Shown here one piece after another: positions 1-64,000 of a stretch of 64,000 bases of DNA; the first letter of the stretch is position 1, and each line of letters opens with the position of its first letter. Both the position numbers and the translations under genes were made by a program. Location of the stretch: NCBI GenBank assembly GCA_963971535.1, contig OZ020594.1:112310251-112374250 (forward strand), read 5' to 3'. The DNA comes from Notolepis coatsorum. Taxonomy: Eukaryota > Chordata > Actinopteri > Aulopiformes > Paralepididae. Below the pieces are notes generated by a model. That model was not told the DNA's origin. It made no database searches and was given only the letters and a program-made list of their open reading frames with translations.

Positions 1-180
1 ACAGGTAAGAGGAATCTAGCGTTATGTCCAGCTCGATTGTCCATTTCTTTCATTGCAATCTGTCCGATCAACGTATGGTGTATTACTAAAGGAAGTAGTT
101 AGTGACAATCAAGGAATCATAAACCCTAACTCCCCCCCCCCTTTCCTTCACGCATGATGGAGCATAATGTATCATAATTA
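1..180. other. unassigned flank
   Basis: I see no gene or recognisable repeat here beyond a short C-run near 132. It lies outside the inverted-duplication arm that starts at about 622. Confidence 0.4.
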
Positions 181-283
181 AGGCTGTCAAAGTTAACGCG
201 ATATTAACGCGTTAACTCCCGATTCTATTAATGCCACTAATTTTTTTAACTCAAGATTAACTAAAAAAATTTTTATAATTTTT
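181..283. mobile_element. hAT-like terminal fragment
   Basis: The stretch carries AAGGCTGTCAAAGTTAACGC followed by repeats of the type ATTAACGCGTTAA, which resembles the end of a common vertebrate hAT family. Only one end is visible; the other side is cut by the SINE that follows. Assignment rests on this motif alone. Confidence 0.4.
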
Positions 284-621
284 TTTTTACTTTTACTTTT
301 TCTCCGATACATGCAGAGTCAGCCAGCCACTTCTTTTCACCTGACAGCGAGGACTCTCATTGGGGGAGCGTAACGTGTGGGAGGATCACACTACTTCCCG
401 CAGATCCCTTCCTCGCTGAGCAGGCGCCCCGACCGACCTGTAGGAGTCGCTGTTTACAACGACCAGGATACCCACCGCACCGGCTTCCCACCCTCTGACA
501 CTGCCAATCGTGTTAGTATGGCCGACCGACCAAGCAGGAGGTACTGCTGACAGCTGGATTCGATACCAGTGTCTCTGCAGTGGTAGGCAGATGCTTAGTC
601 CGCTGCGCTACCCAGCCGCTC
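284..621 (-). repeat. tRNA-derived SINE (SINE-1), copy a
   Basis: Read on the minus strand it starts at about 621 with a tRNA-like head: a box-A-like segment TAGCGCAGCGGACTAAGC and a box-B-like GGTATCGAATCC, followed by a body shared with the copies at 57636 and 42340 (for example GAGTCGCTGTTTACAACGAC on the plus strand) and a T-rich plus-strand end (A-rich 3' tail). It lacks part of the body present in the 57636 copy. Its head abuts the start of the inverted-duplication arm, so the SINE lies at or very near that breakpoint. Confidence 0.7.
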
Positions 622-748
622 CTTATGAGTTCCATTTCATAGGAAAATACTTTGACTATAATGGTCAGAAGTAAATTAACTTAGATGCTGTTATGCTTAA
701 CACAGTAAGTACACTTTACTTAATTTCTAAGATTAGATTAGATCATTT

Positions 749-2600
749 ACATTTACATTTAGTCATTTAGCTGATGCTTTTATCCAAAGCGACTTACAAG
801 TTCTGTGCGACAAGACAGCAAGAAGGGTATAACTCTATCAGCTGAGTAACAATGTTCATCAAAGTGTTGCGTGTTACAGTGTAGGTTAGTTTATTAGGAC
901 AAGTGCATGACAGTAAGGTTAGTCTGGGTTAGATTTTTTTTTTTTTTTTTTTATCATTTCAGATCATTGTTGAAGAAGTGAGTCTTTAGTCGACGGCGAA
1001 AGATTGGACGGGATTCGGCTGTCCTAACTGGGATGGGTAGTTCATTCCACCATTGTGGGGCAAGGACTGAGAATAGGCGGCTTCTCTTTGATGACCCTCC
1101 GGGAGCTTGGATAGGAGTAGATCTGAGGCGGCCAGAAGATGTAGAGCGTAGGGGTCTTGAGGGTGTGTAGTTAGAGACCATTGACCGGAGGTAGGCGGGA
1201 GCGGTTCCCTTTGCCGCACGGTATGCTAGGTCGAGGGCCTTGAAGCGGATACGTGCAGCAATGGGGAGCCAGTGCAGGTCCCTAAGAAGTGGGGTGACAT
1301 GGACCGACTTCGGTAGGTTTGAGATCAGGCGGGCCGCTGCGTTTTGAATGAGTTGAAGAGGCTTGGTGGCAGTGGCCGGGAGGCCAGCTAGCAGTGCGTT
1401 GCAGTAGTCGAGGCGGGAGATGACTGTTGATTGGACGAGGAGTTGGGTGGCTTCTTTTGTCAGGAATGGGCGTATCCTTCTGACGTTGCTCAGGAGGAAT
1501 CTGCAGGTTCTGGTTGTCGCTGCGATGTGAGCAGAGAAGTTCAACTGGTCGTCGAGGACAACACCAAGGTTCTTGGCGGTCGGGGATGCGGTCACAGCTG
1601 CATTCTCGACTGTGATGGAGAGGTCGGTCAGGGGGGAGGATTTGGCCGGCAGGTGGAGCAATTCTGTTTTGCTTAGGTTCAGTTTGAGGTGGTTGGTCGT
1701 CATCCAGGCGGAGATGTCGGACAGACAGGCCGAGATCCGCTCAGAGACGTGGATATCTGATGGAGGGAAGGAGAGAAAGAGTTGAGTATCATCGGCATAA
1801 CAATGATATGAGAAGCCATGAGACGTGATAATGTTACCCAGTGATTTAGTGTAGAGGGAGAAGAGAAGGGGTCCTAGGACCGAGCCCTGGGGGACACCCG
1901 TCCGGAGGGGGCGGGTGGCCGACAGAGTCCCTCTCCATGACACTTGGTAGGAGCGGTCATTGAGGTATGATGTCAGCCATGTCAGCGCAGATCCAGCCAC
2001 TCCCATTCCTGCGAGGGCCGCGAGGAGGATCTGATGGTTGACTGTGTCGAAGGCTGCAGATAGATCTAGGAAAATCAGGACAGAGGAGAGGCCTTTCGCT
2101 TTTGCTAAGTGAAGTGCCTCTGTGACCGCAATGAGGGCCGTTTCTGTGGAGTGGCCAGTCCGGAAGCCAGACTGATTGGGGTCTAGGAGGTCATTCTGTA
2201 AGAGATAAGCAGTAAGTTGGTTGGATACAGCACGTTCAAGTGTTTTAGAAAGGAAGGAGAGAAGAGAGACAGGACGATAGTTGGCTATGACGGTGGGGTT
2301 CAGGGTTGGTTTTTTTATGAGGGGCGTGACTCTGGCTTGTTTTAGGGAGGTGGGGACCACCCCCGAGTTGAGTGAGGAGTTGATGGTTGCAGTTAGGAAT
2401 GGGAGGATGTCCGGTGCTATGGTCTGGAGGAGTGGGGAGGGTAGCTGGTCCAGCTGGCATGTAGTCGGACGGTTCGACGTTACCAGTGTCAGGGTCTCGG
2501 CTTCTGTAATGGGAGAGAAAGATGACAGAGTGAAGGATGAGGTTCTCGATTCAGCGTTTGGAATGGGTGGGGGTTGGGAGAAGGAGCTGCGGATGTTCTG
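749..2600 (-). mobile_element. LINE-A copy 1 (L2/CR1-type), 5'-truncated
   Basis: The 3' UTR at 749-953 contains the fish LINE tail motif TTTATCCAAAGCGACTTACA. The reverse-transcriptase (RT) region follows on the minus strand, and homology to copy 2 (18667-21210) stops at 2600. The empty site in the right arm reads GATCATTTAGTCC (reverse complement of about 61802-61815); here the insertion splits it with only ATTT repeated (745-748 and 2601-2604). The 5' truncation and short direct repeat fit target-primed reverse transcription. Confidence 0.9.
954..2600 (-). CDS. LINE-A reverse transcriptase, partial
   Basis: This encodes the RT of an L2/CR1-type LINE, which copies element RNA into the genome. 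The frame is open from the truncation point near 2600 to the stop at 954; the first in-frame ATG/GTG-type codon gives 468 residues starting at 2360, but the true N-terminus is lost. Visible motifs are YRPVSLLSFLSK, the LDLSAAFDTV motif A, GVPQGSVLGPLLF, the catalytic YADD, and the C-terminal WWNELPIPVR block typical of these LINEs. There is no endonuclease part. Compared with copy 2 the protein is closely similar with scattered substitutions, so the copies are young relatives. As a 5'-truncated copy it should not be autonomous. Confidence 0.9.
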   Translation of the reverse strand, partial: QNIRSSFSQPPPIPNAESRTSSFTLSSFSPITEAETLTLVTSNRPTTCQLDQLPSPLLQTIAPDILPFLTATINSSLNSGVVPTSLKQARVTPLIKKPTLNPTVIANYRPVSLLSFLSKTLERAVSNQLTAYLLQNDLLDPNQSGFRTGHSTETALIAVTEALHLAKAKGLSSVLIFLDLSAAFDTVNHQILLAALAGMGVAGSALTWLTSYLNDRSYQVSWRGTLSATRPLRTGVPQGSVLGPLLFSLYTKSLGNIITSHGFSYHCYADDTQLFLSFPPSDIHVSERISACLSDISAWMTTNHLKLNLSKTELLHLPAKSSPLTDLSITVENAAVTASPTAKNLGVVLDDQLNFSAHIAATTRTCRFLLSNVRRIRPFLTKEATQLLVQSTVISRLDYCNALLAGLPATATKPLQLIQNAAARLISNLPKSVHVTPLLRDLHWLPIAARIRFKALDLAYRAAKGTAPAYLRSMVSNYTPSRPLRSTSSGRLRSTPIQAPGGSSKRSRLFSVLAPQWWNELPIPVRTAESRPIFRRRLKTHFFNNDLK

Positions 2601-2692
2601 ATTTAGTCCGGAGTCCAGACTTTGAGAATGCCTGTGTTAGACCTACAGTATAATAGTATACTAGTATAGTAATAGTATAATATACAGTATAT

Positions 2693-4850
2693 ATAATGTA
2701 CAATAGAGAGCATCCTGACTGGCAACATCACCTCCTGGTTTGGGAATAGCACTGCACAAGACCGAAGCAGACTACAAAGAGTGACACGTTCAGCCGAACG
2801 CACAATTGGAGGGGGGCTCCCCACCCCAGGGCTGTACGCTAAGCTTTTTCACTAGGGGCACACTTGCCCCTAAATGAGAAATTTAGGGGCAAAGAATATT
2901 TTTTAGGGGCACATTTTTAAATAACTATTTTACCATTATAGTAGGGCTGGGCGATATGGCCTCTAAATGATATCGCGATATTTTTTTGCCATATCACGAT
3001 ACACGATATATATCGCAATATTTTGACATTTCCTCTAAAGCACTTAAAAATGCTTGATTTAACCCTTTGATGCATATAGTCACGCCAATATGATGATTAT
3101 AATAAGTCCCTGCAACATATGTTTGCATTATTAAACCATGAAGATGCTTTAAAAAATAATTTAATGAAAATGTACTAAGAGTAGTCTACTGACACACTAA
3201 TAAAAAATGTATTTACATCTAAGACCATTTATATAAAAACTTTTGGGTGCCTTTTTTTTGCACAGTACTGTGTTTTCTATCCACTTTAGCCAAACACACA
3301 CACACACACATAGCAGACTTAATGATTTTAGAATATTTCAGATAATGAAATTAAATGTTTATATCATCAACTATCCAGTTAGTATTTATACTGTCTGTAA
3401 CGTTTGGCTACTTTAAATCATTGAATGTAGAGAGAGCTGTACTGTATTGTACCCATTCTGCAATCTGTTAATAAAGTTTTCAATCAATCAGAGCGAGAGA
3501 GAGCGAGAGCGAGAGCGAGAGCGAGAGAGAGAGAGAGGGGGGGGGGGGGCGAGAACGAATGAGAGAGCCAGCCCCCCCCCCCGGGTTTTGTTCTAGGTTC
3601 GCGTTTGATCGTCTAAGCTGCCCTAGGTGATGACGTCACACTCGAATGTAAACAGGAAGCGTTTAACAGACGGAGATGGAAAGTGGATGATATACAGTAA
3701 CAGAAACGAATAACCAATAAATATGAAGTTATGTTTAAACTTCTGTTGTCAAGCGTTGTTAATATAACCCACCCCCTTTCCTCCCGAATGGAACTAGTGT
3801 TGTGGAGTCCGCTTTGACTGGTGTCCAGGGTTAGCAGCAGCTAACGCTAGTTAGCTTAGCATAATCCTAATGGTACCGTGGATAGCAGCTAACGTTAGCC
3901 CATTGCTCGTGTCAATCAAATTGCATGTTATTAAAGGTCCGCGCTGGTCTGTCTAATGAAATTACAACCGCAACATTATGCCCTGGTTGTAGGCTAATGT
4001 TTTATCTAATTTGTATGGATTAATTTAGGAGTGAAATGCGAATGAAGGGTTGCAATCACTACTCGCAAGCTTGCCCCCAGATGATATTTTCCACTCGCAC
4101 CGGCCAGATTAGGGGGCAATTTGCGACGAGATGCTCGCAGTGTACAGCCCTGCACCCTCCAGAACATTTACAACAAGCGGTGCAGGGGCAAGGCTAAGAG
4201 AATCATTAAAGACTCCAGTCACCCGAACAACTGCCTCTTTGAACTGCTGCGGTCAGGCAAGCGATACCGGAGTCTCAAGGCGAGCACAGAAAGACTCAGA
4301 AGAAGCTTCTATCCCCAGGCCATCAGGCTGCTCAACGAACAATGAACACTACACAACAACAACCATCAAACGCACATAGCACACACATCCACACGCACAC
4401 ACTCACTTTAAACAAACACACTGTAGCACCCACTCCCCACACTTTATAGCACACACTCACTTTAAACAAACACACTGTAGCACCCACTCCCCACACTTTA
4501 TATTTATTGATGAAGGATTGCACTACAACTCGTACACCTTACTGTAAATTGTACCTAAATTGTACCTCATCCCATTTCTGCTTTGCACTATATAGTATTG
4601 TACATTAGTACACTGCATAGTATTGTATATTATATGGTAACTCAGTTACGTCTATTCTGCATCGAACATTGTACATATGTCTATACTGAACACTGGGACC
4701 TCATTTTCTACTTCTAATTTACATGCTATACTATGTTATTTGATACTATCTTGTCTAGCACAGTCTCTGGAGCGTAACAGTAAGAAGCATTTTGTATAAA
4801 AGTATTCTGTACTTCTGTATGACAACTATTAAAGAAACTTGAAACTAATA
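2693..4850 (+). mobile_element. LINE-C copy 1, 5'-truncated
   Basis: Sequence from about 2693 matches the C-terminal part of the LINE-C RT and its 3' UTR (compare the minus-strand copy at 37936-41431). It reads to the stop after RLLNEQ at 4345, then a UTR with a 62-bp duplicated segment (about 4385-4500) and the tail AAAGAAACTTGAAAC. A DNA transposon (2827-4152) splits the coding part. The right arm lacks the whole insertion: TATAATACTGC at about 61763-61773 (reverse) is the filled site here. An AT-rich patch at 2655-2692 lies between the target and the LINE. Confidence 0.85.
2827..4152 (+). mobile_element. non-autonomous DNA transposon with 5-bp TSD (hAT5-like), copy 1
   Basis: Terminal inverted repeats CAGGGCTGTACGCT and its partner AGTGTACAGCCCTG bound 1326 bp. 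CACCC flanks both ends (2822-2826 and 4153-4157), and the uninterrupted LINE-C copy near 38640 shows the same site with a single CACCC. A second copy (34119-35479, opposite orientation) has AATAG on both sides. Inside are a stretch like the hAT end GGGCTGGGCGATATGG (about 2945), a LINE-B-like tail at 3452-3490, a GA-rich microsatellite and G/C runs. No transposase coding was seen. CAGGG ends suggest hAT, but the TSD is 5 bp rather than 8. Confidence 0.85.
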
Positions 4851-4855
4851 CTGCC

Positions 4856-4964
4856 AGCTGCTATAACAAAACCAAAAACTATCGGTATCTGCAGTGTATC
4901 GGCCGATATGGCTCATAGGCGATCAGTGACTGGTGGCCAAAAACGTGATCGGGGCATCCCTAAC
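4856..4964. mobile_element. hAT-like terminal fragment
   Basis: Contains ATCGGCCGATATGG and ends GATCGGGGCATCCCTAA, a pattern found at ends of fish hAT elements. The left part is shared with the right arm (about 61690-61755), the right end is not. Only a remnant. Confidence 0.45.
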
Positions 4965-4965
4965 G

Positions 4966-5409
4966 CCTACTATTTATATGAATGATATTGTCTCCGATAT
5001 TGTCAGGATCATCTCTATGCGGATGACACTATCGTCTATTGTGTTGTTGGCTCTGTACAACTACCCATTAAAAATTTACAACTCTCATTTAATACTTTGC
5101 AGGATACGCTTGTTAATCTTAAACTGGTACTCAAACCAAACAAAGTTCATGCTCTTCTCGAACATCTGTGAACATTTGCATATACTGCATCTACTGTGAA
5201 TGAGTCTATTATTGAGAGTTAAAGAATATAAATACCTTGGCATCTGGCTTGATCAGACATCTAAATGTAAATACCATGTAGATAATCTTGCAAGTAATCT
5301 GCGACAGAAGGTCGGCTTTTTGTACAGAAACAAATCCTATTTTCCTATGCTTAGCAGAAGGAGGGTTGTTGAAGCTATTTCTGTTTTGGATTATGGACAC
5401 AGTTTATAG
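4966..5409 (+). pseudogene. LINE-D reverse-transcriptase fragment (part 1)
   Basis: In mixed frames this stretch reads like the end of a non-LTR reverse transcriptase: LYADDTIVYC (the YADD box, about 5010-5040), LKLVLKPNK, then EYKYLGIWLDQTSK (5224-5265), RQKVGFLYRNKSYF and AISVLDYG. At least one frameshift and one stop separate the YADD part from the YLGIWLD part, so it is dead. The same element continues at 5803-5829 and 14884-15190, having been split by a hAT MITE and by a BEL/Pao element. The clade (CR1/Jockey group or another) is not certain. This block is absent from the right arm. Confidence 0.7.
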
Positions 5410-5794
5410 TAGGGCTGACCCCTATTAGTCGATTAGTCAACTAATCGGTCGAAAGGAGCCGTAGTCGACCTCTTAGTAAAAAAAAATTAAAATTTTGTAT
5501 TTATATATATATTTTTTTATCATTCTTTCCAAAAGAAAACAGGCACAGAGGCGCTGGAAGAGGATTTCACCCATCTAATGAACACACTAGACTAGACAAA
5601 TATCAAGATGTATCCATCAGTGGACCAATTGCATGCTTTTGCAGAGGACAAGAAGCCTTCAGTCGACTCCTTCAGACATTAAGTACCCCCCACAGCCCAA
5701 ATGGAATGATAAAAAATAAAAAAATAAATCGACTAATGGCAAATTTTTGCCTATCATAGTCGACTATCCAAATCCTTAATCGGGGACAGCCCTA
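5410..5794. mobile_element. hAT MITE, 385 bp
   Basis: Ends TAGGGCTGACCCCTATTAG and, inverted, TAGGGCTGTCCCCGATTAAG; flanked by an exact 8-bp TSD GTTTATAG at 5402-5409 and 5795-5802. It contains paired TTAGTCGA/TCGACTAA motifs. The 8-bp TSD and end sequence fit hAT. It interrupts the LINE-D fragment. Confidence 0.9.
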
Positions 5795-5802
5795 GTTTAT
5801 AG

Positions 5803-5829
5803 ACATGCTGCTGCTTCTACTATAAAGCC
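5803..5829 (+). pseudogene. LINE-D fragment (part 2)
   Basis: Reads YRHAAASTIKP in continuation of AISVLDYG of part 1, showing that the hAT MITE landed within the coding sequence. It ends at the BEL/Pao 5' LTR. Confidence 0.7.
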
Positions 5830-7202
5830 TGTTACGAAGGATCAGATTAAACCGAATATATATATTTATTTATTGATATATATTGAATAGTATTTGTATA
5901 TCGTTTGATATCCCTTGTATATTCCTTGTACATATACACGGAATATCCCTTTAGCCTACTATAGCCCATAATAGTTCATTCTCCTATTGGACAAAGGACC
6001 AGGCGCCAGGGGACCAGCCCCCGGAGTCAAGTTCAAAGGTACCGACAAGACATGTCTGTACTAGCCCCGACCCTGCCCAGGGATACGGCGACAGAAATGA
6101 GAGTGGCACTATTTGTTCACAGTGCATATAAATATGGCGCAAGTGAATACAGGAGCACTTAGTCTTAGTCTTATTTAGACAAAAGTCAAGTTGTTACCCC
6201 CCAAGTAGAAGCCTCACCCACGATACCACGTGCGGTGAAGTATGGCCTGTTTGGCCCCAGAATAGCATTGAGACCGCGTGCGAATTAATAACTGAATTGT
6301 CAGAGTTTGGCACTGTACCGTCGAGTGCGACGTATTTCTATTAAGTTAATAATAGTCTATTGTGTATGGTGCATCGTGCGGTTAGAGTTCTAAAGTGACC
6401 AGCATCTCCAACGCTTCCTCGTGTTATCTAGAGTCTTATCCAGGCTGGGCCGACCACATGGCGCTTTCATCCGAGGAGATCTAGGCGAGGACCGAATGGA
6501 CATGTACACTGGATTACCTACCCGACGACTGCATAGCCTTTTGCGGCTGGAATATATATTTGCTTTGGTACTGTGATTTGTGGAGCGGATAATCGCCGAC
6601 GCCTGTGAGTGTTGGATTTACCCCCGAGAGGAGTCAAGGTCGAGTCGGCGCTCAGAGAGCCTGAGGCCGACCTAGCTTTCTTCACTGTAGAGCTACAGCC
6701 TGCAAGAGAACCAAGCTGTATTCGTCTGCGGATCAAGAGTCTATCGCACTGTCTTCTGTACTTGAAGTCTCCCTAGGCCTCGTTGACCAGACGTTCTACT
6801 ACCGACAGCTCTCCTACCCCCCCTGCCGGCTTACAACCGGGAGGACCCCTCCAGTATATCCCGCTATATCACTAAGTGTACCATAGATATAATTCCCTAA
6901 GAGCCAGGTTGTATAATTGCCTCCTGCGTAACCAGAGAATGGACATTCAGTGTTGATTTGCCTACGCATACTCATTTGCCTTACAAGTGCATTCAAAGAA
7001 TAATGTAAAGTATCATATGTACCTTTTGCTCCATTAAATATTTGATTATTACCTTTGACTGGAACCGATTTCATTGTGGGAAGTGTTCATCATATTCATA
7101 TATCGTGTACTGTATGGCCAGTAGTTAAAGTACATAAAGCGGTAGTGGTTTAATGATACCATACTTATCAATACAGTCAGGGAATTGTACCCCTCAGTTA
7201 CA
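5830..7202 (+). repeat. BEL-1 5' LTR
   Basis: TG...CA ended repeat of 1373 bp, paired with 13512-14883. A TATAAATATGGC segment near 6127 could act as a core promoter element and ATTAAA near 7033 as a poly(A) signal; both are motif-based guesses. Confidence 0.95.
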
Positions 7203-7222
7203 ATTGGTCCTTCGAGCCGGAG
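7203..7222 (+). promoter_or_regulatory. BEL-1 putative primer-binding site
   Basis: TTGGTCCTTCGAGCCGGAGG begins 1-2 bases after the LTR, as expected for a tRNA primer-binding site. The same sequence follows the LTR of the second BEL/Pao element on the minus strand (about 57505-57524), which supports the call. I did not identify the tRNA. Confidence 0.75.
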
Positions 7223-7249
7223 GGTAACTAGTGTAATATTAATATAGTG

Positions 7250-9470
7250 GTATTAATATTGAAATGGCCTATGATGAACACTCCACAAAACGGTCCTCCT
7301 AAAGTAGATCGCCCGCGGCGTAGACGGCAGCCACCTCAGTACTTAGAGGATTACGCTGCCAGTATACTACCTAGCCTTCTACAGACGGTAAACGCGGTAA
7401 AAGTAGAAAGTAAAATTATGTCCGACCCTATCAACCAGACTCCCCCGCCAACAGAGGCCCTAGTGGGTTCTAATGTAACTGACCAAGCTCACGGTGGGGA
7501 CCAGGAGGGAACTGACACGACTTTACCCCCCGCCAAGACCGAAGAAGTAGTCCCCGGAGAGCTCCGGGAGGAAGATAACCCTCCAGAGATGGAACTCTGC
7601 ACGGTACAAGAAGAGGAGAGCGCCCCGGAGATAGAGCTCCAGGACTCCCCGCAGGAGAACGCATCTCCAACGAGTACTGCCAGGAGCGGATCACCTCAAC
7701 CAGCGTCTTCCCCCAGCGAGGCGGACAAGATGCTGGCACAGGCGTTCCTCGCCAGCCTAGCAGCCTCCACAGAGCGCGATAGGCTCCAAGCACAGACGCT
7801 TAGTGAGCGCGAACATTCTTCCATGGAAAGAGAACGCATTCAAGCGCAGCAACGGAGCGACGAAGATCGTATACGTCTGGAGATTAGACGCCTTCAGACG
7901 GAAGAGAATATGGCAAGAGACCGGGCCGACACCCAGCGTGCCGCTGCCGGTGCCCAAAGAGAAGCAGAGCGCGACAGAATACAAGCGCAGCTAATGGAGC
8001 AGCTGATCGCCAAGGCAACACCCCCTCCCTCCGCAAGGGGTTCCAGGGCCTCGTCAAGACACGGGTCAAGGGCACCCTCCCCTAACCGATCAAGCGACCC
8101 TGAACTCGACCACCAGAGAGAGCCTATACCTCCCTCCGAACCCCTTCCCCGACCGGTCCCAGTGAGACCCAGCTACAAGGAAGGAACGGTGTACACCGCG
8201 GAGAGGCTAAATAGACGACTACAGGATCTAGATGACCTGACAGAAGAAGAAGAGGGAGAGGAGGAGAGTCAAGCCCGACAGCAGCACAGTACTCCACAGG
8301 ACCAGGAGGTCCAGTACAGCCCAGGCTCTACCCCCGCGGCGCTGCGCTACAGACCCCCGACTCTATTCACGGGTGAGCATGACGCACGACCAGTCCCGAG
8401 GAATAGCACCTGGATACGCGGGCCATGGTACCCTGCCAGTACCAGCCCACCGAGAGGCGTAAGAGGAGACTCGCCTAGGAGGCCTCTCTTCCAACGCTCA
8501 CCGATGTGCCAGCCATCCACGGCATCATACATTGGCACACCGACGTTTCCAGACTTCACCCATGAGAACCGAGCACAGTACACGGAGTTACGGATGTGCT
8601 TAGAGACAATGATGGTTGACGTAGCTGATGAACGCCACAAGTATGCTATCCTATTGAAGCACCTGAAGGTGCCCCGAGCGCACAACATAGCGCTGGCCTA
8701 TGCCACCTCTACTACCCCATACACAGCGGCTCTAGCAGCGCTCGACCAAAGATATGGACGCATATGGGATTACGTAATACAAGAGATAAGGCATATTGAC
8801 CGCCTACCCCCAGCAACAGACAATCGCTCACTAGACGACCTGTCTATTAAGGTACAATCCCTGGTAGGGATGCTGGGGGCGCAACGAGAAAAGGGTATGC
8901 ACGAACTATACGCCAACTCTAACGTCGAGAGGATTTTAGAGAAGCTGCCGCCCGCCCGACAAGAGCGCTTCAGGCGGCAAAGAGACCACCGTGATCCTAG
9001 CGGTCCCGAGCCATCCCTCCTAGACCTAGCCGACTTCCTGGCGAGAGAAGTCAGCAGCCTACGATTGGATACGTTCGTGCGGAGCACACCAAGCTCCAGA
9101 GAGGGACCTAGGAGAGCAAACGATGGCCGAAGATTGGTGACTGTCATGCACCAATCAGAATCAGTACCGAGCAGCAAGAACCACAGTACCCCCTCGATGA
9201 AAGAGAAGTGGAAGATGGTGTGCCCGTACTGCGAAAAGGAACACTGGTTGTCACAATGTGACCTGTTCAAGAAGATGACCGCTGAAGAAGTGAGTCACTG
9301 GATAAAGTCCAACAGACGCTGTTACCGATGTGCGCGCAGTCACATGGCAGCCGAGTGCCGCTTAAAGAAGAGGTGTAGTCGGTGTGACGGAGCCCACCTA
9401 GATGTCCTACACGACAGTAACAGAAGAAAGCCTGCACCATCCAGCAGCACAAAGGCAAGTGTTATGTACA
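7250..9470 (+). pseudogene. BEL-1 gag region
   Basis: Rounded bounds. The encoded region is rich in Pro, Glu and Ser at first, then has a long charged segment likely to be coiled coil (many Arg/Glu/Gln, about 7730-8010), a gag-like helical region around 8540-9000 resembling the DUF1759-type domain of BEL/Pao gag, and a cysteine/histidine-rich segment (CPYCEKEHWLSQC, CYRCARSHMAAEC, CSRCDGAHLD; about 9220-9420) of the nucleic-acid-binding type. Gag would form the element's particle. The region is part of a fossil element. Confidence 0.85.
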
Positions 9471-12400
9471 TTGACCCCGCTAGCAGCGGGGGCGCCCAGG
9501 TGCTCTTAAAGGTGGTTCGCGTAACACTGAGTTACCAAGATAAGGTCATGGACACTTACGCCGTCCTTGACGACGGGTCAGAGAAGACCCTTCTCCTCGC
9601 GTCCGCTGCGGCCCAGCTGGGGCTGCGGGGGAGCGAAAACCAGATGACGATTCGGACAATAAGAAGAGATCTAAAGACGATAAAGGGCGAGAATGTCTCC
9701 TTCACTATCGCAGCAAGCGGGCAGCCAGAGAGACGGTATAGGATTACTAATGCTTTCACCAGCCAAGAAATAGGCCTATCGCAGTACACATACCCCATCG
9801 CCAAGCTGATGGATAAATATGTGCACCTGCGTCAACTACCTATCCCGCTCATAGACGGTGCCACCCCGACCCTGCTGATAGGCTCCGACCATGCAGACCT
9901 CATAGTCCCGATAGACCGGGTCCACACAGGACCCAGAGGCTGTCCTGCAGCAGTCGAGACCCGCCTAGGATGGACATTACAAGGCCCCCTCGCTAAGTCT
10001 CTTAACCGAACAGCAGCCACCAACTGCCTCCACTCCAGAGTGACAGAAGAAGACACCACTCTCCTGCAGCATGTCGAGAGGCTATGGACACTAGAGACAA
10101 TGCCCTTTAAGAACGAAAAGAAAGACATTCGTTCTAAGGAAGACATTTACGCTATAGCCCTCCTCGAGCAAGGGACAAAGAGAGTCAAAGTCAACGGAGT
10201 GATGAGATACGCAACTCCACTCCTGAGGCGGGAGGGAATGCCCACCTTTCACGCCACAAAAGAAGCGACGGAGCGGTATCTATTGAACACAGAGCGGCGC
10301 CTAGCCAAAGACCCCGCTCAAGAGACTGTGTACCGCGCTGAGATTAACAAGCTAATCACAGCGGGACACATAAAGAAAATTGACATTAAAGAGGCCGATC
10401 AGACGACCGAATCATGGTACGTGCCGCACCACAAGGTCCACCACAACGGCAAGGATCGTATTGTGTTCAACTGCAGCTACCAGATCGGATCACAAAATCT
10501 GAATAAAGAGCTCTTGCCCGGCCCAACACTCGGCCCCTCTCTACTAGGCGTGTTACTACGCTTCCGCCAGGACCAGGTGGCCATCAGCGGCGACATCAAA
10601 GGGATGTTCCTGCAGGTGAGACTAGTGGAGGAGGACAAGCCCCTGCTGCGGTTCCTATGGAGAGAGAGGATCGGGGATGAGCAACCAGCCATCTATCAAT
10701 GGGAAGTCCTCCCTTTCGGAACCACATGCAGCCCATGCTGTGCTACGTTTGCACTGCAGAAACACGTCGCAGAGGACCCAGCAGCAGATGAAGAGGTCCG
10801 ACAAAGTGTAGGAAATAGTTTCTACGTGGACAACTGTTTGCAAAGCGTCTCGACGCCAGAAGAAGCAGAGGCTCTTCTACTCAAGCTCCGTGCCTCCCTG
10901 ATCAAAGGCGGCTTTGATCTCAGGCAGTGGGCCAGCAGCGACCCGCAAGTATTGCGCAGCCTCTCCCCCGAGGACAAGGCAGCGAGCAGCGAGACCTGGA
11001 TGGCGACCATCCCAGGAGAAGCCCAAGAAATGACACTAGGACTAGTCTGGCGCTTCAAAACAGACTCGCTCCATTATAGACAAACCCCTGACCAAGGAGC
11101 AGGGAAGGTCGACGGCACTACCGACCACCAGACGGAGTGTATACAGAACACTCGCCAGACAATATGACCCGTTGGGATGTATTCTACCTTACACCACCAG
11201 GGCAAAGATGATTGTAAGAGCGCTATGGGACAAGGACCAGGGCTGGGACGACCCCATACCCGAACACCTTGCATCCACATGGAGAGAGTGGGAGACGGAA
11301 CTCCGCTCACTCCCAGGTGTTAACATACGCCGCAGCTACTTCCCACCCACAGTGAGGCCAGAGACATGCAAGATGGACCTGCACGTCTTCAGCGACGCCT
11401 CCGAAGTAGCCTACGGTGCGGTGGCCTACTTGCGTGCCCGAGAGGAGGGAGGAGAAATACATACTGCTTTCATCCTGGCTCGCTCAAGAATAGCCCCATG
11501 GAAGCAACAATCTATCCCGCGTCTAGAGCTCTGCGCAGCCCTAGCAGGAGCGCAGCTCGCCACGTTAATCCAACGTGAACTCACCATTCCGGTGCAAAGA
11601 ACAATCTTGTGGTCAGACTCCACGACAGTACTCACATGGATCCGGTCTGATTCGTGCAGATACAAGGTCTTCGTGGGAGTCAGAGTCACAGAGATTCAAG
11701 AGTTAACAGAAGTAGCAAGCTGGAGGTATGTGGACACAAAACACAACCCAGCTGACGTCATCACCCGGGGAATGTCCCTGGATGACCTCACCCGTCACAA
11801 CCTATACAGTGACGGACCAGAGTTTCTCAAGCTCCCGGAAGAAGAGTGGCCTACACCCACCCCACGGGAGGCGAGTAAAGAGGAGGCCGAAAACAAGAAA
11901 TCTATGTTCTGTGGATTGAACACACTCGTCTCCACAGACCCCGACATAGACGATTGCCTCACCATAGAGAGTGCGCAACTAAAGACATTTCTGTGGCACC
12001 ACCCAGAGGTTCAGCCCACTACTGACATTTCAGCAGCTGACTACGAAGAAGCAGAACTTCTTCTACTACAACGAGCCCAGAGAGACTCGTTCCCCGATGA
12101 GCTAGACTGTCTACAGGGAGCAAAGCCGGTCCCATCAGACAGCAGACTGCTCCACCTAGCACCCGAGAGCGACGCCCATAGTCTCATCAGAGTGGGTGGT
12201 CGTCTGCGGAGAGCCCCAGACTTACCGGATGACGTCAAGTACCCGATAGTCTTGAACAGCCGACACAAGGTCACAGAGCTGATCATAAAGAAATACGACG
12301 AGGATGTGCACCACGCAGGGGCAGAGAGAGTCTTCGCGGAGATCAGACGTCGTTATTGGATACTGCAAGGGAGAGAAGCAGTGCGGCGCTTCCAGTGAAC

Positions 12401-13420
12401 CTGTCTAGACTGTCGTAAGTGGCGAGCACAGCCCAGTATACCCCGGATGGCTGACCTACCTCCCTGTCGCCTCCGACTCGGCGACAAGCCTTTTCACTCC
12501 ACCGGTATGGACTGTTTCGGCCCGCTGTATATAAAGAAAGGAAGAGGAACCGAGAAGCGGTGGGGTATTGTATTCAAATGCATGACCACCAGAGCGATAC
12601 ATATCGAACTCCTTCCAACCATGAGCACAGACTCATTCCTTATGGCCTTCCGAAGATTCACATCGCGGAAAGGCAAACCGTCTACATTGTTGTCTGATCA
12701 CGGGACAAACTTCAAAGGCGGAGAAAGAGAGCTGAGAGAGAGCTTCCAAGCTATGGGCCCAGAACTTAAGACCCACCTCGCTCCATCCCAGATTGACTTC
12801 CAGTTTAATCCCCCGAACGCACCTCACTTCGGTGGAACCTGGGAACGAGAAGTACGTTCCATAAAGACAGCCCTGTACGCCGTGCTTGGGGCCCAGACCG
12901 TGGCGGAAGAAGTCCTAATGACAGTCCTCACGGAGATCGAGGGAGTATTGAACTCAAAGCCCCTCGGTTATGTCTCAAGTGATGTAGCAGATGTCGACCC
13001 AGTCACCCCCAACACACTCTTGATGGTGCGGCTGGACCCCGCGCTACCCCAGACAATGTACAGGCCTGAAGAAGCGAACGGCCGAAGAATGTGGAGGTAC
13101 AGTCAAGTACTGGCTGACAAGTTTTGGAACAGCTTCCTACTCCACTACCTACCGTCTCTACAGACCCGCCAGAAATGGGTGAAAGAGAGAGACAATTTGA
13201 CAGAAGGAACAGTCGTCATGATTATCGACCAGTCACTACCCCGAGCTATGTGGCCGGCTGGCCGCGTAAGCAAAGTAATCACCGGTGCCGACGGAAAGGT
13301 CCGAGCAGCTGAAGTGCTCGTCCAAGGGCGGACCTACACCCGACCCGTGGCGAGGCTAATAGAACTGCCAAGGCTCCCCGATACCATCGATGACGACCAT
13401 GACCCCATGACTTTGTGAAT
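9470..13420 (+). pseudogene. BEL-1 pol region: protease, RT, RNase H, integrase
   Basis: Rounded bounds. Domains in order: an aspartic protease with VLDDGSEKT (about 9560); RT at about 10290-11050 with the YVDN-type active-site box in FYVDNCLQS (about 10820); RNase H at about 11370-11780 with HVFSDASEVAYG; an integrase from about 12290 with an N-terminal zinc-binding-like HHAGAERVFAEIRRRYW, a catalytic core (MDCFGPL, LLSDHGTNF, FGGTWEREV) and a C-terminal tail to about 13410. This order and the YVDN box are typical of BEL/Pao. The reading frame is interrupted about twice, so this copy is broken. Confidence 0.9.
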
Positions 13421-13499
13421 TGACTGACCCTCACAGCGGACATTGAGTAGTGGACAGTGCGGTTAATCTGTCTCTGCTTAGCTAATTAGGTGGGACTAA

Positions 13500-13511
13500 T
13501 TAGGGGGCGGC
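13500..13511 (+). promoter_or_regulatory. BEL-1 polypurine-like tract
   Basis: Short G-rich stretch (TAGGGGGCGGC) directly before the 3' LTR, in the place where plus-strand priming occurs in LTR elements. Interrupted by C, so only a candidate. Confidence 0.4.
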
Positions 13512-14883
13512 TGTTACGAAGGATCAGATTAAACCGAATATATATATTTATTTATTGATATATATTGAATAGTATTTGTATATCGTTTGATATCCCTTGT
13601 ATATTCCTTGTACATATACACGGAATATCCCTTTAGCCTACTATAGCCCATAATAGTTCATTCTCCTATTGGACAAAGGACCAGGCGCCAGGGGACCAGC
13701 CCCCGGAGTCAAGTTCAAAGGTACCGACAAGACATGTCTGTACTAGCCCCGACCCTGCCCAGGGATACGGCGACAGAAATGAGAGTGGCACTATTTGTTC
13801 ACCGTGCATATAAATATGGCGCAAGTGAATACAGGAGCACTTAGTCTTAGTCTTATTTAGACAGAAGTCAAGTTGTTACCCCCCAAGTAGAAGCCTCACC
13901 CACGATACCACGTGCGGTGAAGTATGGCCTGTTTGGCCCCAGAATAGCATTGAGACCGCGTGCGAATTAATAACTGAATTGTCAGAGTTTGGCACTGTAC
14001 CGTCGAGTGCGACGTATTTCTATTAAGTTAATAATAGTCTATTGTGTATGGTGCATCGTGCGGTTAGAGTTCTAAAGTGACCAGCATCTCCAACGCTTCC
14101 TCGTGTTATCTAGAGTCTTATCCAGGCTGGGCCGACCACATGGCGCTTTCATCCGAGGAGATCTAGGCAAGGACCGAATGGACATGTACACTGGATTACC
14201 TACCCGACGACTGCATAGCCTTTTGCGGCTGGAATATATATTTGCTTTGGTACTGTGATTTGTGGAGCGGATAATCGCCGACGCCTGTGAGTGTTGGATT
14301 TACCCCCGAGAGGAGTCAAGGTCGAGTCGGCGCTCAGAGAGCCTGAGGCCGCCTAGCTTTCTTCACTGTAGAGCTACAGCCTGCAAGAGAACCAAGCTGT
14401 ATTCGTCTGCGGATCAAGAGTCTATCGCACTGTCTTCTGTACTTGAAGTCTCCCTAGGCCTCGTTGACCAGACGTTCTACTACCGACAGCTCTCCTACCC
14501 CCCCTGCCGGCTTACAACCGGGAGGACCCCTCCAGTATATCCCGCTATATCACTAAGTGTACCATAGATATAATTCCCTAAGAGCCAGGTTGTATAATTG
14601 CCTCCTGCGTAACCAGAGAATGGACATTCAGTGTTGATTTGCCTACGCATACTCATTTGCCTTACAAGTGCATTCAAAGAATAATGTAAAGTATCATATG
14701 TACCTTTTGCTCCATTAAATATTTGATTATTACCTTTGACTGGAACCGATTTCATTGTGGGAAGTGTTCATCATATTCATATATCGTGTACTGTATGGCC
14801 AGTAGTTAAAGTACATAAAGCGGTAGTGGTTTAATGATACCATACTTATCAATACAGTCAGGGAATTGTACCCCTCAGTTACA
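13512..14883 (+). repeat. BEL-1 3' LTR
   Basis: Near-identical partner of 5830-7202 (about four differences seen by eye), 1372 bp, with the same ends. Confidence 0.95.
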
Positions 14884-15190
14884 AAGCCACTTAAGGAATT
14901 TGCACTGAATTGGGAAAATCTGCTTTTAGCTTCTGTGCCCCCGACACATGGAATCTTTTGCAAAGCACTTAAACTCAACACTTGTTTGCGGACCCATCGT
15001 ATATTCTATAATATAGCTATGGAGACAATAGTATGTCTAATTTGACAGGCACTATTTATACTCCAACAGGGCCAAAACTGTTTATTTCTACATACCTTCG
15101 TTTGTGCGCTATACCACGCAAAAAATCGCCTTGTTGCACAATAATCCAGGCTGGTTTTCTAGATTGTGAGATAGAGTGTTTTGTGCGCAT
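14884..15190 (+). pseudogene. LINE-D fragment (part 3) and tail
   Basis: After the second AAGCC the coding trace of LINE-D resumes (LKEFALNWENLLLASVPP, then THGIFCKALKLNTCL) and decays downstream. The end near 15190 meets the start of sequence shared with the right arm, so the whole LINE-D insertion plus nested elements (about 4966-15190) is absent there, where a different 140-bp stretch (about 61546-61690) occurs. Confidence 0.6.
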
Positions 15191-15812
15191 GTGCGCATAC
15201 TTTTTTTTGCATTTCATGTAAGGTTTAAAATAAAGTTAGATTTATTGGAATATGGAGATTTTCTTCAGATTCATCACAGTATTATGTCACCTTGAAAATG
15301 ATGGTAATAAGAATCATGGAAAAACATGCATAAAAACAATTGGGGATATAGTTTGAACGATCGCCTCGTCTTTGCATGATTTATTTCAAGCATCTGTATG
15401 AACACTGAAGATGGATTTACCCTTTAGAGCCTTACCTCCTCCTGCATTCACAGTTCCGTTAAGTCCTGGTGTTTTAATGCAGTCCACCAAGCAGACAGAT
15501 AGTTCCTTTAGTCCCAACAGAGAGGGGTGACTGCAAGACGCCATCTCCTCCACTGTACTGGATATCAGTGGGGCTGTGGCCTAAAAAATACCAGATAAAA
15601 AACAGTAACAATAAGAGTCTTGCAAAGTACAACGTTCACTCTCCCCAGAGTAATAGACCTGTCGCTAAACCACGCCCCAAATTGAATTTGTCCAATCATA
15701 TCACAGCGAAAATCCTCGCTTGCAGAAAACTCGGACATCACCTAAAACGCTGTTTGTAGGGCGCATCAAACAAATACCAGATGTCTGTGATCGAAACCAC
15801 TGTGAAGAGTTC

Positions 15813-16101
15813 AAGTTTCAAGTTTCAAGTTTCTTTAATAGTTGTCATACAGAAGTACAGAATACTTTCATACAAAATGCTTCTTACTGTTACGCTCCAG
15901 AGACTGTGCTAGACAAGATAGTATCAAATAACATAGTATAGTATGTAATTTAGAAGAAGAAAATGAGGTCACAGTGTTCGGTATAGACATATGTACAATG
16001 TTCTGAGTTACCATATAATATACAATACTATGCAGTGTACTAATGTACAGTACTATATAGTGCAAAGCAGAAATGGGATGAGGTACAATTTAGGTACAGT
16101 T
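15813..16101 (-). repeat. LINE-C 3' tail fragment
   Basis: Reverse complement of the LINE-C 3' UTR end (compare 4540-4850 and 37936-38235), starting with a repeated TTCAAG tail. Strong 5' truncation. It lies between the first exon parts of the ISL2EU-like element. Confidence 0.85.
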
Positions 16102-16179
16102 TCTATGTTTATTATCTAGCTAATATCTGATGGTGAAACGCTGTGTGTGGGGTACCTGTAATTCAGACACCAGGTACCC

Positions 16180-16317
16180 TGAAAGACTGGATGGAGTATA
16201 TTTTCCGAAGCCCAAAAGAAAATCAACAAATGCAAGCGATGGATTCTGCTGTGTCGTCGACCACATACACAACTGAATGTGAAGACAATTTCCAAGGACA
16301 CTTATGTTTGCTCAAAG
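16180..16317 (+). pseudogene. THAP-type DNA-binding exon of the ISL2EU-like element
   Basis: In one frame the exon reads NKCKRWILLCRRPHTQLN and then VKTISKDTYVCSK (16225-16317), matching the pattern of the C-terminal half of a THAP zinc finger: a conserved Trp, paired Cys and the SK(H)F-like end. It stops at AAAG|GTAAGG, a good splice donor at 16318. In another frame the preceding stretch reads FPKPKRKST, so an indel may be present. THAP domains bind the ends of their own transposon in several families. The N-terminal half (with C2 of the C2CH zinc site) is not clear because a LINE tail lies upstream. Confidence 0.6.
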
Positions 16318-16551
16318 GTAAGGTCAATTCATAAAGACATCATATTTGACGGCATGTATTAGAAACGTAGACCAAACTATTAGTTAGCTAACGTTAGCTG
16401 CCAGCTAGCTAGCTGGTGTTATCCTAGCTAGCTAGCTACAGTGTTATCAACATCAACTTTGCTGTCATTAATTTGCTGTCTGACTTTTCTTCCTCGCTAG
16501 TTAGCTGGTGTTTTTAGCTAACTTAACGTTTGCTAACTGTCTTTTGTCCAG

Positions 16552-17044
16552 ATGGGGAGCGCCGGCCTGTGGAGCAGCCTCCCCCAAGCCCAATGGAAGA
16601 AGTGGACAAGAGGAGCGAGATGAACGATTGAGAAATCAACAAGCACAAATCGAATCACTGACGAGTATAAATACTGTTCTGAGACTTAATCAAATACCAA
16701 ATAGATTAACACCAGAGGTCTTGCAGCACAGCCGTGTACCAGCCTATTTCAAATATGCCACTGGATTCACTTATGATCAATTCAATAATCTATGTACTGT
16801 GTTTAGTATACCTAGCAGTGAAACAGCACAGCAAACTACTGTAGCTGGTACTGTAGATGGTACTGTAGATGGTACTGTAGCTGGTACTGTAGCTGGTACT
16901 GTAGCTGGTACTGTAGCTGGTACTGTAGATGGTACTGTAGCTACTACTGTAGATGGTACTGTAGCTGGTACTGTAGCTGGTACTGTAGCTGGTACTGTAG
17001 ATGGTACTGTAGCTGGTACTGTAGATGGTACTGTAGCTACTACT
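16552..17044 (+). pseudogene. transposase N-terminal exon with helix-turn-helix and coding minisatellite
   Basis: A TTTTGTCCAG acceptor precedes 16552. The long open frame reads DERLRNQQAQIESLTSINTV, then [19 protein letters not shown] followed by [10 protein letters not shown]. The [10 protein letters not shown] pattern is like the HTH_Tnp_4 module that precedes DDE_Tnp_4 transposases in Harbinger/ISL2EU elements. From residue about 115 the frame turns into a run of GTVAGTVD repeats from a 12-bp minisatellite and stops at 17044. The catalytic DDE part is not seen. The frame does not match that of the THAP exon across the inferred splice, so the gene is broken. Confidence 0.6.
16846..17042 (+). 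repeat. 12-bp minisatellite (GGTACTGTAGMT)n
   Basis: About 16 copies of GGTACTGTAGCT or GGTACTGTAGAT, with two GCTACT variants. The period is a multiple of three and keeps the frame open. Confidence 0.95.
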
Positions 17045-18190
17045 TAAGTAAAAGTAGAGAACTATTTGATATTGAATGTACTGTATTAAGTTTCAAAAGT
17101 AAAAGTACAGTACATATTCTATAGGGTGTTCTTGTATTTCAGTGCATTCAACCCTCGATATATTGACCTGAAGGTTGTTAAAGTGGTCCAGTTATGCTGA
17201 GTTATTGTCCCTCAGATTGCTGGTTTAAAATGTTAAAGTACTTCATCTTCATCAATTTATGCCATGTCTTGTATGCTAAATCTTTTTTGGGGGAGGCTGA
17301 GATAAATGTAGTTGAGTAAAATGTACAATATTTACTTTGAAATGTAGTGGAGTGAAAGTACAAAGTTCCCTATAATGAAAATACTCAAGTAAAGTACAAG
17401 ATACAAGAACATTTATTTAAGTGCAGGCCTGACAGGAGGCTGAAGTCCTTGCTATCATGGCCGACTTGTGAGGCTAATAGTGTTTGAAGAGTTTCATTCC
17501 AAAATAAGGCTTTAGTAATGCAGTCAGTAGAGTGCAGACTGCATCCAAGGCCTAACAATCTCTCCACTTTGCTGTTACTTTCACATTTTACTGGGTAGAT
17601 GACGGAAACAACAGTTGCTGATATTGCAAATGTCAACAGACCAGGCTATTAATCCATAATGGAGGTACTAGAAGAAAGGTTACAGGGTAACCAAAATCAA
17701 CATGTTTCTCCTTCCAAGGGTCATCAATAATCACAGCAAATGTTGTGACTGTATGACTAACAGGTCAGGAGATTGACAAGAGGATGTGCATCCAGCGATA
17801 AAAATTTTATTCGATTTGTGAACTATGGGTCTGCGGTTGGGACAAAATCCATTTTAAGCCTCGTCACAGCATTCATTTGGCTACAAGAATATAATGTTAA
17901 ATTACCATAGATGTATCACAACAACACATGATATTGTTCGCTATTCCAGCACTGTTTGTATTTTATATCGTACATCCATTTGTGTAACTGTAAATCCATG
18001 TATATTTATATTAAAAATAGTGGCTATTTATGTACACTTTAGTTGTGGGTTTTCTTTTCTAATCAGAGTGATCTATCTTGAGAATGTGTTGTATATGCAT
18101 TTATTTATATTTATATTAAATATAACTTATACTTAGTGTTATAAGAAAAGCTATGTCCTGTACCCATATACTGTGATTTACAGGTATTTT
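17045..18190. other. interior of the ISL2EU-like element, no clear gene
   Basis: Contains an AAGTAAAAGTA/AAGTAAAGTACAAG pair like a fish hAT end (17045-17400). On the minus strand 17430-17640 is open and reads KVERLLGLGCSLHSTDC and ALFWNETLQTLLASQVGHDS, which has the look of real coding sequence, perhaps the second gene (YqaJ-type) known in ISL2EU elements; I cannot confirm it. The rest (17640-18190) shows nothing I recognise. Confidence 0.4.
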
Positions 18191-18434
18191 GGTAAATGGT
18201 AAATGGCTGTATTCAGCGCTTTTATCCAAAGCGCTTTACAATTTGTTCCTCACATCTTACCCATTCACTCACACATTCACACACCGACGGTGGAGGCGAC
18301 CATGCAAGATGCTAACCTGCTCATCAGTGTCTTAATCAAGGACACTTCGACACGCTGCCCGGGAGGAGCGAGAATCAAACCGGGAACCTCCGGATTACCA
18401 GACGACTGCTCTACTCCCAAGCCACTGTCGCCCC
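18191..18434 (-). repeat. tRNA-derived SINE (SINE-2) with LINE-like 3' tail
   Basis: Read from 18434 on the minus strand the head is tRNA-like: a box-A-like TGGCTTGGGAGTAGAGCAG and a box-B-like GGTTTGATTCTC about 40 bases later. The other end carries TGTAAAGCGCTTTGGATAAA, nearly the same as the 3' tail of LINE-A (TGTAAGTCGCTTTGGATAAA at about 18702-18721). Shared 3' tails are how LINE enzymes recognise SINE RNA. Confidence 0.75.
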
Positions 18435-18666
18435 CTATTACTAGGTCTATTTTATTATTAGGTATTTCTACTTTGGGCTCTATCACTATACATTTATAGT
18501 TAGTGTAATCAATCATTTGACCTGATGTACACTAGAATGTGCAGCATACCATTCTCTGACGTCTCACCCCTTTATGGAGGAGGATTGTTGCCATATTTAC
18601 CTGGGTCACAAAAGAACCAACATAGCATGTTTACAAAAGAGGTGGATTATTCTGGTTACATTTCAT

Positions 18667-21210
18667 TTACATTTACATTTAGTCATTTAGCTGACGCTTT
18701 TATCCAAAGCGACTTACAAGTTCTGTACGACAAGCCATCAGGAAGGGCACAACTCTATCAGCTGAGCAACAATGTTCATCAAAGTGTTGAGTGCTACAGT
18801 GTAGGTTAGTTTATTAGGACAAGTGCATGACAGTACGGTTAGTTAGGGTTAGATTTTTTTTTTTATTGTTTTTTTTTTTTTAATTCAGATAATGGTTGAA
18901 GAAGTGCGTCTTTAGTCGACGGCGAAAGATTGGACGTGATTCGGCTGTCCTAACTGGGGTGGGTAGTTCATTCCACCATTGTGGGGCAAGGACTGAGAAT
19001 AGGCGACTTCTCTTTGATGACCCTCCCGGAGCTTGGATAGGAGTAGGTCTGAGGCGGCCAGAAGATGCAGAGCGTAGGGGTCTTGAGGGTGTGTAGTTAG
19101 AGACCATTGACCGGAGGTAGGCGGGAGCGGTTCCCTTTGCCGCACGGTATGCTAGGTCGAGGGCCTTGAAGCGGATACGTGCAGCAATGGGGAGCCAGTG
19201 CAGGTCCCTAAGAAGTGGGGTGACATGGGCCGACTTCGGTAGGTTTGAGATCAGGCGGGCCGCTGCGTTCTGAATGAGTTGAAGAGGCTTAGTGGCAGTG
19301 GCCGGGAGGCCAGCGAGCAGTGCATTGCAGTAGTCGAGGCGGGAGATGACTGTTGATTGGACGAGGAGTTGGGTGGCTTCTTTTGTCAGGAAGGGGCGGA
19401 TCCTTCCGACGTTGCTCAGGAGGAATCGGCAGGTTCTGGTCGTCGCTGCGATGTGAGCAGAGAAGTTCAACTGGTCGTCGAGGACAACACCAAGGTTCTT
19501 GGCGGTCGGGGACGCAGTCACAGCTGCATTCTCGACTGTGATTGAAAGGTCGGTTAGGGGGGAGGATTTGGCCGGCAGGTGGAGCAATTCTGTTTTGCTT
19601 AGGTTCAGTTTGAGGTGGTTGGACGTCATCCAGGCTGAGATGTCGGACAGACAGGCCGAGATCCGCTCAGAGACGTGGATATCTGAGGGAGGGAAGGAGA
19701 GGAAGAGTTGAGTATCGTCGGCATAACAATGGTAGGAGAAGCCATGAGACATGATAATGTTACCCAGTGATTTAGTGTAGAGGGAGAAGAGAAGGGGTCC
19801 TAAAACCGAGCCCTGGGGGACACCCGTCCGCAGGGGGCGGGTGGCCGACAGGGTCCCTCTCCATGACACTTGGTAGGAGCGGTCATTGAGGTATGATGAC
19901 AGCCATGTCAGCGCAGAGCCAGCCACTCCCATTCCTGCGAGGGCCGCAAGGAGGATCTGGTGGTTGACTGTGTCGAAGGCTGCAGATAGATCTAGGAGAA
20001 TCAGGACAGAGGAGAGGCCTTTCGCTTTTGCTAAGTGAAGTGCCTCTGTGACCGCAATGAGGGCTGTCTCTGTGGAGTGACCAGTCCTGAAGCCTGACTG
20101 ATTAGGGTCTAGGAGGTCATTCTGTAAGAGATAAGCAGTAAGTTGGTTGGATACAGCACGTTCAAGTGTTTTAGAAAGGAAGGAGAGAAGAGAGACAGGA
20201 CGGTAGTTGCCTATGACGGTAGGGTTCAGGGTTGGTTTTTTTATGACCGGCGTGACTCTGGCTTGTTTTAGGGAGGTGGGGACCACCCCCGAGTTGTGTG
20301 AGGAGTTGATGGTTGCAGTTAGGAATGGGAGGATGTCTGGTGCTATGGTCTGGAGGAGTGGGGAGGGTAGCTGGTCCAGCTGGCAAGTAGTCGGACGGTT
20401 CGACGTTACCAGTGTCAGGGTCTCTGCTTCTGTAATGGGAGAGAAAGATGACAGAGTGAAGGATGAGGTTCTCGATTCAGCATTTGGAATGGGTGGGGGT
20501 TGGGAGAAGGAGCTGCGGATGTTCTCCACTTTTTCCTCAAAGAAGATCGCAAAGTCTTCGGCAGAGAAAGATGAGGGAGGGGGGGGTGGGGGGGGAGTGA
20601 GGAGGGAGGACATGGTAGCATGCAGTTTGCGAAGATTCTTGGCAGAGGCCTCGATCCTATGGTGGAAGAAAGAAGCTTTGGCATTAGTGATGGTTTTGGA
20701 GAATGTTAACAAGAGGTTGTGATATGTGTCGATGTCAGCAGTGAGGCGTGACTTTCTATACTTCCTTTCAGCTGCTCTCAGGACCTGTCTTTGTTCTCTC
20801 ACTGGATCTGTCAGCCATGGACTGGGTGGGGAACGGCGGGCAGGTTTCTCAACGAGGGGACAGAGCTTGTTGAAGGAGGTTGCAAGGGCTGAAAGGAGGG
20901 TGGAGGTTGCCATCTCTGTGGAGAGAGCAGAGAAGGTGTCACTCAAAGGTAGAGCGGATAGTATGTCAGAGGAGAGGGTGGAGGGGGATAGGGAGGGCAG
21001 GTTGCGTCTGAGTGAGACTGTTTGAGTTGGGGTGAAGACCTTTCGGTTAAGCATGAGAGTTAGTGAGAAGGATATGAAGGAATGGTCAGATACATGTAGG
21101 GGAGTTACCGTGGTGTTAATGGTTGCAGAATGACAGCTCTCACTTTTTTCCTCATTCCCTCCCCCATCTAGTGACACAACTGTCGGGTCTAGCTCGTATA
21201 CTGCGTTGGA
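18667..21210 (-). mobile_element. LINE-A copy 2 (L2/CR1-type)
   Basis: Minus-strand LINE with 3' UTR at 18667-18879 and an ORF extending to about 21190. The 5' end is truncated within the endonuclease. The upstream sequence on the minus strand keeps the frame for a few more codons (YELDPTVVSLDGG) and then meets a stop. It is inserted in the ISL2EU-like element. No clear TSD was found. Confidence 0.9.
18880..21177 (-). CDS. LINE-A endonuclease tail and reverse transcriptase
   Basis: The 765-codon frame is intact from a GTG-type first codon at 21177; the natural start is lost. Residues 29-36 (VSDHSFIS) are the SDH end of an APE-type endonuclease. Residues about 110-290 form a basic helical linker with a run of prolines near 193-201. 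RT motifs: NYRPVSLLSFLSK (324-336), LLDLSAAFDTVN (394-405), GVPQGSVLGPLLF (452-464), YADDTQLF (485-492), then LKLNLSKTE and NLGVVLDDQLNF. The C-terminus ends with WWNELPTPVR and FKTHFFN-like text. The family makes both strands of a new copy at a nicked target. With no stop inside the RT this copy is young, but the missing endonuclease makes it non-autonomous. Confidence 0.92.
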   Translation of the reverse strand: MSLDGGGNEEKSESCHSATINTTVTPLHVSDHSFISFSLTLMLNRKVFTPTQTVSLRRNLPSLSPSTLSSDILSALPLSDTFSALSTEMATSTLLSALATSFNKLCPLVEKPARRSPPSPWLTDPVREQRQVLRAAERKYRKSRLTADIDTYHNLLLTFSKTITNAKASFFHHRIEASAKNLRKLHATMSSLLTPPPPPPPSSFSAEDFAIFFEEKVENIRSSFSQPPPIPNAESRTSSFTLSSFSPITEAETLTLVTSNRPTTCQLDQLPSPLLQTIAPDILPFLTATINSSHNSGVVPTSLKQARVTPVIKKPTLNPTVIGNYRPVSLLSFLSKTLERAVSNQLTAYLLQNDLLDPNQSGFRTGHSTETALIAVTEALHLAKAKGLSSVLILLDLSAAFDTVNHQILLAALAGMGVAGSALTWLSSYLNDRSYQVSWRGTLSATRPLRTGVPQGSVLGPLLFSLYTKSLGNIIMSHGFSYHCYADDTQLFLSFPPSDIHVSERISACLSDISAWMTSNHLKLNLSKTELLHLPAKSSPLTDLSITVENAAVTASPTAKNLGVVLDDQLNFSAHIAATTRTCRFLLSNVGRIRPFLTKEATQLLVQSTVISRLDYCNALLAGLPATATKPLQLIQNAAARLISNLPKSAHVTPLLRDLHWLPIAARIRFKALDLAYRAAKGTAPAYLRSMVSNYTPSRPLRSASSGRLRPTPIQAPGGSSKRSRLFSVLAPQWWNELPTPVRTAESRPIFRRRLKTHFFNHYLN

Positions 21211-21499
21211 TCACTAGCCTAAACTAAATGTATCAGCAATAGTAGTAATCATGGATTATCGTCATAGTTCTTGTAATCTTCAATCAAGTCAACTGTAAGT
21301 AATGCTTGAGACGTTATCTATAGCTAATGCTTGCATCACCATGGAGGTCTCTCTAAGGTAATAATGTGTTAGAAATTACTACCCCCGCGGCCATCGTCAA
21401 CAGTCATTCACGGCTTGAGGTCCCCCCGCGGCGATCGTCATTCACGGTCGGCTTTGTTTGTCCAAGTTTTCAAAGGGGGCGCGGCTTAGCAATAGGTCT
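21211..21499. other. right end of the ISL2EU-like element
   Basis: Contains paired GTCATTCACGG motifs and ends in the terminal inverted repeat. On the minus strand an ATG at about 21343 follows, possibly the start of the element's second gene, but the frame is short. Confidence 0.4.
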
Positions 21500-21650
21500 A
21501 TTGTAGATTGACAGGTTTGGCTGAGTGTTTTTTTTTAATGTTAGACATGTCTTGTCACTGGAACTTGATGAAGGTCTATTGTAGATTGACAGGTTTGGCT
21601 GAGTGTTTTTTTTTAATGTTAGACATGTCTTGTCACTGGAACTTGATGAT
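21497..21650 (+). repeat. 79-bp tandem duplication at the transposon junction
   Basis: TCTATTGTAGATTGACAGG through GGAACTTGATGA occurs at about 21497 and again at about 21576. The repeated unit includes the last bases of the ISL2EU-like element, so the duplication happened after its insertion. The right arm has one copy. Confidence 0.85.
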
Positions 21651-21837
21651 GAGTGTCACCTTAAAGGATAGTTCAAGAGTTTTGGACATCAAGTGGTATG
21701 AAATACTATAGTAGTATAATTGATGCAGTGCCCTCAGTTTACACACAGAGTCTCGTGGTCGGAGTTCTGACCTGGCAGAAGTTTTAATCACCCACCGCAG
21801 AAAACAGTGTGCCTCATTTTCTATGCTTCAAGACCCA

Positions 21838-22258
21838 GCATTTAGTGACGTCACACTGAGACTAGTTCAACACATCATGTCACTCTGAAGCATTTAGTGA
21901 CGTCACACTGAGACTAGTTCAACACATCATGTCACTCTGAAGCATTTAGTGACGTCACACTGAGACTAGATCAACACATCATGTCACTCTGAAGCATTTA
22001 GTGACGTCACACTGAGACTAGTTCAACACATCATGTCACTCTGAAGCATTTAGTGACGTCACACTGAGACTAGTTCAACACATCATGTCACTAGTCTGAA
22101 GCATTTAGTGACGTCACACTGAGACTAGTTCAACACATCATGTCACTCTGAAGCATTTAGTGACGTCACACTGAGACTAGTTCAACACATCATGTCACTC
22201 TGAAGCATTTAGTGACGTCACACTGAGACTAGTTCAACACATCATGTCACTCTGAAGC
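21838..22258 (+). repeat. 52-bp tandem array with CRE-type motif in each unit
   Basis: Eight units of about 52 bp (GCATTTAGTGACGTCACACT followed by GAGACTAGTTCAACACATCA and TGTCACTCTGAA). Each unit has the palindrome GTGACGTCAC. The homologous array in the right arm has only two units (about 59717-59815). Confidence 0.95.
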
Positions 22259-22472
22259 ATAGGAAATGTTTTCTGCTGTGGATGATTACAACTTTTGCTT
22301 GCAGGTTATTGTGTGGTGGAATAACACTTTTTTGTCTCATGACCTCATTTGCTGCCTGTCTGAAGCTTCCCGGTTTACTCAGAACCAGGCCAGAACTCAG
22401 ACCACGGTACTCTGAGTTAAGCTAATGGCATCGCATCAACTATACTACTGGCAAGTATTTCATACCACTTAA

Positions 22473-23424
22473 CACTTTGAGTGCCGGGACACGTCTTTTC
22501 TCGTCTTTGCTGGCCATGCTAAAGTTGCCGGGGGACGCTGTACAGCGTCCTTATATCAATATTTCAAAAATCTGCGATCGGATTCATAATGTCCCTCCGC
22601 TGGCCTGAGATCCACCAGCAGGACCCACTGAGCTCTCTGGCGGTTCAGGAGCGCCATCTGGTGGCCGATCGGCGCAATCGCCAAAACAGGATGTTGAATA
22701 GAGGTTGTCATGACGACCGTAGTACTTCCGGGCGCTCGCTATGGTTCATGGGACTCTGGCTCGTCCCGCTACACGGTGATCGATTGGCAATAACTCGATA
22801 AACAACATGATTTGGACGTATATACCATTATACAAGCTGGAGATGGACCAGGTAAAAATATATCCCATAATGATAAAATTTCTACTCGACGATGAACGCC
22901 CAACGGCGCGCGGAGACTGGGGTGAGTTTCAGCGTGTAACGTTACCGTCTTAGATACTAACTGCTATTATCAACATTTGACCCACATTAGATGATTGGTA
23001 TAACGCTGCCCACGGAATTATAAACGCCCCCTCGCCCATCCGGTCAACATCAGATGACGTGTAGTAACTTCTAGAAGTACGTCTAGTTGGAATTTTTTAT
23101 ATCGCGCTGATTGCCATCAAACTGTATTTCATCATCAATATAATGCATTTGGGGCTATATATCACGTTCTGGAGAAAGCTGCAGAAAGAGATGAAAACAT
23201 ACTTATACATTAGACCATACTTTACTATGAATATGTGAATGAAAAAGTTTAACGTTGCTACACAATGAACAATACATATAGGACTTTGAATGGGCTCTAA
23301 TAATGGCAATGTAGCAATAGAATTTAAAAAGTTATAGCCCTGCAAAGAAGGGGACTTTCTCCATAGACAAATAGCGCTGGCAATCTATAGTATATCATGA
23401 ATTTAACCTTAGGCAACCAAAGTG
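22473..23424. mobile_element. TTAA MITE, 952 bp (piggyBac-like), copy 1
   Basis: Begins CACTTTGAGTGCC after TTAA (22469-22472) and ends GGCAACCAAAGTG before TTAA (23425-23428). A second copy of exactly the same length is at 29632-30583. Near 22843 ATGGACCAGGTAAAA looks like a first exon with splice donor, as if derived from the promoter end of an autonomous piggyBac-type element. No transposase domain seen. Confidence 0.85.
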
Positions 23425-23457
23425 TTAAGAGTCCAAAAATCCAAACTATCCCTTTAA

Positions 23458-23660
23458 CTCACAAGTCACTCACAGTGTTTGGCCATGCCAAGTTTCCCCA
23501 CATGCTGGGGTACAAAATGGGCCAAACAGGGTATTATGTTGCTTGGAGTTTAATCAAATCACACTCTCTTGGTGTCAGACTTTAGCATTGGGGAAATCCC
23601 CCCCCCCCCCCCCCAATCCCGCTACCCTGTTTTAGCCTGGCATGGCCCGATACCCGTATC
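23458..23660. other. unassigned sequence
   Basis: Includes a run of 16 C (23599-23614). I see no gene or known repeat. Confidence 0.4.
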
Positions 23661-24000
23661 TAGAGCTGCCGCGGTATTGATGTTTTCCTTACCGCACAAA
23701 TTTGCGAAATATTTCCTACCGCTGCGGTTATTACCGCACACACACAAAAAAAAAAGTTTGAATGCATTTTTTATTTTTTTGTCTACTCTTTATAGCATAT
23801 AGCCTGCCTCTAGTCTAAATGTCTATCTTTAGAGGATGACTTTGCAGCATGAATATTGTTTGGGATTCGGCAAGCACACATTCGTTATTAAAAGTGAAAC
23901 ACGGATTCGAAGTCTCCCCTCTGGTCGTGCGCCGTTCACTCGGTGTCGCGGGCAGGGGTGGTAGCGGCGCGCCTGCCGGTTACCCCCCCGACCCTTTCTT

Positions 24001-24010
24001 CTTCTTCTTC

Positions 24011-24096
<86 letters not shown>
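24001..24096. repeat. (ATT)n microsatellite
   Basis: About 28 repeats of ATT, preceded by CTT repeats. The open frames of Leu, Tyr or Ile runs on both strands are artefacts. Confidence 0.98.
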
Positions 24097-24239
24097 ATGT
24101 TACTACTTATGATTACAAAGGCATTCATTTTGTGGCATTAACGTTATATAGTTACACATTCAATAACATCAGCGTATTTACCGGACCATAGCAAGGCAAG
24201 CGTTACTCAATTCATATCTCAGTTCCTTTCTTTGCTCAG

Positions 24240-24292
24240 AGCGTGCTGAGTTGTACCCATTCTGCGGTCTGTTAATAAAGTTTTCAATCAGA
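24240..24292 (+). repeat. LINE-B 3' tail fragment
   Basis: Matches ACCCATTCTGC...TCTGTTAATAAAGTTTTC, the tail shared by all LINE-B copies in the window, at only about 50 bp. Confidence 0.75.
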
Positions 24293-24409
24293 CAAGTGTA
24301 TAGAACGAAGGGCTTTTATTATAACATTTCGTTGCAGTAAAATCATTATGCTTCGTTCCCCCTGAGGAGTGACGGTAATCCACTCCGGTCTCCGGCGGGA
24401 GCTAACGTA

Positions 24410-25225
24410 TAGACCACCGCAACACTTCCGGGATTCTGAAATCAGGGAGGAGATTGCGGGGGGGTCAAATGAATGAATGTGGACGAGAGCCGTGATGTAA
24501 GTGGTTGCCGATACGGCTGTGGGGGTGCTAGAGACATGATCGAATAGACGTTTATGCGCCTCACTCTCCTGAACACGGCGTGACCCATAACTAATCGATC
24601 AGAACTAAATAGGCAGAGAAAAACCCCATTTTAAAGCACCTATTCCGCATGGACATGCGCAGAGTGCCCATGGAGTCTGGACGATGCGAGATGACGCTCA
24701 AATGAATGTGGACTGTTCCATCAGAGGGGGGAGCTTCGATGGTCATGTAAGTGGCTACAGACCGCTGCACTTAAATATAAACATTAGTCTACCTGGAGAC
24801 TCAATGAGGTAATTGTAGATGTCGCCATAAGACGCTTCTGGCCATTTAGTGGGATCATTTTTTCATTAACCTGTTCGGCTAAAAGGACACTGGCCACCGA
24901 AGCTCACCCCTCTGATGGAACAGTCCACATTAATTCGAGCGTCATCTCGCGTCGTCCAGACTCCATGGGCACTCTGCGCATGTCCATGCGGAATAGGTGC
25001 TTTAAAATGGGCTTTTTCTCTGCCGATTTAGTTCTGATCGATTAGTTATGGGTCACGCCGTGTTCAGGAGAGTGAGGCGCATAAACGTCTATTCGATCAT
25101 GTCTCTAGCACCCCCACAGCCGTATCGGCAACCACTTACATCACGGCTCTCGTCCACATTCATTCATATGCTCCCCCCGCAATCTCCTCCCCGATTTCAA
25201 TGTAACGCGGAAGTGTAGTGGTCTA
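24410..25225. mobile_element. foldback element with arms of about 330 bp
   Basis: The left arm (24410-24745) and right arm (24895-25225) are inverted copies with a loop of about 150 bp. Terminal sequence TAGACCACCGCAACACTTCC pairs with GGAAGTGTAGTGGTCTA. Matching blocks include CACGGCGTGACCCATAACTA and its complement. TSD is not resolved (TA-like). It lies wholly inside the hAT at 23661-25566. Confidence 0.85.
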
Positions 25226-25574
25226 TTAGCCATGTTGTGATCAATGGCTGACATTCAGGAAGTAAAAACATAATACGCGCTTGCCGATTGGTGGTAACAC
25301 ACTGCAGGACGCTCTAACGTGTGACGCGTCTCTCTTCTGACCAATCAGTGGTCTGCAGTGTTTCATGTGACTTTTCTGGTACCCAATAGGGTCGCTTGGA
25401 ACCTCGACAGAGAAGTAGGGTATATCTGCAGAGCCGCAAGCCCAACGAGAGCAGGGTACTTTATTATTATTATAAAAAACAGCGGCGATGCGGTATTCAG
25501 CCCAACTCTGCGGTGGGCGTGATGTAACAGCGATACCGCGGTAATACGGATACCGCGGCAGCTCTACCCGTATC

Positions 25575-25920
25575 AATACATCCCTGGAAGACAATCGTTC
25601 ACTAGGTCAAACTTTTAATTTGTTCATAACATAATCACTTATGCTCAACCAATGCTCAACCAATGTATTGAAGAGTATACTCTTTGTTTGGATTGTAATA
25701 AGGGGGGGGGGGGTGGAGCGGTGGACAGATAACTGGTTTGCCAGCTAACCACTTATTCATAACGGTATTCATAACGGTTCATTTGGAAATAATTTTGATA
25801 CTGATATCAAATAGATGTCATATCACATTGTAACTGGTATTGGAAAACTCAATACCATAATAATGTCAAAACTAGCAAAGAGTCTACCCAAAAAGAGTAG
25901 ATTCCTGAACTCCTACAGTC
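25575..25920. other. unassigned sequence
   Basis: No gene; a G-run at about 25704-25715. Just before 25920, CTAGCAAAGAGTCTACCC could be LINE-B coding remains, but this is weak. Confidence 0.35.
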
Positions 25921-26070
25921 TAAGGTCGCTTTCACACCTGAGCTCTTTGGTCCGCCTTAATCGAACCCTGGTTCATTTTCCTCTGATAGTCCGGTTGGTT
26001 TTGGGTGGTGTGAAAGCTCATTCGAACTCTGGTGTGGACCAAACAAGTGAACTCCAATGTAGCTCTATAG
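25921..26070. mobile_element. hAT-like fragment
   Basis: Starts CTAAGGTCGCTTTCACACCT and carries TCGAACCCTGGTTC and TGTGAAAGC, the hallmark of a common fish hAT end. The partner end was not found. Confidence 0.5.
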
Positions 26071-26164
26071 CCAAAATGGCCAATATGTGCCCACTTCTAT
26101 CATTGGAGTGGATGCGTCAACTCTGCTTGACTCCAATGGTGATCTGCACGGCCTCAGCCAGCTA

Positions 26165-28259
26165 AGAAGAGCTCAGTGGTACACTAGTTGAAGAAACATG
26201 GCTTGGTTTCAAAACCAAATTCTCAACAATACTAAACGACATGGCCCCCCTAAGAACCACCAGAGTAAAGAATCGCGCTGAGCCATGGATGCACTCCGAA
26301 ATATTGACCGCTATGAAAACCAGAAACAAAAAATGCTCTGAGTTTCATAAAAGTCAGTCAAAGCTTACCAAAAGCTCGAGCAGTGAACTCCAAGCCCACG
26401 TGACTGAAATCAAACTGCAAAGAAACAGACTAAGAAATGAAGTAAACTCCATGATCAAAACTGCAAAAAAGAATTTCATCAATGACAAAACTGAGGAAAA
26501 CAAAATAAACCCTGTGAACTTTGGAAATTACTCAATAATCAACTAGGCTGCAGTAAAAAACTTAAAACCAGATTTTCAAACATAAACATAAAGACGGACA
26601 ACACGCTCATCACAGACAAGCTGGATGTGGCCAATTACTTTAAAATGTTCTTCACAGGGCGCCCCAGTGGCGAACCACATAGCGCGCTCAGCCGCGACAC
26701 GGGCGACCCGGGTTCGATTCCCAAATCCATTGTTATTTCCCGAATGTCTTCCCCCCACTCTGTCTCCCATTTCTCCTCTGTCTCTCCCTACTGGACTGCC
26801 CAGTAGTAATAAAGCGATAAAAAAAAAACGCCAAAAAATTTATCTTAATAAAAAAAAAAAAAAAAAAAAAAAAAATCACAAACATAGCCACAACACTGGT
26901 AAATAAACTACCCACCCACTCAGGGCATTTTGGGGTAGAACACATCATAGCCTACTATAATAACCTAGGGGTCCGCAAAGACGATTTCAAACTAGAAATG
27001 GTAACAGCTGAGGTACTCAAAAAACTGAGCGCCCTCCAACCTAACAAGGCCACTGGCCATGACAATATCCCCTCCAAATTCCTCAGAGACTCAGCAGCCG
27101 CCATCACCCCAGTCATCACACATAATAAACCTCTCCATAAAACAGGGACACGTACCCAAAGACTTCAAAATTGCGAGAGTAACCCCCCTGCATAAAAAGG
27201 GCAGCAAGTTAGACCCAGGCAACTACCGCCCTGTTTCTATTCTTACCTCCATCTTGAAAGTATACAAACAGGTCGAAAAGTACCTTGCGGAAAAATAAAT
27301 CGAATCTTCAAATTCCAATCTGGCTTCAGAACATTCCACTCCACTGACACATGCCTTCTCTATTTGAACGACTCTAGGTGGACGACCGAGGTGGACGCGG
27401 GCAAATACTGCAGCATAGTCATGCTGGACCTACAAAAGGCCTTCGACACTGTCAATCACTCCATTCTGATTGACAAGCTAAAAGCAATTGGTTTTGATAG
27501 TCTATCAGTGAGCTGGATGCAATCCTACCTGGAGGGGAGAGAACAGATGGTGGAGGTAAACGGTACCCTATCCCCCCCCCCCTCCCAGTGAGCTGTGGTG
27601 TTCCACAAGGAAGCATACTAGGACCGCTACTGTTCCTAATTTATGCAAATGACATGTCGCCAGCTTGTGACTGCAACTTGTTCCTGTTTGCGGACGACTC
27701 AGCCCTGCTGGTCTCTGACAAGAACAAGTTGCAGGTTGAAAAAACCCTCAGCTCGGAACTAGGCAAAATCTGCATATGGCTCGCTGACAACAAACTATCA
27801 TTACACATGGGCAAAACAGAGTCCATTCTCTTCGGTTCAAATAACAAACTCAACAAGACCAACGGCTTCTCAGTTACAATATTGTCACAAGGAAAGATGA
27901 AATTACCTACCTGGGTTCCATCCTAGAGGCAAATCTTTCCTGTGACAAAATAGCATCCAATGTAATAAAAAAAGTCAACCAACGAACTAGATTCTTGTGC
28001 CGGATCTCCTCTCTGGTAAACAAGAATACCCTGAAGACTCTGGCAGGAGCACTCATTCAAGGGTACTACGACTATGCTTGCACCTCATGGTACCAAAGCA
28101 CCTCAAAGACGCTAAAAACAAAATTACAAACATCACAAAACAAACTGGTCAGACTACTACTTGACCTTACCCCTAGAACCCACCTCACCCCTGCCCACTT
28201 TGACAACCTAGGATGGCTTAGAGTAGACGACAGAGTACAGCAACTTGCAATGGGCCTGG
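26165..28259 (+). mobile_element. LINE-B copy 1, coding part (CR1/Rex-type), broken
   Basis: Coding traces run from EETWLGFKTKFSTILN (about 26185) to the RT C-terminal region. Motifs: NYRPVSILTSILK (27220-27260), LDLQKAFDTVN (27424-27456), GVPQGSILGPLLF (27597-27635), FADDSALLV (27688-27714), and LTPRTHLTPAHFDNLGWL near 28170-28217. Several frameshifts and stops break it (for example around 26545, 27180, 27295 and 27925). A SINE splits it at 26657, and a 3.4 kb transposon at 28260 separates it from its C-terminal part at 31694. The N-terminal endonuclease is absent. Confidence 0.88.
26657..26875 (+). repeat. tRNA-derived SINE (SINE-3)
   Basis: Head GGCGCCCCAGTGGCGAACC with box-A-like TAGCGCGCTCAGCCGCG and box-B GGGTTCGATTCCC (26709-26721), a C/T-rich body and a 3' A-tail of about 25 A. 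TCACA flanks it (26652-26656, 26876-26880). Inserted in LINE-B coding sequence. Confidence 0.85.
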
Positions 28260-29385
28260 GCCCCGTTCCCCGTACCTGGCTAACTGAGTTAGCCGGATAA
28301 TTTTCAGCATAGCTTGACTTAAGCCAGACCTTTCCATTCCCCGAAGCTCGATTGTCTAAATCACTATGACAACAGATCAAAAAGTTTTAACCTGGTCGAG
28401 GGCAGGGTTAAGTTCAGTTAGCTGGATGAACTATGGCCACACCCCCGCAAAGAAATCCCAGCTCGCTTCCTGAAATATTTCTCACAGTCTAGATCCCATT
28501 ATGCCATTCTGAATTATGTTTTTGTGCTTCGTTTGAAATGTAGAATGATAGGTCTGCAGTAACGCTGATAATAAATCATATTCAGCCTATGAATTTACTT
28601 TGTCCTATATAATGCACGTCATATTTATACGGATACGGCGCTCGCGAGTCGCGACACACAGTTATTTTAATAACGGACTAAACGGATCATTGCAAATGTG
28701 AATCCCGCTGGGATATTTTTAATGAATGAAACCTATCGGGTGTTTGGCTCTGATTAGTTTAATATTCTTCGCTGTGTATTTGCTTAACGGAGCACCCGGA
28801 TGCGTTTCATTCAAGCTGAAGCGTCTATGCGCGGATTGTGGATATGAATTATGAGGAATCTGAATCTGTGGAGTATTTAATTGTATCACTGTGACAGTGT
28901 CACACGTTATTGTGATATTGTAACTGGGATTAAAATATATGAGGAGATGCGCTGTTTGATGGATTTGATGACGTGACGTGACTTGATAAATTGAATGAGC
29001 CTTTGACGTTTTTGATGAATGAATTTGAGAAAATGCATTTATCTTTTCAAGCACTGTTATCTGATGATGAACATGAGGTGTCACTGGTATAAACCAAATG
29101 GTAATCAATTCAATGCATGTATGGATTAGGTCCGAAAAAGATTAAAACCTGATTAATAGTGTAACTGCAAGTCTCCCTCCAAGCCTCTCTTTGGAAACCA
29201 TGTATTTATATAGTACATAATACCTAAGCACATACAGATATCCTCATGATATAATTCGTATCAATTAGATATACTATTTGGGCTTGTTTTTATCGTTATT
29301 CTGAAAGAGCTGAACTAATTATTTTCGCTAGCAAGATCTCATTTGATTATTCATTCCATAAGCCTATACTGCCAGCAGGCACGCC

Positions 29386-29432
29386 CATTCTGCAATCTGT
29401 TAATAAAGTTTTAAATCAATCAATCAATCAAT
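29386..29432 (+). repeat. LINE-B 3' tail fragment with (ATCA)n
   Basis: CCCATTCTGCAATCTGTTAA followed by AATCAATC repeats; only the tail is present. Confidence 0.8.
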
Positions 29433-29631
29433 GCCGTTAGAAGATCAGGATTTCTGCTATCGACACTTGCTGTCTTTTCAGCTGAGGCGGGCGCGCGCAA
29501 TTATCCTGAGTCTCAAGTCTGGTTCAAATTAGTGATGCACGATATATCGGCCGCCGATATAATATCGGCCGATATGGCCGTTTTTTTTACACATCGGTAT
29601 CGGTCCGATATCAAGATAGGGCCGATATTAA

Positions 29632-30583
29632 CACTTTGGCTGCCGGAAAACGCCTAAACACGTCATTCCCGGCCATGCTCAAGTTGCCGAAGACGCCTTA
29701 CAGCGTCTTTAATATCAATATTTCAAAAATCTGGGATCGGATTCATATTTCCCCTCCGCTGGCCTGAGATCCACCAGGAGGACCCACTGAGCTCTCTGGC
29801 GGTTCAGGAGCGCCATCTGGTGGCCGATCGGCGCAATCGCTTAACAGGAAGTGCTACGGAGATTGTGCTGGTCGGCCGTATTACTTCCGGGCACTAGCTA
29901 TAGGTTCCGGGACTCGATCTCGACACACTACATAGCGATCGATTGCCAATAACTCGATAAACAACATGATTTGGACGTATATACCATTATACAAGCTGGA
30001 GATGGACCGGGTAAATCGACATACCATAATGGTAAAATGTCTACTCTACGATGATCGCCCAACGGTGCGCGGAGACTGGGGTGAGTTTTAGCGTGTAAAG
30101 TTACCGTCTTCGATACTAACTGCTATTATCAACATTAGACCCACATTAGATGATTGGTATAACGCTGCCCACGGAATTATAAACGCCCCCTAGCCCATCC
30201 GGTCAACATCAGATGACGTGTAGTAACTTCTAGAAGTACGTCTAGTTGGAATTTTTTATATCGCGCTGATTGCCATAAAACTGTATTGCATCATCAATAT
30301 AATGTATTTGGGGCTATAGATCACGTTCTGGAGAAAGCTGCAGAAAGAGATGAAAACATACTTATACATTAGACCATACTTTACTATGAATATGTGAATG
30401 AAAAAGTTTAACGTTGCTACACAATGAACAATACATATAGGACTTTGAATGGGCCCTAATAATGGCAATGTAGCAATAGAATTTAAAAAGTTATAGCCCT
30501 GCAAAGAAGGGGACTTTCTCTATAGACAAATAGAGCCGGCAACCTACGGTTGATAATGAATTTAACCCATGGCAGCCAAAGTG
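29632..30583. mobile_element. TTAA MITE, 952 bp, copy 2
   Basis: Same family, length and orientation as 22473-23424. TTAA at 29628-29631 and 30584-30587; ends CACTTTGGCTGCC and GGCAGCCAAAGTG. Confidence 0.92.
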
Positions 30584-30663
30584 TTAAAAAAAACACAATT
30601 TTTTTCCTTTTTACATGTTTTGGCCTTAAATAGTTTCAAAATATCAATCATTTCTGAAAATAA

Positions 30664-31384
30664 GGCCCCGTTTAGACGGAAACGCTAGCAGGTGAATCCG
30701 CAAAAATATTTTTTCGGATGTGCCTTTCGTTTATACGGAAACGGCGTTTTTACGGGGTGAAACCGCAAAAAAGTGAGACTACCTTCCAGGGTGGAATTCC
30801 TAGAAACGCAAAAGCTTTGCGCTCTCGTCTAAACTGTTAAAACGTATAAATCTGATAAAACGATGACGAAAGGGTTGTCACGGCTCTGGTCGCGCGTACT
30901 GCTTACGTCACAGGTAGCAGGTATGCGCCAGTAGCCGAGACGTAAACAAAGCAAGTATGTCTGACTTATATCAACGGAGATCACCTGAAGGCTACATTGG
31001 CAGTACTTTTAACCCTTTCACTGCCACACGACAGAAGGTTAACCCTTTACTATCACACAACCGGCTGTCGTGTGGCAGTGAAAGGGTTAAATACACAAGA
31101 ATCTGTCCCGCGGCGTGAGTGGACCCACTGTCTGTGAGTGACTCTGCTTTTGTCCAATCACATTCCCCATCCACAGTCTGCGAATCAGAGGCAGAGTAGG
31201 GCGGGTCTTCACAGCACGTCATGTGACATATGCGCCAATCGTGTGACAGCGGGGCGCCGTCGTTACAGCGTCGTCTGCACGGAGAATTCCACCCCAAAAC
31301 GCTCGTCTAAACGTAAAATTAAAAGTGAAACCGCAAGATGACTTTTGCGGTTTCTGTTCACAAAACGCTTGTCTAAACGGGGCC
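30664..31384. mobile_element. Harbinger-type MITE, 721 bp
   Basis: Ends GGCCCCGTTTAGACGGAAAC and GTCTAAACGGGGCC with TAA on both sides (30661-30663, 31385-31387), the TWA duplication typical of PIF/Harbinger. A local inverted repeat of CCCTTTCACTGCCACACGAC type lies at 31010-31090. Confidence 0.88.
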
Positions 31385-31693
31385 TAAGTTACAAAAGTAA
31401 AGAAATGATGCGTTTTGGAAAATAGCTCTTTATTTGATTATCATAAAAAAGTGTTTTCTATACAGAGATATCGACATCGGTAAATATCGGTATCGGCCAG
31501 AAGTAACAGCAATATTAATATCGGTTATCGGTATCAGCCACAATTTTAACATCGGTGCATCACTAGTTCAAATGAACGAGACTGAATCCACCTTCGAGGA
31601 ACAGGAAAATCCCGGATTCAAACATCGGGTTAATTGAATCTGGATAATGGGACTCTTGATCGACTTAGTTGAACCAGGTACGGGGAATAGGGC

Positions 31694-32005
31694 CCTGGTC
31701 TACAAGATACACTATACGACTAAGGTACCCATGTACATGTCAAAATACTTCCCAAAGGTCAGTGAATACCACGACCACAACACCAGAGGGAGCTCCACAA
31801 ATCATGTTAAACCCAGATTCGGCTCAAACAAGGGACTAAACACGTTTCGCAATTATGCCACATCATCAATGTGGAACGCCCTACCCAAAGCTGTAAAGGA
31901 ATGTGAATCCCTACCCACATTCAAAACCGCTCTTAAAGAGCACCTACAGGAGGCTGCCATTCGAAACTGGCCAACGTAAATGTCCGAACCCCCCACCCCC
32001 TCTTA
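31694..32005 (+). pseudogene. LINE-B copy 1, C-terminal part
   Basis: Continues the frame interrupted at 28259: LVYKIHYTTKVPMYMSKYF, then MWNALPKAVKECESLPTF and the stop after NWPT at 31979. The WNALPKAVKECESL block is the usual C-terminal motif of CR1/Rex-type RTs. The 3' UTR starts at 31980 and is cut by LINE-E at about 32006. Confidence 0.88.
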
Positions 32006-32150
32006 ATAGACAGCCTCCATCATGCAATGTACTTAATGAAGTTTTGAGTAGAGAACTTAAAGTTGTGCATGACTGGGTAGTAGGGCTACAACTAATGACT
32101 AATTTGGTAGTCGACTAATCTGCCGATTATTTTTTCGATTAGTCGACTAA

Positions 32151-32357
<207 letters not shown>

Positions 32358-32529
32358 TGATGATCCCATAGCAAATTAAAATAATGACTCATGAAACATT
32401 TGAATTTGGATCTTTAAGCCACTTTAAATGAAAATGTATTTGAAGAACAATACAGCAATCACTCATAACAAGATAAATAAATTAAATAATACAAATTAAA
32501 GTGGAAGTGTACTTTAAATAACTTTTGTT

Positions 32530-32926
32530 TGCCGTGTGTGAGAGGAGTCCGTGTGTGTGTGTATGTGTGTGTGTCTTACTCTGATCGCTGTGTGAGTGAG
32601 AGGAGTGTGTGTACTGTGTAATTTGTGTGTGTGTCTTACTCTGATCGCTGTGTGAGTGAGAGGTGTGTAATTTGTGTATGTGTGTGTGTCTTACTCTGAT
32701 CGCTGTGTGTGAGTGAGAGGAGTGTGAATGTGTGTGTGTCTTACTCTGATCGCTGTGTGTGAGAGAGAGGAGTGTGAATGTGTGTGTGTCTTACTCTGAT
32801 CGCTGTGTGAGTGAGGAGTGTGTATGTGTGTGTGTCTTACTCTGATCGCTGTGTGTAGTGTAAGTGAGAGGAGTGTGTATGTGTGTGTCTTACTCTGATC
32901 GCTGTGTGTGAGTGAGAGGAGTGCGT
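32530..32926 (+). repeat. TG-rich minisatellite, about 7 units
   Basis: Units of about 45-65 bp, each with GTGTCTTACTCTGATCGCTG and GTGAGAGGAGTGTG, differing in the number of GT repeats. Confidence 0.9.
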
Positions 32927-32934
32927 GTGTAATG

Positions 32935-33822
32935 CAGCGTTTCCGTTAGCCGGTAATTACCGGTATTTGACTGGAAAAATCTGTTGAAGTCCGACATATT
33001 TAATCTCTCCGGTCTTAATGTCCGGTGAAAATAATTCCCTGAGTCTAAGCACAATTTGATTATTTGAATTGTATTAAAATAGGCTAAAATTAAATAGCCT
33101 ATGCGATGAACGAAACGATCATTACATTTGTTTCCTCGTTGCTTCTAATAATGACAACGACGTTGTCAGCGAGAGCTTAGTGCTGGGTGTGCGAACTTTT
33201 GTGAAGCTGCAGAGCCGGAGCAGCAGCAGCACAATGCAGTATTCCAGCAGTACTCCAATTCAGCCATTTTCAGCCAATGTTGGGTGGGGGGGCGCTGCTG
33301 TGCGGTTCCCAGAAAAGAGCCAATAACAGCTGAATCAGCTGCTCTGCAGCGCCATACTCTTTGCAAATAAGTCGTTGCGAGGTGGAGAGAGTCGTCACGC
33401 AAACCACGATAATGTTGCCGTCTCTCGGCTTTCTCAGTTCTTCGCTTGATATAATTAATACAAATGTCCAATATAACGGAACTCGTTAGCTCATAAAAAT
33501 GTGATTATAACAGACTGCTGTTTAGTGTCGGACCGACTGCCCACATACGCGGTCTATTTTATTTCAAGTCAGCAGCAGCACGGAGTATCGAGGGACTTAT
33601 TTTATTTGGAATATATTAATGACTGTATACGCAAAAGTAGCCTAGTTTTAAGTAATAATATTATAAATCTACATGCCTGGAGGATGACATTCTTTATATA
33701 GCCTGCCTATCAATTGTTTTAAAGCTCAATAAACTATGACCGGAATTAATCTCATTTGTCCGGTAGATTGAAATCTTGCAGGTCACGGAGACCGGCAACA
33801 ATTTTTTCTAACGGAAACCCTG
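32935..33822. mobile_element. hAT MITE, 888 bp
   Basis: Ends CAGCGTTTCCGTTAG and, inverted, CAGGGTTTCCGTTAG; TSD GTGTAATG at 32927-32934 and 33823-33830. CCGG-rich subterminal repeats occur on both sides. Nested in the hAT at 32081-34100. Confidence 0.92.
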
Positions 33823-34118
33823 GTGTAATGTATTGTGTGTCTAGTCTGATCATCATCTCCTGCAGGGGAACAATGTTTTCAATGTCCAAAATTTGCTATG
33901 GGATCATCATGTTATGATGTTGTCTGGAACCCTGAGAAGCCACTCTCACAAAGATAGGTAGTGCACAAAGAAAAAAAAAAAAAATTAAATAATCTTTTTA
34001 TTTTTATTTTTTTTAATGACTAATCGACGCAACAATTTCTCGTCAGCGATTTTTTGATAATCGACATCGTCGATTATGTCGACTAATTGTTGCAGCCCTA
34101 CTGGGTAGTATGTAATAG

Positions 34119-35479
34119 CAGGGCTGTACACTGCGAGCATCTCGTCGCAAATTGCCCCCTAATCTGGCCGGTGCGAGTGGAAAATATCATCTGGGGGCAA
34201 GCTTGCGAGTAGTGATTGCAACCCTTACCCTTCATTCGCATTTCACTCCTAAATTAATCCATACAAATTGGATAAAACATTAGCCTACAACCAGGACATA
34301 ATGTTGCGGTTGTAATTTCATTAGACAGACCAGCGCGGACCTTTAATAACATGTAATTTGATTGACACGAGCAATGGGCTAACGTTAGCTGCTATCCACG
34401 GTATCCATTAGGATTATGCTAGGCTAACTAGCGTTAGCTGCTGCTAACCCTGGACACCAGTCAAAGCGGACTCCACAACACTAGTTCCATTCGGGAGGAA
34501 AGGGGGTGTGTTATATTGACAACGCTTGACAACAGAAGTTTAAACATAACTTCATATTTATTGGTTATTCGTTTCTGTTACTGTATATCATCCACTTTCC
34601 ATCTCCGTCTGTTAAACGCTTCCTGTTTACATTCGAGTGTGACGTCATCACCTATGGCAGCTTAGACGATCAAAACGCGAAGCTAGAACAAAACCCGGGC
34701 GGGGGGGGGGGCTGGCTCTCTCATTCGTTCTCGCCCCCTCTCTCTCTCTCTCTCTCACTCTGATTGATTGAAAACTTTATTAACAGATTGCAGAATGGGT
34801 ACAATACAGTACAGCTCTCTCTACATTCAATGATTTAAAGTAGCCAAACGTTACAGACAGTATAAATACTAACTGGATAGTTGATGATATAAACATTTAA
34901 TTTCATTATCTGAAATATTCTAAAATCATTAAGTCTGCTATAAGCCATTATCCCTTTGTGTGTGTGATTATTATTTTCTCACAGTAGTGTGTGTGTATAT
35001 ATATATGTGTGTGTGTGTGTGTTTGGCTAAAGTGGATAGAAAACACAGTACTGTGCAAAAAAAAGGCACCCAAAAGTTTTTATATAAATGGTCTTAGATG
35101 TAAATAAATGTAGTCAGTAGACTACTCTTAGTACATTTTCATTAAATTATTTTTTAAAGCATCTTCATGGTTTAATAATGCAAACATATGTTGCAGGGAC
35201 TTATTATAATCATCATATTGGCGTGACTGTATGCATCAAAGGGTTAAATCAAGCATTTTTAAGTGCTTTAGAGGAAATGTCAAAATATTGCGATATATAT
35301 CGTGTATCGTGATATGGCCAAAAAATATTGCGATATCATTTAGAGGCCATATCGCCCAGCCCTACTATAATAGTAAAATTGTTATTTAAAAATGTGCCCC
35401 TAAAAAATATTCTTTGCCCCTAAATTTCTCATTTAGGGGCAAGTGTGCCCCTAGTGAAAAAGCTTAGCGTACAGCCCTG
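34119..35479 (-). mobile_element. non-autonomous DNA transposon with 5-bp TSD (hAT5-like), copy 2
   Basis: Reverse-orientation copy of 2827-4152, 1361 bp. TSD AATAG at 34114-34118 and 35480-35484. Closely similar over its full length, with differences in microsatellites (for example a TG/TA run at 34985-35022). Confidence 0.92.
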
Positions 35480-36440
35480 AATAGACTTGTCCTTAATATC
35501 TCCAAGACTAAATGTATTGTGCTGGGAACAAGGCACAGGTTATCTACAAATCCAAAGCTTCATTTAAACGTGTGTAATTCAGCAGTTCAACAAGTTGAAA
35601 GTACTAAACTCCTTGGAGTGATGCTGGATTGCACTCTGTCTTGGTCTCAGCATATTAATTATATTGTTTTAAAAATGGGAAGAGCAATTGGTATTTCCAG
35701 GAAATGTGCTTCTTTTGTTGCCCGTCCCCTTTTATGTCAGATAGTGCAAACTGCAAAGTTTAGTTTTATGTCATCTTGACTATTGCTCTGCGATGTGGTC
35801 ATCTGCTGCCAGTGGTGACCTCAGGAAGCTCCAGGTGGTCCAGAACAGGGCAGCACGGTTGGTACTGGGCTGCTCACTAAGGTCTAATGTGAGCCGTATG
35901 CATGCCCGCCTCTCTTGGCTTTCTTAACGTTGAAAATAGATTGTCTTTTAATATACTTGTGCTGTTCAAGTTGGTCATGAGCAGTAAGACTCCTGTTTTT
36001 ATACATAATCAGATTGTTTTTAGTAATACTGTGCACGAGCATTACACTAGAGGTTCCAGTAGTGGGCAGCTTGAATTGCCAGGTCCTAGAACCAGCGCTC
36101 TGGGGAGATCTTTTATTTTTAGAGCATTAACTCTGTGGAATGGCCTGCCTCGGAACCTCTACTGCATTTACACTAGATTCACTTTTAAAAAGAATCTTAA
36201 ATTGTTTTTAAATTGTTTTTAACACTGTATAGTAATTTTTTTTTTGTTTTACACTAATGTAAAACATAGCTATATTAATTGTTACAGTAGGTTCATTATG
36301 CATTGTGTGTACTGACTTTTAATCATTTTGTTTTTTGCAATAGTGATTGTTTTTGTGTGTTTTTTTGTGTGTGGACCCCAGGAAGACTAGCTGGTTGCTA
36401 TCGCACCAGCTAATGGGGATCCCTAATAAATTCAAATCAA

Positions 36441-36868
36441 ATCCTCCCCACCGCATGTATATATTCTCTCCCCGCCATATGTATATTTCTCTCCCACCCA
36501 CCCCCTGCAAATGTACAGTCTCCTCCCCACCGTATGTATATTTCTTTCCCACCCACCCACCCCCTCCTAATGTGCAGTCTCCACCCCATCATATGTATAT
36601 ACTCTGTCAGGATCTATGGGTAACAGTACTGTATATTTGAATAGCGTTTATGTCACAAATGTATCAGTACTAAATACCTGTATGTCCCTATGCCATAAAT
36701 GTCATGTATGTTGTGTATGTCATAAATGTCAATATGAATTGAAAATGGGGGACCCTGATGTAAACAAGACAAACGTCTTTCTCTGGTCTGCATCCTCTAT
36801 TATTGTGTGTATTGAGCCGTACTGTATTGTACCCATTCTGCAATCTGTTAAATAAAGTTTTCATTCAT
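36441..36868 (+). repeat. LINE-B copy 1, 3' UTR end
   Basis: C-rich UTR, then GAATTGAAAATGGGGGACCC (36736-36755), TCTTTCTCTGGTCTGCATCC and the tail CCCATTCTGCAATCTGTTAA. This completes the LINE-B copy that began at about 26165. Confidence 0.85.
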
Positions 36869-37187
36869 TTAAAGAGGACTGTTGTTTATCGTGCCATCAA
36901 TCATTGGAATAACTGCCCACTGAACATAAGTAAATTGAATAGCAAAGTGTCTTTCAAATACCACCTGAGAATGCACTACTTAAATATGTGAGCAAAATAT
37001 TCTGATGTTGATAAAGATGTCTACAGTGTTTTACTGTTTTTAGATTATCATTGTTAATTAAGTGAATTGTGATTGTCATATGCATCTCATGTATTGTTAT
37101 GTTTGTGTTGTCTTTCTGTGTGGACCCCAGGAAGACTAGCTCGCCACTTAGGTGGCAGCTAATGGGGGTCCTTTTAAACAATAAACA
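36869..37187 (+). pseudogene. LINE 3' fragment (LINE-F)
   Basis: Reads KRTVVYRAINHWNNCPLNIS to the stop at 36991, the C-terminal end of a LINE RT, followed by a UTR with CCCAGGAAGACTAGCTCGCC and TTTTAAACAATAAACAATAA. The UTR is like that of LINE-E, so the two are relatives. Confidence 0.7.
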
Positions 37188-37451
37188 ATAAACCAAAGAC
37201 TATGAAGCCCTAGTGTAATTCCCTCTTATGCGATGATGACAGTCAGCAACACGTTCTTTATAGCACTGGTGGGATTTCTTTAGTAAACATTTAGTCAGCA
37301 GCACTTTAGCTCCATGGCTTGGGCCTACACATAGCTAACAACCACAACACCAAAACGTACCTTATTGGCTGCATGCAATAAGAGAGGACATTATGGGGAC
37401 TGTATCATCTTCTTGACCTTGTAACAATGACAATAAAGATCATTCTATTCT
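37188..37451. other. unassigned, ending in a LINE-type (ATTCT)n tail
   Basis: Around 37415-37460 AACAATGACAATAAAGATCA followed by ATTCT repeats is typical of another fish LINE 3' end. The rest is unidentified. Confidence 0.45.
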
Positions 37452-37626
37452 ATTCTATTGACCTTATGAACTCTTTACAAGAAGAAGTGAAACTCTCTCT
37501 TTACAAGAAGAAGTGAAAATCTCTTAAATCCGCGGAGAGTTAGACTTGCGTGCGTCGGCATAAAACGTCCCCGGACACTGTGGGCTGTGCAACCATTAGT
37601 TCCGCCATTAAACTAGCAGCATTCAA
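37452..37626 (+). repeat. inner inverted-duplication pair, left member
   Basis: Two copies of CTCTTTACAAGAAGAAGTGA followed by CGTCGGCATAAAACGTCCCC and TTAGTTCCGCCATTAAACTA; the reverse complement is at 51467-51602, where the first motif leads into the large satellite. Confidence 0.85.
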
Positions 37627-37767
37627 TGTTGACGCCCTGACCCTCCAGATGTGTTCTGCACATTTACCACCAGAGGGCAGAATGTCACCATGTATAACCT
37701 CAACGTCGCTCCTTACATGATATACTTTTCTTATCCAGCAGAGGGCAGTACACTCACTCACCCACTC

Positions 37768-37771
<4 letters not shown>

Positions 37772-37833
<62 letters not shown>

Positions 37834-37935
37834 AAGTTTATTAACAGATTGCAGAATGGGTACAATACAGTACAGCTCAATACACACAATTGTTAAGGGG
37901 ATGCAGACCAGAGAAAGACTTTCGTCTTGTTTACA
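37772..37935 (-). repeat. LINE-B copy 2, 3' tail with (GATT)n
   Basis: About 14 GATT repeats (LINE tail microsatellite) then the reverse complement of the LINE-B tail up to GTCTTGTTTAC. Separated from the rest of LINE-B copy 2 by LINE-C. Confidence 0.9.
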
Positions 37936-38440
37936 AGTTCAAGTTCAAGTTCTTTAATAGTTGTCATACAGAAGTACAGAATACTTTCATACAAAATGCT
38001 TCTTACTGTTACGCTCCAGAGACTGTGCTAGACAAGATAGTATCAAATAACATAATAACATAATATAGCATGAATTTAGAAGAAGAAAATGAGGTCACAG
38101 TGTTCGGTATAGACATATGTACAATGTTCTGAGTTACCATATAATATACAATACACAATACTATGCAGTGTACTAATGTACAGTACTATCTAGTGCAAAG
38201 CAGAAATGGGATGAGGTACAATTTTAGGTACAATTTACAGTAAGGTGTACGAGTTGTAGTGCAATCCTTCATCCATAAATATAAAGTGTGGGGAGTGGGT
38301 GCTACAGTGTGTTTGTTTAAAGTGGGTGTGTGCTATAAAGTGTGTGGAGTGGGTGCTACAGTGTGTTTGTTTAAAGTGAGTGTGTGCGTGTGGATGTGTG
38401 TGCTATGTGCGTTTGGTGGTTGTTGTTGTGTAGTGTTCAT

Positions 38441-39835
38441 TCATTGTTCGTTTAGCAGCCTGATGGCCTGGGGATAGAAGCTACTTCTGAGTCTTTCTGT
38501 GCTCGCCTTGAGACTCCTGTATCGCTTGCCTGACCGCAGCAGTTCGAAGAGGCAGTTGTTCGGGTGACTGGAGTCTTTAATGATTCTCTTAGCCTTGCCC
38601 TTGCAACGCTTGTAGTAAATGTTCTGGAGGGTGGGGAGCCCCCCCCCAATTGTGCGTTCGGCTGAACGTGTCACTCTTTGTAGTCTGCTTTGGTCTTTTG
38701 CAGTGCTATTCCCAAACCAGGAGGTGATGTTGCCGGTCAAGATGCTCTCTATTGTACATGAGTAGAAGTTCTTAAGGATCTTCTGGCTGACTTGGAACTT
38801 CCTTAGGCGCCTGAGGAAGTAGAGGCGTTGTCGTGCCTTCTTCACCACACTGTTAATGTGTGTGGTCCATGTCAAGTCCTCGGATATGTAGGCTCCGAGG
38901 TACTTGAAGCTGTTGACTCTCTCAACCGGTGCCCCGTCGATGCTGAGGGGGCTGTAGTCCTTGACCCCCGACCTCCTGAAGTCCACAATCATCTCCTTTG
39001 TTTTGCTGACGTTCAGGGAGAGGCTGTTTTCCTGGCACCATCCCGCCAGGACCTTGACCTCTTCCAGGTAGGCCCTCTCGTCGTTGGCAGAGATCAGGCC
39101 CACCACCACTGTGTCGTCAGCAAATTTGACGATTGTATTGCTACTCCGCTGAGCCACACAGTCGTGTGTGTACAGGGAGTAGAGGAGGGGACTCAGAACA
39201 CAGCCCTGGGGGGCCCCTATGTTGAGGGTGATGGATGAGGAGGTGCAGTTGCCTGCTCTCACCACCTGGGGTCTGCCAGTCAGGAAGTCCAAGACCCACT
39301 GGCAGAGGTCATAGCCCAAGCCCAGGTCCCTGAGCTTGGCTATGAGTATGGAGGGGACTATGGTATTGAATGCCGAGCTGTAGTCGATGAATAGCATTCT
39401 CACATAGTTCCCCTGCCTCTTGTCCAGGTGTGATGCTGCTGTGTGCAGCACATGGGATATGGCGTCCTCCGTGGACCTGTTGGGGCGGTATGCAAATTGC
39501 AGGGGGTCCATGTTGATGGGGAGGGAGGAGCAGATGTAGCCCTTTACTAGCTTCTCGAAGCACTTCATGGCTATGGAGGTGAGAGCTACAGGGCGGTAGT
39601 CGTTGAGGCAAGCAGGCTTGGATTTTTTGGGTACAGGGATAATAGTGGACTTCTTCAGGCAGGTGGGGATGACAGCCTGTTCTAAGGACAGGTTAAATAT
39701 GTCAGTGAATACTGGGGCCAGTTGGTCGGCACAGACTTTTAGGACGCGGCCGGGGATGCCGTCTGGACCTGCTGCCTTCCTGATATTCACTTTTTTAAAG
39801 GTCCGCCTCACCTCATGCTCTGTTACCCTGAACAC
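38441..39835 (-). CDS. LINE-C reverse transcriptase part
   Basis: 464 codons from an internal start, ending RLLNEQ. Motifs: [15 protein letters not shown] (19-33), [19 protein letters not shown] (78-96), [15 protein letters not shown] (147-161), [19 protein letters not shown] (207-225), [10 protein letters not shown] (237-246, catalytic Asp pair), [30 protein letters not shown] and the C-terminal [20 protein letters not shown]. No stop within the RT. It forms one polyprotein with the endonuclease part upstream but for the G-run slip. Insertion of this copy postdates LINE-B copy 2. Confidence 0.93.
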
Positions 39836-41430
39836 TGCGCCTCCATCAGCAGCCGACCCCCCCCCCCCATTGCCGAGGCTTGTGAGCTGGTGTTGTTATT
39901 ACCAGCATCAAACCTCGCATAGAAGGTATTGAGGTCATTTGCTAAGGAGATGTCACTGTTCAGTTTGAGGGAGGCGCCTTTGTAGTCTGTCATCGTTTTG
40001 AGCCCCTGCCACATAGCTCTAGAGTCAGCTTGTTCAAACTGGAGTTCAATTTTATCCCTGTAGCGTCGTTTGGCCTCTGACACAGTCCTCCTTACGTTGT
40101 ATCGCGCCACCTTGTGGTCATTCATGTTGCCTGCCTCTAGGCCGTCGTTGTATGCTTTGGTGCGCTCTCTCAGAGCTTCACGGACGGATTTGTCTACCCA
40201 GGGTTTTTGATTTGGGTAAACTTTCATTTTGGTAGTGGGGATTGTTTCTTTCACCCTAGTACAAACATAGTCCAGCACTGTCTCCGTGTAGGCATTAATG
40301 TTATCTGTGTCGCGGAACACATTCCAGTCTGTGTTGTGAAACACTGACCGGATCGTATCCTCTGACGTCACATCCCATTTCTGCACCTCTCGCGAGACTA
40401 CGGGAGTACTTTTAATTCTCTGTCTATACTTTGGTGAAAGAAAAATTGATGCGTGATCTGACTTACCGAAGCCACTATCAGAATGAGCCTTGTAGCCACC
40501 TTTAAATTGCGTGTAACAGTGATCTAGGATGTTACCGCCTCTGGTGTTGCAAGTCACATGCTGATAGAAGTCGGGCAATACCTTTCTCAGATTGGCGCTA
40601 TTGAAATCTCCCAGTACTAAAATGGCGGCGTTAACGTTAGCCACTTGTATTCTATTTACCTCGTCGTGTAGTCTGGAGAGCGCAACCTTGTTGTTGCTGG
40701 CTTGCGGTGGAATATACACTCCGATCAGGACGATCGCCGTTAACTCCCTCGGGAGGAAGAAAGGACGACACTTGATGGTTATATATTCCAGTTCTGGGGA
40801 GCAGTGGTTGGATAATTCCTTCACGTTCGTTGGATCACTCCAATTTTTGTTAAACATGAAGGCAATACCTCCTCCACGTTGTTTACCGGACTCTGATGAT
40901 GACCGATCCTTTCTATGGATAAAGAAGTGATCCGCTGGTTGAATCGCGTGATCTGGAACCTCCGGCGTCAGCCATGTTTCGGTGAAGCAAAGGACATTGC
41001 AGTCCCTAACGTCTCTTTGATATTGAATCCTTGCTCGGATGTCATCCAGTTTATTGTCTATTGATTGTACATTGGCTAGCAATATACTGGGAAGTGGTGT
41101 ACGGTGGCGTCTGGATCTCAGCCTGTTTCGGATCCCAGCCCTCTTTCCTTGTCGTCTTTTCCTGGGCTCTGGGAACAAAGGGTCTGGTCCTAATCTCCGG
41201 AGGATTTCTTCAGGCCATTGATGTGGTTCGGAAAGCTGATCCAGCGAGTAATCCAGTTGGTAAGTTTCCCGTAATCCAATGTCTATGAGTGACTGACGGT
41301 CATATACATTAAATGCACCAACAGTTGGTACGCACAAAACTCTAAAAACTATAAATATTAACAAAAGTAAACACAGTCTCGACGGAGCGAACAGAGAGGC
41401 AGCCGATCGGGGCGGCGCCATCATCATCAT
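39823..41430 (-). CDS. LINE-C endonuclease part of the polyprotein
   Basis: 535 codons. Residues 16-38 are hydrophobic ([14 protein letters not shown]), then [15 protein letters not shown] and a basic stretch (residues 90-110). An APE-type endonuclease follows: [11 protein letters not shown] (117-127, metal-binding Asn), CFTETWL (148-154, catalytic Glu), [10 protein letters not shown] (272-281, catalytic Asp and Asn), and KSDHASIF (323-330, the SDH box). It nicks the target DNA for reverse transcription. From about residue 515 the frame is changed by a run of 12 G on the coding strand (39857-39868) and ends 22 residues later; in relatives endonuclease and RT are one protein, so this is probably a 1-base slip or a sequencing error in the homopolymer. 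Confidence 0.9.
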
Positions 41431-41431
41431 C

Positions 41432-42339
41432 CAGGGTCCCCCATTTTCAATTCATCATAACATATATGACATACATGACATACAGATAGACTGACAGTAC
41501 TGCTACATCTATACATTTATGACATACCAGATTTACAAATACAGTACTGTTTGTGATACAAGTATATACATTTGACGTAGAAACTGTACATTGGAGGAGG
41601 TTGGGTGGGTGGATGGGGGGGGTTGGGTAGGTGGGGTGGGGGGGGGGACTGTACATTGGAGGCAGTTGGGTGGATGGGGTGGGTGGGGGGGGGGTTGGGT
41701 AGGCGGGGGGGGAAACTGTACATTGGAATATCGACGAAACCTTACTTCCCAAGAAGAGGGTCTCGTGTATTATTGGGTTTAATAGGACATTTACTGTACA
41801 TTGGGTGGGGGTTGGGTTAGGACATTTACAGGGGCCAGTTTTCGAATTGTAGTCTCCCGTAGGTGCTCTTTGAGAGTGGTTTTGAAAGTGGGTAGTGATT
41901 CACATTCCTTTACAGCTTTGGGTAGGGCGTTCCACATTGATGTGGCATAATTGCGAAACGTGTTTAGTCCCTTGTTTGAGCCAAATCTGGGTTTAACATG
42001 ATTTGTGGAGCTCCCTCTGGTGTTGTGGTCGTGGTATTCACTGACCTTTGGGAAGTATTTTGACATGTACATGGGTACCTTAGTCGTGTAGTGTATCTTG
42101 TAGACCAGGCCCATTGCAAGTTGCTGTACTCTGTCGTCTACTCTAAGCCATCCTAGGTAGTCAAAGTGGGCAGGGGTGAGGTGGGTTCTAGGAGTAAGGT
42201 CAAGCAGTAGTCTGACCAGTTTGTTTTGTGATGTTTGTAATCTTGTTTTTAGCGCCTTTGAGGTGCTTTGGTACCATGAGGTGCAAGCATAGTCGTAGTA
42301 CCCTTGAATGAGTGCTCCTGCCAGAGTCTTCAGGGTATT
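41432..42339 (-). pseudogene. LINE-B copy 2, 3' UTR and RT C-terminus
   Basis: On the minus strand it starts at 42339 (GTATTCTTG truncated at the SINE), reads TLKTLAGALIQGYYDYACTS-like text, then GLVYKIHYTTKVPMYMSKYF and MWNALPKAVKECESLPTF to a stop near 41825, and the UTR to CAGGGTCCCCC. The UTR has very G-rich blocks on the plus strand (41590-41720). At 42110 it provides the uninterrupted site for the transposon at 28260. Confidence 0.88.
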
Positions 42340-42625
42340 ATTATTTTTTTTAATATATTTTTTTTAACTATCTTTTCCCCCCTCCTTTTTCCGATTTTTC
42401 TCCCATCCCACTGTTAGTAGTTATGCCAATACCCAACCCACTTCCTGGTTGTTGCGCACCCCCCCCCCCCCCCCCCCCCCCCACTGTTGATCCGAGAGGC
42501 CGGAGACTGTCACATGCTTTCCTCCGACGCATGTGCAGCCAGCCGGCAGCCAGCCTGGCAGCGCAGATTCTCACTGGGAGAGTGTAACGTGTGGAAGGTC
42601 GCACTACCTCTCTCCAGATCCTACC
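42340..42625 (-). repeat. SINE-1, copy b, truncated
   Basis: T-rich end, TTTTTCCGATTTTTCTCCCA, a run of 22 C (42461-42482), and the body to CTCTCCAGATCCTACC, where homology with the other copies stops; the tRNA-like head is absent. Confidence 0.75.
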
Positions 42626-43041
42626 CTCATCTTCATCTTTCCTTGTGACAATAGTTGTATAATGCTGTATTGTATGTATCTGTGTGTATGAGAGAGGGAT
42701 ATACGCATGTGTGTTTGTGCATAATGTGGGGGGGGGGGGGTGATTTTTTTGTGTGTAATTATCCTATATAGGTTTAAGAGGGGAGGTCGCTTATAAGCCC
42801 TTGGTTTTTTTTTTACCTTTCCTGCACATTTTTAACTGTTCTTCTTTTACTTATTTTATTCCAGAATGTATGTTTGTAAGTGCAAATAACAATAAACAAT
42901 TAACTTTGTAAAGTGAAATTGGCGAATGAATGATTTTACGCCTGTGTAGTAATGTAATCCTTGTAGTTTGATACCAATGTTATTTAATGATGTTTGTACT
43001 GTACTGTGGAAACCATTATGTGAAAGGTTTGTTTGTGTTAT
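42626..43041. other. unassigned, perhaps a LINE 3' end
   Basis: Has a G-run near 42731 and GTGCAAATAACAATAAACAA near 42879, similar to a LINE tail with AATAAA. No gene seen. Confidence 0.35.
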
Positions 43042-44329
43042 GGTTTGTAACCGACCGCAATCGCACAACACAAGACAGGTATGAGAGTAAGCCAAAACAG
43101 GGCATTTATTTCTTACATAACAAAAAGCGGCACAGTCCCTTTAAGGGAGAACACAAAAACACTAGAGTCAAAGAAATATGGAAAATGTGGCACTGTGCCT
43201 TTAAGAGGCGAACAGGCTAAGGGACTAAGGCTAAGGGACAGGGCCAGGGCTAAATATCAAGGACCAGGACCAGGGGCACTGGAGAGGGGGAGAGGCGGGC
43301 TGGAGACAGGGACAGAGAACAGGGTTAAGGCCTTGGACAGGGCGAGGGCCAGAGCTGCTTACAGGGATGAGGACAGGGTTCCGACGGCGGAGGCCTGGCA
43401 CGGGGACAGGGGCCCGACGGCGGAGGCCTGGCACGGGAACAGGGGCCCGACGGCGGAGGCCTGGCACGGGAACAGGGGCCCGACAGCGGGGGCCTGGCAC
43501 GGGGACAGGGGCCCGACAGCGGAGGCCTGGCACGGGGATCCTCCTCCTCCTCTTCGGATGCTGCAGACGGGCAGCGCAGAACAAAGGGGGTCCCAGGGGA
43601 CCGGGATGGGAACACGCCGTCCTCCCGTGGAATACTAGGGAGCGACGACGAGCCTGGGTCCAAGGGGAACGGGATGGGCACACGCCGTCCTCCCGTGGAA
43701 TACTAGGGAGCGACGACGAGCCTCACCCCAGGAACGAGGATCACGAAGAGACGCCTTCCTCCCGTGGAATCGGGAGCGATGACGAGCCGGCTTGACGTCT
43801 GGAGTGGGAACACTGGAAAACCTCCCGTAGAGAATTAGAGAGCGAAGACGGTGTCCCACTCCAGGCAAGCGGCGACAGGTGGTGAAGGCTGGCCGTCGTC
43901 TCACGCCGGAGACGCGGCAGGTGATGGTGACGTACAGAATGGTAACGTCCAGAACTCCATGAACACTGAACACAGATACAGAGTCCAGAACACAGAACGA
44001 CCCGACAAGGACTGGAGGGGAGTCTGCAACCTATGTACTCTCCCGAGGTGATTGCAAACTCCCAACAGGTGCGTGAAGGTAGAGGATCAAGGATGTCCAA
44101 GGGTGGGGGCTGGTGAAGAGTAGAGGAGAGTAAATCATCGCAAGGGTGGGGGCTGTTGAGGAGAGTAGACAGGGAAAACACAGGAAAAAGGTCCAGGGAC
44201 AGGCGAATCCTCACAGTTTGTCTGTTTATGTACGTTTCCAATGCAGTTCTCACGGCGCTAAAGATGACGTCACGGATTGAGATTGAGATGGAGCACGGCG
44301 CTGAAGAGAGCAGTCGTGTCTCCGGGACA
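43042..44329 (-). mobile_element. candidate solo LTR, about 1.29 kb
   Basis: On the minus strand it begins TGTCCCGGAGACACGACTG and ends near GCGGTCGGTTACAAACC, with AAATAAATGCCC (poly(A)-signal-like) about 75 bases before the end. GTTAT occurs directly on both sides (43037-43041, 44330-44334). No internal genes. It contains two minisatellites. A solo LTR is the best guess; a DNA repeat with minisatellites is possible. Confidence 0.35.
43379..43545. repeat. 33-bp minisatellite, 5 units
   Basis: Units of the form CCCGACGGCGGAGGCCTGGC plus ACGGGAACAGGGG. A second array (43605-43770) has about three units of about 60 bp built on CGTCCTCCCGTGGAATACTA. Confidence 0.9.
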
Positions 44330-44449
44330 GTTATTCAAATTTAGTCTTTAGTTTGTTTATTTATCAACATGTGTGTCATCACATATGATCGCCAATCACT
44401 ACTGATCGGCAATCACTACTGGACATACGCAAGTTTTCAATAGATTACG

Positions 44450-44615
44450 GTCTCAGGACCTCAGTCTCAGGACCTCAGTCTCAGGACCTCAGTCTCAGGA
44501 CCTCAGTCTCAGGACCTCAGTCTCAGGAACTCAGTCTCAGGACCTCAGTCTCAGGACCTCAGTCTCAGGACCTCAGTCTCAGGACCTCAGTCTCAGGACC
44601 TCAGTCTCAGGACCC
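44450..44615. repeat. 14-bp minisatellite (CTCAGGACCTCAGT)n
   Basis: About 12 near-perfect units. Confidence 0.95.
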
Positions 44616-44908
44616 TCCAGTTTCCAGTGAACAAAAAGTCAGCTAGATGAGGAAAATGTAAACAAACAATCATCTGTTAGCTTATGATATCTTGCTGCTA
44701 AATTAACTGTTTAAACGTTTTTAAATATTTGTTTAATTAAACCGTAGCGCAGCCCAACTAGCTGTCTCATATTATTTTACTTAATGACTATGGTAATTAA
44801 TCTTAGCCAGCACCTTAATTAAACTCCAGATGATAAAAGCATCGATATCTGTCTGTCAGCTACATTAAATCAGCAGTAGCCTACTGTCTTCAGTGTTTTG
44901 CAATTAAT
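44616..44908. other. unassigned AT-rich sequence
   Basis: No gene or repeat recognised. Confidence 0.4.
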
Positions 44909-45430
44909 CAATGTGGAACGCCCTACCCACAGCTGTAAAGGAATGTGAATCACTACCCACTTTCAAAACCTCTCTAAAAGAGCACCTACGGGAGACTGCA
45001 ATTCGAAACTGGCCCCTGTAAATGTCCTAACGCAACCCCCTCCAATGTACAGTAAATGTCCTAACCCAGTAATACACAAGACCCTCTTCTTGGACCAAGT
45101 AAGGTTTCGTCGATAATCCAATGTAATTTACAGTTACCCCCCCCCCGCCTACCCATCCCCCCCCCCACCCCACCCAACCACCTCCAATGTACAGTCCCCC
45201 CCCACCCCACCTACCCAACCCCTACCTAACTCTTTTTGTATCACAAACAGTACTGTATTTGTAAATCTGGTATGTCATAAATGTATAGATGTAGCAGTAC
45301 TGTCTCTCTGTATGTCATGTATGTCATTATGTTATGATGAATTGAAAATGGGGGACCCTGATGTAAACAAGACGAACGTCTTTCTCTGGTCTGCATCCCC
45401 TTAACAATTGTTTGTATTGAGCTGTACTGT
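44909..45430 (+). pseudogene. LINE-B copy 3, C-terminal end and 3' UTR
   Basis: Begins within the RT C-terminus (MWNALPTAVKECESLPTF), stops after NWPL, then C-rich UTR, GAATTGAAAATGGGGGACCC and TGAGCTGTACTGTATT. The tail is cut at 45430 and resumes at 46069. Confidence 0.88.
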
Positions 45431-46068
45431 ATTCTCTGGACATAAGCAATGATGTTGCTACGTTTTTCTCTCTTGTTAGAAAGGGGATAACTTCTTCAGT
45501 TCGATTTGATATTTATTTATCTCGAACAGTTTCAACCATAAACACACACATTTGTAATAAAAAAAAAACTAAAAACGAAATAAAATACAAATAAATTTAA
45601 ATATATCTTCCTATGGAAGGAATAATCAACATAGCTCAAGACAGATAGTTGACTAACGTAGCTAGCTAAACCATGTATTCAACTGCATGTATGTAGTATG
45701 TACATATTGTAAGTGATGTTCTATGTTCTATGTTGGAACAATGCTGTAACAATGCTGCACTGAAAACAAATTCCACCAGCATGGCTGGGTGTCATTAAAG
45801 AATCTAATCTAATCTAATGAGGACTTGGATGTCTTTAACCAGGCTAGCATTTGTGTCAGCTAATCATCAGAGCACACAGGCATTTGGATGAACGTAGTAA
45901 TATTATATTATGTGCTGAACGTGATCTCAAAGTCTGGTGACTGCTTTTATTTGGGAGTAAATCTTTGAGTTACCGTATCCCAATCTGTGTGTTTAGTGAC
46001 CCCGCCCGCTTCATATACTTCTGTGCCCTCCTGTGCCCCAGTAGAGTGCTGGGTCTAGATACGCCCCT
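45431..46068. other. insertion in the LINE-B tail, unidentified
   Basis: About 640 bp splits LINE-B copy 3. It contains an A-rich part (45560-45600) and, at 45793-45820, CATTAAAGAATCTAATCTAA with AATCT repeats like another LINE tail. Ends not defined, no TSD found. Confidence 0.45.
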
Positions 46069-46112
46069 GATTGTACCCATTCTACAATCTGTTAATAAAA
46101 TGTTCAATCAAT
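46069..46112 (+). repeat. LINE-B copy 3, tail end
   Basis: GTACCCATTCTACAATCTGT followed by TAATAAAATGTTC and ATCA repeats. Confidence 0.8.
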
Positions 46113-46194
46113 CAATAAATGCTTGTTTAATACCCAGACTGTACGACTCTGAACTCTGTTGCCTATACTCAACTTATACCTACCTGTAATATTC

Positions 46195-46394
46195 ATGCTT
46201 TGAATATATCATTTACGACAGGCGTGCCAGGCGCACCTTCCTATTATGTATACCTGACAAGGGGTCCTGACATTCAGTTGGCTGCCAGCCGCGGATGGAG
46301 TTACACTCATGCTTAACGAGTACTTACCTTTGAATAAATATCTAAATGCAATCTCCTCGTCCTGAAGATTATTCTATATAAATCGAATACGACA
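46195..46394 (+). repeat. Gypsy 5' LTR (probable)
   Basis: TGTAATATTC start and TACGACA end, just before TGGTGTCAGAAGCAGG, a primer-binding-site-like sequence. AATAAA at about 46335. The LTR start is inferred from the TG only, since there is no partner. Confidence 0.6.
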
Positions 46395-46409
46395 TGGTGT
46401 CAGAAGCAG

Positions 46410-47300
46410 GATGAACATGGATATCAACGGAGTCCCGTCGCCACGGATGAATTGGGATTCTCTGGACTTACCGGGAGAATGGAAGAAGTTCAGGCAGCAT
46501 GCAGAGCTAATGTTTTCGGGCCCACTCAAGAAGAAAGGAGAGGACGAGAAATGTAGCTACCTGCTACTGTGGAGCGGAGAAAGAGGGAGAGACATTCACA
46601 ACACATGGACTCTCAGTGCAGATGAAGCAAAGGTATTGAAGAGCTACTATGACAATTTCGAAGCATATGTACTTCCAAGGAGGAACACGATTTTCGCTAG
46701 GTACAAATTCCATGAGAAAACCCAGCAACCTAGCGAGTCATTTGAACAATTTGTCACTGCATTGAAACTACTCGTGAAGGACTGTGCATATGTGAACAAT
46801 GATGAGATGGTTAGAGACCGCATAGTGTTTGGCATACACTCAGCAAAAGTAAGAGAGAAACTATTAAACGTTGGATCAGACTTGTCGTTAGACAAAGCGG
46901 TAGATATAGCTAGAGCCCACGAGCTAGCACAATCACAGATAAAGAGCTTTACTGGCGCCACGAGCAGCGCGCAGGAGCAGCTCGTGCACGAGGTACACAG
47001 ACATGAACAGAAGTATAGCGCACAGAGATATCGCCCCAGAGCAGAGTGGACAGAGAGAGCGAACAGAGCGAGCGACACAGACACACGTAAGAACTGTGGA
47101 TACTGTGGGGGTAGAGCTCACAAGGAAGGGGATAACTGTGTAGCTAGGGGGAAACAGTGCACAAAGTGTGGAAAATGGAACCACTTTGCCAAAGTCTGCA
47201 GGGCCGGTAGTTTCCAGAAAAAGTCAGTACACGAGATTAGCATGCGCTCTGAGTCAGGAGAAGAGTCAGACGAACTGTATGTAGACACCGTGACGATTTG
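46410..47300 (+). pseudogene. Gypsy gag region
   Basis: Rounded bounds. Encodes about 296 residues: a helical capsid-like part (WKKFRQHAELMFSG, YLLLWSGERGRDI, PSESFEQFVTALKLLVKDC, RDRIVFGIHS) and two C-terminal zinc knuckles (CGYCGGRAHKEGDNC and CTKCGKWNHFAKVC). Typical of fish Gypsy gag. Confidence 0.85.
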
Positions 47301-49804
47301 ATGCAACAGAACAAGCGTTCGCAGACATACAAGTAGGAAAACAGGGCACAGAGCTTAAATTTAAGCTAGACACAGGTGCACAAGTAAATGTAATTCCTTT
47401 GAGAGAGTATCACAGTTTACAAGATAAACGCAAAATACAGCCTACTTCACGCAGACTGACAGGATATGGTGGAGAGAAGCTAGTGGTAAAGGGCACATGC
47501 ACATTAAAGTGTAAATACAAAGAGCGTGGCATGTTGTTAGACTTTTACATAGTAGACACTCAGGCACCCCCAGTTCTAGGTTTACAGGCATGCCTGAATA
47601 TGGACCTCATTAAACTAGTGTTGTCAGTAAATGCACACACAGATAAACAGACCATCATGGAAGAATACCACGACGTGTTTAAAGGGATAGGACTATTCCC
47701 AGGAGAGTGTCACATCCATATAGACCCAGACGCCACGCCAGTAGTCTGCCCACTGAGAAGGACACCGATCGCCCTGCGTGGCCGACTAAAGAAGGAGCTA
47801 CAGAGTATGGAAGACACACAGATCATCGCTAGAGTCATCGAACCAACGGAGTGGGTCAGTGCACTGGTCATTGTTGAGAAACCACGCACAAGCAAGCTCA
47901 GACTATGTTTGGATCCTAAGGAGCTAAACAAGGCTATCAAGCGCCCGCACTACCCTCTGCCGACACTAGAGGACATCACACCCAGACTAACAGGCGCACG
48001 CTATTTCAGCGTACTGGATGCAAGGTCGGGATACTGGTCCATCAAGCTCTCCACAGAATCATCGAAGCTGACGACGTTCAACACACCGTTTGGACGATAC
48101 AGATTCCTACGATTACCATTTGGGCTCGCTTCTGCCCAGGACGAGTTCCAACGAAAAATCGACGAGACATACGAGGGACTGAACGGAGTAGCAGCTATAG
48201 TAGACGACATCCTAGTATATGGCGCGACCAGAGAAGAACACGATAAGAACCTACATGCAATGTTGGTGAGATCACGGGAGAGAGGCGTTCGGCTCAACGC
48301 AGACAAGTGCACCATCGGAGCCACCGAAGTGAGCTACTTCGGGCACATCCTTTCAGCTGACGGCATGAAGCCTGACCCAGGCAAGATAGCTGCCATCAAG
48401 GAGATGGAGGCGCCAAAGACCCGTGCAGAACTGGAGACCGTGCTAGGTATGGTCAACTATCTGGCGAAGTTCGCCCCGAGCCTCTCCGAGATCAACGCAC
48501 CCATGAGACAGCTGCTTAAACAATCAAATGAGTTCCTGTGGGACGCGCAGCACGACGCTGCATTCCAAAAGATGAAAGACATACTTACCAGTGAACCTGG
48601 GCCAGTCCTCATCTACTTTGACCCAGATAAGGAGCTCAGCTTACAAGTGGACGCATCAAAGTATGGTCTGGGTGCTGTGCTGATGCAGGAAGGAAGGCCC
48701 ATTAGCTACGCATCCAGATCACTCACGGACAGCGAGGTCAACTACGCACAAATCGAAAAGGAGATGTACGCAGTCCTTTATGGATTCAAACGCTTCCACC
48801 AATATGCCTACGGTCGCCATGTTATGGTGCAATCTGACCACAAGCCCCTGGAGTCGATCATGAAGAAGCCGATCGCCGCAGCCCCACCGCGGTTACAGAG
48901 GATGATACTGCAACTACACAAGTACAACTTCACGATCGTGCACCGCCCTGGGAAAGACATCCCAGTAGCCGACACGCTGTCCAGGAAATCACTCACCTCT
49001 CACGACGACGGTCTCAGTGAAGGGATGAACCTTCAGGTACACATGGTATACAACAGCTTACCTGTACACGACGACAGGCTACAGGAGATCAGAGAAACAA
49101 CAGACAATGACACACAGCTAAAGCTGCTCAGCCAGGCTATCCTGGAGGGATGGCCTGAGGAAAGAAAACAATGCCCCCAGAACATCACCGAATACTGGAA
49201 TCACCGAGATGAACTATCCAAAACGAATGGAATAATTTTCAAAGGGGAGAAAATAGTCATCCCTACCAGCCTCAGAGGAGAGATGCTGATCAAGATCCAT
49301 GCAGGCCACATGGGAATGGAAAAATGCAAACTGAGAGCACGAGACATCATGTTCTGGCCTGGAATGGGTAGACATATAGAGCAAGTCGTGGAGAAGTGCT
49401 CAATATGCCAAGAGCGCCGCCCATCAAACACCAAGGAGCCCATGATGCCTCATCGTATCCCAGACCGCCCCTGGCAGGTTGTAGGGACAGATCTCTTTAA
49501 CTGGAACAACCAGGACTATGTTGTGACCGTCGACTACTACAGCAGATTCTTCGAACTAGACAGACTTCACAGCACCACATCGGCAGCTGTTGTCCACAAG
49601 CTAAAGGCAGCCTGTGCCAGGCATGGCGTCCCAGAGACCATAGTCTCAGACAACGGACCACAATACAAGTCTAAAGAGTTCGAGGCATTCGCCAAGTCGT
49701 GGGAGTTTACACACGTCACGTTAAGCCCACACTATCCGCAAAGCAACGGACTAGCGGAGAGAACTGTGAAGACGATACTGGGAGAGGGATCAGTGATACC
49801 ATAA
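47300..49804 (+). pseudogene. Gypsy pol region: protease, RT, RNase H, partial integrase
   Basis: Rounded start. Protease with LDTGAQVNVIP (about 47370); RT with LRLCLDPKELNKAI (about 47900) and the active-site IVDDILVYG (about 48200); RNase H with LQVDASKYGLGAVLM (about 48640); integrase with the zinc-binding HAGHMGMEKC...CSICQERR (about 49300-49420) and catalytic core (VGTDLF, VSDNGPQYKS, NGLAERTVK at about 49750). The C-terminal part of integrase is lost. Confidence 0.9.
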
Positions 49805-50047
49805 ACATATTTCTTGATGTTTCCTTGTTTAAGTAAGTAAAGAGGCCTACAAATACAAACACACATACAAATATACAGTAGTTTCATTAAAAAAATAAAA
49901 AAAAAATATTAAAAAAATATTTAAAAAAATTAAAAATACTTATTTTTTGCCACAATTATCGGTATCGGTATCGGTATCGGCCGATTGTGTTAGTTGAACA
50001 ATCGGTATCGGTATCGGTGGCCAATTTTCATATCGGTGCACCCCTAC
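49805..50047. mobile_element. hAT fragment
   Basis: A/T-rich, then TATCGGTATCGG repeats and the end ATATCGGTGCACCCCTAC, a hAT end. The left end is unclear (GTGATACCATAAAC near 49792 might be a decayed partner). Confidence 0.5.
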
Positions 50048-50325
50048 TTATAATGGTAGTGTCTGGTTAGGTGCGAGGGATAGTGGAGGTACTTCTCAAG
50101 GTGGGGTCCGGGAGGGGGGGGTTCGAGCTGAGCATATGTGTGTAGGTTTTTTTTAGATAACAGGTATTAGGGGTATATCTTATATAAGACAACTAACTAA
50201 AATGTGATCTCATTGGATGTGCTCTGACAATTAATGCTTGTATATCTTATCGTGTGTTGTCATGTTTGTTTATATGTTTGTTTAAAAAATTATAAAAAAA
50301 TTAAATACAAAAAAAAAGAGGTGGA
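50048..50325 (+). repeat. possible LINE 3' end with A-rich tail
   Basis: GATCTCATTGGATGTGCTCT followed by a T/G-rich part and an A-rich end at 50284-50320. Compatible with an L1-like 3' end; weak. Confidence 0.35.
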
Positions 50326-50610
50326 TCATGAGTAGCAGAAGCTGGGAGTAGATAACAAAGGGATTATATTATGTGTCTTTCCTTTTGTTCTTTTGTTGTT
50401 TGTAAAATGGATTACAACTGTATTTATGTATGTATTAATAGTATTGAATAGTTGATCAATTGATTAAATTGTCTGCAATATGTCGTCATCGTCCCCCCTC
50501 CCCCTCCCTGGTGTGGCGGGCTCACCCATGCATATCCACAGACTCTGATCATGGTATTAGTCTATATACCACACATCCTGACACACAGACACTAGAAACA
50601 GCCACGTCCT
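50326..50610. other. unassigned sequence
   Basis: No gene or repeat recognised before the 20-bp array. Confidence 0.4.
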
Positions 50611-50835
50611 CCACACAGCAGGACATGACTCCACACAGCAGGACATGACTCCACACAGCAGGACATGACTCCACACAGCAGGACATGACTCCACACAGCA
50701 GGACATGACTCCACACAGCAGGACATGACTCCACACAGCAGGACATGACTCCACACAGCAGGACATGACTCCACACAGCAGGACATGACTCCACACAGCA
50801 GGACATGACTCCACACAGCAGGACATGACTCCACA
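50611..50835. repeat. 20-bp minisatellite, 11 units
   Basis: Perfect or near-perfect CCACACAGCAGGACATGACT. Three overlapping minus-strand frames with Cys/Val/Ser repeats result from it and are not genes. Confidence 0.98.
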
Positions 50836-50839
50836 GACA

Positions 50840-50995
50840 GCAATGATGAAGGACCGCAATGGAAACAAGCCTATGGCTTTATTGTGTTATTTAATCCTAT
50901 TAGTAAATGGTGGGCTGATATGTATACCTGTTCAATTGTATATGTGTTATTCATTTAAATCAATAAACTATTCAATCAATCAATCAATACTCTGT
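50840..50995 (+). repeat. LINE 3' tail
   Basis: Ends AATAAACTATTCAATCAATC, with ATCA repeats; family not determined. Confidence 0.55.
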
Positions 50996-51416
50996 ATGAT
51001 AGCATGTACAAGTTACAACAGTGCTGTATATACCGCACATTTACATTTGTATCTTTATATTACCGCATATATGTAGACCCATATTAGTCTGAATATACCT
51101 GCATATAACCCCTCTATATACTTGCTTGTACACCTGCACATAAGCCCTAGCTCTGTGATAGCATGTACTATAATGCTGTATATACCATATATATATATAT
51201 ATATTCATATTCCCACCTTATATATACCTATCCTCACCTGTCTGTACTTACCTGCACATAGTCCTTTACTATATCTGTACATATCCTACTCTTACTATTA
51301 CACTGCTGGCCAGTAGTAGTCATACTGTCTCTATTTATATAATACAACTCTGTATATACATCTGATTAGCACTACATGCTGTATGACAACAATACATTTT
51401 AATCTAATCTAATCTA
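50996..51416 (+). repeat. LINE 3' UTR with (AATCT)n tail
   Basis: Repeated TATATACC/TACCTGCACATA motifs, then GCTGTATGACAACAATACAT and AATCT repeats at 51400-51416. Only the 3' end of the element. Confidence 0.55.
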
Positions 51417-51466
51417 AAAAAATGAACCACATTCCTACCAGTTTTTTGGTTCCTACCAGTTTTTTG

Positions 51467-51602
51467 GTTCCTACCTAAATGCTGCTAGTTTAATGGCGGA
51501 ACTAATGGTTGAAGCCCACAGTGTTCGGGGATGTTTTATGCCGACACACGCGTGTCAATTTAAGAGATAGTTTCACTTCTTCTTGTAAAGAGATAGTTTC
51601 AC
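51467..51602 (-). repeat. inner inverted-duplication pair, right member
   Basis: Reverse complement of 37452-37626 (TAGTTTAATGGCGGAACTAA, GATGTTTTATGCCGACACAC), followed directly by the satellite. Homology stops at AAACTAGCAGCATT (minus strand). Confidence 0.85.
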
Positions 51603-54600
51603 TTCTTCTTGTAAAGAGATAGTTTCACTTCTTCTTGTAAAGAGATAGTTTCACTTATTCTTGTAAAGAGATGGTTTCACTTCTTCTTGTAAAGAGATAG
51701 TTTAATTTCTTCTTGTAAAGAGATAGTTTCAGTCACATTCTTCTTGTAAAGAGATAGTTTCAGTCACAGTCTTCTTGTAAAGAGATAGTTTCAGTCACAG
51801 TCTTCTTGTAAAGAGATAGCTTCAGTCACAGTCTTCTTGTAAAGAGATAGTTTCAGTCACAGTCTTCTTGTAAAGAGATAGTTTCAGTCACAGTCTTCTT
51901 GTAAAGAGATAGTTTCAGTCACAGTCTTCTTGTAAAGAGATAGTTTCAGTCACAGTCTTCTTGTAAAGAGATAGTTTCAGTCACAGTCTTCTTGTAAAGA
52001 GATAGCTTCAGTCACAGTCTTCTTGTAAAGAGATAGTTTCAGTCACAGTATTCTTGTAAAGAGATAGTTTCAGTCACAGTCTTCTTGTAAAGAGATAGCT
52101 TCAGTCACAGTCTTCTTGTAAAGAGATAGCTTCAGTCACAGTCTTCTTGTAAAGAGATAGTTTCAGTCACAGTCTTCTTGTAAAGAGATAGCTTCAGTCA
52201 CAGTCTTCTTGTAAAGAGATAGTTTCAGTCACAGTCTTCTTGTAAAGAGATAGTTTCAGTCACAGTCTTCTTGTAAAGAGATAGCTTCAGTCACAGTCTT
52301 CTTGTAAAGAGATAGCTTCAGTCACAGTCTTCTTGTAAAGAGATAGTTTCAGTCACAGTCTTCTTGTAAAGAGATAGTTTCAGTCACAGTCTTCTTGTAC
52401 AGAGATAGTTTCAGTCACAGTCTTCTTGTAAAGAGATAGTTTCAGTCACAGTCTTCTTGTAAAGAGATAGTTTCAGTCACAGTCTTCTTGTAAAGAGATA
52501 GCTTCAGTCACAGTCTTCTTGTAAAGAGATAGTTTCAGTCACAGTCTTCTTGTAAAGAGATAGTTTCACAGTCTTCTTGTAAAGAGATAGTTTCACAGTC
52601 TTCTTGTAAAGAGATAGTTTCAGTCACAGTCTTCTTGTAAAGAGATAGTTTCAGTCACAGTCTTCTTGTAAAGAGATAGCTTCAGTCACAGTCTTCTTGT
52701 AAAGAGATAGTTTCAGTCACATTCTTCTTGTAAAGAGATAGTTTCAGTCACAGTCTTCTTGTAAAGAGATAGTTTCACAGTCTTCTTGTAAAGAGATAGC
52801 TTCAGTCACAGTCTTCTTGTAAAGAGATAGTTTCAGTCACAGTCTTCTTGTAAAGAGATAGTTTCACAGTCTTCTTGTAAAGAGATAGTTTCACAGTCTT
52901 CTTGTAAAGAGATAGTTTAATTTCTTCTTGTAAAGAGATAGCTTCACTTCTTCTTGTAAAGAGATAGTTTCACAGTCTTCTTGTAAAGAGATAGTTTCAG
53001 TCACAGTCTTCTTGTAAAGAGATAGTTTCAGTCACAGTCTTCTTGTAAAGAGATAGTTTCAGTCACAGTCTTCTTGTAAAGAGATAGTTTCAGTCACATT
53101 CTTCTTGTAAAGAGATAGTTTCAGTCACATTCTTCTTGTAAAGAGATAGCTTCAGTCACAGTCTTCTTGTAAAGAGATAGTTTCAGTCACAGTCTTCTTG
53201 TAAAGAGATAGCTTCAGTCACAGTCTTCTTGTAAAGAGATAGTTTCAGTCACAGTCTTCTTGTAAAGAGATAGCTTCAGTCACAGTCTTCTTGTAAAGAG
53301 ATAGTTTCAGTCACAGTCTTCTTGTAAAGAGATAGCTTCAGTCACAGTCTTCTTGTAAAAAGATAGTTTCACAGTCTTCTTGTAAAGAGATAGTTTCACA
53401 GTCTTCTTGTAAAGAGGTAGTTTCAGTCACAGTCTTCTTGTAAAGAGGTAGTTTCAGTCACAGTCTTCTTGTAAAGAGATAGCTTCAGTCACAGTCTTCT
53501 TGTAAAGAGGTAGTTTCAGTAACAGTCTTCTTGTAAAGAGATAGCTTCAGTCACAGTCTTCTTGTAAAGAGATAGTTTCAGTCACAGTCTTCTTGTAAAG
53601 AGATAGCTTCAGTCACAGTCTTCTTGTAAAGAGATAGTTTCAGTCACAGTCTTCTTGTAAAGAGATAGTTTCAGTCACAGTCTTCTTGTAAAGAGATAGT
53701 TTCAGTCACATTCTTCTTGTAAAGAGATAGTTTCAGTCACATTCTTCTTGTAAAGAGATAGCTTCAGTCACAGTCTTCTTGTAAAGAGATAGTTTCAGTC
53801 ACAGTCTTCTTGTAAAGAGATAGCTTCAGTCACAGTCTTCTTGTAAAGAGATAGTTTCAGTCACAGTCTTCTTGTAAAGAGATAGCTTCAGTCACAGTCT
53901 TCTTGTAAAGAGATAGTTTCAGTCACAGTCTTCTTGTAAAGAGATAGCTTCAGTCACAGTCTTCTTGTAAAGAGATAGTTTCACAGTCTTCTTGTAAAGA
54001 GATAGTTTCACAGTCTTCTTGTAAAGAGGTAGTTTCAGTCACAGTCTTCTTGTAAAGAGGTAGTTTCAGTCACAGTCTTCTTGTAAAGAGATAGCTTCAG
54101 TCACAGTCTTCTTGTAAAGTTGTAGTTTCAGTCACAGTCTTCTTGTAAAGAGATAGCTTCAGTCACAGTCTTCTTGTAAAGAGATAGTTTCAGTCACAGT
54201 CTTCTTGTAAAGAGATAGTTTCAGTCACAGTCTTCTTGTAAAGAGGTAGTTTCAGTCACAGTCTTCTTGTAAAGAGATAGTTTCAGTCACAGTCTTCTTG
54301 TAAAGAGATAGTTTCAGTCACAGTCTTCTTGTAAAGAGATAGTTTCAGTCACAGTCTTCTTGTAAAGAGATAGTTTCAGTCACAGTCTTCTTGTAAAGAG
54401 ATAGTTTCAGTCACAGTCTTCTTGTAAAGAGATAGCTTCAGTCACATTCTTCTTGTAAAGAGATAGCTTCAGTCACAGTCTTCTTGTAAAGAGATAGCTT
54501 CAGTCACAGTCTTCTTGTAAAGAGATAGTTTCAGTCACAGTCTTCTTGTAAAGAGATAGCTTCAGTCACAGTCTTCTTGTAAAGAGATAGTTTCAGTCAC

Positions 54601-55110
54601 AGTCTTCTTGTAAAGAGATAGTTTCAGTCACAGTCTTCTTGTAAAGAGATAGCTTCAGTCACAGTCTTCTTGTAAATAGATAGCTTCAGTCACAGTCTTC
54701 TTGTAAAGAGATAGCTTCAGTCACAGTCTTCTTGTAAAGAGATAGTTTCAGTCACAGTCTTCTTGTAAAGAGATAGCTTCAGTCACAGTCTTCTTGTAAA
54801 GAGATAGTTTCAGTCACAGTCTTCTTGTAAAGAGATAGCTTCAGTCACATTATTCTTGTAAAGAGATAGTTTCAGTCACAGTCTTCTTGTAAAGTGATAG
54901 CTTCAGTCACAGTCTTCTTGTAAAGAGATAGTTTCAGTCACAGTCTTCTTGTAAAGAGATAGTTTCACAGTCTTCTTGTAAAGAGATAGTTTCAGTCACA
55001 GTCTTCTTGTAAAGAGATAGTTTCAGTCACAGTCTTCTTGTAAAGAGATAGTTTCAGTCACAGTCTTCTTGTAAAGAGATAGTTTCAGTCACAGTCTTCT
55101 TGTAAAGAGA
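51560..55110. repeat. 31-bp satellite array, more than 100 units
   Basis: The main unit is TCTTCTTGTAAAGAGATAGT plus TTCAGTCACAG (31 bp). The left edge has 26-bp units (TTCACTTCTTCTTG type); 27-bp units lacking GTCA-type bases are scattered. Variants (AGCTTC versus AGTTTC, CATTCTT, GAGGTAG) recur in order over a period of about 612 bp (compare 53095-53706 with 53707-54318). The units are contiguous without spacers, so this is not a CRISPR array. Confidence 0.97.
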
Positions 55111-57484
55111 TAGCTTTGGTATCTCCTGCTTTGAGATCAGGAGCGTTCAGTATTGCGGCAATCTCGCTTTGTGCAAGCTGATGTGGCTGTCCATATTGCC
55201 GCTGCAAGGCCTGCATGGCGGCGGTGTAGGGTTGCGCGTAATGCCTGCAGGACTGGGCTATTAGCTTAGCCTCATCCAGAACCAGCTGCTCCATAAGTAC
55301 ACGGTACTTGTAGTGCTCAGAAAGTTCAGTGTGGGCATCGAGTAGGTCAGTGAATTCTTTCTCGCTGTCATGGACCAGTTTAGGCAGTTTAGGTACAGGG
55401 ACCGGCTGCCGTGGAGGCTGGAGAGCGTATGAATCCTGTAGTGATGTATACCGAGGCTGACGGACATACTGGACCGGTGGAACTGGTACAGAATAATAGG
55501 GTGCTGGACCAGGTGTTGGATGCACCAGCTGATAGGCTGGCTGAGTCGATGCAGCAGGCTGAGGCTGATACACTGGTTGTGGATGGTGGCTCAGTTGGTG
55601 CGGCAGTGGTTGATACATTTGCTGAGCAGGGATGGCTTGTGGAGGCTGATATGCTGGTTGTTGATGGCTCTGCTGGTACGGCAGTGCTTGATGCAATCGC
55701 TGAGCAGTGTTGATTGGTGGAGGCAGATATGATGATTGTTGATGGTGGCTCAGCTGGTGCGGCAGCGCTTGATACGCTTGCTGAGCAGGGAATACTGGTG
55801 GAGGCTGATATGCCCTCGCTGCTGCGACAGCGGTTGTGAATGGTGAAGGCGGCGCTGTCCAGGAGGGTAGTTGATAGGTAGACTGCTGAGGTGCACCTGC
55901 TGTATGTTGGCCCACTGGCTGGAGAGCAGCTGCAGTGGGTAACCATCGTGCAGGGTAGAGTGCTGTTGCAGTCTGAGGTTGATAATTAGGCTGTGCAGGC
56001 GTAGCTGTAGTAGGGCTGGGCGATAAAACGATAACGATAACTATCGCGATAAATTATTTCCTCGAAATAAACATGAAACGTGGTCGCAAAGTTTCGATAT
56101 ATCGATTTCCAAGCTTGGCTCCGTTCAGCCTCGGCTCACCACACTCACTAACAACAACCAACGTTACGTGATGACGTGACGTGCATACGCACAACAGCTA
56201 ACAACCAATCAGTGAAGGAGATGGCCGAGAGCGAACGAGATCCGGAAGGAGACCCAGAGGTACTAGGACTCACTCAACCAACAAGGCTTGCTAGGCTAAT
56301 TAGCTTGCACGGCATTGTTTTATATATTTACGTGCCGAGTATGTGTGTGTTTTGAATTCTGAGGCCACGTTTAAGTAGTGTGGGGTATACAGTGGACGTA
56401 GTTTCAATATATTGTGGCGGAAGAGAGTATTTTAGTGTGATATTTAGCACATTGTCGTGGAATACACGCTTAGAAGCAACAGGCTGGCTAGGATACCTAG
56501 CTTGCACGGCACTGTTTTATATATTTACGTGCCGAGTATGTGTGTGTTTTGAATTCTGAGGCCACGTTTATAGTAGTGTGGGGTATACAGTGGACGTCGT
56601 TTCAATATATTGTGGCGGAAGAGAGTATTTTAGTGTCATATTTATTGTCATGAGATACTCCGCTTGTCGGCTAACTGTTAACGTGCGCGGACTGATGACG
56701 ACATCAACTCGACTTGAGACATTCGCAGCAGCATATTAGAAGTTGGCATTTGCTGGCCCACGTGACCCACTGCTTGCATCACCTGGAAGTCAGACTGTGG
56801 CATGACCAGACTCATCGTGGTGGGGGCTGGGGGCCTCGGAGCTGCCCCGAACTGGTTACTGGTTACTGTCGGCGGTAGAGACTGAGTCGACATGTAGGCT
56901 TGCTGCCTTTGGCCCGGTGTACAGGTTGTGGCTTGAGACTGTAACGTTGCAGTTGTTGGGCACAGCAGCGGTATTAGTGGCAGCGAGCTCGACCATGGTG
57001 AGCGGTTGGGTGGGACGCTCAGACTATGATGTGACAATGGTGGTGGAAGGCGTAGGGGCATGGTAGAGCAAGGTCCTCTTGCGTCAGAGGTGCCACCTGT
57101 TAGGCTCCGACTGTGGTGGCTCTGCTCTGATGGGGATGGCGATGTGAGCCCCACACACACTTCCCGCTGGTCAGGCCGGGTGTTAGCATACGGTGATAGG
57201 TCCCAGTGTCGCGTCTGATTGACTGCTCCCGGCAATGAGAGGCAGGGAGGGGGCCCGAGCGCAGTGGGGAGCTGGTCACCTGTAGCTGCAAACTCGGTCT
57301 GCAGGCTGAGTGACCGCAGCTGCTGTGCGGTGGCACCTTCGCTGTCATCTGGTAGAGACGGTGCAGTATTAGGCATGAGGGACTGTGGTAAGCTAACCAG
57401 ATAGCCTTGCAGGTGTGCTGGAAGCTGTCGCAGCCTTCCTCCTCGTCTTCCATTTCCATCTGCTGCTGTGCTCTGCGTGTCCAT
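55111..57484 (-). pseudogene. BEL-2 gag region with hAT insertion
   Basis: Rounded. The N-terminal part starts with MDTQSTAADGNGRR just after the primer-binding site, is Ser/Pro/Leu-rich, and is interrupted around 56.0-56.7 kb by a hAT fragment. The second part is rich in Pro/Gln/Tyr repeats (QALPHQLSHHQQ and similar) and leads into a helical stretch, ELSEHYKYRVLMEQLVLDEA with AAMQALQRQYGQPHQLAQSE, like the DUF1759-type domain of BEL/Pao gag (compare HERHKYAILLKHL-type text in BEL-1). The C-terminal part is lost at the satellite. Confidence 0.65.
56013..56680 (+). mobile_element. hAT-type fragment inside BEL-2
   Basis: Starts TAGGGCTGGGCGATAAAACG with CGATAACTATCGCGATAAA, a hAT end; the opposite end was not found. 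At 56221 ATGGCCGAGAGCGAACGAGA starts a short frame ending near a GTACTAGG donor, possibly a first exon. A segment of about 145 bp (56300-56450) is repeated at about 56500-56645. Confidence 0.6.
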
Positions 57485-57635
57485 GGCGCCGTTGTGGGTG
57501 AAGTTCTCCGGCTCGAAGGACCAATATTGAAGATATAATGCTTGTTTGCAAGGTTTGCTGGAGCCACTTCATCCAGAACGGCACACCCCGGTCAGAGAGC
57601 GGACGCAGACACAGAGAACAGTCCTTTCGTATTTT

Positions 57636-58136
57636 TTATTTTTATTTTTTTATTAGTCTTTTTTCCCCCTCCATTTTTCCTCCGATTTTCTCCCATCCCA
57701 ATGTTAGTCGTATGCCAATTCCCAGTCCCTTCCTGGTCGCTGCGCACTTACCCCCCACAGTCAGATCATCTGGGAGAGTGGAGGCTACCACGTGCTTCCT
57801 CCGACACACGTCCAGCCAATCACCGCTTCTTTTCACCTGGCAGCGCGGATTCTCATTGAGAGGGCGTAGCGTGTGGGAGGACCACACTATCCCCCTCACG
57901 TCCAATCCGCGCTTAGCAGGCGCCCCGACCGAACTGTAGGAGTCGCTGTTTACAACGACCCGGACCCACCCCGCCAGCTTCTCCCACCCTCTGATACAGC
58001 CAATTGTATCAGTGCAGACGGCCAGCCAAGCTGGTGACAACCCCGGAGCTGTGAGCTGGATTCGAACAGGCGAATCAAGCTCACAGCTCCGGGGCTGGTG
58101 ACGAACGCAATCTCCGCTCGACCACCTAACCGCCCT
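57636..58136 (-). repeat. SINE-1, copy c, full length
   Basis: Head on the minus strand with TTAGGTGGTCGAGCGG (box A) and TGTTCGAATCC (box B), body of about 430 bp and an A-rich tail. Perfect 13-bp TSD CCTTTCGTATTTT at 57623-57635 and 58137-58149. The head part also has an inverted repeat around GAGCTGTGAGCT (58045-58095). It is inserted in the BEL-2 LTR. Confidence 0.9.
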
Positions 58137-58315
58137 CCTTTCGTATTTTATTAAGGATTCTGTTGTTGAGTGATATCTCAAGAATGCTTCCATCCAGGTC
58201 GTAGGGCTGGATGGAGCAATCAAAGATTGAGTGAGTGGTATTCTGCAACATATAAGCAGAACACACAATAATTAACAGAGGTACATACTTATTAATCATA
58301 ACCTGAACACACAGC

Positions 58316-58515
58316 AAAAGATGCTATCTAGCATATTAGCATTGGCCGCATGGACCAAACATAACAAGTAATCGGCAGAATGCACACAACTGAAAAGATG
58401 CTATCTAGCATATTAGCATTGGCCACATGGACCAAACATAATGCACACAACTGAAAAGATGCTATCTAGCATATTAGCATCGGCCGCATGGACCAAACAT
58501 AACAAGTAAATGGCA
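58316..58515. repeat. tandem repeat in BEL-2 LTR, about 3 units
   Basis: Units of about 63-77 bp with AAAGATGCTATCTAGCATAT and CATGGACCAAACATAA. Confidence 0.9.
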
Positions 58516-58938
58516 GAATGCAATGGCATCCAGAACACACAACTGAAGAGATGCTAAAGCATTATTGGCATTAGCAAAGCTCAATTAGCAGCATGAATTA
58601 ACACAACGTAGCAAACCAAATCATAGTCACACATGCATGTCACAGCATCTCAACACATAAGGCAGGCTACATATGACATGTATCTATCATTACCATAGGC
58701 ACTATATTTGTAGGCTATGGGTGACTTACTTAGTTCATGAACGCACTCTCTCACTGGGAAAGCAGACAGCAATGGAACACATGGGCGGCAAGATGGCCGC
58801 TGTATTTAAACCCATTAGGACCCCTGGGCTGTCCAGAGAGATGCCAGACTATAAATAATAGGACCCCTGGGCCATCAAATAAGTGCCTGACTGGAAATAA
58901 CAATACACAGCATAACAAATAATGGGGAATTTACAACA

Positions 58939-59502
58939 GCTAGATTATCGATAGTATATGTGTACGCACGCACGCTCTTGCGGCGAGCCGAAAATCGAGT
59001 CTCCTATTTCCTGACGGCGCGCACAGTCAAGTAGCGATAACACATAATCACATAAAAGCTTATATCTCTGTGAAAACTAGTCTGATTATCCTAATACTGA
59101 TAACATAGATTCCTTACCTGAGATCAGATGGTATCCAAATGGTTTATTCCAATTCCTGATCGCCATTTGAAAAAATCTATATGTTTATTGATCCACAGAG
59201 TATACTGTAAAACACATATTCCCCGCTGCTCCGAGAGTCCAGCATGAAGCTGGTAGACGCCAGTTGCATGAGTGAGAAGTAAAACGTTGATTCCGTTTTT
59301 TTTTTCTCATTCATTTTCATTGAGTTCAATCCAAAAGGGTGAATTACCATTTGGGAGACGATAGGGGGCGCTTTTTTCACATCTGAGCGCCTGAGGCAGC
59401 TGAATGTCCAACGGTAGACTCGCTTGATGCAATATGATTTCAGATCGCTAATAAAAAAAAATTATAATAAAACGAATATTCTCGGGCGTGGCATGCAAAG
59501 TG
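58939..59502 (-). mobile_element. TTAA element fragment (right arm)
   Basis: Minus-strand start CACTTTGCATGCCACGCC after TTAA (59503-59506). A short plus-like architecture follows on the minus strand: GCGCCCCCTATCG, then ATGGCGATCAGGAATTGG and a donor CTCAGGTAAGG near 59120. The other end is cut by BEL-2. It sits at the same TTAA as the unrelated-looking MITE at 22473 in the left arm. Confidence 0.6.
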
Positions 59503-59506
59503 TTAA

Positions 59507-61940
59507 GTGGTATGAAATACTTGCTAGTAGTATAGTTGATGCGATGCCATTAGCTTAACTCAGAGTACCGTGGTCTGAGTTCTGGCCTGGTTCTGAGTAA
59601 ACCGGGAGGCTTCAGACAGGCAGCAAATGAGGTCATGAGACAAAAAAGTGTTATTCCACACAATAACCTGCAGGCAAAAGTTGTAATCATCCAGAGCAGA
59701 AAACATTTCCTATGCTTCAGAGTGACATGATGTGTTGAACTAGTCTCAGTGTGACATCACTAAATGCTTCAGAGTGACATGATGTGTTGACCTAGTTTCA
59801 GTGTGACGTCACTAAATGCTGGGTCTTGAAGCATAGAAAATGAGGCACGCTGTTTTCTGCTGTGGGTGATTAAAACTTCTGCCAGGTCAGAACTCCGACC
59901 ACGAGACTCTGTGTGTAAACTGAGGGCACTGCATCAACTATACTACTATAGTATTTCATACCACTTGATGTCCAAAACTCTTGAACAATCCCTTTAAGGT
60001 GACACTTTCATCATCAAGTACCAGTGACAAGACATGTCTAACATAAAAAAAACACACTCAGCCAAACCTGTCAATCTACAATTACTCTGGGGAGAGTGAA
60101 CATTGTACTTTGCAAGACTCTTATTGTTACTGTTTTTTTATCTGGTATTTTTTAGGCCACAGCCCCACTGATATCCAGTACAGTGAAGGAGATGGCATCT
60201 TGCAGTCACCTCTCTCTGTTGGTACTAAAGGAACTATCTGTCTGCTTGGTGGACTGCATTAAAACACCAGGACTTAAAGGAACTGTGAATGAAGGAGGAG
60301 GTAAGGCTCTAAAGCAGGGGTCAGCAACCTTTTTGACATGGAGTGCCTGTTTGAAATATAGTTGTAACTAGTGTGCCTCAACAATATTCCATGCATCGTA
60401 ATTTTTTTCTTCTCATAATCAGGTATTTTTAATGATAATTTTTACATTATTACATCATTATTGTTATTGTTATTATTAACAATATTATTATGATGGTTGT
60501 ATCAACCCTAAATCTGAGTTGGGGGGGGAGGGGGAGGGAATGCAATGCAGACAAACAGCTGCATACAGTGCGACCATTTCACTCACATTTGCCCATTCAT
60601 TTTTGGACACATCACTGCACTGTACGTGTGCTGTCATAGCTCCACCTACATGCCTAATGGAGAACACCAGGAGAACACCAGGATGTGAATGGAGGGTGAA
60701 TGTGAGGTATATCGTGTAAATACGTTTTGATTGATCGCAAGACTACACTGTAAAAAAAATTATAATAATAACAAGTTACCATAACTTAAAAATATTGAGT
60801 TCAGTTACTGTGCATTAAGGTTTTCAGTTTTCAATCCATAATAAGTTAACAGAAAAAATAAGTACACAACCACATTATTTCAACCTAATAAAACTATGTT
60901 TATTGTCATTGTTTTAAGAACACAAGTTGACTTGGTAATACTCACATTTTGAGTAAAAGAAAATGGCTTTTAACATGTGCAATGTTCAATGAAATAGAAA
61001 AATAAATAATAAAAATTGTTGATTAATCCCACTGGTCACAATGGTGACCGTAATAATGTTTTTGTTATAAGGCTCTGCAAATGTTACTGAATGATGTAGC
61101 AATGTATTTCCAGCTAAATTGAAATAATAAACAAATAAAGGGTCTCAATTAAATATGTGGTAGTAAAAAGAACCTGTGGGAGGATTTCAACAAGATAAAT
61201 GCGACAGAACAGTGCAAAATATTTCACTATAATATTTCATTTTTATTTTTATTTTTTACTGCTGCCCCCTTTGCCTATGCAAATGTGCCTACGCGTGCCT
61301 AGGGTTGCCTACCCCTGCTCTAAAGGGTAAATCCATCTTCAGTGTTCATACAGATGCTTGAAATAAATCATGCAAAGACGAGGCGATTATTCAAACTATA
61401 TCCCCAATTGTTTTTATGCATGTTTTTCCATGATTCTCATTACCATCATTTTCAAGGTGACATAATACTGTGATGAATCTGAAGAAAATCTCCATATTCC
61501 AATAAATCTAACTTTATTTTAAACCTCACATGAAATGCAAAAAAAAATTATTATATAAGATTTGCATTATATCACCAAAATAAATGGCCCATCAATCATT
61601 TCTAGCCATTTCAATTTCCAGCCATTTCCAATTCCCCATTACTACTAAATGGACCCTTGTTCCATTAAACATAAGGAAAAAATATATGTCCTATGAGCCA
61701 TATTGATTGATACACTGCCGATACCGATCGTTTTTGGTTTTGTTATAGCAGCTTGCAGTATTATACTGTAGGTCTAACACAGGCATTCTCAAAGTCCGGA
61801 CTCCGGACTAAATGATCTAATCTAATCTTAGAAATTAAGTAAAGTGTACTTACTGGGTGTTAAGCATAACAGCATCTACGTTTATTTACTTCTGACCATT
61901 ATAGTCAAAGTATTTTCCTATGAACTGAAACTCATAAGAT
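59507..61940 (-). repeat. right arm of the long inverted duplication (compact copy)
   Basis: Holds, in order, the TTAA MITE copy with two 52-bp units (59507-59993), a junction without the ISL2EU-like element (about 60096), a hAT insertion (60315-61317), and the empty sites for the LINE-C and LINE-A insertions of the left arm. Beyond 61940 the arms no longer match. Confidence 0.8.
60315..61317. mobile_element. hAT MITE, 1003 bp
   Basis: Ends CAGGGGTCAGCAACC and GGTTGCCTACCCCTG; exact 8-bp TSD CTCTAAAG (60307-60314, 61318-61325). The left arm has the empty site CTTTAGAG at about 15433-15440. Confidence 0.93.
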
Positions 61941-62209
61941 CACATAAGGCTAGAATCATTGGCGTTCAGTTACAGCTACAGTATATTGGCCAACGTTAGC
62001 CAGCCAGCTAGCCAGCTACTGCACTACGAACTGCCAGCCAGCTAGCTGGCTACCCTTAACCCACAATACAACAGCTACCCAGCCAGCTACTGCACTCGAA
62101 CTGCTTGATAGCCAGCTGGCCACCCCAATCTACAACACAAGTCAGCCAGCCAGCCAACCGTACACAATACGGTCTAAGCCAATCACATCGATTTGTACAG
62201 TTAGTTACA
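61941..62209. other. unassigned, rich in CCAGC/GCTAGC motifs
   Basis: Imperfect repeats of CAGCCAGCTACTGCACT (62010-62100). No gene. Confidence 0.5.
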
Positions 62210-62566
62210 CGTTTTGCAATTATGCCAACAATGAGGAACGCCCTACCCACAGCCATAAAACAATGTCCAACCCCCCCCACCCAATGTATAGTTTCTTCCC
62301 CCTCGAATGTATATATTTTCTTTTATGATCTCTCTCTTAAACAGTACTGTATATTTGTATATCTTGTATGTCATAAATGTCTGGATGTAAAAGTACTGTA
62401 TATCTGTATGTCATGTATGTCATAAATGTCATGATGAATTGAAAATGGGGGACCCTGATGTAAACAAGACGAAAGTATTTCTCTGGTCTGCATCCCCTTA
62501 ACAATTGTGTGTATTGAGCCGTACTGTATTGTACCCATTCTGCAATCTGCAATTTTCAATCAATCT
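62210..62566 (+). pseudogene. LINE-B copy 4, 3' end
   Basis: Short coding remnant (NALPTAIKQC) with an internal deletion, then UTR with GAATTGAAAATGGGGGACCC and CCCATTCTGCAATCTGC. The tail has a small deletion. Confidence 0.82.
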
Positions 62567-62570
62567 TTAA

Positions 62571-63115
62571 CACATTCTGCGCCAAGAATGAGTTAACTCG
62601 TTATTGCCCGCCAATCGAATAACGCCAACAACGAGTTAACTCGTTTTTATGATCGTTATTTCTTTTATTCGCTATATCTATTCATAATTCATGGCTGCAG
62701 CCTCTGCAGACCCTGGTGAATGTGTCTGAGCTGGCAGAAGGTCAACACCGCCCTCTACTGCCTTGCGGAGCTATTGCACTCCATTCGAAACAGTCTGGTG
62801 TGTTTTCTGAGCCGATCTGAGCCGTGTGGGCGGGGTTTAAATACTCAAGGCGAGGCAGGCGCTTACAACGGTGGCATGATGGAACACTAACCCCGCCCGC
62901 CCGTTCATGTGTAACGCTCGGTAATGTCGGGGACAGGATCGCTGTGGATAACTGGAATGGCGATCAAATAATTGGATTTTTTATTAATTACATCAGAGAC
63001 CAGGTAAGGACTCTATATATCCAATATTGCGTTGATCTGATATTTATCAAGTGTACAAAAAAGATCTAAGCAAAGGAATAAAGGGAAGATAATTAAACAG
63101 AAGGATTTGTTGATA
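62571..63115 (+). mobile_element. TTAA element, partial (third family)
   Basis: After TTAA (62567-62570) begins CACATTCTGCGCCAAG, with inverted AACGAGTTAACTCGTT motifs. Further in, ATGGCGATCAAATAATTGG reads GDQIIGFFINYIRDQ and stops at CCAG|GTAAGG (about 63000), like a first exon. The 43-bp array follows. The end of the element lies outside or was replaced. Confidence 0.55.
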
Positions 63116-63116
63116 C

Positions 63117-64000
63117 AGTAAGAGTAAGCAGTCCCTGTCCCCTCCTTTACGTCTCTCTTTGTAAGAGTAAGCAGTCCCTGTCCCCTCCTTTATGTCTCTC
63201 TCTGTGAGAGTAAGCAGTCCCTGTCCCCTCCTTTATGTCTCTCTCTGTGAGAGTAAGCAGTCCCTGTCCCCTCCTTTACGTCTCTCTCTGTAAGAGTAAG
63301 CAGTCCCTGTCCCCTCCTTTACGTCTCTCTCTGTAAGAGTAAGCAGTCCCTGTCCCCTCCTTTATGTCTCTCTCTGTGAGAGTAAGCAGTCCCTGTCCCC
63401 TCCTTTACGTCTCTCTCTGTAAGAGTAAGCAGTCCCTGTCCCCTCCTTTACGTCTCTCTCTGTAAGAGTAAGCAGTCCCTGTCCCCTCCTTTACGTCTCT
63501 CTCTGTAAGAGTAAGCAGTCCCTGTCCCCTCCTTTACGTCTCTCTCTCTGTAAGAGTAAGCAGTCCCTGTCCCCTCCTTTACGTCTCTCTCTCTGTAAGA
63601 GTAAGCAGTCCCTGTCCCCTCCTTTACGTCTCTCTCTCTGTAAGAGTAAGCAGTCCCTGTCCCCTCCTTTACGTCTCTCTCTGTAAGAGTAAGCAGTCCC
63701 TGTCCCCTCCTTTACGTCTCTGTAAGAGTAAGCAGTCCCTGTCCCCTCCTTTACGTCTCTGTAAGAGTAAGCAGACCCTGTCCCCTCCTTTACGTCTCTC
63801 TCTGTAAGAGTAAGCAGTCCCTGTCCCCTCCTTTACGTCTCTCTCTGTAAGAGTAAGCAGTCCCTGTCCCCTCCTTTACGTCTCTCTCTGTAAGAGTAAG
63901 CAGTCCCTGTCCCCTCCTTTACGTCTCTCTCTGTAAGAGTAAGCAGACCCTGTCCCCTCCTTTACGTCTCTCTCTGTAAGAGTAAGCAGACCCTGTCCCC
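63117..64000. repeat. 43-bp minisatellite, about 20 units, runs off the window
   Basis: Unit GTAAGAGTAAGCAGTCCCTG plus TCCCCTCCTTTACGTCTCTC and TCT. Variants: TATGTC, loss or gain of CT, AGACCCTG near 63770 and the right edge. Confidence 0.97.

Follow-up and report, generated by a model that had tools for sequence, protein, structure and literature searches.

An inverted duplication with base-exact empty sites for arm-specific insertions

The window, the whole 64-kb stretch of DNA that was analysed, contains a real inverted duplication of a known kind, in which the insertion sites are unusually clean. Its two copies lie about 37 kb apart in opposite orientation: a swollen arm at 622-22472 and a compact arm at 59503-61938, which spans 2,436 bp on the minus strand as the reverse complement of the first. 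An earlier sequence-only reading had proposed a duplication followed by insertions into one arm or the other, and target-site duplications (TSDs) together with empty sites support this history.

Extent and identity of the arms

Self-BLAST of the window linked 622-22485 with 61938-59490 by inverted and strictly collinear matches, with E values from 7e-22 to 2e-173. The matches pair 622-749 with 61938-61809 (segment A, 124 of 128 letters identical), 4846-4919 with 61763-61690 (segment C, 67 of 74), 15201-15430 with 61546-61317 and 15422-15654 with 60314-60081 (segments D and E, together 15201-15654, with 226 of 230 and 226 of 233), and 21578-21945 with 60082-59712 and 22152-22485 with 59820-59490 (segment F, taken as 21578-22472), all coordinates of the swollen arm being on the plus strand. 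A finer local alignment of the arms gave seven segments of 90.5 to 98.3% identity and added the pair 2601-2655/61813-61759 (segment B, 54 of 55), which is absent from the self-BLAST list of matches of at least 60 bases. Segment F contains a 52-bp minisatellite, whose unit count is 8.1 in the swollen and 2.1 in the compact arm.

Splicing the flanks across the insertions by script left 1,594 bp of swollen and 1,425 bp of compact arm. The joined arms share 1,276 aligned letters, with 1,239 matches and 37 mismatches (97.1% identity, JC 0.0296), and their alignment scores 2,219, whereas none of 30 mononucleotide shuffles scored above -244. The reappearance of the segments of 622-22472, inverted and in reverse order, within 59507-61940 is thus borne out, with the limits now at 59503-61938. 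The size given for the duplicated locus, 2.4 kb, has to be revised: the unit common to both arms measures about 1.4 kb, and the compact arm reaches its full span because a 1,003-bp hAT-type element sits inside it.

All segments except C are 96.9 to 98.3% identical. Segment C, which we take to be a probable hAT end running on to about 4961, is more divergent, with mismatches at 7 of 69 positions as against 30 of 1,210 elsewhere (Fisher p=0.003). Searching the window with 1-760, 57400-59510, 61900-63120 and 23429-25500 found repeats only and no further arm homology. The window edge lies 621 bp beyond the swollen arm, so this arm may extend past it.

Both arms carry an exon-like stretch (15436-15580 on the minus strand, 60156-60300 on the plus strand; AG/GCCACAGCC...GGAG/GTAAGG) whose ends resemble splice sites and in which, by eye, one frame is open in both copies. 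It had no match in PDB (two frames), in Pfam or in a large protein set with candidates limited to proteins of similar length, and with these homologue searches empty we do not claim it as a gene.

Insertions with exact empty sites

Empty sites had been proposed for LINE-A, LINE-C, an ISL2EU-like element and a hAT, and all four proved base-exact, each with a TSD and a single target in the other arm. LINE-A (750-2600, minus strand) is flanked by the TSD ATTTA, has its empty site at 61813-61809 and encodes a reverse transcriptase domain (RVT_1, E 2.8e-39) in the minus-strand ORF 957-2636. A LINE-A paralogue at 18883-21210 gave 7,422 matches; the best 120 of the 7,422, where an organism is named, come from ray-finned fishes except for one cyanobacterial MAG, which is probably contamination, so a fish is the likely source of the window. 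The LINE-C insertion (2656-4845, plus strand; TSD TAATA) matches a LINE locus within the window (38759-37944) over 2696-2826 and 4153-4843, and is interrupted by another, nested element at about 2827-4153.

The third insertion into the swollen arm, at 15655-21499, has the ends AGACCT...AGGTCT and the TSD AT, and holds nested LINE-type sequence, of which 18663-20525 matches LINE-A. ISL2EU elements are described as encoding a DDE transposase that has an HTH or THAP domain and, in a second ORF, a YqaJ exonuclease domain (PMC9179366). A Pfam scan of four ORFs of 16124-18133 was empty up to E 1, and a THAP-like stretch was seen by eye only; the element is labelled ISL2EU-like from its ends and TSD rather than assigned as a member. 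A 78-bp tandem duplication next to it (21494-21649, plus strand) takes in the last 6 bp of its end and is consequently later than its insertion.

The compact arm has one such insertion, a short element of 1,003 bp at 60315-61317 with the ends CAGGGGT... and terminal inverted repeats. Its 8-bp TSD, CTTTAGAG, lies at 61318-61325 and 60307-60314, and the empty site in the swollen arm is at 15422-15430. hAT elements make TSDs of 8 bp, and from the TSD length and the end sequence we assume that this element belongs to the hAT superfamily.

An empty site had also been claimed for the LINE-D block with its BEL element (4920-15200), which comprises a LINE fragment (one frame shows a YADD stretch), a BEL/Pao retrotransposon and a small nested element. 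A clean empty site is not supported here: a stretch of 143 bp in the compact arm (61689-61547) is unmatched in the swollen arm and finds only short matches in the rest of the window, and no TSD was seen around the block. The small element (5413-5796) has TAGGGCTG-type ends and, by eye, an apparent flanking 8-bp repeat, GTTTATAG.

The BEL/Pao element (5830-14883, plus strand) is nested in LINE-D and has an LTR pair, the 5-bp TSD AAGCC and the domains RVT_1, Peptidase_A17 and DUF5641; of an integrase only Integrase_H2C2 was found, at 19.9 bits and thus under the curated cutoff of 25.5. Its LTRs differ by 3 substitutions in 1,374 aligned sites and one indel, a divergence about 13 times below that of the arms, and their near-identity suggests that BEL entered LINE-D late and is far younger than the duplication. 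The relative dating that the sequence-only reading had thought feasible is therefore practicable, with the arm distance (JC 0.0296) set against that of the LTRs. Another retroelement of the window, at 46366-49804, has two ORFs, the second of which (47294-49801) contains RT, RNase H and integrase domains.

Inner and outer junctions

At the inner side, the swollen arm contains both ends of a host MITE (21661-23457; bounded by TTAA on either side, with AGGATAGTT and AGGGATAGTT as inner ends). This MITE is broken at an internal TTAA by pB1, a short piggyBac-like element (22469-23428) of under 1 kb with a TTAA target-site duplication and terminal inverted repeats, and a second copy of pB1 lies at 29628-30587 (90.7%). 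The last 29 bp of the MITE continue beyond pB1 and, with up to 3 mismatches allowed, occur nowhere else in the window. In the compact arm the MITE is cut at a TTAA (59503-59506) that matches the site of pB1; there the homology ends and a different piggyBac-like end, pB2, begins (58700-59506, minus strand; its left limit is arbitrary).

The end pattern matches the window 8 times when 3 mismatches are allowed (2.28 times on average by chance), and none of these matches was recognised as the far end of pB2; nor did five ORFs of 55,088-58,271 yield a piggyBac transposase, their matches being DUF1759 and a sub-cutoff RING. pB2 resembles the piggyBac-like end at 62567 weakly (score 508 against 462, the maximum of 60 shuffles), and pB1 does so barely above shuffles (468 against 457). 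Compared as wholes, pB2 and pB1 do not exceed shuffles (572 against 592), nor does the similarity of pB2 to 1-300.

The compact inner junction thus consists either of two elements at one site or of two elements joined through the common end TTAACACTTTG. A stronger version, in which recombination or hybrid transposition of the pB1 and pB2 ends through the shared TTAACACTTTG made this junction, and piggyBac ends thereby mediated the duplication, strikes us as unlikely. Such a join would account for homology that stops exactly at the TTAA of pB1, and would spare the assumption that, of the 10 TTAA sites in the shared unit (hAT left out), one was hit twice independently. If true, this reading would provide evidence, in a vertebrate, that inverted duplications can be seeded by ends of this kind.

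At the outer side, the swollen arm adjoins at 621/622 a block on the minus strand (299-621) that we presume to be SINE-like; 299-538 matches 57796-58034, and the remainder was judged by eye. No TSD was found at this end, as neither CTTATG nor CATAAG occurs in 1-298.

Several other features of the window were noted. The piggyBac-like end at 62567 lies beside a tandem array with a 43-bp unit that runs past the window end (63118-64000), and a short palindromic element at 31008-31091, with TTAACCCTTTCACTGCC at both ends, looks like a miniature piggyBac-type element. A further array (51578-55113) repeats a 31-bp unit, TCTTCTTGTAAAGAGATAGTTTCAGTCACAG, about 117 times with 94% matches, and an inverted pair within 24409-25226 (24409-24745/25226-24891) is 93.8% identical with a spacing of 145 bp.

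Order of events and insertion load

Both arms carry the host MITE, which is older than the duplication, as is the hAT-like end of segment C. LINE-A, LINE-C and the ISL2EU-like element of the swollen arm and the hAT of the compact arm are younger. Direct insertions number 4 in the swollen arm (LINE-A, LINE-C, LINE-D and the ISL2EU-like element) against 1 in the compact arm (binomial p=0.375), or 5 against 2 when the boundary elements pB1 and pB2 are counted (binomial p=0.45), both counts taking in LINE-D despite its unclean site. The loading of the arms, about 20 kb against 1 kb, had been called strikingly asymmetric; at 4:1 or 5:2 the event counts are not significant, and on these counts we reject asymmetric loading as a phenomenon. 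The gap in length comes mostly from a few long elements and their nesting.

Origin of the arm pair

We tentatively read the arm pair as the trace left by a staggered-break inversion of the intervening block of roughly 37 kb. In such inversions, according to PMC3355041, originally single-copy DNA comes to lie inversely duplicated on both sides, one copy being later eroded. Single-strand breaks some distance apart at one breakpoint would have been followed by fill-in of both ends and end joining, leaving one inverted copy on each side of the inverted segment, and each copy is predicted to retain one ancestral neighbour and gain one new one. The swollen arm has the whole host MITE and the compact arm a truncated one, so the swollen arm retains the inner neighbour; the compact arm would then have kept the outer one. 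LINE-A, LINE-C, LINE-D and the ISL2EU-like element would later have entered the swollen arm, and the hAT the compact arm, independently, with the insertion of BEL into LINE-D probably a late stage, as the near-identical LTRs suggest. Inverted collinear copies border both sides of one internal block, and the inner side fits this model. The identities of the segments other than C are as expected of a single event, and the swollen arm meets the SINE-like block at its outer end without a TSD. Against the model stand the lower identity of segment C and the position of the compact inner junction, which lies exactly on a TTAA with a piggyBac-like end and may owe its place to a later insertion, not to a breakpoint.

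The main rival, which we consider less probable, is a plain inverted duplicative insertion, and it looks the same except at the outer junctions. Repair or template switching would have copied the 1.4-kb unit 37 kb away with the spacer left uninverted, the swollen arm being the original and the compact arm the copy. The complete MITE in the swollen arm suits this account, which needs one event and no inversion, but the outer junction of that arm does not look ancestral, since it meets the SINE-like block without a TSD, possibly through later change. It is quite improbable that two members of a dispersed composite repeat landed here independently in opposite orientations: the arm is itself partly repeat (the host MITE and the probable hAT end), but the shared unit crosses several unrelated sequences in fixed order, and segments A, D and E have no third copy among the self-matches listed (at least 60 bases). 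Two exact patterns from D and E had 0 matches in viral_contigs, a very weak test in that the collection is viral and may omit the source genome; another arm pattern matched once there, at a locus with no further similarity to the window at E 1e-3. We regard an assembly artefact, with two haplotypes or a misjoined contig set in opposite orientation, as very improbable, given that the window contains no N and that the arms differ by 2.9% and in insertions with exact TSDs. Divergence of this size together with distinct exact-TSD insertions exceeds what is expected of ordinary alleles.

Comparison with known systems

Products of alternative transposition of maize Ac/Ds elements have their breakpoints at transposon ends. 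As described in PMC3744419, this reversed-ends reaction resembles the present case in yielding duplications, which there arise from a transposition reaction and are tandem and direct, whereas the copies here are inverted. The piggyBac-like ends that meet at a shared TTAA here are from different elements, unlike the maize case, and only one boundary of two lies at such an end.

Further parallels are the duplications at the Drosophila mojavensis inversions 2q (about 1 kb and 4.3 kb) and 2h (7.1 against 2.7 kb; PMC3355041). There, as here, inverted copies of a unit of kilobase size surround one block and one copy was later altered. The differences are that the block here is only about 37 kb and that the copies here changed mainly through insertion and not deletion.

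Each arm serves as a natural empty-site control for the other. In this way four elements, which are two LINEs, an ISL2EU-like and a hAT-type element and so belong to three classes, have base-exact insertion points and are ordered relative to one duplication. Teleost genomes contain nested transposon clusters, and the LINE, BEL/Pao, hAT-type, piggyBac-like and ISL2EU-like elements found within each other here resemble them. Unlike in those clusters, an inverted partner here supplies base-exact empty sites for four direct insertions. The locus is a clean worked example, not a new kind of system.
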